Positions 1 to 64,000 of a stretch of DNA of 64,000 nucleotides are shown here, one piece after another. Positions within the stretch are counted from its first letter, which is position 1. Each line of letters begins with the position of its first letter. This DNA is from Apostichopus japonicus (taxonomy: Eukaryota > Echinodermata > Holothuroidea > Aspidochirotida > Stichopodidae): NCBI RefSeq assembly GCF_037975245.1, contig NC_092576.1, positions 6,062,001 through 6,126,000 of the forward strand, in the 5' to 3' direction. Below the pieces are notes generated by a model, which made no database searches, had not been told where the DNA came from, and saw only the letters and a list, made by a program, of their open reading frames with translations. The translations under genes and the position numbers were made by a program.

Positions 1-368
1 AGATTCTTTTACAGAGTATTTTAAGTCTCACGGACTAAGAACAAGTCATGCTTTGGGTGTGTTCCTATCATCAGCACTATAACAATGAGATGATAACTTT
101 GTATATGTATGCATCATTACCTTCACATAAAGAGTGGTGCAGGTCATTTCTTTAGATCAGAGTTCAAGTTTCAATGCAGTTTCTGTGAAAACGAATGACT
201 CACATCCCACAGATCTCAGGCGTCAAGTTATGTACATAACTATATATTATCTTACCTAACGTATGCCGTTTGAAACTTGTGTCTTAATTATTAATACTTT
301 TATTTTCGCTGTCAGAACTACAGCTTGCATTACTCAGATAAGTAATACAGTTTATATCTTATCTACAG
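1..368 (+). other. Intron of copy L upstream of its first visible exon
   Basis: From about base 85 this matches, in inverted orientation, the sequence at 46923-47210 next to the corresponding R exon, for example the stretch around TCAGGCGTCAAGTTATGTAC. No separate gene is visible. The short open frame through 263-368 has no counterpart start and simply runs into the exon. Confidence 0.6.
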
Positions 369-3300
369 TAGAGCGTAATTCCAGACAAGTATGGAAAATA
401 TCACAACAGCAACTACTCAATCCGGGGGAAAAGGTGACAGAAGAAAAATTAAAAGGTGTGTAAGCTATCTATATTTAGTTGATTAATTCATGGATTATTT
501 ACAACTTTCAATAACTGTGTATTTAATTTTGATGTAAGAAGCGATGCTTTCTCAGTTTGGATTAACAACTTTTCCTGTAATGCACCTGCATATAAGTTTA
601 ACTTAAAGTGACCCAGAATGAAATAGTAACAAGTATAATGTTGCTACTCATAAATCGATTTTTGGTTTCGATAAATATCGTAACCTTTGCATTCATGATG
701 GCGTATGTGTGTATGTATGCCTATGTATGCGTTTGTGACGCCCAGCTTGTAAACAGGATATCTCAAGAAGGGAAGTTGGACCAACTTCATGTTGTAGATG
801 CGCCACATTGAGTACAAGAAGCCTATTGTTTTCTGTGTCATTTGGGGTAACCAGGGGTCAAAATGTGGAAACCTTGTAAACACAATATCTCAAGAAGGGA
901 AGCTTGGGCAGACCTCATATTTGGTGTGTAAACGTACCACATGGAGCACAAGAAGCTTATTGTTTTCTGTGGAGGTCAAAGTTGATTAGGGTTACTAAGG
1001 GTCAAATTGTGAAAACCTTGTTAACGCCATAGCTCATGAAAGGAAGATTGGGCAAACCTCATATTTAATGTGTAGAAGTACCACATTCAGTACAGGAAGC
1101 CTATTGTTTTCTTTGGAGGTCAAAGGTCATTTAGGGTCGCTAGGGGTCAAATTGTCAAAACCTTGTAAACACAATATCTCAAGAAGAGAAGGTCGGACCA
1201 ATTCATATTTAGTGTGCAGACGTACCACATTGAGTACAAAAAGCCTAAGGTTTTTGGTGTAGGTCAAAGGTCATTTGGGGACAACAGGTCAAATCGTGAC
1301 AACCTTGTAAAAATGATATTGCAAGAAAGGACAGATCTCATATTTGGTTTTTAGATGTACCATAGTAAATTTAAGGAGCCTATTATATTTTTTGGTGGAG
1401 GTCAAAGGTCATTTGAAGTCAGCAAATGCCAAACATTTACTTCACTACCCTCTTACCTGTCTTTCCACACTAACACATCTTCCTAAACATAATATCGTAA
1501 GGGAAGCTTGGATAGATCGCATATTTGGTATGTAATTGTACCACATTGAGTACAAGAAGCCTTCATGTTGTGGGTGGAGGTCAATGGTCGTTTGAGTTCA
1601 CCAGGGTCAGATTGTGAACTCACGTTTTACAAAATATTTCAACAAAGAAAGATGTTATATTTAGTATGTTGATGTATCTATCACATTAAGTGCAAGAAGC
1701 TTGTTGTTTAGGTCAATGGTCATTTCAGGACAGCATGTGTCATTGTGAATGTATTGTTTGTCACATCGCACTGCTTTTCACTGTATTACTAATATCAAGT
1801 ATGTTGTACACCCTCACTATACATTACGTCAGATCCATGCAGAAAATAGCTGAATGTTACATCATAGAAACCATTATTCATTTTTGCATTCTGGTTATTT
1901 TTTCATTTTAAAGAGTGGTGTAAGAAAGTTATAATTTGGAAAGACGATACTCGAGATACACATGATGGGATAGTGGAGAGGTTGAAGGAAGCATCTGATA
2001 AACAGGTGAATTTTTTTTTTCAAAGACTTACCTTACTTTCGATAAAGTGTGAAAAAGCAATATAGAAATGATGTGGCTAAGCTTGATGTGCTTTTGTCAA
2101 ACCATGATAGGTGATGGCAGGATCTGAAAATATGAGGCATTGAGAATAAATGTGACCGATACTTATAGTTGCATTCATTATTTCATTTTATCTTGTTATA
2201 ATTTCAAAAAAAACATTAGCTACACTATCGAATAGGTTAATGTGTACATCTAACAAGTGATTGTCCAATATATTAAACCGTTTCAACATGTCGTCTTAAT
2301 TCCTGATGTTTCGATACATTGGGTAAAATAATGGGCTTCGTAAACGCAAACGTGATGTTGAATAACTATCATGAAATATGTAAATTTGTTGCATACTTGT
2401 GAATATAATTTGTAACATTCAAATGCTAAAGTTTAAGGCGGTTAAGATGTGAATTACATGTCAAACAAATGTGTTAAATGAAAGAAAACTTTTTTTGTGG
2501 CACAGAGGTGGGCCATTTTTCTTTGGTTACCGTTCATCTCCATTGGCCAATAAACCTATTACTTCCCAATCCACAACATGTTTGGGGCTTACTTATCCAA
2601 AACTAAACCTACAGGCATTACGTAATTAAATAGAACCATCGAGCCAAGAACACCAGCTACACTAATATCAATATCACTTACTTAGCTAATTTGAGACAAC
2701 TGTCATATTGCAATTTTCTGGTTTCATGTTAGGATTTATTTTACACGATAAGACACACCTTAGATTGCTATAGAAATTGTAAAGAATATTCCTGTTGGTC
2801 AATCCTTGAATTACTTTGTAACCCATCCAGATAACTAATGCTGATAATTTTTTGAGGTTCCTCATTCATTATTCTCAAAGTTATTATGTAGTTAATTTCT
2901 TGAATAGGTTGACATTGAATGGATTAAACTGCAAGACAGCTTCAAGTCAGTTGAAGATAACGGTGAAGCTGTTAATCTAAGCTCTGGAGCAGTTTTACCT
3001 CCGCTTAACAATTTAAAAAACTTGGAAATTGTAAACAAGACATGGCAGCAATTGGACATTACCGAATGGATAAATATCCTGAAATATGCCTGTCACGGAC
3101 GTAAACCAACCAAGATCAAGTAAGCATAGCTATAATGATCAGTCGACTATTATTCAGATTGTCTGCGAAAGAATTACATTTATTTAATTTACCAACTTAT
3201 TGAAATGATTCCTGTTAGAGTATATCTATATGTGAAGACGTTTCAGCAACATGTCGCACCATATCGTGCTTACTTACACATAATATATATATTTAGCGAA

Positions 3301-6300
3301 TTGATTGATTTATCTACCAAAGAAATACGGTGGTGTGCTCCTTGGTTTGAGCAGGCTGAATCAGATGTGAAATGGAAACAAAAAATGATATTAAAAACAA
3401 GAATACTTGAAAAACTTCTTTGGGGACCTAATAATAAGATTAATGGACCCTTTTAGTGTATCTAATTACAACAAACTGACGAATTACTACAATTACTTCT
3501 CACAGGATTGAACTCATTCTGCTGCCGTATGACTTTGAGAACAAGTTGAGCACGTTAAAAAAGAAGCCACGCGGTAAGAATGCAGTTTAACAAATTAATC
3601 TTTACAAATAAATTGATCTTTACAAGAAACTGTCGATGAGGTGAAATGTAGTTGTGTAAATGATTGGAACTACACGATTAAGAACAACGACTAATGCGTT
3701 TATCAATATCCTGTGTTCAACAGGTTTGAGAAAATGGAGATTTGTTCACGACTTTATCTAAATTCCTAAAAGCCACTAACTTAACGACTGGTAGAGGAGC
3801 GAGTCAGTTGAGCTTAACAATCAGTTGAACAGATTATATTAACATTTCTATTGACCTCATGACTGAAAAAACACAGTCCCAGTCCATTGTTTAATCCTAA
3901 AGGGCCGCAACCAAGCAAATTGCTTTCATTTTTGTTCAGTTGATATTTTCGTCATATATGTTTTCAGGTTCTAGTTATGGGTTAAACTTTTGTTTATTTC
4001 AAGGCTTTTAAAATAAGCTTGGATTGTTATGTAAACCTGGGTGCAACTCGGATGGATATCAGATCATTAACAAATTTAAAAACTATGTTCTCCAAAGAAC
4101 AATGCATCTTCCATTGGCTTCTTCTCTTCCTATTGTTAGCATATAGGCAGTACACCTACAGTTGACGACATGCACAGTCCCATGTGAAAGGGAGGTTTAA
4201 CAAATATGAGTTGTGAACAGGACGCCAGTAAATTTTAATATACTTCAATATACAGAATATTACTTGTGCTACAAATACAGATGGCACAATTCATCTCTTT
4301 AATCGATAATTACTAAGTTCATCAATTGTCATCCTCAAAAAGTAAATAAATGATACATGTCCGAATGCAGTATAGACAAAACGGTCTTTTACTAAATGTT
4401 TTACATGTTCAAGTTTTCATAGATACAGACTAAAGAAACTCTTTTTACGGTCTCTTTCAGTCGAGTGGCACACTGGTGTTATATCTGCAGTACTGAGAAT
4501 GAGTTACGAAAATGAACGGTGGGAGGTATGTCCTGGTAACATTATGTTATATGAAGATTTCATTTTTAAACACACTTTTACATAGTAGAAGAAAAATAAC
4601 ATGGTCAAATCCATTGGTTTTCACCTTAACAACACCCTTCATGTTCTTACGAAGGTCTTCTTGCATACATATAAAGCTAAATAATATTAACTCATCATAA
4701 GTTATTTGTTTATTCACACAGAGTATTGGACCACGTCCTCTGAAATATGAAGAATATGAAAAGATCGTAAGTAAACATTACTTAATAAAATATCTTTCAA
4801 CCCAGTGCAAACAAGAATGTGAACAGTAGAAGTCAACAACACTAGATTCCATACAACGACTCTCACATTTTTCAAGTTTGGCCCAATCATGTTTTACATC
4901 TGGAAAAGGGGAGGGCGGTTGCATCACGGCTTTTAAGAGAGAACAGCAATATAAAGACATAACGTTTAAGTTCTGTATTAAACTTTTGTGTGATTGCCGT
5001 TGGCGAGCATATACTGCACAATATACGAACTGTGTTAGTAAATAAATACACAGAAATAAGTTCATTTCCATTTTCAGGAGAAAAAATTGCATGCACGTTT
5101 TCTCTCCGTGTTAGGTTTGCATGATCTGTGTATTTGGGTGATAATATTGAACTTCATGTCCTACACTTGTATTGCAGGTAGAGAGGGCAAATGAAGAAAT
5201 GGTAAGTGAAAGGGTAGATTTATTATCTCATTATAAGTGGAAATCATGCATGTAACTTTCATCAGATTAATTTTTCCAATTATTCTACAAACAGGGAATT
5301 ATTCTGTAGATGTTGTGGTAAAATTGGTAAAAATATCAAAGAAAAGATTGTACGTCAGACTTAAATGTAAGGATTTGTACATGTGTTTACAATTTGAAAT
5401 GTGTATGCCACTTTCTTCTATTCAATTATGTGATCCATAATATTTGGGTTGGACGAGATATGGGTTTTTAGTGTATAAATCACTACACTTCTGCCGCTCT
5501 CTCGTTTTTCCTTTCCACAAATTGATGTGATCTCAAAAGACTCCAGGGATGGCAGTTGACTGGTGGGCTGTTCTGACGGGCGTTAGTCCCCCCCCCCTCC
5601 ATCCTCTTGGCCCTGCTAAAAGACGTTTTGTAAAAATATTATGGAGCAAAAATAATCTTCAGAAACTAAAAACAATTTTAACCAGTCAATACTTGATCAG
5701 GCTTATACTTTCACAACGAGCATAGCTTCATTACACATCGGTACTGCCGTAAAATAAATGCCCGTTTTAAAACCGGACTTAATTAAAAATAATTAAATAA
5801 ATAAAAATAAATAATTAAAGTAAAAATTATCGTCGAATGATCTCATTATGTTACAAATGCATACTTGATAAAATATCATTTTGTCAAAATTTCTATGTAT
5901 ACTTTTCGTTACCGGACATGCCTACACTGTCATACTTAATACCTGCCTTAGTGTACGTAACTTTAAACCTTACTTATTTGCTTGTTACACAAGCCGTCGA
6001 GGTATAGTTGGGATGAATCGAAATATGTAATCATAATATTGGCGGAGATAGAACATATTTTGAAATAACCAATTGTCGTTCTTTAAAGTCGACGTTTTGA
6101 GATTAAGGGACGTAATTTTGAGAAAATTTTTGAAAGTTTGAGGTAAAGTCGTTTAAATTTGCAGAAAAATAAACAGTCAAAAGTTTGAGAATATAGAAGT
6201 TTGATGTAAAATAGTCGAAATTTTGGATATAACTTTGGTAAGAAATCAAACAAGAGGTAAAAAAATTCAATGAGATCGTCATTTTGAGATGAAAAACAGA

Positions 6301-9300
6301 AATGTTGGGTATTACAACTTAGACTTCCGTGAAAAAAGCTGAAATTATATGAACAAAGGCGAAGTTTAGGGGTGAAGCAGTCACAATTTAAAGATAAAAT
6401 GTTGAAGTATACCATCTGAAGTGGCCTAACGAAGCATCAACAAAAGTAAACTTAGTCTAGCAACCAAGGGCGGCGGAACCGGGGGGGGGCACAGGGGGCA
6501 CGTGCCCCCCACTTTTCCTCAGGTTAAAAATGTGACCTTTTTCTACATAAAAATTGAGGTGTCTCAAGTTAGCAAGAGGCCAGGGAACCAGAATGAACAC
6601 TCGAGAAGGGCGTTTCCGGCCATCTGAGGGGTTTGTAAAACCAAAAATTTTCTTGTACGCTCCGCGCCAACCGATGGTGGCGCTCCGCTCAGATAGTCGT
6701 GCATATAACTTTGCAAATCCTGGCTACGCCCCTGACTTTTAATGAATTTCTGTGGGTCAAACTCAAAGCTATTTCGAATGGGACAAATTTGTTAAGATAT
6801 TAACATAATCCTTGTTTCCCAATTTGCACATTGGATATTGCAGTGCTAGTATATATGAATATTTCCCTTGAAGGGGTGGGGGGAGGCGTTGATGGAGTGA
6901 TGTGTATACGCAAATAAGATAATACAATAAGAGTTATAAAGGGTACTAAATATAAGGCTGCATCAGTCCAATCGAGTTTCTGCAAAGTGCCCTTTGATGT
7001 CGGAGCCCCCCCCCCCTTCAGATTAAAAGTGCTTCCGCCGCCCTTGCTAGCAACAATACCCAAACTGGTAACTGGTTATGATTCTCCCCTCCCATGCAAC
7101 TGCCCATACTTTTGATAGCGCCCCTATACGTACATCACTGTCCGTTGCTGTTAAGTTTGCCTTTGACTTCACAAAGGAAAAACTTCGAGAAATCTTGGTC
7201 ATAGTCCCCCGTTCTAAAATGGGATCCACCGTTCTTGGACTCACGCGTAAGAGGTAGTAAACTTAATTTTATGCCTTAACTGGTCGTATTTTATGACACG
7301 TGATTCCATTACATTACCTGTACAAATTGCAACAAATTTGTTACCGCAACTAGTATATTTAGGTATAACTTTGTGTAGTAAAGTTGGTTAAGATGTAAAT
7401 TGTTGTGTAGGCAAGCAATAAATACCTGCTATGTATTTGATATGCGTGGGGGAAGAAATGCTGCTAAGAAATATATACTGTTGTTTAACACAGAGTGACA
7501 CGAACCTTAAAATGCATTACTACATGGTTAGTGATGTAAAATCACAGGAGTCAGAGGTAACTTTATAAAAAGAAAAGCAATTGGAAGAACTAAGTGCTAG
7601 AATATATACACTATGAAGCATTGCCTACACACCTGAAATATTAATTAGGATTCTCGATTGGTGTAGACTACATAAGATGTGTTAGGAAACCTTTGTCTCA
7701 GAAATAACACATCCGCATTTCCTGATCAAGGAGTTGAACCACATACAGGATTTAGAGTTAGAGAGGAACGACGTTGCTCATTGAAAAGAGTGATATAAAT
7801 CCTCTGATATGTCTAGACAGTCTGATCAATGAGTGAATTCTCTTTCAATCTGTAGAATAAATTGTGTTGGAAATATTGGCAGAAATTATTCTTAATGTTG
7901 GAGGGATTCACAAATTATATGTACATATAAATAAATGCTCTATCAATCCTAATTTCCAGGAAGTCGAAGAACAAACAAATAGTGTGTGTGGGAGGGTGGG
8001 GGTGGTTACAAATTATGACTTTAGCAACTGACTTGTATTAACTATAAACGTAGACGGGAGTGGAGCCGACTAAGGCCTGCATGCAAACATGATTGGGGAT
8101 GCCCTCATTGCCCTCCCCAACCCTCATGCCCTCCCGCCCCCTTGATGCCGCCACTACGGTTATGACTTAAAATAGTAAATATGTTCACAACAAGGTAGTT
8201 TGGTTACCATGGTGAATTTATATGATAACATGATAGAACACCAATCCTAAACTCATGCGATTACAACATTGTTAAGCTGAAAGACATTTAAGTTAGATCA
8301 TTTTATAATTCATTGTATGTGTTGACTTTAAATGCAATGTGAATTATAGAATAACTCAAATCAGATCGTTACGCACGGTTTCAATGTTTCTAATGTTGTG
8401 TTTTGCTACATGAACCAAGCTAAGTGTCTTTGTTCACATATTCCATATTTTAATGTTGTCTGTGATAATATTCTTACCCATTTGTTGCTTTTCAGACCGA
8501 CCAAACAGAAGTGTAAGTCTTTAAACTGCGGTTCAATTATGTATCTTATCCGAACTGATAAACCATGTTCTATATAGATTCAGAGGTCACAACATCATAT
8601 ATTATGTGTTGTAAACAATTTCTAACAACTACAAGTATACCTCAATACAACTGTCTTCATCCGTTCACAAACAATTAGCTACAATACAATTGTCGTCTAT
8701 GTACAATCAGTAAGCTATACAGTACTAATGGCGATATCTGTGTACAATCAGTTAGCTACAATACAATTGTCGTCTGTGTACAATCAGTAAGCTAAACAGT
8801 ACTAATGACGTTATGTGTGTACAATCAGTTAGCTAAAATACAATTGTCGTCTGTGTACAATCAGTAAGCTATACAGTACTAATGTCGTTATTTGTGTACA
8901 ATCAGTTAGCTACAATACAATTGTCGTCTGTGTACAGTCAGTAAGCTATACAGTACCAATGTCGTTATTTGTGTACAATCAGTTAGCTACAATACAATTG
9001 TCGTCTGTGTACAATCAGTAAGCTATACAGTACTAATGGCGTCTGTTGTGTTGAATCAGGTAGCTACAATACAATTGTCGTCTGTGTACAATCAGTAAGC
9101 TTTACAGTACTAATGTCGTTATGTGTGTACAATCAGTTAGCTAAAATACAATTGTCGTCTGTGTACAATCAGTAAGCTATACAGTACTAATGTCGTTATT
9201 TGTGTACAATCAGTTAGCTACAATACAATTGTCGTCTGTGTACAGTCAGTAAGCTAAACAGTACTAATGACGTTATGTGTGTACAATCAGTTAGCTACAA

Positions 9301-9676
9301 TACAATTGTCGTCTGTGTACAATCAGTAAGCTATACAGTACTAATGACGTTATGTGTGTACAATCAGTTAGCTACAATACAATTGTCGTCTGTGTACAAT
9401 CAGTAAGCTATACAGTACATTGTCGTCATTTATTTACGATCAGGAAACTGGACCACAAATGTCGTTCTTTGTGCACATTCACTAAGCTAATGTATAGTGT
9501 TTAGAGTAATTGCTAATCACTGAGAGATGATACAATGTTTTAATGCGTGTTATAGCAATATAGCATGCATTTACTATGGTCGTATTTATTCACATATTTG
9601 AAAATTTCATTTTATTAGAGCAAAGCTTTTGGAAGACTCGGATTATGAACAATCTCCATCCGATGTGAAAGCTTGA
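369..9676 (+). CDS. Receptor copy L: cytoplasmic-tail exons of an Ig-type membrane receptor (5' part outside window)
   Basis: Nine exons are inferred from AG/GT sites, open frame and one-to-one match with copy R: 369-455, 1914-2005, 2908-3119, 3506-3573, 4461-4525, 4722-4766, 5178-5201, 8496-8512 and 9619-9676. With the one carried-in base they sum to 222 codons plus TGA, and all splice phases agree. In order the tail has a Q/K-rich start ending VTEEKLKG, a helical piece ending RLKEASDKQ, a leucine-rich-repeat-like segment (NLSSGAVLPPLNNLKNLEI), an acidic YEEYEKI stretch and the C-terminus SPSDVKA. The signal, Ig and membrane exons should lie to the left of the window by analogy with R. Unlike R, I see no frame break in the visible exons. 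The role is inferred as signalling from a surface receptor; no catalytic domain is visible. The tail family is not one I can name with certainty. Confidence 0.75.
740..1720 (+). repeat. Degenerate ~145-bp tandem repeat with GGTCA motifs in copy L intron
   Basis: Units restart at AACCTTGTAAACACAATATC near 868, 1013, 1157 and 1300, about 145 bp apart, each followed by a CACATTGAGTACAAGAAGCC stretch and a block of GGTCAAAGGTCATTT. The matching R intron (46590-46838) is only about 250 bp, so the array was gained in L or lost in R. Related single units occur at 9820-10060 and 59918-60140. Confidence 0.8.
2006..2907 (+). other. Intron of copy L
   Basis: AT-rich intron that resembles the corresponding R intron at 45514-46497 in patches, for example the region near CAACATGTCATCTTAAT and the approach to the acceptor. 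I see no gene or mobile element in it. Confidence 0.6.
2908..3119 (+). CDS. Copy L exon with leucine-rich-repeat-like segment
   Basis: This 212-bp exon has a tgaatag acceptor and a gtaagc donor. Its open frame contains NLSSGAVLPPLNNLKNLEI followed by WQQLDITEWINILKYAC. The leucine spacing resembles a strand-helix repeat of the kind seen at the ends of NLR-type proteins. The R exon at 45302-45513 is exactly the same length and keeps LSSGAVLPPLN unchanged, while the surrounding introns differ more. That pattern fits a selected protein segment. Membership of the LRR fold is an inference from spacing only. Confidence 0.75.
3574..4460 (+). other. Intron of copy L; intact counterpart of the interrupted R region
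   Basis: The intron aligns in patches with 39903-40637 in R (for example CAGATGGCACA and the CATGTTCAAGTTT stretch before the acceptor). It contains no transposon. The upstream L exon 3506-3573 acts as the empty-site reference for the element in R. Confidence 0.65.
5202..6464 (+). other. Intron of copy L, first part
   Basis: No gene is visible. There is a C-rich run at 5590-5597, a short AAATAAATAATTAAA tract near 5785-5820 and, at 6083-6415, a purine-rich stretch with repeated AGTTTGA/TTTTGAGA words. Parts align with R between about 37500 and 38100. Confidence 0.55.
6465..7046. mobile_element. hAT-like MITE with 8-bp target duplication, in copy L intron
   Basis: The ends are inverted repeats starting CAAGGGCGGCGGAA and ending TTCCGCCGCCCTTG. 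They are flanked by an exact 8-bp duplication, CTAGCAAC, at 6457-6464 and 7047-7054. An 8-bp duplication and a CA-starting terminus fit the hAT superfamily. At 582 bp with no transposase it must be non-autonomous. Copy R has the uninterrupted site near 37500 (tctagcaaagttaccca on its sense strand), so the insertion is younger than the gene duplication. Confidence 0.88.
7047..8495 (+). other. Intron of copy L, second part
   Basis: At 7100-7250 a block is conserved with R (37310-37440) and ends in a donor-like GTAAGAG, but it cannot be placed as an exon: the phase does not fit and R has a stop. A G/C-rich block at 8050-8160 matches R near 37065-37165. The stretch 7380-8050 has no counterpart at the same place in R. 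I see no gene. Confidence 0.55.
8640..9476 (+). repeat. Short form of the 39-bp minisatellite (77-bp dimers) in last intron of copy L
   Basis: About ten dimers of roughly 77 bp alternate a CAGTTAGCTACAATACAAT half with a CAGTAAGCTATACAGTACTAAT half. On the sense strand these align with the 39-bp unit filling the same intron of copy R (ACTAATGTCGTCATATGTGC...). The array was therefore present before the duplication and has a very different size in the two copies. Confidence 0.85.
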
Positions 9677-9798
9677 AATTTGAAAGGCAGGAGGACGAAG
9701 TCCACATGATGCAGCTGAATCATAAATCGTTTTAACAGATAGGACTAAGAAATATCAGGAAGAATGCAGCTATGCTCGTAAAAACGAAAGAAATCTTC

Positions 9799-9804
9799 AA
9801 TAAA
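9799..9804 (+). promoter_or_regulatory. Polyadenylation signal of copy L
   Basis: AATAAA lies about 120 bases after the TGA stop of copy L. Copy R has the same hexamer in the same context (TTCAATAAATTTAATAC) after its own stop, so it is conserved between paralogues. Confidence 0.7.
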
Positions 9805-9819
9805 TTTAATACACCATAT

Positions 9820-10620
9820 TGAGTACAAAGAGGCTATTGGTTTTGAGAATGTTGAAGGTCATTTGAGGTCACTGGAGCTCAAAATGTGTAATCATAATAA
9901 ACACAATATCTCAAGAGGGGAATCTCTAACAGATCTCATACTTTGCATGTGGATGTATCACATTAAGTAGAAGGTGCCTATCATTTTCTGAGGAGGTAAA
10001 ATGTTATTTTGGGTCACCAAAGGTCAAAGTTTGAAATAAAAACCTGGTTTAAGGACCTATGTGAATCTACGCGAAGGTGACGGAGTGTGTGTATAACACC
10101 TCATACGAATTGTCTGTGTTTCAATTTACAATATGCAAACTACGTTTGGAACTATTTACTTAATTCTTAGCATTTTGTTTAAGATTTTTTATTACTAAGT
10201 TTAGGGTTCTATTTTTTATCGTTTAGTATTGGGTGTTTATTACTATCTGTATTATGCTTTTGCAATAGTTTTTTAATGTACTATAGTTTCTCATACTTAT
10301 TTATATTTAATTACTGACTATTCTTCAATCTTTTGTGTATTCTTTGTTAAAAACTATTTTATTATTTACATATTTCTGAATTTGTTTTGGACTATATGTG
10401 TTTAGGACTTTCATTATTATCGTTTAGTACGAGTGTTTTGTATATTGTTGCTTTAGGCTTTTACATTTTGTGCCTTATTGGTTATATGTATTTAATTTTT
10501 AGGTTTTTGTTACTATTTGTTTTTAGGTTTTACGCTTGTAACGCGCTTTGAGCAGCTTTGCTGATTATGCGCTATATAAATATTACTTATTATTATACAA
10601 TCATACTCGGTATGTAGATC
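9820..10620 (+). repeat. GGTCA satellite unit followed by a retroelement-like 3' tail
   Basis: Bases 9820-10060 are nearly identical to 59918-60160. From about 10180 the sequence is T-rich and ends in CGCTTTGAGCAGCTTTGCTGATTATGCGCTATATAAATATT then TATTATTA. That ending is typical of 3' tails of invertebrate non-LTR elements or SINEs. The same tail, shorter, follows the matching unit near 60200-60280. The repeat name is not assigned. Confidence 0.65.
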
Positions 10621-12625
10621 CAACTTGATGAGTACACGTTCAATGGTCATTTAAGATCAACAGAGGTCGAAGTCGAAACCTTTGTCAACACGATAACTTA
10701 TAAAATACATCTCTTTTGAACTGCACTCTTGGTATGTGGATCCAACTTGTTTAGCCTTATAGTAATAACCCTATTGAGACATGTATAAAAAACTGTCAAA
10801 TTAAAGATTTGTACTTAATAGGCAGGTTTGCATTAGTGCAAGAACCTTGCTGATCATTCGAATTCAATAATGGCAAACATGTTACGATACGGTGTGCAAT
10901 GCTGTAAATTGCATAACGTTGTCAAACGAAACACGGCAGAAAATTACTAATCCGACCGGCTCTCTGATTTGATTCTACACCGGAAACGAAGGAATCTTTG
11001 CGATTATGATGGCATGTAAGAGAGAAAGAGAAAGAGCTTGATTAAATATCATACTCGGTACGCCTAGGTTGTTGATTCCCTATAGTGAGTACAGGTTGTA
11101 CAAGAACTGGAACACAAGAAGTGGGGACGTCAGATATATTATGTAGATCACTGGTAAGGGTCAAATGTCTTTCAAGTTAAAATAGGTCAAAGTTTGAAAT
11201 CCTTGTAAAGACAATATCACAATGATCTTAACATGGATAGATGGATCTCTCTTATCTTTTGTATGATTGTAAATATTCTTTATTTCGTAAAAAAGATGGT
11301 AAACAACGATGGCTGAATGTGTTAAAAACAAGCTTACATTTTCTTTTCTTTTTTTCATATAGTTTTGTTCTATCACAACATAAGTTAACATATAACATAG
11401 AAGGAGATAAGAACAAAAATTCTGAAAGGAAGCGTACTAAAAAATTTACATGGCTTGTCGGGTAGTGACTCCCCCTTAAAAAAATACAAAAACTTTACAA
11501 TCAGAAAGGAGAACAAAAAAATCAGAACAACCCCTTCCTCTCCCTTCACTCACCTACCTCCAGAATTCCATCTCTCTACGGTTTACAGAAGACTTAAATA
11601 TTTAAAGGAACATCTAGAACCTACTCATAAGAATAACTTTTAAAGCCAATGATTATTTTATTCTTAATTTTTATTTGGCGGGAGGGGGGGGGTTGAATAT
11701 TTTTGTCAAGGTTATCTATTTCTTCTTACATTGTAACATTTTTTGGGGCAATTATGTATATATTTGGACGAATTCAAGAAATATTTATAGGTAGCGGAGG
11801 TGCGACTTTGCACATTTCGCAAGTGTACAACGTTATGTGGTATAGTGATCAGGTGGACTAGGCCAACCTTGCACAACCGATACAGTCAACTACAGTATAG
11901 TATAACGAGCATACGAAGACAACGTCAGAATAGGTAACCATCGTATTGACCTGTGTTATACATGAACAGTGTAAATTCAGATTAGTAATACATGGCACTA
12001 TGATTATCGCCACCACCAGGACTACAGTTCACCGGTACGTGTCAGAGAACTGGAAGAATTTTAATGAAAGATTCTTGCTATATCTTGAGGCCTCCGGGGG
12101 GACAGAAAACTCAACGAGATCTCAAACGTCTATATTCCTTCATGTTATTGGTGAGGAAAGTCTTACACTAAACAATACCTTCACATTCGAAACTGCCGGT
12201 ACGGAAACACTAAGTGATGTGGTCTCTAAGTCTTGAAAAAAGGTCTAACAAGCTGAGCGCTACCTATCACTGGATAGCTGACAAGTTGGCCTTTCATGGT
12301 ACCATCAATTTTCCGTATCATGACCATGCAGATTGTTTGCTACGAGAGCCATGACGTTTCCTTCACTTGTAAACAAACCTCTTTGCTCAGTCGTAAACAC
12401 TTTTTGTACGCTGCTCCTGTCAGGGCTAAATTGCATGCAAATTGCCTAAATTTTCTTGATGTTTGAACCACATGTGCTTCCATTCATGCTCTTAACATCC
12501 AAGCCACACAAAAAAGCAGATCCTGATTGATAACATAGCAAAACAACTGTTCTTCTGCTTCTTAGTGGCACTTTTCCTAAAGGAGAACAACAGGGCGGAT
12601 TTATATATACGCTAATAGTAGTATG
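10621..12625. other. Intergenic stretch, no supported gene
   Basis: More diverged GGTCA satellite pieces lie at 10620-10740 and 11040-11230, again collinear with 60290-60470. From 11240 the match to the other copy stops, which marks the approximate end of the duplicated unit. Between 11240 and 12625 there are short open frames only, an AAAAAATACAAAAAC-type A-rich stretch and a G-run near 11683. I recognise nothing coding. Confidence 0.5.
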
Positions 12626-13204
12626 CAGAGCCTTATATAGAGAGAGTTGCGACAACTGAAATTTGGGCGCCATTTTGGGGCCAAATGGGCAACATACAGT
12701 ATGTGTGGGAATGGGCGTTCAGGTGGATAGGGGAATTTTTCGATGGCATTGTAGAAGTGTGAGAGGGATTCTGGGTTTTATTTTTGGCCTGATAAAGTTG
12801 TGGTGCTTTTGGGCGCCGAGGCTGTGTAAGTAGGGCGTCGAGTGTCGAACGGGGGGGGGGGGGGGGAGGGATTGGCTGCGCTCAAGTTCAAGGGGATGAG
12901 GTTGGCACATTTGGAAGTTCAAATTCAACAGTTGATATTCTGGTACGGTAAAATTGTATTATGACTGGTTATATATCATATTGTAACACATATTGCACAG
13001 TTGCGGCGGAATAATGTACATTCTTCCATTGTTGCCATGGTAACCAAACAAAGCCTGTGATTGGTCAAAATTGGGATTAACTGTAACTTGAGCTAGCAAT
13101 GGCTGATGAAGTTGATATTTGGACATGTGACTGGTACTGACATGGTGCACAGAATCATGAAGCTAGGTCTTTGAAAATTGGTTGCTATGGTAACTAAATG
13201 GACC

Positions 13205-13350
13205 AATCACATCAGGCTTGGGGCGATTACATCTGAATGTAATCGATTACGATTACTTGAGAATGTATGATTACGATTACAGCCTAAAGTTGAAGTAATC
13301 GATTACATTGTAATGTAATCGTGATTACAATCATGATTACATTGTGGTTA
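13205..13350. repeat. Cluster of GATTAC / TAATCGATTAC motifs inside the P-like element
   Basis: Within about 140 bases, GATTAC or its complement occurs many times, often as the palindrome GTAATCGATTAC. This may be a subterminal or internal binding-site cluster of the transposon or a small insertion. I see no duplication flanking it. Confidence 0.6.
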
Positions 13351-14141
13351 CTTGCACAATCCTCTGCATATCTGTTTAATATAACTCTCTGCCGGGAAAT
13401 AGGGCAATGAAATAGGGCAAGGGAAGGGCATTTACAGTATATACGGACAAAATTGTGGAAGTATATCTACAATTCCTACCAGGCATTACACATTTATGCC
13501 TTAACACGTTTAAGATATTTAACCCATAAGTCCAGTAAAAAATACAATTTAAACAGACAAAGAGTAAACAGACAAATACTAAAGTAAAACAAATGAAGAC
13601 TTTCATGCAACACTATATTTTGTAAACTAATAATTTCTGCATAGCAGCAAAACTATAAACTGTTTTACATTATAACACCAAAATAAAACTAAACAGCTTC
13701 AATTCAAATCATCAAGTGCAAAGCAGAATGATTAATCATTTCAATGGTCTGCCAGATCGCCACCCAAATTTTCATAAATAATAATCCGAACAAGCTCATG
13801 ACTCAATGGAGCCAAGCAGTTTTTCATTAGGGGGCTAGGCTAGCCCTTGGTGATTTGTATTGCACACTGTGCTTCGTAGATCCCCGATTTGTCTTGCCAC
13901 GCTGGAGCCTTCAATTTAAGGAATATACCCACTAAACTTTGCAGAAATATTTTTATGCACCTTATAACAGATCTCATCCCAACATCGCAACTTTCTTGAT
14001 CAGAACTTGTTAAAAATAGACCATTTTCATGCCTGAAATTTATGCTGTTTTCTGTGATGTTAACTATGCGTGTATGTACACTGCACAGTGCATCATACAT
14101 AGCTGTAAGGACTGTGTGGTGTAACCCACAGACCTAGTTAT

Positions 14142-14796
14142 CAGGGATGTAAGTGCAGCCAAAAAAAAAACGGAAAACTATTCGGAGAAACCGGGGGAAT
14201 GTCGTCCTAACGCATCCTACTCCTAGCTCTGAATACTTACGCACTATCGTTATGTTAGGCTAGCTCAAAAGTATAAGCGCTCTAACACATCATACCCCTA
14301 GTTCTGACTACTTACACACTATCGTTATGTTAGGCTAGCTCCAAGTAACGAATACGTCGCAGCGAAATCCGGAATAAAAAACAGTCTCACATTTGAAAGC
14401 GATCACGAATATCGACTATCATATGCGTATCCCGTAGATTTAGCCGCTCACAAATATCACAAGCGTTATTCCGAAACTTATGTCGAGCACCAGCAGTTAC
14501 GAATCAACGTGAATTAGGCAAGGTTTTTCAACGACAGAAATGAGCTATGGCGATTTGAAGTTCGCACGTACGCAACGATGTTCACATGGCACACACAATG
14601 TTGTACAGTGCAATGCGATGTGTAACAGGAAATGGTATTTTGGTTGATCGATGAGTGAAAATTGAAGTTAGCTTGCTGCAACGGGCCAGGCATTTTTGCC
14701 GCGTTGTGTATTTGATATTTGTACAATTTTGTGGAACTTTATTGGAATTAAAAAAAAACCGGATTTCCGTAAAAATACGGAAGACTTACATCCCTG
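14142..14796. mobile_element. Nested hAT-like MITE inside the P-like element
   Basis: The ends are 13-bp inverted repeats CAGGGATGTAAGT and ACTTACATCCCTG, followed inside by A-rich and CGGAAA/TTTCCG inverted stretches. The flanks TAGTTAT and TGGTTAT suggest an old 7-8 bp duplication with one change. At 655 bp with no coding capacity, it contains a partly duplicated ~80-bp block at 14210-14345 (ACTATCGTTATGTTAGGCTAGCTC twice). The CAGGG terminus suggests hAT; the class is inferred. Confidence 0.7.
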
Positions 14797-14868
14797 TGGT
14801 TATGGACTAGGCTAGGCCTAGTGTTACGAATCTTAGTTCATTGTACTAGGCCTAGGTGAAGTACTCAC

Positions 14869-15021
14869 ATCACAAAGTTTGTGATTGGAGTTCGCCTTCC
14901 AGTGAAGCCTGTTCACTTTTGCCTCCCATGTTTTCCTCCTATCTAGGTTTGTTGGGAATCTGAAAAGTTTTGAACCGTTTTCAGGTCGATTTGAACAGCC
15001 CCACGCTGAACAGCCAGGCAT
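14869..15021 (-). CDS. First exon of a P-type transposase: N-terminal part of a THAP domain
   Basis: The ATG at 15021 opens MPGCSAWGCSNRPENG, the start of a THAP zinc finger (Cys-4 and Cys-9), followed by FRFPTNLDRRKTWEAKVNR and ending HKLCD at a GTGAGTAC donor. In THAP proteins the last Cys and His of the C2CH finger sit in C-x2-H; here the Cys is present and the His would come from the next exon, which I cannot find. The domain binds transposon-end DNA in the family. It lies about 150 bases inside the right terminus, where the 5' end of a P transposase gene is expected. Confidence 0.75.
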
Positions 15022-15181
15022 TTTGTGATGGCAGCGCAGATGTTGACTGCTCGAACGTACGTTGTTGTCGATCATACGGCCAGAATTAGTTGGCCCCAAA
15101 ATGGTGCCATGATGTCACGTGATCGAAAATTCCGGGACCCGAGTTGTCGCAACTCTCTCTATATAAGGCTCTGGTAGTATG

Positions 15182-16744
15182 CCACCTGCAACGCGTACTT
15201 CCTTTGTCATTTCTGCGTTCCATACGAAGTATCTATGCAACGCGTATCGTTGTGTTGATTTGGAGATTTATTAACCTTTTTAGTTTTGACATTCTGATAG
15301 AATAATGCTAACGCTTCGTTGTAGTTTGTAATGGCGATTCTATATAGGCTTAGAACATAAAAAGACATCGCCTACTTTACAATAGAATGTTTATTTACTT
15401 TATATGACTCAGCATGCGGCAAGGAGTACAGTAGCTACGCTTGTATTATCATGAATTCCATAACAATATGTCATAGCCTATTCAAATTGCTTGGACAATG
15501 AAGAGGCTAATTATATGTATATATATATATAGCTGCAGTAACGAGGCAGTGCTCATAATACCAAGTGGAATTTCCCAAATGTGTTAAGCAGTGAAGCCTT
15601 GAAAAGAGTGAATTGCGTTTGCGTTGAACGGCATAAAGCCATATCATTTGTACGTCTTCATACATACATTGTACATTCGACTCTAATATTGAATTTGACT
15701 TTACCCGTTTTTTTTTCTCGAAAGAGTCGGTGTAATTTTTACAACAGAGACATGCTATGGCTACCAGAAAGGTAAGAACTATACTCCTGCATTAAGAAAC
15801 AAGTTTGAACGTTTTTTCGCCTATAATGACTCACGCAAGTGGGGCGACAAATCGAAGTTACAATGTAGTAACGTAAGGACTAGCTACTAATGCAGCAATA
15901 CTATTGACATTTTAGGTATAAGCCCATTACCAAAATCTCTCAGCATAGCTTTTTAGTAGTACAGTACTACTATTGTAAGCATTGTTTGTATTCATATAGA
16001 CTAACATTAGGGTTAATGTAATTTCAAATTTGGCCAGTGTGGTATGGATATTACATTAGGTGCTTACGTGTCAATAAGATTACTTTGTCATTTGCCCAGT
16101 TTTTAGTGCAGTGGTGTATAACAGGAAGAAAATATCCCATTCGTTTGAGAAATTTTCAAGACTTGAATTTCATTCCTTATTGCAATTTGCATGCTTCATG
16201 GTTTATTTGATATTCTATTATAGTTGTGGAATGTTAATAGGCTACCTGTTATGCTGTTCAGGAGGGAGCATTTTTAATGCTTTGTAATGTTGTATTTAAC
16301 AGACCTTGATATGTTTTTATCTACTCGCTTTACTTCTATTTCAAAGTTCTTTATCATTTTATTTTGTGTTTTATTCTTATTTTTACTATGTTCTTTAAAT
16401 GTTTATATGTTTGTAATTTATGTTTTCTTCAATTATAAATTTTGTTAGAGGGCCTTATTAGGGCCTCATAGCATTTTTTTTTTGTATCTCTAGATGAGTT
16501 TACCCTTGAATGGTGAAACTTAAATCTGAACGTGAATACTAAATGTTCACCTCTTCAACTAGATGATGATTGAACAAGAGAATTTGCAAACATGACTGAC
16601 CAAAAGAAAATATATAACATAATATAGGCTTTCTACCTTGTAAAATGATTATAGATTCAAGTCATGTTAGAAATGACTTCACTATGATGAAGGAATGTTA
16701 TGTATGTTGGTACTGTACCTGAACAACTAATTAGCGAATTTGGA
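15182..16744. other. Stretch without a supported gene
   Basis: AT-rich sequence with a short TA run near 15517-15530 and a T-rich part at 16310-16490. Open frames are short and none resembles a known family. It may be the body of the element that carries the decayed transposase to its right, but no terminus is visible. Confidence 0.45.
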
Positions 16745-18040
16745 AAACTTTGGCAACGCTCGATGATGGCACTTTTAATCCTCCTCTGTCCTTGCGTCTT
16801 AGAATCAGTGAATACCTTTGAACATTCACAGCAGAATATGGATGGTCTTTAGCACTCTCAGAGATGGATATATTAATTTTGCACAGTCCATGCATTCAAT
16901 ATCTTGTCTCATTCTTCGAGAGACATAACCAGCAAGATAGTAGAGGCAGTTTTCTTGAATATCAGTTGGATAGTTCATGAACTGAAGACTCAGTAATGTT
17001 CTGTTACCTGGTAGTCTTGGTAATGTGGTGCCATTCCTCACCGGTGGTGCTCGTCTCCTTCTAGTCTTCCGTTGAAAAATGAATTCTTGAAGGCTATCAA
17101 ACATGAAACTCTTTTCTAGAAGAACTTGTTGAAATCAATGTTTTTATCAAATCACTTCTCAATGACCAAGAAAATTGTCGTGTTGTTGGATTATTGCCCC
17201 ATCCACCACGTTGCCTAACTTTATTGCAAAAAAAAAAAGTGATCTTGAGAAAACTTGTGCGTTAAAATATTATGCAGCGGGTTTGTCGACTTGGTTAGCA
17301 ACGTCTTGCTGAAACTTTGAGTTGACATAATAGTTATGATGATTACAACCACTGTTGTTTTCTTTCTTGTGGAATGAAGAGGGCATCCACTAACAGCTTT
17401 GAGACTTTCAAGAACTTTACAGCAGCTACTGAACCAGCCAGTCCATTCTGCCATGGAATGTTTCTCAAAGGGGCCTTTACACATTTGTCTGATGGTACCC
17501 TGGAGTTGCATTTATCAAATAGTCTATCAATGTTTCGAATGAATTCAATAGTCCCTTGGCTACCATCAAATGATGGGATCTTCATATCTTCTCTCAGAAA
17601 GTCAATGGCACCCGTAACAGAGGAACTCGGTGTCTGTACAGCTAAGCTTACATTCATTTTGAGTTTTCTCCATTAAAGGTACTTAGCTGTGTGTATTTCT
17701 CATCAATTTAAGCATGTGACATGCATCAAACATTATGTACACATTTTCATTTGGGAGGGTAGGATCAGGAAAGATTGACTGCCAATCAGGGAATGAAAGT
17801 TTAGCTCCAAGAATCTTTGCTGTGGATTGATTGGTGTAGCAGCCTTCAAATGTGAGACAATAGACGCTCCTTCTATGTTCAGTTAAAATTCCAATACATT
17901 GGTTAATCAACTGGGCTTGAGCTTGAGCTGAGAGTTTGTTAATAATGAAGTAACCCACAACATGCTTCAAGGTAGGGTAAGCCCCTACAACCTTAAACAC
18001 AAGACTTTCTGTAGCAAGTTCCTCATGCCTCTGCAATTAT
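16745..18040 (-). pseudogene. Decayed P-element/THAP9-type transposase (catalytic and C-terminal parts)
   Basis: Reading down the minus strand, separate frames give family landmarks in the right order. At 18036-17683 is an RNase-H-like part ending FDACHMLKLMRN. At 17657-17343 is the GTP-binding insertion (MNVSLAVQTPSSSVTGAIDFL, then FIRNIDRLFDKCNSR). At 17215-17130 is GGWGNNPTTRQFSWSLR, and at 17104-16826 is ENCLYYLAGYVSRRM followed by a CxxC. These are characteristic of P-element and THAP9 transposases. A stop follows LMRN, the linker before MNVSLAV is about 40 residues short, and at least two frame changes occur, so it is not functional as read. No THAP domain is found upstream; the THAP exon at 14869-15021 lies downstream of it and belongs to another element. 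Confidence 0.8.
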
Positions 18041-18337
18041 GCCTCCATAATAAAAAATAAAAATCTTCAAATTGAGGGTGCAAAAAGTTTGATGCATGTC
18101 TACAGTCAGTCACAGTCATAAGGATGAGATGTGAGCACAAGTAGTGGCTTGAGTGTGTCGCTTGCAAATAGACTATAGAGTTCAGAACATACCTGGCTAG
18201 GTTGAGTAGGATTTGGCCTATCTCAAAACTCAGCTTACTGGCTAGGCGTATACTGCTTATGTCCTTTTGTCAAATTGCAGTGTTTGGAAGATGTAACAAA
18301 TGGAAGATGTCTTTGAATATTTGAACAATTCTAGATA

Positions 18338-19755
18338 TAGACCGGCAGCCCAGTGCACTTTGATCAAACGAACGAGGTACCAATATCTGAGTATTGGAAC
18401 ATTTGTGGAAAAACCCAGTATATCCAAAAGTGGATATCTGCCGTGGTCGCTCTGCTGCATGTGGCCCCTGGGGCCGGTTAAAGGGGGTCCAAAAATGCAT
18501 CTGATCAAACGAACGAGGTACCACTTGAAACCAATGTCAACTTAATGCATGAATGCCACATAGTACTGAATGGCCCATGCCAGACAAATTTTCTGCTGCA
18601 AAGGGCCCGCCAGACGCCCAAGAAGGGCTCCTAAAAAAATGCATCTGATCAAACGAACGAGGTACCACTTGAAACCAATGTCAACTTAATGCATGAATGT
18701 CACAAAGTACTGAATGGCCTATGCCAGACAGATTTTCTGCTGCTAAGGGCCCGCCAGACGCCCCCAAATATGGCCCAAATGCCCATTAGCGTAGCATTGA
18801 CCCAGATTAAATATGCAAGGTACCACTCAAAACCGGTTTGGAATGTTCGGGTTGATCTTACAGACTATGGAAATCATCATGCCAGACAAATTTTCTGCTA
18901 CAAAGGGCCCGCCAGACGCCCCAAAAGGGCCCATAAAATGCATTTGATCAAACGAACGAGGTACCACTTGAAACCAATGTCAACTTAATGTATGAATGCC
19001 ACAAAGTACTGAATGGCCTATGCCAGACAAAATTTCTGCTGCTAAGGGCCCGCCAGACGCCCCCAAATATGGCCCAAATGCCCATTAGCGTAGCATTGAC
19101 CCAGATTAAATATGCAAGGTACCACTCAAAACCGGTTTGGAATGTTCGGGTTGATCTTACAGACTATGGAAATCATCATGCCAGACAAATTTTCTGCTAC
19201 AAAGGGCCCGCCAGACGCCCCAAAAGGGCCCATAAAATGCATTTGATCAAACGAACGAGGTACCACTTGAAACCAATGTCAACTTAATGTATGAATGCCA
19301 CAAAGTACTGAATGGCCTATGCCAGACAAAATTTCTGCTGCTAAGGGCCCGCCAGACGCCCCCAAATATGGCCCAAATGCCCATTAGCGTAGCATTGACC
19401 CAGATTAAATATGCAAGGTACCACTCAAAACCGGTTTGGAATGTTCGGGTTGATCTTACAGACTATGGAAGTCATCATGCCAGACAAATTTTCTGCTACA
19501 AAGGGCCCGCCAGACGCCCCAAAAGGGCCCATAAAAAATGCATTTGATCAAACGAACGAGGTACCGCTTGAAACCAATGTCAACTTAATGCATGAATGCC
19601 ACTGGAGCAGATTAACCGGCCCCAGGGGCCACTTGCAGCAGAGCGACCACGGCAGACATCCACTTTTGGATATACTGGGTTTTTCCACAAATGTTCCAAT
19701 ACTTAGATATTGGTACCTCGTTCGTTTGATCAAAGTGCACTGGGCTGCCGGTCTA
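18338..19755. mobile_element. Foldback DNA transposon, copy 1 (FB1)
   Basis: It starts TAGACCGGCAGCCCAGTGC and ends with the exact complement, the terminal inverted repeats running about 150 bp. Between them are three ~299-bp tandem units (from about 18689, 18988 and 19287), each rich in GATCAAACGAACGAGGTACC and GCCAGACAAATTTTCTGCT. There is no transposase. The flanks are ATA on the left (18335-18337) and TCA on the right (19756-19758), which do not match each other but do match the flanks of copy 2 when inverted. The superfamily is not assigned. Confidence 0.9.
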
Positions 19756-19773
19756 TCATTATGGGGTATTAAA

Positions 19774-19779
19774 TTTATT
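19774..19779 (-). promoter_or_regulatory. Polyadenylation signal of copy R
   Basis: TTTATT on the plus strand is AATAAA on the sense strand, about 125 bases after the TGA (19903-19905), in the same context as in copy L. It sits only 18 bases from the FB1 element. Confidence 0.65.
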
Positions 19780-20104
19780 GAAGATTCCCTGTGTGTTAAC
19801 GAGCAAAGCTGCATTCTTCCTTTTCTTTCTTAGTCCTTTCTGTTAAAAAAGAGAGATGATTCAGTTGGATCATACGGACGTCGTCCAACTGCCTTTCAAA
19901 TTTCAAACTTTCACATCGGATGGCGATTGTTTATGATCCCAGTCTTCCAAAAGCTTTGCTCTAATTAATTGAAATATACAAATATATTTATAAATACAAG
20001 CAGAATAGGAGCATGTTTCCATTTTTATTAAAACAATGTAAACTATCTCAGTGATTAGTTATAACTCTTAATACTTACATATTGTACATTGGCTTAGTGA
20101 GTGT

Positions 20105-23100
20105 GCGAAAGGACGGCAAAGGACGAGATCTGTAGTGCAGTTTACTTATTGTACACAAATAACGTCATTATTACTGTAGCTTATTGTTTGTGCACAAAGT
20201 AAAACATTTTTACTGTAGCTTAGTGATTGTACACAAAGTAAGACATTAGTACTGTAGCTTATTGACTGTGAACAAAGTAAGACATTAGTAATGTAGCTTA
20301 TTGACTGTGCACATATGACGACATTAGTACTGTAGCTTATTGGCTGTGCACATATGACGACATTAGTACTGTAGCTTATTGACTGTGCACATATGACGAC
20401 ATTAGTACTGCAGCTTATTGACTGTGCACATATGACGACATTAGTACTGCAGCTTACTGACTGTGCACATATGACGACATTTGTACTGTAGCTTATTGAC
20501 TGTGCACATATGACGACATTAGTACTGTAGCTTAGAGATTGTACACAAATGATGACAAGGGTACAGTAGCTTAGAGATTGTACACAAATGATGACGTTAG
20601 TAATGTAGCTTATTGACTGTACACAAAGTAAGACGTTATAATACTGTAGCTTATTGACTGTGCACATATGGCGACATAAGTACTGTAGCTTATTGACTGT
20701 GCACATATGACGACATTAGTACTGCAGCTTATTGACTGTGCACATATGACGACATTTGTACTGTAGCTTATTGACTGTGCACATATGACGACATTAGTAC
20801 TGTAGCTTAGAGATTGTACACAAATGATGACAAGGGTACAGTAGCTTAGAGATTGTACACAAATGATGACGTTAGTAATGTAGCTTATTGACTGTACACA
20901 AAGTAAGACGTTATAATACTGTAGCTTATTGACTGTGCACATATGGCGACATAAGTACTGTAGCTTATTGACTGTGCACATATGACGACATTAGTACTGT
21001 AGCTTATTGGCTGTGCACATATGACGACATTAGTACTGTAGCTTATTGACTGTGCACATATGACGACATTAGTACTGCAGCTTATTGACTGTGCACATAT
21101 GACGACATTAGTACTGCAGCTTATTGACTGTGCACATATGACGACATTTGTACTGTAGCTTATTGACTGTGCACATATGACGACATTAGTACTGTAGCTT
21201 ATTGACTGTGCACATATGACGACATTAGTACTGTAGCTTATTGGCTGTGCACATATGACGACATTAGTACTGTAGCTTATTGACTGTGCACATATGACGA
21301 CATTAGTACTGTAGCTTATTGGCTGTGCACATATGACGACATTAGTACTGTAGCTTATTGACTGTGCACATATGACGACATTAGTACTGTAGCTTATTGG
21401 CTGTGCACATATGACGACATTAGTACTGTAGCTTATTGACTGTGCACATATGACGACATTAGTACTGCAGATTATTGACTGTGCACATATGACGACATTA
21501 GTACTGCAGCTTATTGACTGTGCACATATGACGACATTTGTACTGTAGCTTATTGACTGTGCACATATGACGACATTAGTACTGTAGCTTAGAGATTGTA
21601 CACAAATGATGACAAGGGTACAGTAGCTTAGAGATTGTACACAAAGTAAGACGTTAGTACTGTAGCTTATTGACTGTGCACATATGACGACATTAGTACT
21701 GTAGCTTATTGACTGTGCACATATGACGACATTAGTACTGTAGCTTATTGGCTGTGCACATATGACGACATTAGTACTGTAGCTTATTGACTGTGCACAT
21801 ATGACGACATTAGTACTGTAGCTTATTGGCTGTGCACATATGACGACATTAGTACTGTAGCTTATTGACTGTGCACATATGGCGACATTAGTACTGTAGC
21901 TAATTGGCTGTGCACATATGACGACATTAGTACTGTAGCTAATTGGCTGTGCACATATGACGACATTAGTACTGCAGCTTATTGACTGTGCACATATGAC
22001 GACATTAGTACTGCAGCTTATTGACTGTGCACATATGACGACATTTGTACTGTAGCTTATTGACTGTGCACATATGACGACATTAGTACTGCAGCTTATT
22101 GACTGTGCACATATGACGACATTTGTACTGTAGCTTATTGACTGTGAACATATGACGACATTAGTACTGTAGCTTAGAGATTGTACACAAATGATGACAA
22201 GGGTACAGTAGCTTAGAGATTGTACACAAAGTAAGACGTTAGTACTGTAGCTTATTGATTGTACACAAAGTAAGACGTTATAATACTGTAGCTTATTGAC
22301 TGTGCACATATGGCGACATTAGTACTGTAGCTTATTGACTGTGCACATATGACGACATTAGTACTGTAGCTTATTGGCTGTGCACATATGACGACATTAG
22401 TACTGTAGCCTATTGACTGTGCACATATGACGACATTAGTACTGCAGCTTATTGACTGTGCACATATGACGACATTAGTACTGCAGCTTATTGACTGTGC
22501 ACATATGACGACATTTGTACTGCAGCTTATTGACTGTGCACATATGACGACATTTGTACTGTAGCTTATTGACTGTGCACATATGACGACATTAGTACTG
22601 TAGCTTAGAGATTGTACACAAATGATGACAAGGGTACAGTAGCTTAGAGATTGTACACAAAGTAAGACGTTAGAACTGTAGCTTATTGATTGTACACAAA
22701 GTAAGACGTTATAATACTGTAGCTTATTGACTGTGCACATATGGCGACATTAGTACTGTAGCTTATTGACTGTGCACATATGACGACATTAGTACTGTAG
22801 CTTATTGGCTGTGCACATATGACGACATTAGTACTGTAGCTTATTGACTGTGCACATATGACGACATTAGTACTGCAGCTTATTGACTGTGCACATATGA
22901 CGACATTAGTACTGCAGCTTATTGACTGTGCACATATGACGACATTCGTACTGTAGCTTATTGACTGTGCACATATGACGACATTAGTACTGTAGCTTAG
23001 AGATTGTACACAAATGATGACAAGGGTACAGTAGCTTAGAGATTGTACACAAAGTAAGACGTTAGTACTGTAGCTTATTGACTGTGCACATATGACGACA

Positions 23101-26100
23101 TTAGTACTGTAGCTTATTGACTGTGCACATATGACGACATTAGTACTGTAGCTTATTGGCTGTGCACATATGACGACATTAGTACTGTAGCTTATTCACT
23201 GTGCACATATGACGACATTAGTACTGTAGCTTATTGGCTGTGCACATATGACGACATTAGTACTGTAGCTTATTGACTGTGCACATATGGCGACATTAGT
23301 ACTGTAGCTAATTGGCTGTGCACATATGACGACATTAGTATTGTAGCTTATTGACTGTGCACATATGACGACATTAGTACTGCAGCTTATTGACTGTGCA
23401 CATATGACGACATTAGTACTGCAGCTTATTGACTGTGCACATATGACGACATTTGTACTGTAGCTTATTGACTGTGCACATATGACGACATTAGTACTGC
23501 AGCTTATTGACTGTGCACATATGACGACATTTGTACTGTAGCTTATTGACTGTGAACATATGACGACATTAGTACTGTAGCTTAGAGATTGTACACAAAT
23601 GATGACAAGGGTACAGTAGCTTAGAGATTGTACACAAAGTAAGACGTTAGTACTGTAGCTTATTGATTGTACACAAAGTAAGACGTTATAATACTGTAGC
23701 TTATTGACTGTGCACATATGGCGACATTAGTACTGTAGCTTATTGACTGTGCACATATGACGACATTAGAACTGTAGCTTATTGGCTGTGCACATATGAC
23801 GACATTAGTACTGTAGCTTATTGACTGTGCACATATGACGACATTAGTACTGCAGCTTATTGACTGTGCACATATGACGACATTAGTACTGCAGCTTATT
23901 GACTGTGCACATATGACGACATTTGTACTGTAGCTTATTGACTGTGCACATATGACGACATTAGTACTGTAGCTTAGAGATTGTACACAAATGATGACAA
24001 GGGTACAGTAGCTTAGAGATTTTACACAAAGTAAGACGTTAGTACTGTAGCCTATTGATTGTACACAAAGTAAGACGTTATAATACTGTAGCTTATTGAC
24101 TGTGCACATATGGCGACATTAGTACTGTAGATTATTGACTGTGCACATATGACGACATTAGTACTGTAGCTTATTGGCTGTGCACATATGACGACATTAG
24201 TACTGTAGCTTATTGACTGTGCACATATGACGACATTAGTACTGCAGCTTATTGACTGTGCACATATGGCGACATTAGTACTGTAGCTTATTGGCTGTGC
24301 ACATATGACGACATTAGTACTGTAGCTTATTGACTGTGCACATATGACGACATTAGTACTGCAACTTATTGACTGTGCACATATGACGACATTAGTACTG
24401 CAGCTTATTGACTGTGCACATATGACGACATTTGTACTGCAGCTTATTGACTGTGCACATATGACGACATTAGTATTGTAGCTTATTGACTGTGCACATA
24501 TGGCGACATTAGTACTGTAGCTTATTGGCTGTGCACATATGACGACATTAGTACTGTAGCTTATTGACTGTGCACATATCACGACATTAGTACTGCAGCT
24601 TATTGACTGTGCACATATGACGACATTAGTACTGCAGCTTATTGACTGTGCACATATGACGACATTTGTACTGCAGCTTATTGACTGTGCACATATGACG
24701 ACATTAGTACTGTAGCTTAATGACTGTGCACATATGACGACATTAGTACTGTAGCTTAGAGATTGTACACAAATGATGACAAGGGTACAGTAGCTTAGAG
24801 ATTTTACACAAAGTAAGACGTTAGTACTGTAGCCTATTGATTGTACACAAAGTAAGACGTTATAATACTGTAGCTTATTGACTGTGCACATATGGCGACA
24901 TTAGTACTGTAGCTTATTGACTGTGCACATATGACGACATTAGTACTGTAGCTTATTGGCTGTGCACATATGACGACATTAGTACTGCAGCTTATTGACT
25001 GTGCACATATGACGACATTAGTACTGCAGCTTATTGACTGTGCACATATGACGACATTTGTACTGCAGCTTATTGACTGTGCACATATGACGACATTTGT
25101 ACTGTAGCTTATTGACTGTGCACATATGACGACATTAGTACTGTAGCTTAGAGATTGTACACAAAGGATGACAAGGGTACAGTAGCTTAGAGATTGTACA
25201 CAAAGTAAGACGTTAGTACTGTAGCTTAGAGATTGTACACAAAGTAAGACGTTATAATACTGTAGCTTATTGACTGTGCACATATGGCGACATTAGTACT
25301 GTAGCTTATTGACTGTGCACATATGACGACATTAGTACTGTAGCTTATTGGCTGTGCACATATGACGACATTAGTACTGTAGCTTATTGACTGTGCACAT
25401 ATGACGACATTAGTACTGCAGCTTATTGACTGTGCACATATGACGACATTAGTACTGCAGCTTATTGACTGTGCACATATGACGACATTTGTACTGTAGC
25501 TTATTGACTGTGCACATATGACGACATTAGTACTGTAGCTTAGAGATTGTACACAAATGATGACAAAGGTACAGTAGCTTAGAGATTGTACACAAAGTAA
25601 AACGTTAGTACTGTAGCTTATTGATTGTACACAAAGTAAGACGTTATAATACTGTAGCTTATTGACTGTGCACATATGGCGACATTAGTACTGTAGCTTA
25701 TTGACTGTGCACATATGACGACATTAGTACTGTAGCTTATTGGCTGTGCATATATGACGACATTAGTACTGTAGCTTATTGACTGTGCACATATGACGAC
25801 ATTAGTACTGTAGCTTATTGGCTGTGCACATATGACGACATTAGTACTGAAGCTTATTGACTGTGCACATATGGCGACATTAGTACTGTAGCTAATTGGC
25901 TGTGCACATATGACGACATTAGTACTGTAGCTTATTGACTGTGCACATATGACGACATTAGTACTGCAGCTTATTGACTGTGCACATATGACGACATTAG
26001 TACTGCAGCTTATTGACTGTGCACATATGACGACATTTGTACTGTAGCTTATTGACTGTGCACATATGACGACATTAGTACTGTAGCTTAGAGATTTTAC

Positions 26101-29100
26101 ACAAATGATGACAAGGGTACAGTAGCTTAGAGATTGTACACAAAGTAAGACGTTAGTACTGTAGCTTAGTGATTGTACACAAAGTAAGACGTTATAATAC
26201 TGTAGCTTATTGACTGTGCACATATGGCGACATTAGTACTGTAGATTATTGACTGTGCACATATGACGACATTAGTACTGTAGCTTATTGGCTGTGCACA
26301 TATGACGACATTAGTACTGTAGCTTATTGACTGTGCACATATGACGACATTAGTACTGCAGCTTATTGACTGTGCACATATGGCGACATTAGTACTGTAG
26401 CTTATTGGCTGTGCACATATGACGACATTAGTACTGTAGCTTATTGACTGTGCACATATGACGACATTAGTACTGCAGCTTATTGACTGTGCACATATGA
26501 CGACATTAGTACTGCAGCTTATTGACTGTGCACATATGACGACATTTGTACTGCAGCTTATTGACTGTGCACATATGACGACATTAGTACTGTAGCTTAT
26601 TGACTGTGCACATATGGCGACATTAGTACTGTAGCTTATTGACTGTGCACATATGGTGACATTAGTACTGTAGCTTATTGGCTGTGCACATATGACGACA
26701 TTAGTACTGTAGCTTATTGACTGTGCACATATGACGACATTAGTACTGCAGCTTATTGACTGTGCACATATGACGACATTAGTACTGCAGCTTATTGACT
26801 GTGCACATATGACGACATTTGTACTGCAGCTTATTGACTGTGCACATATGACGACATTAGTACTGTAGCTTATTGACTGTGCACATATGACGACATTAGT
26901 ACTGTAGCTTAGAGATTGTACACAAATGATGACAAGGGTACAGTAGCTTAGAGATTTTACACAAAGTAAGACGTTAGTACTGTAGCCTATTGATTGTACA
27001 CAAAGTAAGACGTTATAATACTGTAGCTTATTGACTGTGCACATATGGCGACATTAGTACTGTAGCTTATTGACTGTGCACATATGACGACATTAGTACT
27101 GTAGCTTATTGGCTGTGCACATATGACGACATTAGTACTGCAGCTTATTGACTGTGCACATATGACGACATTAGTACTGCAGCTTATTGACTGTGCACAT
27201 ATGACGACATTTGTACTGCAGCTTATTGACTGTGCACATATGACGACATTTGTACTGTAGCTTATTGACTGTGCACATATGGCGACATTAGTACTGTAGC
27301 TTATTGGCTGTGCACATATGACGACATTAGTACTGTAGCTTATTGACTGTGCACATATGACGACATTAGTACTGCAGCTTATTGACTGTGCACATATGAC
27401 GACATTAGTACTGCAGCTTATTGACTGTGCACATATGACGACATTTGTACTGCAGCTTATTGACTGTGCACATATGACGACATTAGTACTGTAGCTTATT
27501 GACTGTGCACATATGACGACATTAGTACTGTAGCTTAGAGATTGTACACAAATGATGACAAGGGTACAGTAGCTTAGAGATTTTACACAAAGTAAGACGT
27601 TAGTACTGTAGCCTATTGATTGTACACAAAGTAAGACGTTATAATACTGTAGGTTATTGACTGTGCACATATGGCGACATTAGTACTGTAGCTTATTGAC
27701 TGTGCACATATGACGACATTAGTACTGTAGCTTATTGGCTGTGCACATATGACGACATTAGTACTGCAGCTTATTGACTGTGCACATATGACGACATTAG
27801 TACTGCAGATTATTGACTGTGCACATATGACGACATTTGTACTGCAGCTTATTGACTGTGCACATATGACGACATTTGTACTGTAGCTTATTGACTGTGC
27901 ACATATGACGACATTAGTACTGTAGCTTAGAGATTGTACACAAAGGATGACAAGGGTACAGTAGCTTAGAGATTGTACACAAAGTAAGACGTTAGTACTG
28001 TAGCTTAGAGATTGTACACAAAGTAAGACGTTATAATACTGTAGCTTATTGACTGTGCACATATGGCGACATTAGTACTGTAGCTTATTGACTGTGCACA
28101 TATGACGACATTAGTACTGTAGCTTATTGGCTGTGCACATATGACGACATTAGTACTGTAGCTTATTGACTGTGCACATATGACGACATTAGTACTGCAG
28201 CTTATTGACTGTGCACATATGACGACATTTGTACTGTAGCTTATTGACTGTGCACATATGACGACATTAGTACTGTAGCTTAGAGATTGTACACAAATGA
28301 TGACAAGGGTACAGTAGCTTAGAGATTGTACACAAAGTAAAACGTTAGTACTGTAGCTTATTGATTGTACACAAAGTAAGACGTTATAATACTGTAGCTT
28401 ATTGACTGTGCACATATGGCGACATTAGTACTGTAGCTTATTGACTGTGCACATATGACGACATTAGTACTGTAGCTTATTGGCTGTGCACATATGACGA
28501 CATTAGTACTGTAGCTTATTGACTGTGCACATATGACGACATTAGTACTGTAGCTTATTGGCTGTGCACATATGACGACATTAGTACTGAAGCTTATTGA
28601 CTGTGCACATATGGCGACATTAGTACTGTAGCTAATTGGCTGTGCACATATGACGACATTAGTACTGTAGCTTATTGACTGTGCACATATGACGACATTA
28701 GTACTGCAGCTTATTGACTGTGCACATATGACGACATTAGTACTGCAGCTTATTGACTGTGCACATATGACGACATTTGTACTGTAGCTTATTGACTGTG
28801 CACATATGACGACATTAGTACTGTAGCTTAGAGATTTTACACAAATGATGACAAGGGTACAGTAGCTTAGAGATTGTACACAAAGTAAGACGTTAGTACT
28901 GTAGCTTAGTGATTGTACACAAAGTAAGACGTTATAATACTGTAGCTTATTGACTGTGCACATATGGCGACATTAGTACTGTAGCTTATTGACTGTGCAC
29001 ATATGACGACATTAGTACTGTAGCTTATTCGCTGTGCACATATGACGACATTAGTACTGTATCTTATTGACTGTGCACATATGACGACATTAGTACTGCA

Positions 29101-32100
29101 GCTTATTGACTGTGCACATATGACGACATTAGTACTGCAGCTTATTGACTGTGCACATATGACGACATTTGTACTGTAGCTTATTGACTGTGCACATATG
29201 ACGACATTAGTACTGTAGCTTAGAGGTTGTACACAAATAATGACAAGGGTACAGTAGCTTAGAGATTGTACACAAAGTAAGACGTTACTACTGTATCTTA
29301 TTGATTGTACACAAAGTAAGACGTTATAATACTGTAGTTTATTGACTGTGCACATATGGCGACATTAGTACTGTAGCTTATTGACTGTGCACATATGACG
29401 ACATTAGTACTGTAGCATATTGGCTGTGCACATATGACGACATTAGTACTGTAGCTTATTGACTGTGCACATATGACGACATTAGTACTGCAGCTTATTG
29501 ACTGTGCACATATGACGACATTTGTACTGCAGCTTATTGACTGTGCACATATGACGACATTTGTACTGTAGCTTATTGACTGTGCACATATGACGACATT
29601 AGTACTGTAGCTTAGAGATTGTACACAAAGGATGACAAGGGTACAGTAGCTTAGAGATTGTACACAAAGTAAGACGTTAGTACTGTAGCTTAGAGATTGT
29701 ACACAAAGTAAGACGTTATAATACTGTAGCTTATTGACTGTGCACATATGGCGACATTAGTACTGTAGCTTATTGACTGTGCACATATGACGACATTAGT
29801 ACTGTAGCTTATTGGCTGTGCACATATGACGACATTAGTACTGTAGCTTATTGACTGTGCACATATGACGACATTAGTACTGCAGCTTATTGACTGTGCA
29901 CATATGACGACATTAGTACTGCAGCTCATTGACTGTGCACATATGACGACATTTGTACTGTAGCTTATTGACTGTGCACATATGACGACATTAGTACTGT
30001 AGCTTAGAGATTGTACACAAATGATGACAAGGGTACAGTAGCTTAGAGATTGTACACAAAGTAAAACGTTAGTACTGTAGCTTATTGATTGTACACAAAG
30101 TAAGACGTTATAATACTGTAGCTTATTGACTGTGCACATATGGCGACATTAGTACTGTAGCTTATTGACTGTGCACATATGACGACATTAGTACTGTAGC
30201 TTATTGGCTGTGCACATATGACGACATTAGTACTGTAGCTTATTGACTGTGCACATATGACGACATTAGTACTGTAGCTTATTGGCTGTGCACATATGAC
30301 GACATTAGTACTGAAGCTTATTGACTGTGCACATATGGCGACATTAGTACTGTAGCTAATTGGCTGTGCACATATGACGACATTAGTACTGTAGCTTATT
30401 GACTGTGCACATATGACGACATTAGTACTGCAGCTTATTGACTGTGCACATATGACGACATTAGTACTGCAGCTTATTGACTGTGCACATATGACGACAT
30501 TTGTACTGTAGCTTATTGACTGTGCACATATGACGACATTAGTACTGTAGCTTAGAGATTTTACACAAATGATGACAAGGGTACAGTAGCTTAGAGATTG
30601 TACACAAAGTAAGACGTTAGTACTGTAGCTTATTGATTGTACACAAAGCAAAACGTTATAATACTGTAGCTTATTGATTGTGCACATATGGCGACATTAG
30701 TACTGTAGCTTATTGACTGTGCACATATGACGACATTAGTACTGTAGCTTATTGGCTGTGCACATATGACGACATTAGTACTGTAGCTTATTGACTGTGC
30801 ACATATGACGACATTAGTACTGCAGCTTTTTGACTGTGCACATATGACGACATTAGTACTGCAGCTTATTGACTGTGCACATATGACGACATTTGTACTG
30901 TAGCCTATTGACTGTGCACATATGACGACATTAGTACTGTAGCTTATTGACTGTGCACATATATCGACATTAGTACTGCAGCTTATTGACTGTGCACATA
31001 TGACGACATTAGTACTGCAGCTTATTGACTGTGCACATATGACGACATTTGTACTGTAGCTTATTCGCTGTGCACATATGACGACATTAGTACTGTATCT
31101 TATTGACTGTGCACATATGACGACATTAGTACTGCAGCTTATTGACTGTGCACATATGACGACATTAGTACTGCAGCTTATTGACTGTGCACATATGACG
31201 ACATTTGTACTGTAGCTTATTGACTGTGCACATATGACGACATTAGTACTGTAGCTTAGAGATTGTACACAAATAATGACAAGGGTACAGTAGCTTAGAG
31301 ATTGTACACAAAGTAAGACGTTACTACTGTATCTTATTGATTGTACACAAAGTAAGACGTTATAATACTGTAGTTTATTGACTGTGCACATATGGCGACA
31401 TTAGTACTGTAGCTTATTGACTGTGCACATATGACGACATTAGTACTGTAGCATATTGGCTGTGCACATATGACGACATTAGTACTGTAGCTTATTGACT
31501 GTGCACATATGACGACATTAGTACTGCAGCTTATTGACTGTGCACATATGACAACATTAGTACTGCAGCTTATTGACTGTGCACATATGACGACATTTGT
31601 ACTGTAGCTTATTGACTGTGCACATATGACGACATTAGTACTGTAGCTTAGAGATTGTACACAAATGATGACAAGGGTACAGTAGCTTAGAGATTGTACA
31701 CAAAGTAAGACGTTAGTACTGTAGCTTATTGACTGTGCACATATGGCGACATTAGTACTGTAGCTTATTGACTGTGCACATATGACGACATTAGTACTGT
31801 AGCTTATTGGCTGTGCATATATGACGACATTAGTACTGTAGCTTATTGACTGTGCACATATGACGACATTAGTACTGTAGCTTATTGGCTGCGCACATAT
31901 GACGACATTAGTACTGTAGCTTATTGACTGTGCACATATGACGACATTAGTACTGCAGCTTATTGACTGTGCACATATGACGACATTAGTACTGCAGCTT
32001 ATTGACTGTGCACATATGACGACATTTGTACTGCAGCTTATTGACTGTGCACATATGACGACATTAGTACTGTAGCTTATTGACTGTGCACATATGACGA

Positions 32101-35100
32101 CATTAGTACTGTAGCTTAGAGATTGTACACAAATGATGACAAGGGTACAGTAGCTTAGAGATTGTACACAAAGTAAGACGTTAGTACTGTAGCTTATTGA
32201 CTGTGCACATATGGCGACATTAGTACTGTAGCTTATTGACTGTGCACATATGACGACATTAGTACTGTAGCTTATTGGCTGTGCATATATGACGACATTA
32301 GTACTGTAGCTTATTGACTGTGCACATATGACGACATTAGTACTGTAGCTTATTGGCTGCGCACATATGACGACATTAGTACTGTAGCTTATTGACTGTG
32401 CACATATGACGACATTAGTACTGTAGCTTATTGGCTGTGCACATATGACGACATTAGTACTGTAGCTTATTGACTGTGCACATATGACGACATTAGTACT
32501 GCAGCTTATTGACTGTGCACATATGACGACATTAGTACTGTAGCTTAGAGATTGTACACAAATGATGACAAGGGTGCAGTAGCTTAGAGATTGTACACAA
32601 AGTAAGACGTTAGTACTGTAGCTTATTGATTGTACACAAAGTAAGACGTTATAATACTGTAGCTTATTGACTGTGCACATATGGCGACATTAGTACTGTA
32701 GGTTATTGACTGTGCACATATGACGACATTAGTACTGTAGCTTATTGGCTGTGCACATATGACGACATTAGTACTGTAGCTTATTGACTGTGCACATATG
32801 ACGACATTAGTACTGCAGCTTATTGACTGTGCACATATGACGACATTAGTACTGCAGCTTATTGACTGTGCACATATGACGACATTTGTACTGTAGCTTA
32901 TTGACTGTGCACATATGACGACATTAGTACTGTAGCTTAGAGATTGTACACAAATGATGACAAGGGTACAGTAGCTTAGATATTGTACACAAAGTAAGAC
33001 GTTAGTACTGTAGCTTATTGACTGTGCACATATGACGACATTAGTACTGTAGCTTATTGACTGTGCACATATGACGACTTAGTACTGTAGCTTATTGGCT
33101 GTGCACATATGACGACATTAGTACTGTAGCTTATTGACTGTGCACATATGACGACATTAGTACTGTAGCTTATTGGCTGTGCACATATGACGACATTAGT
33201 ACTGTAGCTTATTGACTGTGCACATATGACGACATTAGTACTGTAGCTAATTGGCTGTGCACATATGACGACATTAGTACTGTAGCTTATTGACTGTGCA
33301 CATATGACGACATTAGTACTGCAGCTTATTGACTGTGCACATATGACGACATTAGTACTGTAGCTTATTGACTGTGCACATATGACGACATTTGTACTGT
33401 AGCTTATTGACTGTACACATATGACGACATTAGTACTGTAGCTTAGAGATTGTACACAAATGATGACAAGGGTACAGTAGCTTAGAGATTGTACACAAAG
33501 TAAGACGTTAGTACTGTAGCTTATTGATTGTACACAAAGCAAAACGTTATAATACTGTAGCTTATTGATTGTGCACATATGGCGACATTAGTACTGTAGC
33601 TTATTGACTGTGCACATATGACGACATTAGTACTGTAGCTTATTGGCTGTGCACATATGACGACATTAGTACTGTAGCTTATTGACTGTGCACATATGAC
33701 GACATTAGTACTGCAGCTTTTTGACTGTGCACATATGACGACATTAGTACTGCAGCTTATTGACTGTGCACATATGACGACATTTGTACTGTAGCCTATT
33801 GACTGTGCACATATGACGACATTAGTACTGTAGCTTATTGACTGTGCACATATATCGACATTAGTACTGCAGCTTATTGACTGTGCACATATGACGACAT
33901 TAGTACTGCAGCTTATTGACTGTGCACATATGACGACATTTGTACTGTAGCTTATTGACTGTGCACATATGACGACATTAGTACTGTAGCTTAGAGATTG
34001 TACACAAATGATGACAAGGGTGCAGTAGCTTAGAGATTGTACACAAAGTAAGACGTTAGTACTGTAGCTTATTGATTGTACACAAAGTAAGACGTTATAA
34101 TACTGTAGCTTATTGACTGTGCACATATGGCGACATTAGTACTGTAGCTTATTGACTGTGCACATATGACGACATTAGTACTGTAGCTTATTGGCTGTGC
34201 ACATATGGCGACATTAGTACTGCAGCTTATTGACTGTGCACATATGACGACATTAGTACTGCAGCTTATTGACTGTGCACATATGACGACATTAGTACTG
34301 CAGCTTATTGACTGTGCACATATGACGACATTTGTACTGTAGCTTATTGACTGTGCACATATGACGACATTAGTACTGTAGCTTAGAGATTGTACACAAA
34401 TGATGACAAGGGTACAGTAGCTTAGATATTGTACACAAAGTAAGACGTTAGTACTGTAGCTTATTGACTGTGCACATATGACGACATTAGTACTGTAGCT
34501 TATTGACTGTGCACATATGACGACATTAGTACTGCAGCTTATTGACTGTGCACATATGACGACATTAGTACTGCAGCTTATTGACTGTGCACATATGACG
34601 ACATTTGTACTGTAGCTTATTGACTGTGCACATATGACGACATTAGTACTGTAGCTTAGAGATTGTACACAAATGATGACAAGGGTACAGTAGCTTAGAG
34701 ATTGTACACAAAGTAAGACGTTAGTACTGTAGCCTATTGATTGTACACAAAGTAAGACGTTATAATACTGTAGCTTATTGACTGTGCACATATGGCGACA
34801 TTAGTACTGTAGCTTATTGGCTGTGCACATATGACGACATTAGTACTGTAGCTTATTGACTGTGCACATATGACGACATTAGTACTGCAGCTTTTTGACT
34901 GTGCACATATGACGACATTAGTACTGCAGCTTATTGACTGTGCACATATGACGACATTTGTACTGTAGCCTATTGACTGTGCACATATGACGACATTAGT
35001 ACTGTAGCTTATTGACTGTGCACATATATCGACATTAGTACTGCAGCTTATTGACTGTGCACATATGACGACATTAGTACTGCAGCTTATTGACTGTGCA

Positions 35101-36600
35101 CATATGACGACATTTGTACTGTAGCTTATTGACTGTGCACATATGACGACATTAGTACTGTAGCTTAGAGATTGTACACAAATGATGACAAGGGTGCAGT
35201 AGCTTAGAGATTGTACACAAAGTAAGACGTTAGTACTGTAGCTTATTGATTGTACACAAAGTAAGACGTTATAATACTGTAGCTTATTGACTGTGCACAT
35301 ATGGCGACATTAGTACTGTAGCTTATTGACTGTGCACATATGACGACATTAGTACTGTAGCTTATTGGCTGTGCACATATGGCGACATTAGTACTGCAGC
35401 TTATTGACTGTGCACATATGACGACATTAGTACTGCAGCTTATTGACTGTGCACATATGACGACATTAGTACTGCAGCTTATTGACTGTGCACATATGAC
35501 GACATTTGTACTGTAGCTTATTGACTGTGCACATATGACGACATTAGTACTGTAGCTTAGAGATTGTACACAAATGATGACAAGGGTACAGTAGCTTAGA
35601 TATTGTACACAAAGTAAGACGTTAGTACTGTAGCTTATTGACTGTGCACATATGACGACATTAGTACTGTAGCTTATTGACTGTGCACATATGACGACAT
35701 TAGTACTGCAGCTTATTGACTGTGCACATATGACGACATTAGTACTGCAGATTATTGACTGTGCACATATGACGACATTTGTACTGTAGCTTATTGACTG
35801 TGCACATATGACGACATTAGTACTGTAGCTTAGAGATTGTACACAAATGATGACAAGGGTACAGTAGCTTAGAGATTGTACACAAAGTAAGACGTTAGTA
35901 CTGTAGCCTATTGATTGTACACAAAGTAAGACGTTATAATACTGTAGCTTATTGACTGTGCACATATGGCGACATTAGTACTGTAGCTTATTGACTGTGC
36001 ACATATGACGACATTAGTACTGTAGCTTATTGGCTGTGCACATATGACGACATTAGTACTGTAGCTTATTGACTGTGCACATATGACGACATTAGTACTG
36101 CAGCTTATTGACTGTGCACATATGACGACATTAGTACTGCAGCTTATTGACTGTGCACATATGACGACATTTGTACTGTAGCTTATTGACTGTGCACATA
36201 TGACGACATTAGTACTGTAGCTTAGAGATTGTACACAAATGATGACAAGGGTACAGTAGCTAAGAGATTGTACACAAAGTAAGACGTTAGTACTGTAGCT
36301 TATTGATTGTACACAAAGTAAGACGTTATAATACTGTAGCTTATTGACTGTGCACATATGGCGACATTAGTACTGTAGCTTATTGACTGTGCACATATGG
36401 CGACATTAGTACTGTAGCTTATTGATTGCTCAGAAATGATGACATTAGTACTTTAGCTAGGTGGTTGTACACAAAAGATACCGTTGTACTGTATAGCTTA
36501 CAGATTGACCACAAATGACGACATTAGTACACATATGACGGCATTAGTACAGTAGCTTTTGATTATACACAAATGATGACATTAGTACTGCAGTAGTTTT
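20105..36600 (-). repeat. ~16.5 kb minisatellite of 39-bp units with higher-order structure, in last intron of copy R
   Basis: The unit on the plus strand is ACTGTAGCTTATTGACTGTG then CACATATGACGACATTAGT, 39 bp. About 27 marker units of 41 bp (containing GTTATAATACTGTA instead of GTTAGTACTGTA) punctuate the array, giving higher-order blocks often 392, 548 or 665 bp long. Because 39 is divisible by 3, one sense-strand frame stays open (peptide unit STNVVICAQSISY) until a marker shifts it. The array lies between exons 36703-36687 and 19960-19903, and its left and right edges are degenerate. Copy L has only ~0.85 kb of the related repeat in this intron. It is intronic sequence, not a repeat protein gene. 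Confidence 0.95.
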
Positions 36601-38316
36601 GCAACACATAATATTTTATTTCGTTACCTACGAATCTAGAACACGGTTTATCAGTTCAGATAAGGAATCGCAGTATTAAGACTTACCCTTCCGTTTGGTC
36701 GGTCTGAAAGCAACAAATGGGTAAGATTATTATCACATACAATATTAACATATGAAATCTGATCAGCAAGAAGAAAACTTAGCATGTTTTATGTAGCAAA
36801 CACAAGGTTAACAAAATTGAAACTGTGAATAGTGATCTGATTCCAGTTATTTTATTATTCAGTTGTTTACATCATTCACTTTGCATTCAGATATCACCTA
36901 TACAGTGAATTCCAAAATCATTTAGCTTAAAGATCTTTCATTTTAACATTGTTGCGATTACATGACTTCATAAACTATGTGCTACCATGTTATCACAAGA
37001 AATTCACTATGGCAACCACACTATCTTGTTGAGAACACAGTAAAATCATGACACCGTAGTAGCGGAACCAAGGTGCGGGGAGGACATGAGGGTTGGGGAG
37101 GGCAATGACGGCATCCCAAATCATGTTTACTCTTGGTCCCCCAGTCGGCTCCTCCTCCCTTCCCCTGTACGTTTATATTTTATTAATTTCCATGTTTAGA
37201 GTCCCTTGCGGTAACAAATTAATTTGTTGCAATAAGTACAGGTGATGTTCATGGAATCATGTGACACATAGCCAATAACCAGTTAAGGCATCACATATTT
37301 ACTTCCTCTTACACGGCAGTCCAAGAACGGTGGATACCATCTTAAAATGGGGGACGTTGACTATAAGATTGATCGAACTTTGTCCTCTGTGACGTCTAAG
37401 GCAAACTCAACAGCAACGGGCAGTGAGGTACGTAGGGAGGATGGGGAGTGGGATGGGAGGGGAGAATAATAACCGGTGGTCACTTTGGGTAACTTTGCTA
37501 GACGAATTTTACTTTTTTATGCTTCGTTAGGTAAACTTCAACATGGTATCTCGAAATTTTGACTGCTTCACCAACTGAACCTCGCTTTTGTTTATATCAA
37601 TTCCACTTTCTTCTCGAAGTTGTAATACCTACATTTATGTTGCTTATCTCAAAATGTCGATCGTTCCGACCTTTGTACCCTCTTTAATTATTTCCATAGA
37701 ATAAGAAAATATTTCGAAAGTGTTCATAAAAAAATTTCGGCTTTTTTATTTTCCTTATTCTATATTCCTATATTCTCTAAATTTGGACTTGTTCCTTGCA
37801 AATTTCGACTAATATACCTCAAACTTTCAACCATCCCCTCAAACTGACGTCATTTAATCTCAAGACTTCATTTGTTTTTAATTTATGCAGATTATTTTCG
37901 CTCTTTGTTTTGTTTTGTCAAATACAGGTTTCAGTACAAGCCAAAAAGTGGGGTGGAGAATTAAGTCTACGACCAGACCACCCCACCAGGCCCTGCCGTC
38001 TTTGGGGTCATCGTGGTAAATAGTTGTCCTAACCTAATGAGATTTTAGGGAAAGATAAAGCGAGAGAGCGTAAAGCGTGTATTTATTAATACACTAAAAC
38101 CTCATATTTTGCCCTACCCAAATATTATGGTCATACACATACAAAACCTGACATTTCACTCGTAAGTACAATGTTTTCTTTAATATTTTACCAAATTTAC
38201 CACAATATCTATATAATCCTTTCCTGCTCGTAGAATAATTTGATAATTTAATCTGATGAAAAGTACGGGCATAATTTCTACTTATAATGGGATACTAAAT
38301 TTACCATTTTACTTAC
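36601..38316 (-). other. Intron sequence of copy R around the tiny 17-bp exon
   Basis: It contains the 17-bp exon at 36687-36703 and blocks conserved with copy L, including the G/C-rich block near 37065-37165 and the 37310-37440 block. The hAT-like MITE seen in L is absent here. No separate gene is supported. Confidence 0.55.
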
Positions 38317-38340
38317 CACTTCTTCATTTGCCTTCTCTTT

Positions 38341-39579
38341 CTGTAATACAAGCGTAGGACATTAAGTTCAGTATTATCACGCACATAAACAAAACATGCA
38401 AAACTAACACGGAAAGAAAACGTGAAATGAAATATTTTCTACTAAATTGGAAGTGACCTTAATCTGTGTATTTATTTACTTTATTACAGTTTGTTTCTTG
38501 TGAAGAAGCTAATTTCAGAGTATCTGTTTGCCAACGACAATCACATAAAAGTGTAATACATAACTTAAACGTTATGTGTTTATAAGGGCTCTCTATACTT
38601 TGGGTTTGTAAGTGGCGTACTACTAATAATTAATTCTGCAAGAGGTAATAAATCATTCATAATAAACCTCTAACCACCATTTAGCTTTGATAGTAGAGTA
38701 GATGTCTATAAGGTAGGAAATCATGGTAATGTGGAGAGTTATTACAGCATGGCAAAACAAAAAAAAAACCCTCACACTTCGAACACTGAAAAACAAGATG
38801 TGAAACAGCCGACAGTTTAATATTGTCACTAAGTTAAATATACAAATTTAACATGATATGATACACCAATTACTGCTTAATTGTACAATGGTTATACAGT
38901 TAATATAATGGGAATTAATCGCTCTTTGTTTTTAAAATTGCAAACATTGTCCTGTTTCTTAAATATCCATTCCCCTGTTCAATTCTAACTTAGTCTACAG
39001 TTAGCATAATTTGTAGGCAAGCATACCAGCTACTATAAAGTACATACAGCGACCGGAAGTGGAAATGTAAACGAAATGTAACATTTGCACAAACGATGAA
39101 TCCTTTATTCGTTCCTTCGACTCCTGATATATCCCCTCATCTACAAAGCAACATGACCTGTCTATATAGATGAATATTCATTGGAATACACTGATCTTCT
39201 TGGCACAAGGTAAACCTAACATTACACTCATGATTACTTTGGTAGACTTTGCTAAATTATAAGATATTGATATACTGTTAAATAAAATCTTCACACATTT
39301 TAAGCCGTTTCATTTATAAATACGAAAGAATAGGCAATTAATTCTGCTTCTTAACATTATCCTGGTACATCCAGGTCATTTCTGTTCTGTCTCATATTCT
39401 TTTCTGAAAAGCCGTGGCGCAACCACCTCCTCCTCCCCCTCCCAAAAAGTAAAACGTAATTGCGCCACTCCTGAAAAATATGAGATTCGTTGAACGGAAT
39501 CAAGTGTTGTTGACCTCAACTGTTCACATTCTTTACTGCACTGGATTGAAATATATTTTACTAAGTTATGTATACTTAC
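38341..39579 (-). other. Intron of copy R, longer than in L
   Basis: The L counterpart (4767-5177) is about 410 bases, so roughly 0.8 kb has been gained here or lost there. I see no clean termini or target duplication, and nothing coding. Confidence 0.5.
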
Positions 39580-40939
39580 AAGCCCTTTATATATATAATC
39601 TTTTAGAGCTTCATGTGCAGAACTCTGTGTGAATAAACAAATAACAAAATGATTAGTACACATTACATTCCTTGATATATATGTAAGAAGACCTTAGCAA
39701 CAACTTGATGAGTGTTATTAAGACGAAACCAATATGAATTTGACTATGTGAGTTCTTCTACTATGTGAAAGGTTTATTTAGAAATAGGTCTATGTAAATG
39801 ATATCTTCATATAACATATGTTACCAGGACATACCTCCCACTGTTCAGTAAAGTAATTCAAATACAGTACTCCTGCAGATGCATCACCAGTTACCCACTT
39901 GACTGAAAGAGACCGTAAAAAGAGATTTCCTTAGTCTGGTATCTATGGAAACTTGAACGTGTAAAACAATTAGCCCAAGCCCGTTTTGTCAGCTACATCC
40001 GGACATATAACATTTATTTAATTTTTGCACGATAATTGATAAACGTAGTAATTCTCAATGAAACAGATGAACTGTGCCACCTGTATTTGTAGCACAAGTA
40101 ATAGTCTTCTTGACATTCCTTTAGTACCCTCTCAATTACTATAATGGCGTCTTGTTCACAACTCATATTTGCTAAAAAACACTCTTTCACATGGGACTGT
40201 GCATGTAGTCAACTCTCGGTGTACTGCCTAATGCTAATAGGAAGACAAGAGGCCAACGGAAAATGAATATATCTTGGAGAACGCAGTTTTTTAAATTTTG
40301 TTAATGATCTGATATCCATCTTCACGCGCAATTACCATCGCATTAATCTATTTGGCTTCAGTAAGAAATTCGCTCTGTTACTGACATTAGGCATGACGAG
40401 TCCAGTCGTTAAATTAGTAGCTTTAGTGTTTAGATACAATCATGAACAAATTTCCATTTTGTGTCGTGTTTCACTATTATTTCGAACCAGTTGTACAACG
40501 GTTAATCATAATCGCATAAGTCACTGTTCGTAATCGAGTAGAAGCAGTCATTTGCATTACTTCATTACAAGTCATAAAGAGTTACTTGTAAAGATTAATT
40601 TATTTGTAAAAATTCATTTATTTAACTGCATTATTACCAAATGGCTTCTGCTGCAACACTGAAAAAATAAACTAATCAATATTGCCACGGACTAACGTTA
40701 AATTAGTCTGTAACGTTAGTCAATGCACACGCACTAGCAAAAATCTTCGTTTCATCGCTGCTTCTTAGTTAGTTTACACTGACTAAGGAAAATATAATCG
40801 CAGCTTAGTCGGTGGCGACGGACTAAGGTATTTTAACCCATGGACTAAGAACGATACGGACACCCGATTTAAGCCATAATCGTAGCTTGGTCGTTGTCGA
40901 CGGACTAATGTATTTTAACCCAATTAGATTCACTTCAAT

Positions 40940-43900
40940 TTGGAAACCGAGAGGCAACGGCAGCTTGCTGGGCTTGGCATAGTTTCATACGATCACTGTA
41001 AGCAACTTTCAACCGTAAATCACCCAAGAAGGTATTTAGAAGAATGGAGGTATGAACTGCATCATCGGCCTACCTGTTATTCCTTTAACTTGAAGGTAAA
41101 CTTAAAGTTAATTGTTAGGCCACTGGCACTAGTACTGTATTATGGTTAGTGTAACGCTACCGTTGTCACGTTGGCGTTTCGCAATACACAAGTGCAATGA
41201 CAGTGAGTAGCCTATAGGCTTCTACTGGGTACTGCAGTGCATTCTCAACACTAAAGTGTGCATTCTAAACACCAATTAACAATGTGTTATGTGTGTATTG
41301 GGCTAGATTGAACAGTGGCACATAATCTTCTAATTTATTCCCAAACAAATGCTGGAACTATAAGGCTCAATAGTTTATTTGAAGTCTACACTCATTTGCT
41401 AAAGATTTCCTGTAATTTCCCATGTGAATCTAAATGGGTAGGCTTTGTGATATTGAATAAGCAAGGCTAGACCTTCAAACGTACAGTCACAGTAGGCTGA
41501 ACAAATTATGTTGGCTAGTCAACGGTATTATATGTGGCGAGCAGTCAGGATGCACGCTTCAGTTCTATTTAACCTTTTCATTTATCATTTTTTAGTATTT
41601 AATTTCCGGTCACGCCCAGGAAACAATTGCGACATTCCTTCACGGTCGACTTGCTTACTGTAAGAAGTATTAACCGTTTTTTTCTCAGAAAAGCTTGATA
41701 GTCTGAAGTTATTATAACATGTGCTTTTAGTATACTGCCAAAAGAGTAAGTTGTTGTATTTGTATTGATATTTTATGTACAAGTAACGGAAAATTTAGTA
41801 TGTTTAGTTTGGTCTAATTGCACGTTTTTTTCTGTCCAATGTAGTGCAGGGTTCACTTGCGCGAATTCAAATTATTCTGTTTATGTATATATGTATATGC
41901 ATCGATTCTTAGATTATGATGTTTTTTGACATTTATTTGTAATTCAAGCATATCTGTTTAGTAGCAAAGTTTAAAGGTTAAGATTAATTAGTTTTCTCTT
42001 TTGGATCCTAGATTAAATGAAACTCATTGGCGTAAATAATAGATCAGATGATACAGTTTAACGCAATTGCTAAAACTCTGGGTATTCTCTATAGTCTTCG
42101 CCGGTCCATTATATACTTTAGTACTACTAGTAAGACTAAATCAAAACGACCGAATACAAACTTAGTGTAACAAAGTACTGATTCTCCTCTAGCCTAGGTC
42201 TAAACAGGCTTGTTATGTGAGCAAGCAAAATAACAACTAAAAACGATTAGGCCTATAAATAAGTTGGCTCAGTGCATTTCTGTTTCTAAAATTTTATATT
42301 TTTAAAGATCATAAAAACAAACAAAGATTTAGCCCATGTTTTATTATCTCTGTATTCTGGGCATTTGATTCTGGTTGCAATGGTGATGACACTCTCGTTC
42401 AAATTTTCAGCTTTATACAGTCTGCTTCAAACTTTGGGATTGTTTTTTGAGACTATAGTGGAAGCAAATCTCACATAACTTTGTGGTGACAACTTTTTTT
42501 TTTTTTTTTTCAAATGATGAATACTTTGCTGTTTCTTTTTTCCAGCAGGAATTGAAAAGCCAAATATCTAAGTCAAGGGTGAGCTTTCCTGTGATGTACG
42601 ACACCAGTGTGGAGGCAACAACAGAAGAGGAGAACTGTGTTATATATGGCTTAAAGACATGTTTTAAGATGATATATTGGTACCCTTCGCAGAACAAAAG
42701 AGTTTATCCAAGAGTCCAAAAAGCAAAGGAACAAGTACCATAAAGAAAAAAAGATGGAAGAGTGAGTTTAACAATTGTACCCAACTGTTTAATGATATTT
42801 AAGATACTTTTCATAACCTGTTTTAAAAAAAAAACAGTCTAGTATATCATTTACGTGCAAGCTTCATAAGTTTGGTCAAATTTTCACTGATCTGTAGAGC
42901 GGGAGTCCAGAGGGTTTGGTTAGCTGGGAAGGTAACCAATTGCCTGGTACATCACAATGTTCACAATGCATTCCTGTATATGAAACCTGACGACTGGCAA
43001 ACCGACTGTGGTGGATGTGGCTGGGAGAGCAATTTTAAAGTCACCTAATAGCTAACCTAGAGCAGCTTTCATGGTAACCACATCAAAGTAAGAACAATGT
43101 GTCAGGTATGGCCCCAAGAGCAACAAATGGCCATCGCCAGTAATTATTGGTGGTGGGGTACCCCTGCCAGTGACCCATAATTGACCCCTCACGGCTGACC
43201 TAGGTCAGCTCATGAGGTAACCACTTGAAACCTACTGGAAAATGTTGGTTAGGGCTTCAGATACAAGGGATGGGCATTGCCAGTAATTTTTATTGGTGGG
43301 GTACCCCTGCCAGTAGACCCCCAATATGCCCATCCCCTCATTGACCTAGGTGAGCTCATGATTTGACCAGTTGAAACCTACAGGAAAATGATAGGTATCA
43401 CTTCATATGTAAGGATGGGCATTTCCAGTATTTTATATTGGTGGGCCACCACTGCCAGAATCCGCCCATCCCTTACATATAGAATCCTGTCAATAATTTT
43501 CCAGTAGTTTTCAACTGGTTAAATCATGAGCTGACCTAGATCAATGAGGGGGGGGGGGGCTTTTTGGGGGTCTACTGGCAGGGGTACCCCACTAATATAA
43601 ATTACTGGAAATGCCCATCCCTTACATATATATAGAGTCCTGCCAATCATTTTACAGTAGTTTTCAACTGGTTACCTCATGAGCTAATCTAGGTCAATGG
43701 GGGATGGGCATTTTGGGGGTCTACTGGCAGGGTTACCCCACCAATGTAAATGACTCTGGTTTCATATACAGGAATGCACTGTGAACATTGTGATGTACAA
43801 GGCAATTGGTTACCTTCCCAGCTAACCAAACCCTCTGGGATCCCGGTCTATTGGGATCATTATTAACATGATTAACATAATTATTAAGCTTTGAGAAATA

Positions 43901-44425
43901 ACTTGGTGTTATGCTGTGCAAAGCTAATAATAATTTGGTAAAGCTGCTATTCCTGGCTTATAATTTGAGGGACCTAGATTTAAATGTATACCTCCCAATA
44001 TGTTATAAAATTTTAATGTAAATGTATGTTTATGATAATGTGAGTTATCATGTGCTATATCTGTATCTGTTCTTACACGTATATCATATTTTCTGTTCAC
44101 AGGTCAATAATGGTGCAGATTTTGGCTTCCTGAAGACAAGTGGGAGGCCATTTGTAGTTAAGAGAAACACTCGTTGTTCGTGAAGACTTAACTGGTGTCG
44201 ATTTGGGGTACCACTTTAAAACGAAAGTCATGAGGAACCCTTGCCCAAGATTCAACTTTGCATTATTGTGCAGTGCTATACTTTTGCGATTCATGTTTGA
44301 TCCATTAACTTGTCTTAACTTTGTTGGAAAAAAAATCAGATTTTCAGATTTTATTTACAGTGATTTCTTCTCTATCTGTGGAAAGTCAGCCTTTTGTAGA
44401 CATCAGAAGTTTTATCAGAAATAAA
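40940..44425 (+). other. Possible spliced gene remnant inside the CACTG element
   Basis: Plus-strand exon-like pieces occur in order. At 40940-41050 is METERQRQLAGLG up to a GTATGAAC donor. At 42550-42743, after TTTTCCAGCAG, is a frame ending KAKEQVP. At 44102-44182, after TTCACAG, is VNNGADFGFLKTSGRPF ending in a stop, followed by AATAAA at 44420-44425. They could be a degenerate transposon gene or a captured host fragment. I recognise none of the peptides and the phases are not proven to join. Confidence 0.3.
42897..43849. repeat. ~950-bp near-perfect palindrome nested in the CACTG element
   Basis: Outer arms 42905-42993 and 43757-43842 are almost identical inverted repeats (CCAGAGGGTTTGGTTAGCTG ... 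to TATATGAAACC). Inside, ACCTAGGTCA/GAGCTCATGA and GGGGTACCCC(T)GCCAGTA motifs continue the symmetry towards a centre near 43465. It could be a foldback MITE; I find no unambiguous target duplication. Transcribed, it would make a long hairpin. Confidence 0.8.
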
Positions 44426-45301
44426 AACTGCCAACGTACACATTATTTGTGTTTCTTCTGCTCTCTTTTCTTTCAGTGATGCTAGTCAGTGAAACTAGTC
44501 GGGTTTAATTCTTTCAGTGATTCTAGTCAGTGCAACTAGTCATTCGATACCGACTAAGAAAGGTTAGTCGGGAGAGGCACCATCCTGACTAATGTAAAAC
44601 CTGCTATAAACTAGTCGGTGGCTCATATAAATTAGTCGGTAAAGACCGACTAATGTCACCAACTAATGTAACTGACTAATATACATTTACCGACTAAGAA
44701 ATTGTTGATCGACTAAGCTGACGGACTAAGCTGACGGACTAAGAAATCCAACTGACTAAGGAATAAATTAGTCGGTATAGCAACTGACTAAGGCTATGTT
44801 AGTCGGGAGAGGCACCAGATGGACTAACGTTATGTTAGTCGGTGAACCAATTTAAGTTTTCAGTGAACGTGCTCAACTTGTTCTCAAATTCAAACGGCAG
44901 CAGAATCCTTTCAATCCTATGAGAAGAAATTGTAGTAATTCGTCAGTTTGTTGTCATCATATACACTAAAGGGTGTTAATTACCGTTATTATGAAGTCCC
45001 CAAATGCGGGTGCAAGTTTGTTTATCTTTTTTTTCCATTCACATCTGATGCCTGCGCAAACGAAGGAGCAAACCACCGAATTTCTTTGGTAGATAAATCA
45101 ATGAATTAGATAAAAGAGGTATATGCTGTACGTGTTATTATGTGTAAGTAAGCACGAGATGGTTCGACATATTGCTAAAACGTCTTCACATATATATAGT
45201 TATACTCTAACAGTAATTATTCCAACAAAGAGGTTAATTGAATGTCAATCTTTCTCAGACAACATGAATAATAGTCGACTGTTCAAAGTAACAACGCTTA
45301 C

Positions 45302-45513
45302 CTGATCGCGGTCGGTGGACTTCTGTGACACGCATATTGTAGGATACTTATCAATTTGGTTAAGTCCCATTCTTGCCATTTTTCGTTTTTAATGCTCAAT
45401 CTTTTCAAAGTGTTAAGCGGAGGTAAAACTGCTCCAGAGCTTAGATTAATAGCTACACGGTTATCTTCGACTGACGTCAAGCTGTCTTGCAGTACAATCT
45501 TTGAAATTTCAAC
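45302..45513 (-). CDS. Copy R exon with leucine-rich-repeat-like segment
   Basis: 212 bases, the same length and phase as the L exon at 2908-3119. It carries NLSSGAVLPPLNTLKRLSI and WQEWDLTKLISILQYAC and has no stop. The residues that differ from L are spread through the exon while the leucine frame is kept. Confidence 0.78.
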
Positions 45514-46589
45514 CTATTCAAGAAATTAACTACATAATAAGTTTGAGCAAACATGAATGAGGAAACTCAAAACATTATCAACATTATTCAGATCATCGAC
45601 TAACTAGGATAGATCACAAACTTTTTAAAGATTGGCTAACAGGAATACAGTAAGCTACAATACATGCCTGTAGGTTTAAGATAGGTTAGTCCATAACATG
45701 ATGTGGATCGGAAAGCAAACTGCTAATTGACAATGGATATGAACAGCAGCCAAAGAAAACTGGTTCATCAACGATATCTTTCATTTAATACAGTAATTTT
45801 AAAAATATTTATGTAATATTAATATTTTAATCGCCGTAACTTGAAGCATTTAAAGGTTACAAATTATTCTTCACAAATACGCAACAAATTTACATATTTC
45901 ATGATAGTTATTCAACATCACGTGCGTGATTACGAAGTCCATTATTTGACCTAATTATCAATCAGTTAAATCGTATCTATATTACAAATTGTTAATCCAC
46001 TTTGCAGTTTTCTTCTGTAGAGTTTGAAAATGTCTAAAATGAAGTCGACACTAGATGCGGGCAATTTTGTTTCACATATCATTTGCTTCTACAAAAATAA
46101 GTATTTAGAAAAGTAAATGAGTTTTAACTCACTGAAAGTCAACAATACGCGAAGTCACTGTTTGAAATATTGTTCAATGTATCAAAACATCATGAATTAA
46201 GACATGACTGAACGGTTAACATATCGGACAAGCTCTCGTTAAATGTATATATGAACCTAGTGGATATTGTGGCTAATGTTTTATTTTGAAAGTTAAAACA
46301 AAATATAATGAATTAACGAGGTAACTATCTATGGATCGGTCACCTTTATTCTCAATGCCTCATATAATCAGATTCTTCCACTAACTGTTATTGTTTGACA
46401 AAAGAGCATCAAGCTAAGGTACATTATTTCTGTATTTCTTCTACACACTGAATCGAAAGTAAAGTAATATTAGAAATTCTTTTAAAAAGTTTTTCACCTG
46501 TCTTTCAGATGCTTCCTTCAACCTCTTCACTATCCCATCGTGTGTAGCTCGAGTTTGGTCTTTCGAAATTATAACTTTCTTACACAAGG

Positions 46590-48580
46590 CTTTAAAATGA
46601 AAAAACAAACAAACAAACAAATCGATTAATGAGTAGCATCCTTACAGTTGTATTCTATTTCATTTTGGGTCACTTTAACTTAAATGTATATGTAAGTGCA
46701 GTACAGGAAACTTACTAATCCAAACTGAGAACGAATAGTTTCTTCCGTCAAAATTAAATACACATCAGTGATTGAAAGTTGCAAATAATCCATGAAGTAA
46801 TTAAATATAATATATATAAATATAGATAACTAAGATACCTCTTAAATCTTCTTCTGTCACCCTTTTCGTAGCTTTGAGTAGTTGCTGCCACTGCTGTTTT
46901 GCTGTTATTGTTCTCTGTCGATCTGTGGAATTAACAAATACGATATAAACTGGTATTAGTTCTAACAGCGAAAATAAAAGTATTAATATAATTACAGACA
47001 CAAGCTTCAAACGGCGTATTAGGCAGTCTCAATACGTTAGGTAAGATAATATATAGTTATATACATAACTTGACGCCTAAGATCTGTGGGATATGAGTCA
47101 CACGTTTTCATGAGAACTGCATGGACAACTTGAACTCTGAACTAAAGAAATGACCTGCACCACTCTTTATGTGAAGGAATGATGCATGATGAATATACAA
47201 AGTGACCGATCATAGGAAGAGCGTGAGTTTGACTGATTGGTAGAAGTAAACGATCTGTAATTGCCTATTTTATGTCAGGATGATCATGTTTGTTAACATT
47301 CAAATACCACTTGTTTCTATTCAATCTATTTAATCTTATTAATCTGTTTATTCTGTTTATTCTATTTGATCTGTGTAATGTTTAATCTGTTCAATCATTT
47401 TAATCCCTTTAATCCTTTTAATACATTTAATTAGTTTAATCTATTTCATCCGTTTCATCTATTTCATTTGTCAGTCTGTTGTTTATTCTGTTTAATATGA
47501 TTAATCTGTTCAATCTGTTTCATCTATTTCATCTTAATAACGTACATCGTTGGCTAAAGTCTGACTTTGGAAGGTGTGTTTCAAAGAAGAAGTTTATGCT
47601 AATATTTCGTCTGGTCAATAGCTTATCCATGATAGGATAAATCTAAATACATACTATTATCAAGCTGTATTCATCCAATTATTTAAATCTTATTAAAGTT
47701 TATTGGCCTATCCTTATTTCTCCCTAGACTATACTTGCGACAGTGAAATCACCCGATTGTAACAAAAATAATGCCCTGGTAATTGCAATATATTGTTATG
47801 AAGTGTGGAGAGTGACGGACACTTTTAATCAGCATAAATAGCTTAGGGTATTCACATTTTGATCAGAACAATTGAACAGATGTTACTATTTTGAAATCTC
47901 TTGTTCTTGTAACAGTTTGCTTTCACCAAGATCTCTAAACATAGTCCGTTTGGCTTACATCATTACATGTATGTGGTTTTAGTCTGATTGTGGTTACTGT
48001 CACCGAGGCTACACCGCAAAATGCTCTTAGTTGTAGTGAAACAATGAAATAAAGTACTGCGTTCCAAATACACTTGAAAAACGGCGTGCACTAGAAAGTA
48101 GGTGCTAACCAGGTTTGTAGCTCGCATTCCACGCACATAGTAGAAGAGGAATCACAGGAGAGCATTTCAAGAATTCTATACCGGGAAAGTTTGAGAGGTC
48201 ATAAAGAGCATGTCGGAGAGGCTTAATCCAAAAGTGTGCGGGGGATGTAATATGTAAGAGATTCACTTTTATTGCAATGGAAGACCCCATCCACCCCTCA
48301 TGCTACAAGTTGGAGTTAACACAATGTTAAATCAATAATGTGGACACGGAACAGCCATTGGTGGGGCAAAAAAGAGGGGTGAACCAGATATCCAGGTGTC
48401 ACAGATTGCAATGGATTCAAAGTATTTCAAGTATAAATCCATTAAGATGAGATTCATATTAGCGGGACATGATTTCATCATCTAAAGTTATCTAATATAA
48501 CCCTGAACCGAATCAATTAAACATAAGTTTATTAAATACTTCAGAGTAAGATTGATATTTGTGATTAATCAATGAATTAC
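46590..48580 (-). other. Introns of copy R between membrane exon and tail
   Basis: This holds exon 46839-46922 and, at 47310-47535, a degenerate repeat of about 9-10 bases around TTTAATCTGT/TTTCATCTAT. The 46923-47210 part is the inverted match of the window's left edge. I see nothing else. Confidence 0.55.
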
Positions 48581-48685
48581 CTTTCAGTCGGCGGCGGCGG
48601 AACACGATCAGAAGTACGACGATGCAACTCATCAACACGAATAACACAACAACAACAACAATCCAACCAGTTCGTCGTTCCTCCT
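48581..48685 (-). CDS. Copy R exon 4: transmembrane segment
   Basis: A phase 1-1 exon of 105 bases reading EEERRTG, then about 22 hydrophobic residues (WIVVVVVLFVLMSCIVVLLIVF), then RRRRLK. Positive residues after the helix fit a type I membrane protein with the Ig domains outside. The GCGGCGGCGG tract encodes the arginines. Confidence 0.82.
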
Positions 48686-49060
48686 CTAAAATGCGAAGAG
48701 AAATGGTCAAAACATGAACATCAACAATTCCAGATACAAGTTGACATCATCTCTAGATAACAAATCAACACAGCTATGATAATTAGGTTCATATTAGCCC
48801 ACAAAAATGCATGTGAATAATAAACAACGTGATATCAAATCGGTATTAAGGACTGTTCACTGAATACAAAGTCAAATTACCTTACCGATATTTTTTTTTT
48901 AATGTGCCACTTTTTTTTAACAACGCTACCCTCTTCAATTCCAAATCAAAACAACAAAAGCATTCGATCATTTTAGGTTTACTAACTGTCACACCACATA
49001 TAATTTAACTTGCACAAAAAATATTTATTGGGAAGTTCTTGCATTTAATTAAGTTCTTAC

Positions 49061-49691
49061 CCTGAAAAATTATATCAGTAAATTTCGTTGTAACACCGTC
49101 AGTGCTATAAACACACTTGTACGTGCCCAAGGTAGGATTTCCAGACGTGTTAATGACAAGAGAGCTATTTTGCAATGTGAATCCATCGGGGAATAAAACT
49201 TCACTCATACTTTTAGTTCCAAATGCAATAATTTCTTCCGTTTGACCCACTTTTTTCCATACAAAGAATGACACATCTTCCCCGCAGTTCATAACCACTC
49301 TTTCATTAGGAGTTACAATCAGAGGTTCGCTAGATGCTTCCAGTGTCCCGCTTTCAACCAGTATCGTAGATTCACTGTTACCTACCTCAGACACATCGCT
49401 TCTCGCTGCACAGACGAATACACGTAATGAGAGAGAGGTTTCTAACGAAATATCTACAACAGTATGGTAAGATTGTAATTCATTGACACTGGTTGTTACA
49501 GATTTCGACTGAGAAGAGATCTGTCCATCCTTAGTGTTAGTTCTTAACTTCCATGACAAATCATCTAATACTTCACCTACTCGTAAAACATTACAACTTA
49601 AACTGGATGCAGCGTTTAATTTTAAAAAAACATAATGATTTCTGGTCACATCCAGTAGCATCAATGGTTGGGTACGGTTCTTGTGGTTTGT
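49061..49691 (-). CDS. Copy R exon 3: Ig-like domains 2 and 3, with frameshift
   Basis: Entering in phase 1, the frame reads KPQEPYPTIDATGCDQKSLCFF and then shifts at the A7 run (T7 on the sense strand, 49624-49630). After the shift it continues through Ig2 (SLSCNVLRV, LSWKL, FVCAARS) and Ig3 (VVMNCGED, FVWKK, GTYKCVYS) to a GTAAGAAC donor. Both Ig domains keep the Cys-Trp-Cys pattern. One base fewer in the run would give a continuous 210-codon exon, so the shift is either a recent mutation or a homopolymer error. Confidence 0.78.
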
Positions 49692-49744
49692 CTGAAAATT
49701 GTGGAAATAAAGACATATTAAGTAATATTGTCCAGCAAGAAAAT

Positions 49745-49750
49745 ATTAGG

Positions 49751-49807
<57 letters not shown>
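49745..49807. repeat. TA dinucleotide microsatellite
   Basis: An uninterrupted TA run of about 28 units in the intron of copy R, just upstream on the sense strand of the Ig2-Ig3 exon. Confidence 0.9.
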
Positions 49808-49809
<2 letters not shown>

Positions 49810-50459
49810 ATATTTTTCATAAATTTAGTTGGGTTCCCCAACAACTAATGGTCGCAGGGAAGTCAATCTTCTTTAATAAAGATCTTTCCTACTAAATGCA
49901 GTTCACACTAAGCTGTTAATTTATTGTTAATATTGGAGACCATACTTTGCGAATAATTTATATTTCAATAAGAAATTGAAGATGTAACTTGTCCCTTACA
50001 AATATATTCTATTTTGACTATTTACTGAAGATAATATATTAGCAACTGTAATTACCAAATTATATCCAGTCGTCACGTAAACACCGCATGATATTCAAAC
50101 ATATTCATAGCTTCATTTTAGGGTATTAATGTGCTGCAGTGTGGTTCGACCGTTAGGTATATGCTCACATGCTATTTCAATAATGTAACTTTTTGCACTG
50201 TTGAACCATTGTAACTCTATTAGTAGGCTACTAATCACGTGAGACTATTTTATCATGTGTATGATTGTACACCGACAGTTTCTCACTTGTTCGCACTGTT
50301 CCAGCGTTTGTATGATAACATTAAACAACATCTATAAATAATGAATATGACTGAGTGAGTAGATGATTAAATGTATGGATGAATGGATTCATGAATCAAT
50401 GTACACACCACCGTTTGTCAGCTTGTAAACCTTCACGTTAAAAGAGAAACAATGTATAG

Positions 50460-52700
50460 TTTAGTTTAGTAGAAAAAAGGATCATGAGGGACACTTAAGT
50501 CCCCATCAAGGACCCTATAAAGAGAGGGAAAAAACTGAAGACACAAACACTCAGTCCCGATTACAATGCTTAAAGTGCTTGTCCAAAGCATTCTTAAACC
50601 CATTGACAATACTTGCAAGTACAACTTTCTCAGGCAAACTATTCCACTCATTCACAACCCTATTAGAAAAAAAGTTATGCCGAATATTAATCCTACTATG
50701 CGACTTTTGAAGTTTAAGACAATGACCTCTAGTACAACTACTGTTTGCAAACATGAAAAAGTCGGTAAAGGATAAATTGTCGAAACCATACACAATCTTG
50801 AAAACCTGGATCAAGTCCCCACGTAACCTCCTAAGCTCCAGTGTGGTGAAATTCAACAGTTGTAACCGCCTATAATAAGGAACCCTCTTTAAGGAACTAA
50901 TCATCCTAGTAGCTCTCCTCTGGACCTTTTCGAGTACTTCCTTATCCTTAGCAAAATAAGGGTTCCAAGCCTGCACAGCATACTCCAGATGAGGCCTAAC
51001 CAACTGCTTATAAAGCCTAACTACGATGTCCTCTTTCAGAAAACTGAAGTTCCTCTTGATCATACCTAAAACCCTATTACCTCTTTTAGCAGCTTCAAGA
51101 CAATGTTTGGAAGGTTGCAGAGACGAGTCAATGTAGATACCTAGGTTTCTTTCAACAGAGACCTCCTGTAACTCCACACCATTTAGATTGTATGTAAACT
51201 TTTGGTTACTACTACCAATGTGCATTACCTTAAATTTATCAATATTAAAAAGCATTTGCCACCCCTGAGACCAGGAAAAAATCTTATCCAAATCCGCTTG
51301 AAATTTCTCAGAATCGCTTTTGGAAGGGACCTCAGAATACAATTTGATGTCATCAGCAAACTTCTTAGCTGTACACAAAATATCTCCGTCGATGTCTATC
51401 TTATCAGACTGTGGTGCCCTAAGTGAAACAATTGCATCTTTAACTTTCTGCTTTGACCTGACAAAAGAAAAGAAGGCCTTTGGGTTATCCTTAATTTTTA
51501 GGGCAATGTTTTTTTCGAAATTCAATTTTGCATCAGAGACTAAGCATTCTACCTTCAGACGATGAATTTTAAACTTGGCCAAAAGAGATTCAGATTTAGT
51601 CCTCCTAAACAACTTCCACATTCTACGTTTTTGCCTAATTGCACATCTAACTTTCTTATTCATCCAGTGAGGCTTACTGCTTTTACGATTCTTCCACGGA
51701 ACATGATTTTCCATAATGGCTTTAAATTATCAGCAAAACAAATCCAAGACTGAGAAGCACTCATAACACTAAACAAATTAATCCAATCTGTACTCTTTAG
51801 CAAAGTTTCAATTGCCTCTGTATCTGATCTCGAAAAATCAGGGACTTTTTACTTGCTAACAGAACTTACGACCTTGCAAACAACATCAAAAGCTAGTATA
51901 TCATGATCACTAGTTCCTAGTTTTCCTAGACCGGTCAAATCAACAACACTGCTTGGATTAGAACTCAAAACAAGATCCAGGATGTTATCCCCCCTAGTAG
52001 GGAAAGTAACATGTTGATGTAAAAAGCAATCTTGCACAACATCTAGAAAATTACTACCTTTCCTACTACTAGAACCATCTATCCAATTAATGTCAGGAAA
52101 ATTAAAGTCGCCCATTATAACAACATCACCTTTAGCAGCCTTTCTAATTGAATCAAACAGCACGACATCATTATCATCGCTGCTGTTAGGAGAGCGGTAA
52201 ACAACACTCACAGTGATAACGTCCCTGGACCTCTTGGAGTTGTTTGTGGACAACTCGCACCAGACAGAATTAACAAAAGACCCTTGCAACTGAGATTTCT
52301 CAACACTTACAATGTCATCCCTAACATACAGTAAAACTCCCCCACCAACCCCGTTATGAGTATCCCTTCTGTCCTGACGATACACAACATACCCCGGGTG
52401 AGAAACCTCAGCACTATCAATGTCCTCCCTTAACCAAGACTCGGTGATACCAAACACATCCGGTTTCAGATCCTCGAGAAGCACAGTAAATTCAGCAAAT
52501 TTTTTATGAATACTTCTAGCATTGGTAAAGACAATCTTCAGCTTATCCCTGAAACTATGTACCTTAGCATGCCTCCTAAAGTTAGAACTATGGCTATCAC
52601 TTTTCTTGCTCTCAAAACGCCTATAATCGCCTCCACTAGGAACATAATCCTTATCCAAACTAATTCCTGGCTTCATCGCCCCCCAATTTAGTTTAAACAT
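50460..52700 (-). mobile_element. CR1-like non-LTR retrotransposon with internal deletion, in copy R intron
   Basis: The endonuclease part (52700-51849) has APE-type motifs: FTNARS, GITESWL, MGDFNFPDINW and GTSDHD. A stop after SVSK and one frame change follow, then a second frame (51714-50551) runs through MNKKVR. It then passes directly into FADDIKLYSEV, the late reverse-transcriptase catalytic motif, and on to LVRPHLEYAVQAWNPY and TLELRRLRGDLIQ, typical CR1/L2-clade C-terminal motifs. The palm motifs before FADD, such as the usual QG(S/C)VLGP box, are missing, so the element is internally deleted and inactive. It sits between the Ig1 and Ig2 exons of R, in the same orientation. Confidence 0.87.
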
Positions 52701-52884
52701 AGAAATATTCTCGTAAATTTAGCTAATTCCAACCTGGATGATTATCACCCTTTGTTCACACATTTTAATATAACCTTTGCATTAATTAGTGTTACGCGTC
52801 ATTTTCATTAACATATTATTATCATCGCTTTTATTATTATTGACTAAGATTTGCATCATGATATTACGCAAACATCTTGAAACT

Positions 52885-53022
52885 ATTTATATATTTAATT
52901 GAAATCGTAATGAGTTTTAAAATCCAGAACAGTCAGTGAAAAACTTCCAGCCTCCACCGGAATTCGAAGCCGGGCCTCCCGTTTTTTATGCGGACACCCT
53001 AACCACTAGTCTATGGACGCTG
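52885..53022 (-). mobile_element. tRNA-derived SINE
   Basis: On the minus strand the head reads GCGTCCATAGACTAGTGGTTAG with an A-box-like TAGACTAGTGG (53003-53013) and a B-box-like GCTTCGAATTCC (52959-52970). The 5' GCGTCCA pairs with TGGAGGC at 6 of 7 positions, as a tRNA acceptor stem would. The anticodon arm is too short, so it is not a working tRNA. The tail ends CATTACGATTTCAATTA, which recurs beside the TA microsatellite at 60583-60610. Confidence 0.65.
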
Positions 53023-54023
53023 ATTAACATGTATAGAACAGGATAATGAAATATGAAAGGAGAATGTGAAGATCATCGAGGAATGATTGGCCAAACTAAA
53101 GACATATAGTTTACATCATGCTTTTCTTCTCAACAAGCACGAACGATTTTTAGAGAAGAATTTATCTCCTACAGTAGGCATAAAATCAGTCATTGTCTCG
53201 TTTGTTCTCTTATTAGAGAATGACTTGACATTGAATGATTTGCAGGAGCAAGAGAAATGTTCAGTAAAATTTTGGAGTATTGGTTAGGGTCTCTGGAAAT
53301 TCAAGCTCATTTTAGATGCATTCATTACTAAAAACTTAAACAGTTCTCTAAAATGGGAAAATATTGAACTATTGAATTATGCTTCTTCCTGCTCAAGAAA
53401 TATTTATAAATTACTGCTTACTCGTAGTTAATCGCCATGTTACTGCAATCAACTGTTTAAGTTAATTGAATTTTCGACACGTTAGTAGCAATGTTTTATC
53501 GTCCAGTAAAAGGATACTGCTTCTTTATTTTTACTGTGGAGGATTTGAGGAGACATGAAATCATGCTTTGACGGATTGAGAATTCACTTCTAATTTCTTG
53601 TAAGGTGTCACGACTACTATTTTTGTCAGATTTGTTTCAACATTTAACAAGAAATTAGTTATTATGTGATTGTCTTATTTTCTTATTTTCAACAGGGAAC
53701 ATTTTTTTCTTTGTAAGAAAATCACTGAAGAGCGACCACCTGTTAATGGCTTTATAAGCAAAGTATAAGGTTTATGTTAAAAAGTAGAAAGCTAGACTCC
53801 GAGAAAGGCTCATATAAAGTATGAGGAATTAAGACGTTCCTTTTATTATTGTAAAATGTTATATGAAGGATAAACTGAATATATCTGTATTTGCAAGATT
53901 TCCTCTATATGAAAGCCTAAAGATAATGTATTGTCTTCTACTTTGTGATATTTGTAAATACAACCACCACAATAAACTGATGCAAATGAACTATGAATGT
54001 CGTTATCAAAGAAATCGACTTAC
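53023..54023 (-). other. Intron of copy R, no feature seen
   Basis: AT-rich intron between the SINE and the Ig1 exon. Only short open frames are present and I recognise nothing in them. Confidence 0.5.
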
Positions 54024-54353
54024 CATAGACAACTACACGAACATCTTCAAAGATAGGATCTTCGTCTATAGTGGCCAATGTCGTTTCTCTGAAAACATGA
54101 TTATGTTTGGTGGAAACTTTGGTGATTATAAGAGATCCATTGGGGTGAACTAGGTATTCTCCGGACTTATATCCGGGCCCAGATATTCTACCTTCTGTGA
54201 GGGATATAAATGGTCGATCGTTGCTAGTCACATTGGTTGAATTAAACCAAACTGCTCCATATAAATCACCAGGATAGTTGCAGGATATCGTACCTTTCTT
54301 TCCTAATTGCAGATATTGCGGAGACTGGCACTCATCTGATGAAACAACCGTGC
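54024..54353 (-). CDS. Copy R exon 2: Ig-like domain 1
   Basis: A 110-codon exon, phase 1 on both sides. It has the B-strand Cys (GTISCNYPG), the core Trp (AVWFN) and a late GSLIITKVS strand typical of V-type Ig folds. The usual F-strand YxC is replaced by FRETTLA, so the standard disulfide is not possible as read; an extra Cys near the start (DECQS) may pair instead. N-glycosylation sequons occur at NST and NVT. Confidence 0.75.
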
Positions 54354-54400
54354 CTGTAATTGAAGAAAAAGACGTTTACCTTGTTTCATATCAAATTAAA

Positions 54401-54404
54401 GTTG

Positions 54405-54470
<66 letters not shown>
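54401..54470. repeat. TA dinucleotide microsatellite
   Basis: A run of about 35 TA/AT units in the first intron of copy R, less than 50 bases from the Ig1 exon acceptor. Confidence 0.9.
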
Positions 54471-54472
<2 letters not shown>

Positions 54473-54917
54473 ATTTCCCCCCTCAGACTGAGTTCAAAAT
54501 GTATAAATTGGTACATGTCAAAGTAACATAGAACCACCATATGAAATAGTAATTAGTTTTGACTTTCATTCGACTACTGTTTAAAAATACCATTCAATTG
54601 ACACCCTAACCCAACCACACTGCCCAACCAGAATAGCATCCTTCATATTGCATTTCCACCAGTATTCAAGAACCTTTCACCACATATGCGAAAGTCACCG
54701 CCCCCAATACCTGTCCAATCTTCCCTTCCAATATTGGGCGTATGCATGTGATGTGATTGAGTAAGTACTGATCCAGACATAGCAAATCCTAATACCGAAG
54801 TACACGTCTTTCATTTCACTTCTTGTATCTACATGTAACCCTTCCCTCTCCCTTACATCTATAAACCATCGCAGTCCCACCCCCACTCTCCAAGATAAAT
54901 TCGGTACTGAATCTTAC

Positions 54918-54972
54918 CACTTAATGAGCACCAAAGGATAGCAGAGATTACAAAAAGGTTTGTGGTAGACAT
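54918..54972 (-). CDS. Copy R exon 1: signal peptide
   Basis: ATG at 54972 reads MSTTNLFVISAILWCSLS, a short polar start and a hydrophobic core, then a GTAAGA donor in phase 1. A TTTTCAG directly before the ATG could be an acceptor, so an untranslated exon may lie upstream. Gene 3 at 61577 has the same arrangement: short signal exon, phase-1 donor. Confidence 0.75.
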
Positions 54973-56121
54973 CTGAAAATGGAAGAAAACTGACACTTAA
55001 TTGAACTCCTGACATAAATTGATCGTGGGACATCACGAAATAATGGAAATCAGGTCTGGTATTCAGAATGGCTCTCTATAGACCTGTGGGCACGGTTTGT
55101 TGTGAAATAAATATAGGATGGTTTCTAATCTATGACATATGGGTTATATTACTGTCTGATTTATGACTAAACATTAATGATAAACAAAAACCATTTATGT
55201 TATACTTGCAATGTGACGCTACATATGGACATACACCTTAAAAGGATATACTGAAGGACATGCATATGTACAGAGACACGCAGAAGACTCAGAGATGATG
55301 GTGGGGTTGGGGATACTTCGACTTTTGGGGTAGGGGAGTGTACCCTTGTAGTCCATAAGTTAGGTCTAAAGGCAATGCTGTGCTTTATAATACTTTACTT
55401 GTATGCTGTAGAAAGATATGCTACTCCGGTTTACATGTATAGTGTAACGTTCGTCAGCATATATATTTTACAGGGCAACCCTTCACATTAAGATATGCAC
55501 ATGGCATATTGCATACCATAGAATTAGAGGTAGGACGAATGAAGTGCTGAAGCCACTTATCCAACTGGTGGCGCTTTGCTTGTACGTCAAGAAAGTACGA
55601 GTGCGTACTACAAACACTACGTCCTTGACGTTACTGAAGTGATGAAGTTGACATAAATCACTCAAAATGGTGATATCGTAGGCCGCATTAAGGTGCCCAA
55701 ATCGTCAAAACTTTGCCAGTGGACTGCAGTTTCACAAGTAATTCTTACGAAGCGATATAAGAAGCAATTAAATGAATACAATTATAGCTACTGCTGTATT
55801 GTTATATACTGGACCCATGATATAGTTATCCTAGGCCCCTAAACCGACTACGGCTGCCTTTTCAGTTGCGATATGACAAAAGCCTAATAAAAAAACTTAT
55901 CACCAATTCAGTTTACTTAAAACCGTATCCTTAACGATAGATCCACATCCCAGAATAACATTGGATGACGGTTTTGATGTATTGAGCTTATCACTAACAA
56001 TTCAGTAAAAGGAAAATAAGCTTAGCCTAACTTAAGCCTTTGTACGTAGCTTTGCCCTTGGTCTAAATTAGGGAACCTAGGTCATAATTTAAGTTTAGCA
56101 CTTTTTAGTCTATTAACATAT
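54973..56121 (-). promoter_or_regulatory. Upstream region of copy R (probable promoter and 5' UTR)
   Basis: This stretch lies between the signal-peptide ATG and foldback copy 2, so any promoter of copy R must be here or across the transposon. I see no clear TATA box or conserved block. If the inferred inversion is real, its distal edge at 56119-56121 is a rearrangement breakpoint. Confidence 0.4.
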
Positions 56122-59100
56122 TAGACCGGCAGCCCAGTGCACTTTGATCAAACGAACGAGGTACCAATATCTGAGTATTGGAACATTTGTGGAAAAACCC
56201 AGTATATCCAAAAGTGGATGTCTGCCGTGGTCGCTCTGCTGCATGTGGCCCCTGGGGCCGGTTAAAGGGGGTCCAAAAATTCATCTGATCAAACGAACGA
56301 GGTACCACTTGAAACCAATGTCAACTTAATGCATGAATGCCACATAGTACTGAATGGCCCATGCCAGACAAATTTTCTGCTGCAAAGGGCCCGCCAGACG
56401 CCCAAGAAGGGCCCCTAAAAAAATGCATCTGATCAAACGAACAAGGTACCACTTGAAACCAATGTCAACTTTATGCATGAATGCCACAAAGTACTGAATG
56501 GCCTATGCCAGACAAATTTTCTGCTGCTAAGGGCCCGCCAAACGCCCCCAAATATGGCCCAAATGCCCGTTAGCGTAGCATTGACCCAGATTAAATATGC
56601 AAGGTACCACTCAAAACCGGTTTGGAATGTTCGGGTTGATCTTACAGACTATGGAAATCATCATGCCAGACAAATTTTCTGCTACAAAGGGCCCGCCAGA
56701 CGCCCCAAAAGGGCCCATAAAAATGCATTTGATCAAACGAACGAGGTACCACTTGAAACCAATGTCAACTTAATGCATGAATGTCACAAAGTACTGAATG
56801 GCCTATGCCAGACAAATTTTCTGCTGCTAAGGGCCCGCCAGACGCCCCCAAATATGGCCCAAATGCCCGTTAGCGTAGCATTGACCCAGATTAAATATGC
56901 AAGGTACCACTCAAAATCGGTTTGGAATGTTCGGGTTGATCTTACAGACTATGGAAATCATCATGCCAGACAAATTTTCTGCTACAAACGGGCTAACAGA
57001 CACACTAAAAAAGGGCCCCCAAATGGGCCATGATCAATCATAGTTGGTACCACACAAAACCAATATTAAATGCAAAGGTACTTTCCACAGAGTAAAGAAC
57101 TGCCAATGCAAGACAAATTTTCTTCTGCATAGGTCCCACCAGATAGAAAGTATAGGTGGCCCAATGCGGCCCTATATGGGCCTAATGAATTGTATATCGA
57201 TGCAGACTATATGTGCCTTGTGACATGACATTTGTAGCATTCCACAGAGTAAAGAAATGCCAATACAATACAAATTTTCTTCTGCAAAGTGCCCACCACA
57301 TGTAAAAAAAAATTATGCAGTTTAAATAGTTAAGATACCACAAGAAACCAATCTATAACAATCAAGAACATCCTGAATTATTCAAATTCCTTCCCGCTAC
57401 ATAGGCCAATGGAATAATGAGATAAGTATACTAGTAGGTGTGTATCAATTACTGAACATTTCATTGAGCAAAACAAAAATGACGCGAACTCAGTCTTTGA
57501 GGGAGATCCTGACAGTTATAATGCATTCTCAAATCCATTCTTTTTCCTTTTATCCATTCTTTTTCCTTTTATCCAGTCAGTACTTTGTATCGTGAGCAGT
57601 GTTTAACTTGGCAGTTACTTTGTTTCGCTGGAAACACTGGAGCAGATTAAAATCAGTTTATGTATTGTAAATAAGAAACCCAAAATCATTTTGTATCTTA
57701 AAACAATGTGTTTAAAATCAAAGTTTAAAACAAAGTTTAAAATCTTGAGAAAGAACGCTTAAGTGTCATCTTAAGACATACATGTAGTCGAACAAAAGAG
57801 ATTGTTTTGTTTCTTAAGCTCAGACAAAGAAACAATTATCAAACAGTGGTGAAAATGCTTTATAACGTGTACTTAACGATAAAGGTTTGGGTTGAAACTG
57901 TCCAATATGGTTTTTAAAAGATACATAATTGAAGCATAGAAATGTATATGTACCTTTATGCTAGGTACACCCTTTAAAGGACTTAAAATGCTAAGATTGA
58001 ACAAACAAATACTGATATCACCACGTATGACTCCATTCCTTGATACAAAATATAAAATGAGTAATCGGCCTATATTACTCCATCTTGGTCTTTTAGAACT
58101 TCCATCATTACACTAATTCAATTCGAATAGCTTGTAACAAGTCCAACAAATAGATGTGGCATCCATTTTTCAGAAATATGAATGCTAGATGAGGGTTTTT
58201 GTTTTCATCTATGAAGGAATCTTTTACCTTTCAAGAAAGTCATCTTGCTAGTTTAAAATGTACTAAAATCATAATTGGCAAAGATAGTAACAAAAGATCA
58301 CTATGTGATTACTCTGAACATGACACATGTTAGGTTCGAAGTATAAGAACTGAGAATTCATGTCTCTTGACAGTGATTAAACACTGGAGTGTGTGCATTG
58401 TAAAAAGACATTGCATTTGCCATTCAGACAGATCTCAAAAGAATCATTACTAAGTTTATGAAAATTAAGTATTCCCATGAACTTGATTCTAAAAAGACAA
58501 TGGAAGCTCAAATCTATGTTTCATTGTCGGAGTCATCACTCCAAGATGATGGTTCAGTACTTGAATCATCGGCATCAAACTCGGAAGCCACATCTGGTCG
58601 GCTACTTTGAAAATCTTCGCTCAGTTCCCCCTCTTGGAATAGATGATCTGGGAGAGCCGGTCCCTCAAACCAGTCAGGGCTGTAGCACCCATTCTTGCTC
58701 TTCCAACCGTAGTTCTGTGGATCCAAGCCAGGCAAGACTCTTCCTCAGAGTGTTAGAATTATAATGTGGGGAACTGTAATTTTTGCCCAGGCCAGCAAAT
58801 CCCAAAATATTTAGAGGCTAAGGTGAAAGTGTTATCTTTATTTTGCTTAGAGCAGCGAATAGCTAAATAAGATAAAACACTGGTCTTGTGTACAGTAACT
58901 CCAATTTATGCTGGAAACAATATAATCATGAGCTTGAAATGTCATGTTACAAGGCACATATATCCAATTCTTTAGACCCATATATAGGGCCACATTGGGC
59001 CACCTATTCTTTCTATCTGGTGGGACCTATGCAGAAGAAAATTTGTCTTGCATTGGCAGTTCTTTACTCTGTGGAAAGTACCTTTGCATTTAATATTGTT

Positions 59101-59917
59101 TTTGTGTGGTTCCAAACCGGTTTTGAGTGGTACCTTGCATATTTAATCTGGGTCAATGCTACGATAATGGGCATTTTGGGCCATATTTGGGGGCGTCTGG
59201 CGGGCCCTTAGCAGTAGAAAATTTGTCTGGCATAGGCCATTCAGTACTTTGTGGCATTCATGCATTAAGTTGACATTGGTTTCAAGTGGTACCTCGTTCG
59301 TTTGATCAAATGCATTTTTTATGGGCCCTTTTGGGGCGTCTGGCGGGCCCTTTGTAGCAGAAAATTTGTCTGGCATGATGATTTCCATAGTCTGTAAGAT
59401 CAACCCGAACATTCCAAACCGATTTTGAGTGGTACCTTGCATATTTCATCTGGGTCAATGCTACGCTAACGGGCATTTGGGCCATATTTGGGGGCGTCTG
59501 GCGGGCCCTTAGCAGCAGAAAATTTGTCTGGCATGGGCCATTCAGTACTTTGTGGCATTCATGCATTAAGTTGACATTGGTTTCAAGTGGTACCTCGTTC
59601 GTTTGATCAGATGCATTTTTTTAGGGGCCCTTCTTGGGCGTCTGGCGGGCCCTTTGCAGCAGAAAATTTGTCTGGCATGGGCCATTCAATACTATGTGGC
59701 ATTCATGCATTAAGTTGACATTGGTTTCAAGTGGTACCTCGTTCGTTTGATCAGATGCATTTTTGGGCCCCCTTTAACCGGCCCCAGGGGCCACATGCAG
59801 CAGAGCGACCACGGCAGACATCCACTTTTGGATATACTGGGTTTTTCCACAAATGTTCCAATACTCAGATATTGGTACCTCGTTCGTTTGATCAAAGTGC
59901 ACTGGGCTGCCGGTCTA
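56122..59917. mobile_element. Foldback DNA transposon, copy 2 (FB2), long form
   Basis: The termini and subterminal repeats are nearly identical to FB1 (TAGACCGGCAG at 56122, CTGCCGGTCTA ending 59917). The left arm holds two ~300-bp units and the right arm just over one, in inverted orientation. The unique 57000-59000 centre is AT-rich and includes a 73-codon minus-strand frame. The flanks TAT (56119-56121) and TGA (59918-59920) do not match. After 59917 comes sequence matching 9820 onward. Near-identity of the arms suggests recent activity or gene conversion. Confidence 0.9.
58514..58735 (-). CDS. Uncharacterised acidic 73-aa frame in the centre of FB2
   Basis: The frame reads MPGLDPQNYGWKSKNGCYSP, then DWFEGPALPDHLFQ, and ends in an acidic tail rich in D, E and S (SDDSDNET). 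An aromatic/Gly core followed by an acidic C-terminus looks like the last exon of a larger protein, perhaps the transposase of this family. I cannot name the family. No partner exon is identified upstream, and it may be a remnant. Confidence 0.3.
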   Translation of the reverse strand: MPGLDPQNYGWKSKNGCYSPDWFEGPALPDHLFQEGELSEDFQSSRPDVASEFDADDSSTEPSSWSDDSDNET

Positions 59918-60583
<666 letters not shown>

Positions 60584-60610
60584 TAATTGAAATCGTAATG
60601 TGTTGAAAAA

Positions 60611-61576
60611 TATATATCTATATTATTACTGTCATTGTTATTAACAACCCATTACATTAAATAATCTAGTATTTTGCCAATAATACTCAACATTGAAATG
60701 GAAAATGTAATTTTCAACAGACATTCACGTCTTATCCTACTGCCAATGAACTTATATACATTAAATTTTATATTCACGTCTGTGTCTTAAAAGCAATGAG
60801 TGCATACTTGTCATTGTGACCAAATAAAGGAAGAAAGAAAGTCATAAAATAATGTAGTCGTTTCGTCATTTAATTTACTTGCAATTATTATATTCACCTT
60901 CTAACTGGGAAATGTGGTTAAAAAGATAAGAGAAAACGTCCAAATAGTTTTAATTCCCTTTGCAGATATAATATTTGAAATAGATAATGAGAAAGTTAAT
61001 AGGATGGGAGATATCCATGAAATGAACCATTCCTTATCCAAATTTGAAAAACCTCAGACCACAATGACTAACATGCATATAATCACTGAAAAGCATATGC
61101 GTAGGAGCCCAATTTGGTATTTTGGAGGAGCGGGGGGGGGGGGGTGGGGGCTGTAACAACTTGCCCGAAAAAATAACCAAAATTGTTCGCGCCCTCCGCG
61201 CGCGTTCAACATGTTAATGTCCATATCCTATTGGCTTTTACATTAGTAACGGCCAATTAGTCGGGCAAGCTTAGAACTTTATTTTAATTACTAAGGAAAA
61301 TCATTTTAAACTATTGATTTCCTTTAGCTACATCATAACAATTTTTTTTTCAGTATATAAATTAATAACCTGGTTTAGCTATACTCGGTGAAGTACAGAA
61401 ATTCGCCATTGTCAGTTCCACTGACAACTTAACACAATGCTTTTACCTCGCCATCTTTGGAGGTCAAACGCAGCGAACAATGCAAGAATTAAATCAGTTT
61501 TAAGTAATCGGTCAACCCGATGTAGTCACCATTTAAGATATTAAAGCTGAGTCGGTTAAGGACAGTCATTAACAAG
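60611..61576 (+). promoter_or_regulatory. Upstream region and probable 5' UTR of gene 3
   Basis: No coding frame is supported. A G-run lies at 61131-61143, followed by GTTCGCGCCCTCCGCGCGCG. A short inverted pair, CTTGCCCGA (61161) and TCGGGCAAG (61264), frames about 100 bases and may be a small MITE. The 5' UTR of gene 3 presumably begins somewhere after 61380, but no core promoter motif is clear. Confidence 0.4.
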
Positions 61577-61622
61577 ATGGCAACGATGGCTTCTACATGT
61601 GTATTAGTGGTCTTATCAATTG
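61577..61622 (+). CDS. Gene 3, exon 1: signal peptide of a further receptor-like gene (rest outside window)
   Basis: ATG at 61577 reads MATMASTCVLVVLSI, a signal-peptide-like hydrophobic start, then a GTGAGT donor in phase 1. Length, phase and type match exon 1 of copy R (54918-54972). No second exon is seen before 64000; the intron is filled with tandem repeats. That it is another member of the Ig receptor family is inferred from exon design and position only. Confidence 0.5.
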
Positions 61623-61739
61623 GTGAGTATAATGTCATTCATGCTACTAAAGCAACCAAGTAAATGTGTCGCAAATGTGTTTCAATGTACAGTAAATGTT
61701 AACAATTTCTACAAAGTCATCGTAAATATACTATACATT

Positions 61740-62420
61740 CCAATCTAGGTTTTTGTCTACTCAGACACTTCCATCGACTGCCTCTGTCAAGCTGAGATAT
61801 CTTTCAAGTTGTTCTTATCTACTCAATCATTCAAGCTGTTAAAGTTATAAAAGTCTCCGATGTGCACCCAAGTTTTAAAACTCACCGATTAAATAATTGA
61901 TTTCACCTCATTCTTTTTAATGAGTTTAGAAAATCACCTATCGTTCTGTCACAGTACTTAAAGTCTTGAAAATAACCAAATAATTCCATGTCAATTTATA
62001 AATCGTTAAGTGTGATTAAATATTACAAAGCACTGAAATATTGTATGTCCTCTTAGCCTCCTCAGCGTACCTATAGTGTGTCCGTCATTGGATCTTTACG
62101 GGACCTAAGTCTTTCAGTGTAAGCTACCTAGTTTTGCAAAACACCGAAATACTTGAAGCACTTAAGTATTCGACATATGTCATGCTATATGATCTTACAA
62201 TGTACCTAAGTTTTGGAAACCAATGAAATATTCCATATTTACCGAAGTAGTTCATCGCACATAAGCTTTGCAAATCACTGGAGTATTTTAATGCTGTTAC
62301 TGTTATGTATTTGTAATGACCGAAACTGTTTATGTCACAAACGGCTTTCAATGTACCTAAGTTTTGAAATCACCGAAACGGTTATGTCGTATAATTCTTC
62401 CTGTTTCTGTAATTCATTTT
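61740..62420 (+). repeat. Degenerate repeat in gene 3 intron 1
   Basis: The motif AATGTACCTAAGTTTTGAAATCACCGAAA recurs in worn form near 61865, 62100, 62200, 62265 and 62350, at roughly 70-80 base steps. No terminus is visible. Confidence 0.5.
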
Positions 62421-62734
62421 TCTTCAATCAAGTCGCTAAGGTCGACTCATTCTTTCATGGCTATTACATCTTAAACGGTTTCATTCAGATTTACTACATT
62501 ATTCTTGGCTGGGAATTCGTAAACATTTCAGGTTAACAGGTTTGTAGCCACCGGGGGAGATGCACACAGGCCCAGGAATAATTTTCAGAACTTCCTCCAA
62601 ATGACTTACATTTTATATGAAACGCACGCAAAGTCGAATCTACACTATGCTCATATATTACTTCCCTATAGTTCATATGCGATTATAGCGATATCTCTCG
62701 TAATGTTAGAAACTCCGTGACGAGCACGTTTGAC

Positions 62735-63350
62735 GCTCAGCTTTATCGTATGATGCTCAGTGATGCTGAGATCCGAGGTGTCATATGCTGAGCGGTGCTG
62801 AGATCCGAGGTATCATATGCTGAGCGGTGCTGAGATCCGTGGTGTCATATGCTGAGTGGTGCTGAGATCCGAGGTGTCATATGCTGAGTGGTGCTGTGAT
62901 CGTGGTGTCATATGCTGAGATCCGTGGTGTAATATGATGAGTGGTGCTGAGATCCGTGGTGTCATATGCTGAGCGGTGATGAGATCCGTGGTGTCATATG
63001 CTGAGTGGTACTGAGATCCGTGTTGTCATCATGGTGAGCGGTGCTGAGATCAGTGGTGTCATATCCTGAGTGGTGCTGAGATCCGTGGTGTCATATGCTG
63101 AGTGGTGCTGAGATCCGAGGTGTCATATGCTGAGTGGTGCTGAGATCAGTGGTGTCATATCCTGAGTGGTGCTGAGATCCGTGGTGTCATATGCTGAGTG
63201 GTGCTGAGATCCGAGGTGTCATATGCTGAGTGGTGCTGAGATCCGTGGTTTCATATCCTGAGCGGTGCTGAGATCCGTGGTGTCATATGCTGAGTGGTGC
63301 TGAGATCCGTGGGGTTTTATGCTGAGTGGTGCTGAGATCCGTGGTGTCAC
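62735..63350 (+). repeat. 32-bp minisatellite in gene 3 intron 1
   Basis: About 19 units built on GTGCTGAGATCCGTGGTGTC then ATATGCTGAGTG. Frequent variants are CCGAGG for CCGTGG and GCGGTG for GTGGTG, plus a few shortened units near 62890-62930. Confidence 0.9.
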
Positions 63351-63469
63351 GCTTAGTGATGATTTGGCAATTGTGCGTAACAACATTATGATGTATATTG
63401 AAAGTGAAATGTATGATGTCATAGCCAGCATGATGGGAATGGTTGAGAAACTAAGAATATTATTACAAC

Positions 63470-64000
63470 TGAGATGTCTTGTTGTCTAAGGTGGGCTTGC
63501 TGTGTGATGATTTGCGGTTATAAGTGATGACCTGTGATGTATTAAGATCGCGTTAGTATGTGTAAGGATAAAACAATGCGTGATTCCATAGCCAGGTGGA
63601 CGGAGAGCGATAACATCGGGTCAGCGTGTAGTTATGATGAGATGTCGTGTTGTCATGGTTCGTGATGCTATGTGATGATTTGCGGTTATAAGTGATGACC
63701 TGTGATGTATTATGATAGCGTTAGTATGTGTAATGATAGAATAATGCGTGATTCCATAGCCAAGTGGATGGAGAGCGATAACATCGGGTCAGCGTGTAGT
63801 TATGATGAGATGTCGTGTTGTCATGGTTTGTACTGATGTGTGATGATTTGCGGTTATAAGTGATGACCTGTGATGTATTAAGATCGCGTTAGTATGTGTA
63901 ATGATAGAATAATGCGTGACTCCATAGCCAGGTGGACGGAGAGCGATTACATCGGGTCAGCGTGTAGTTATGATGAGATGTCGTGTTGTCATGGTTCGTG
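63470..64000 (+). repeat. 168-bp tandem repeat running off the window
   Basis: TGATGATTTGCGGTTATAAG recurs at 63505, 63673 and 63841, exactly 168 bases apart, with long near-identical bodies (TCCATAGCCAGGTGGACGGA, ATCGGGTCAGCGTGTAG). At least three units are visible and the array continues past the right edge. Confidence 0.92.

Follow-up and report, generated by a model that had tools for sequence, protein, structure and literature searches.

Do two foldback elements, each with unequal flanking triplets, mark the ends of a segment that the elements themselves have inverted? The question arises from a 64,000-nucleotide stretch of the Apostichopus japonicus genome (contig NC_092576.1, positions 6,062,001 to 6,126,000; here the window), for which an earlier note had proposed a transposon-mediated inversion of about 38-41 kb. 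We find that an inversion between the two elements, referred to as FB1 and FB2, is nearly certain. Between the elements the segment measures 36,366 bp; counted together with both elements it comes to 41,580 bp. The elements, the segment and the triplets are located as follows, with the basis of each in brackets.

18338..19755, + strand: FB1, a 1418-bp foldback element (end match, arm alignment)
56122..59917, + strand: FB2, a 3796-bp foldback element (end match, arm alignment)
19756..56121, - strand: inverted segment, 36,366 bp (flanks, empty sites, collinearity)
18335..18337, no strand: ATA, left half of the duplicated target at ancestral element A (letters; empty site A in 9/9 cluster paralogs among the matches listed)
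19756..19758, no strand: TCA, half of the TGA duplication at ancestral element B, in inverted form (letters; empty site B)
56119..56121, no strand: TAT, half of the ATA duplication at ancestral element A, in inverted form (letters; empty site A)
59918..59920, no strand: TGA, right half of the duplicated target at ancestral element B (letters; junction alignment)

FB1 and FB2 belong to the same transposon family, with one copy at each breakpoint. Every end of both elements opens with TAGACCGGCAGCCCAGTG at 0 mismatches; in the shuffled-sequence control, a mean of 0.02 matches was found at up to 3 mismatches. The family is foldback-like, with long terminal inverted repeats made of internal sub-repeats. 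FB1 consists of a left arm of ~1265 bp, a 14-bp remnant of the centre and a right arm of 144 bp; it is an internal-deletion derivative of a foldback element, and the inverted repeat that remains in it is 144 bp only. FB2, on the other hand, is 98.2% identical, end to end, to two other copies (L040 and L059). As for a P-type transposase, the 25 longest frames listed from 37 foldback copies were all arm-repeat-like by eye, and two fragments of the FB2 centre gave no Pfam match above the cut-off. No exact copy of the foldback element end was found in viral contigs.

The letters and positions of the four triplets are exactly those claimed before. They are mismatched within each copy and complementary between copies, as an inversion predicts, and un-inverting 19756-56121 in silico gives ATA/ATA at one element and TGA/TGA at the other, perfect target duplications at both, as the earlier note had reasoned. 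Such exchanged duplications are expected of an inversion by ectopic recombination between transposable elements. Perfect 3-bp target duplications were detected in 34 of the 35 other foldback copies with both ends located, a length that differs from the 7 or 8 bp of the Galileo/P superfamily; P elements make 8-bp duplications. The flank set of 37 copies comprised FB1, FB2 and 35 of 40 fetched loci; L072, L073, L074, L076 and L078, with the second end absent within 12 mismatches, were dropped, and loci L001-L038 were left out of these counts. Flanks were mismatched in 3 of the 37 copies, among which FB1 and FB2 form the sole swapped pair.

Using the triplets that occur in the family, two triplet matches would arise by chance with p ~0.009; thus the swapped triplets, taken alone, are only moderate evidence for an inversion. 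The same chance is what could be said for two independent insertions that lost their own duplications and ended with matching triplets by coincidence. We regard this as excluded, given that the duplication is retained in 34/35 other copies and that empty sites in the restored order are present at both breakpoints. The main weight of the case for an inversion lies in these paralogous empty sites, in the strand of gene R relative to its cluster and in the 34/35 duplication control.

The window is part of a cluster of tandemly arranged genes, the paralogs of which give the empty sites in the restored order. Within the window, the following parts belong to gene R, to its uninverted paralog L and to the rest of the inverted segment.

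96..11194, + strand: unit L, the uninverted paralog, in which site B is empty (one TGA, 9820-9822)
19756..47203, - strand: paralogous unit R (blocks shared with L)
20150..36458, no strand: minisatellite of 39-bp units, ~417 copies, within R (repeat analysis)
49005..54375, - strand: upstream part of the inverted segment (open frames, Pfam)
49005-49745, reverse strand: Ig-like open frame (Ig_3, E 0.0039, below the Pfam cut-off)
50551-51726 and 51849-52718: LINE frames in the upstream part of the inverted segment
53938-54375: open frame without Pfam match (Pfam search)
59918..60465, + strand: 3′ flank belonging to gene R, stranded by the inversion (match to L)

Immediately inward of the breakpoint at 19756 are the AATAAA of R and, as read by eye, its probable coding end. 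In gene L, CACCATATTGAGTACAAAG is joined without any element, with TGA at 9820-9822, exactly as had been stated, and the L/R junction alignment runs across this single TGA. Every block shared by L and R between 96 and 9822 is in inverted orientation, and the blocks past 59918 are direct. The earlier claim that the 3′ flank of R is cut at FB1 and continues beyond FB2 is borne out by the collinearity with L, which is rebuilt on restoration. The counterpart of the R minisatellite in L (8667-9426) is a 77-bp version of 0.76 kb. With respect to the identity of the gene, six proteins or frames searched against Pfam yielded one Ig_3 match below the cut-off, and nine exon-like fragments gave no match above the cut-off. 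Matches to repeat proteins of solved structure, in which no stretch passed, were treated as noise.

The right flank of FB2 belongs to a repeat with copies at 750-1738 and, at 69-83% identity, on other contigs. We considered whether its match to L could merely reflect a dispersed repeat and rejected this; the match was kept as specific because 23 of the 28 cluster copies adjoin the 3′ end of the gene without any shift in register, and because L has another collinear block beyond it at 10491-10717. The first block after TGA (9820-10066 against 59918-60164) is 97% identical, with ~79% on both sides. Gene conversion at the breakpoint, by repair from L and specific to this insertion, was also rejected, as identity over this block is 90-97% for many other members of the cluster, and 82-88% for some.

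Across the cluster, the gene 3′ end was detected in 29 copies, including L and R, over 1.4 Mb. It is on the + strand in all 24 other copies at 5.18-6.08 Mb (L included), and R alone is on the - strand. At site A, all nine cluster paralogs among the matches listed are uninterrupted and keep the 3-bp register exactly. The restored right flank of A is on the + strand in all nine of its listed cluster paralogs, the copy in the window being on the - strand. Site B is exact in 23/28 paralogs and contiguous in 26/28, L included; among the five inexact ones, three have small length differences and two have no listed downstream match. Both sites are thus found with a single target copy and in the restored order, all within one genome, in paralogs rather than at the same locus on an uninverted chromosome. 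These uninterrupted sites, and the return of R to the strand of the 24 copies, further agree with the transposon-mediated inversion first proposed.

An identical footprint would be left if the true chromosome had the restored order and the assembler had placed the segment the wrong way round between the two repeats, and a 16-kb minisatellite lies within that segment. However, there is no N in the window, which makes a scaffolding flip unlikely. Moreover, if the assembly is that of PMC10344927, for which HiFi reads with a mean of 14.7 kb at 64x are given, the reads should be long enough to span the 1.4-kb and 3.8-kb elements. We thus consider such an artefact very unlikely.

How could the elements have inverted the segment? 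Very probably, two foldback insertions were followed by ectopic recombination between an arm of one and the opposite arm of the other, inverting the 36,366 bp with gene R. Family members would have inserted upstream of gene R at site A, where the target was ATA, and 15 bp past the AATAAA of this gene at site B, where it was TGA, with the usual 3-bp duplication at each. As the long arms are mutually inverted, an arm of one element could pair with the opposite arm of the other, and a crossover would flip the segment, leaving each element with half of both target duplications. Oppositely oriented homologous stretches for such a crossover are present, with 808 bp of the FB1 left arm aligning in inverted orientation to the FB2 right arm at 97.9% identity. 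The 14-bp internal core is on the + strand in both elements (19602 in FB1, 57637 in FB2), and from this core alone the two centres appear to be in the same orientation. The earlier view of recombination between inverted copies would then apply to opposite arms rather than to whole elements. Exchange through the element centres is disfavoured because the 14-bp marker has both elements facing the same way; homologous recombination presumably took place between arms, for instance FB1 left and FB2 right. Since opposite arms can pair in any element orientation, it is also conceivable that R, the last gene of the cluster, flips back and forth in the population through this pair, its two orientations having different neighbouring regulatory DNA, although we think this improbable.

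Arms were compared over 144 bp (74 arms), 285 bp (73 arms) and 590 bp (73 arms, minus 14 that were removed for their different repeat structure). One variant is common to the left arms of FB1 and FB2, and among 72 arms it occurs in these two alone. Rare variants are shared in 12 of 25 same-element arm pairs, compared with 5% of 1686 other pairs. The private variant, in what would be sister arms of A in the model, is weakly suggestive of chimerism, short of proof. Over 590 bp, 9-10 sites separate the FB1 left arm from the FB2 arms, compared with a between-element median of 15 and with 7 for other, closer members; this distance neither supports nor excludes a common origin. With few informative sites, the arm comparison mapped no crossover point inside FB1 or FB2, because the arms are highly alike and the single shared private variant is weak.

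The same distances bear on aberrant transposition, in which two sister copies of one element, acting as a hybrid element, would have produced the inversion and both copies in one step. It leaves the same exchanged duplications, as discussed for Galileo (PMC2775673), and the FB1 left arm is somewhat nearer to the FB2 arms than the median. Nevertheless, this process predicts identical copies, and besides their different lengths each element has closer relatives elsewhere (those at 7 sites for FB1 left, L040 and L059 for FB2), which makes it highly improbable. The unequal lengths and closer relatives would be as expected from separate insertions of FB1 and FB2. Exchanged target duplications are also expected of bacterial replicative transposons, and a single element transposing replicatively within the molecule could have given two inverted copies and the inversion together. 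Such copies should be born identical and inverted, though, and FB1 and FB2 are unlike in both length and sequence, with centres that appear co-oriented. Cut-and-paste is the expected mode of movement for elements that have terminal inverted repeats and make short duplications, as here, so that replicative transposition is barely credible. Arm-to-arm recombination between two separate insertions remains the reading that we prefer.

The closest known systems are the Galileo-induced inversions 2j, 2q7 and 2z3 of Drosophila buzzatii (PMC2775673). As in those, foldback-like elements whose arms are long and internally repetitive lie at both breakpoints of the present inversion, the target duplications are exchanged, the target is single-copy without the inversion, and the event is attributed to ectopic recombination (PMC2775673). 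It differs in several respects. Galileo belongs to the P superfamily and makes 7-bp duplications, whereas the FB family makes 3-bp ones; the Galileo copies at 2z3 are in opposite orientation and demonstrably chimeric, whereas the FB1 and FB2 centres appear co-oriented; and 2z3 was compared with uninverted chromosomes, whereas here the comparison is with paralogs of one genome (PMC2775673). The present inversion spans 36 kb and contains roughly a single unit of the tandem gene family. DAIBAM MITEs of the Drosophila virilis group are likewise short DNA elements whose repeated ectopic recombination gave inversions, although the element and the phylum are different and the available text makes no use of the term 'target site duplication' (PMC6278893). 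Among the matches listed in our literature search, with subscription papers mostly outside its scope, no transposon-made inversion with exchanged duplications was found outside Drosophila. The process itself is already known from fruit flies, and the present case is an unusually clear scar of it: a clean, polarised transposon-made inversion in an echinoderm, whose two breakpoints can both be compared with numerous uninterrupted paralogous sites of the same genome. What has been observed in Drosophila, that inversions are made by foldback-like elements, would thereby extend to another phylum, and the case suggests that co-oriented elements, too, can invert DNA by exchange between arms. Such rearrangements could be counted in the gene cluster from 3-bp flanks that are mismatched within an element and match those of a partner.

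The evidence for an inversion of the segment 19756-56121 is very clear. It is bounded by two foldback transposon copies, FB1 and FB2, and the earlier note had claimed that these carry swapped flanking triplets, which read letter for letter as follows.

18338-19755, FB1, 1418 bp, flanks ATA/TCA
56122-59917, FB2, 3796 bp, flanks TAT/TGA

All four ends open with TAGACCGGCAGCCCAGTG (0 mismatches), and the two flanks of each copy agree in 1 of 3 letters. Reversing 19756-56121 gives FB1 the flanks ATA/ATA and FB2 the flanks TGA/TGA, which bears out the restoration claimed in that note. As AT-rich targets make two triplet matches possible by chance (p ~0.009), the duplications by themselves are not conclusive.

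We searched the genome (671,581,487 bases, 35 contigs), in which the window is C16:6062001-6126000; the published A. japonicus assembly is described as 671.6 Mb in 34 scaffolds, with chromosomes of 18.21-46.02 Mb and 64x HiFi reads averaging 14.7 kb (PMC10344927). A 44-base pattern (≤3 mismatches) detected 100 forward and 104 reverse element ends, while its reversed control detected 0. Forty loci were picked among the matches listed, both ends were found in 35, and 34 of these 35 copies had a perfect 3-bp target duplication, the odd one (L075) being flanked by CTA/TTA. Shuffled flank pairings matched in a mean of 3.3 of 37. Three copies had flanks that did not match, and FB1 and FB2 were the sole exchanged pair among them. 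Two pairs of copies on C11 (L050/L052 and L049/L051) each showed near-identical flanks at two places; the lengths of L050 (3456 bp) and L052 (976 bp) suggest an in-place deletion following segmental duplication.

Within the window, unit L of the tandem gene cluster (96-9822, + strand) aligned with its paralog R (47203-19756, opposite strand) in a dozen blocks of ~67-80% identity, and L from 9820 onward aligned on the same strand with 59918 onward. The 3′ flank of R had been said to be split between the FB1 side and the far side of FB2, with L still joined; the joined R flanks indeed align with L without a gap through a single TGA. Reversing the segment turns L and R into direct tandem copies. 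Other features of the two units and the inverted segment were:

8667-9426, minisatellite of L, a 77-bp version, 0.76 kb
20150-36458, minisatellite near the 3′ end of unit R, 39-bp units, ~417 copies, 16.3 kb
42895-43850, diverged foldback-like element inside the R unit, ~956 bp, ends TAGAGCGGGAG and TAGACCGGGATC, flanks CTG/TTG
52949-53020, − strand, tRNA-like match beside LINE frames (50551-52718)

The TGA target of FB2 (site B) was examined in the cluster through the 3′ end of L (9490-9822), which had 31 genome matches, all at 4.67-6.08 Mb of C16. Merging three pieces at 5.73 Mb left 29 copies, L and R counted, and the register was tested in 28 (R excluded, L included), some of them near-identical to one another and hence not all independent. 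The flank 59918-60465 lay directly downstream in 26/28 copies, and the 3′-end and downstream matches overlapped by exactly three bases (TGA) in 23/28. Three of the remaining copies were slightly off in length and two had no downstream match among the matches listed; 40 of 1209 candidates had been scored, so that a missing match does not mean absence. In many cluster members, a ~247-bp block after the gene 3′ end (9820-10066 and 59918-60164) is 90-97% alike, and the sequence preceding it is often just 79-82% alike, as if the block were homogenised or constrained.

At the ATA target upstream of gene R (site A), the two flanks abut in exact 3-base register in all nine cluster paralogs listed. For the left flank, 18038-18337, 40 of 192 candidates were scored, and for the right flank as restored, the reverse complement of 55822-56121, 40 of 240. 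Four of five end points predicted before the left-flank result was seen were correct; the fifth was written 5910361, an arithmetic error for 5910063. The flanks of site A and the right flank of site B are repeat members, with other copies elsewhere at generally lower identity.

At 5.18-6.08 Mb the 24 other 3′-end copies, including L, are on the + strand and only R is on the − strand; the restored right flank of A is likewise on + in 9/9 listed paralogs and on − in the window. Judging by these strands relative to the cluster, the present order is derived and the restored order ancestral. A separate block of four 3′-end copies at 4.67-4.84 Mb (C16:4668801-4837540) is also on −, and there is therefore a further orientation switch between 4.84 and 5.18 Mb, where no element ends were found among the matches listed.

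Ectopic recombination explains the observed features. The 14-bp core CTGGAGCAGATTAA occurs once, on the + strand, in FB1 and in FB2, and judged by these 14 bp their centres point the same way. Since the centres would have ended up in opposite orientations had the crossover passed through them, the exchange would have joined opposite arms of FB1 and FB2. FB1 left and FB2 right arms align, inverted, over 808 bp (97.9%). Insertion of a hybrid element would leave the same exchanged duplications but identical copies, according to the Galileo paper (PMC2775673). The FB1 left arm differs from the FB2 arms at 9-10 sites in 590 bp, under the between-element median of 15, as such an insertion might predict; however, other elements are closer (7 sites from FB1 left, 7-8 from the FB2 arms, over the same 590 bp), and FB1 and FB2 are unequal in length. 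Returning to ectopic recombination, one variant is common to FB1 left and FB2 left only (2/72 arms), both arms of ancestral element A under this model, and agrees with it at that one site.

The arms consist of a ~144-bp end, a ~144-bp unit and ~299-bp dimers. FB2 aligns end to end with L040 and L059 (98.2%), L049 is closest to the FB1 left arm over its 1265 bp (98.3%), and the 22-bp internal junction of FB1 occurs in 0/36 other copies. The examined elements appear non-autonomous: judged by eye, the longest 25 frames shown among the copies are arm repeats. FB2 retains a 76-aa frame.

R retained its polyadenylation signal and a probable coding end, because the site-B TGA lies 15 bp after its AATAAA. 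Site A of the cluster member next to L is at 6054845, 17 kb ahead of the L 3′ end (6071822), and thus about one gene unit was probably carried by the inversion. A match under the Pfam cut-off hints at a possible Ig-like product. Among the papers listed in our literature search there was no case of such a transposon-made inversion in an echinoderm. Inversions with exchanged duplications from the foldback-like Galileo are already established (PMC2775673), and for the Drosophila virilis phylad a prevalence of ectopic recombination between elements has been reported (PMC6278893).
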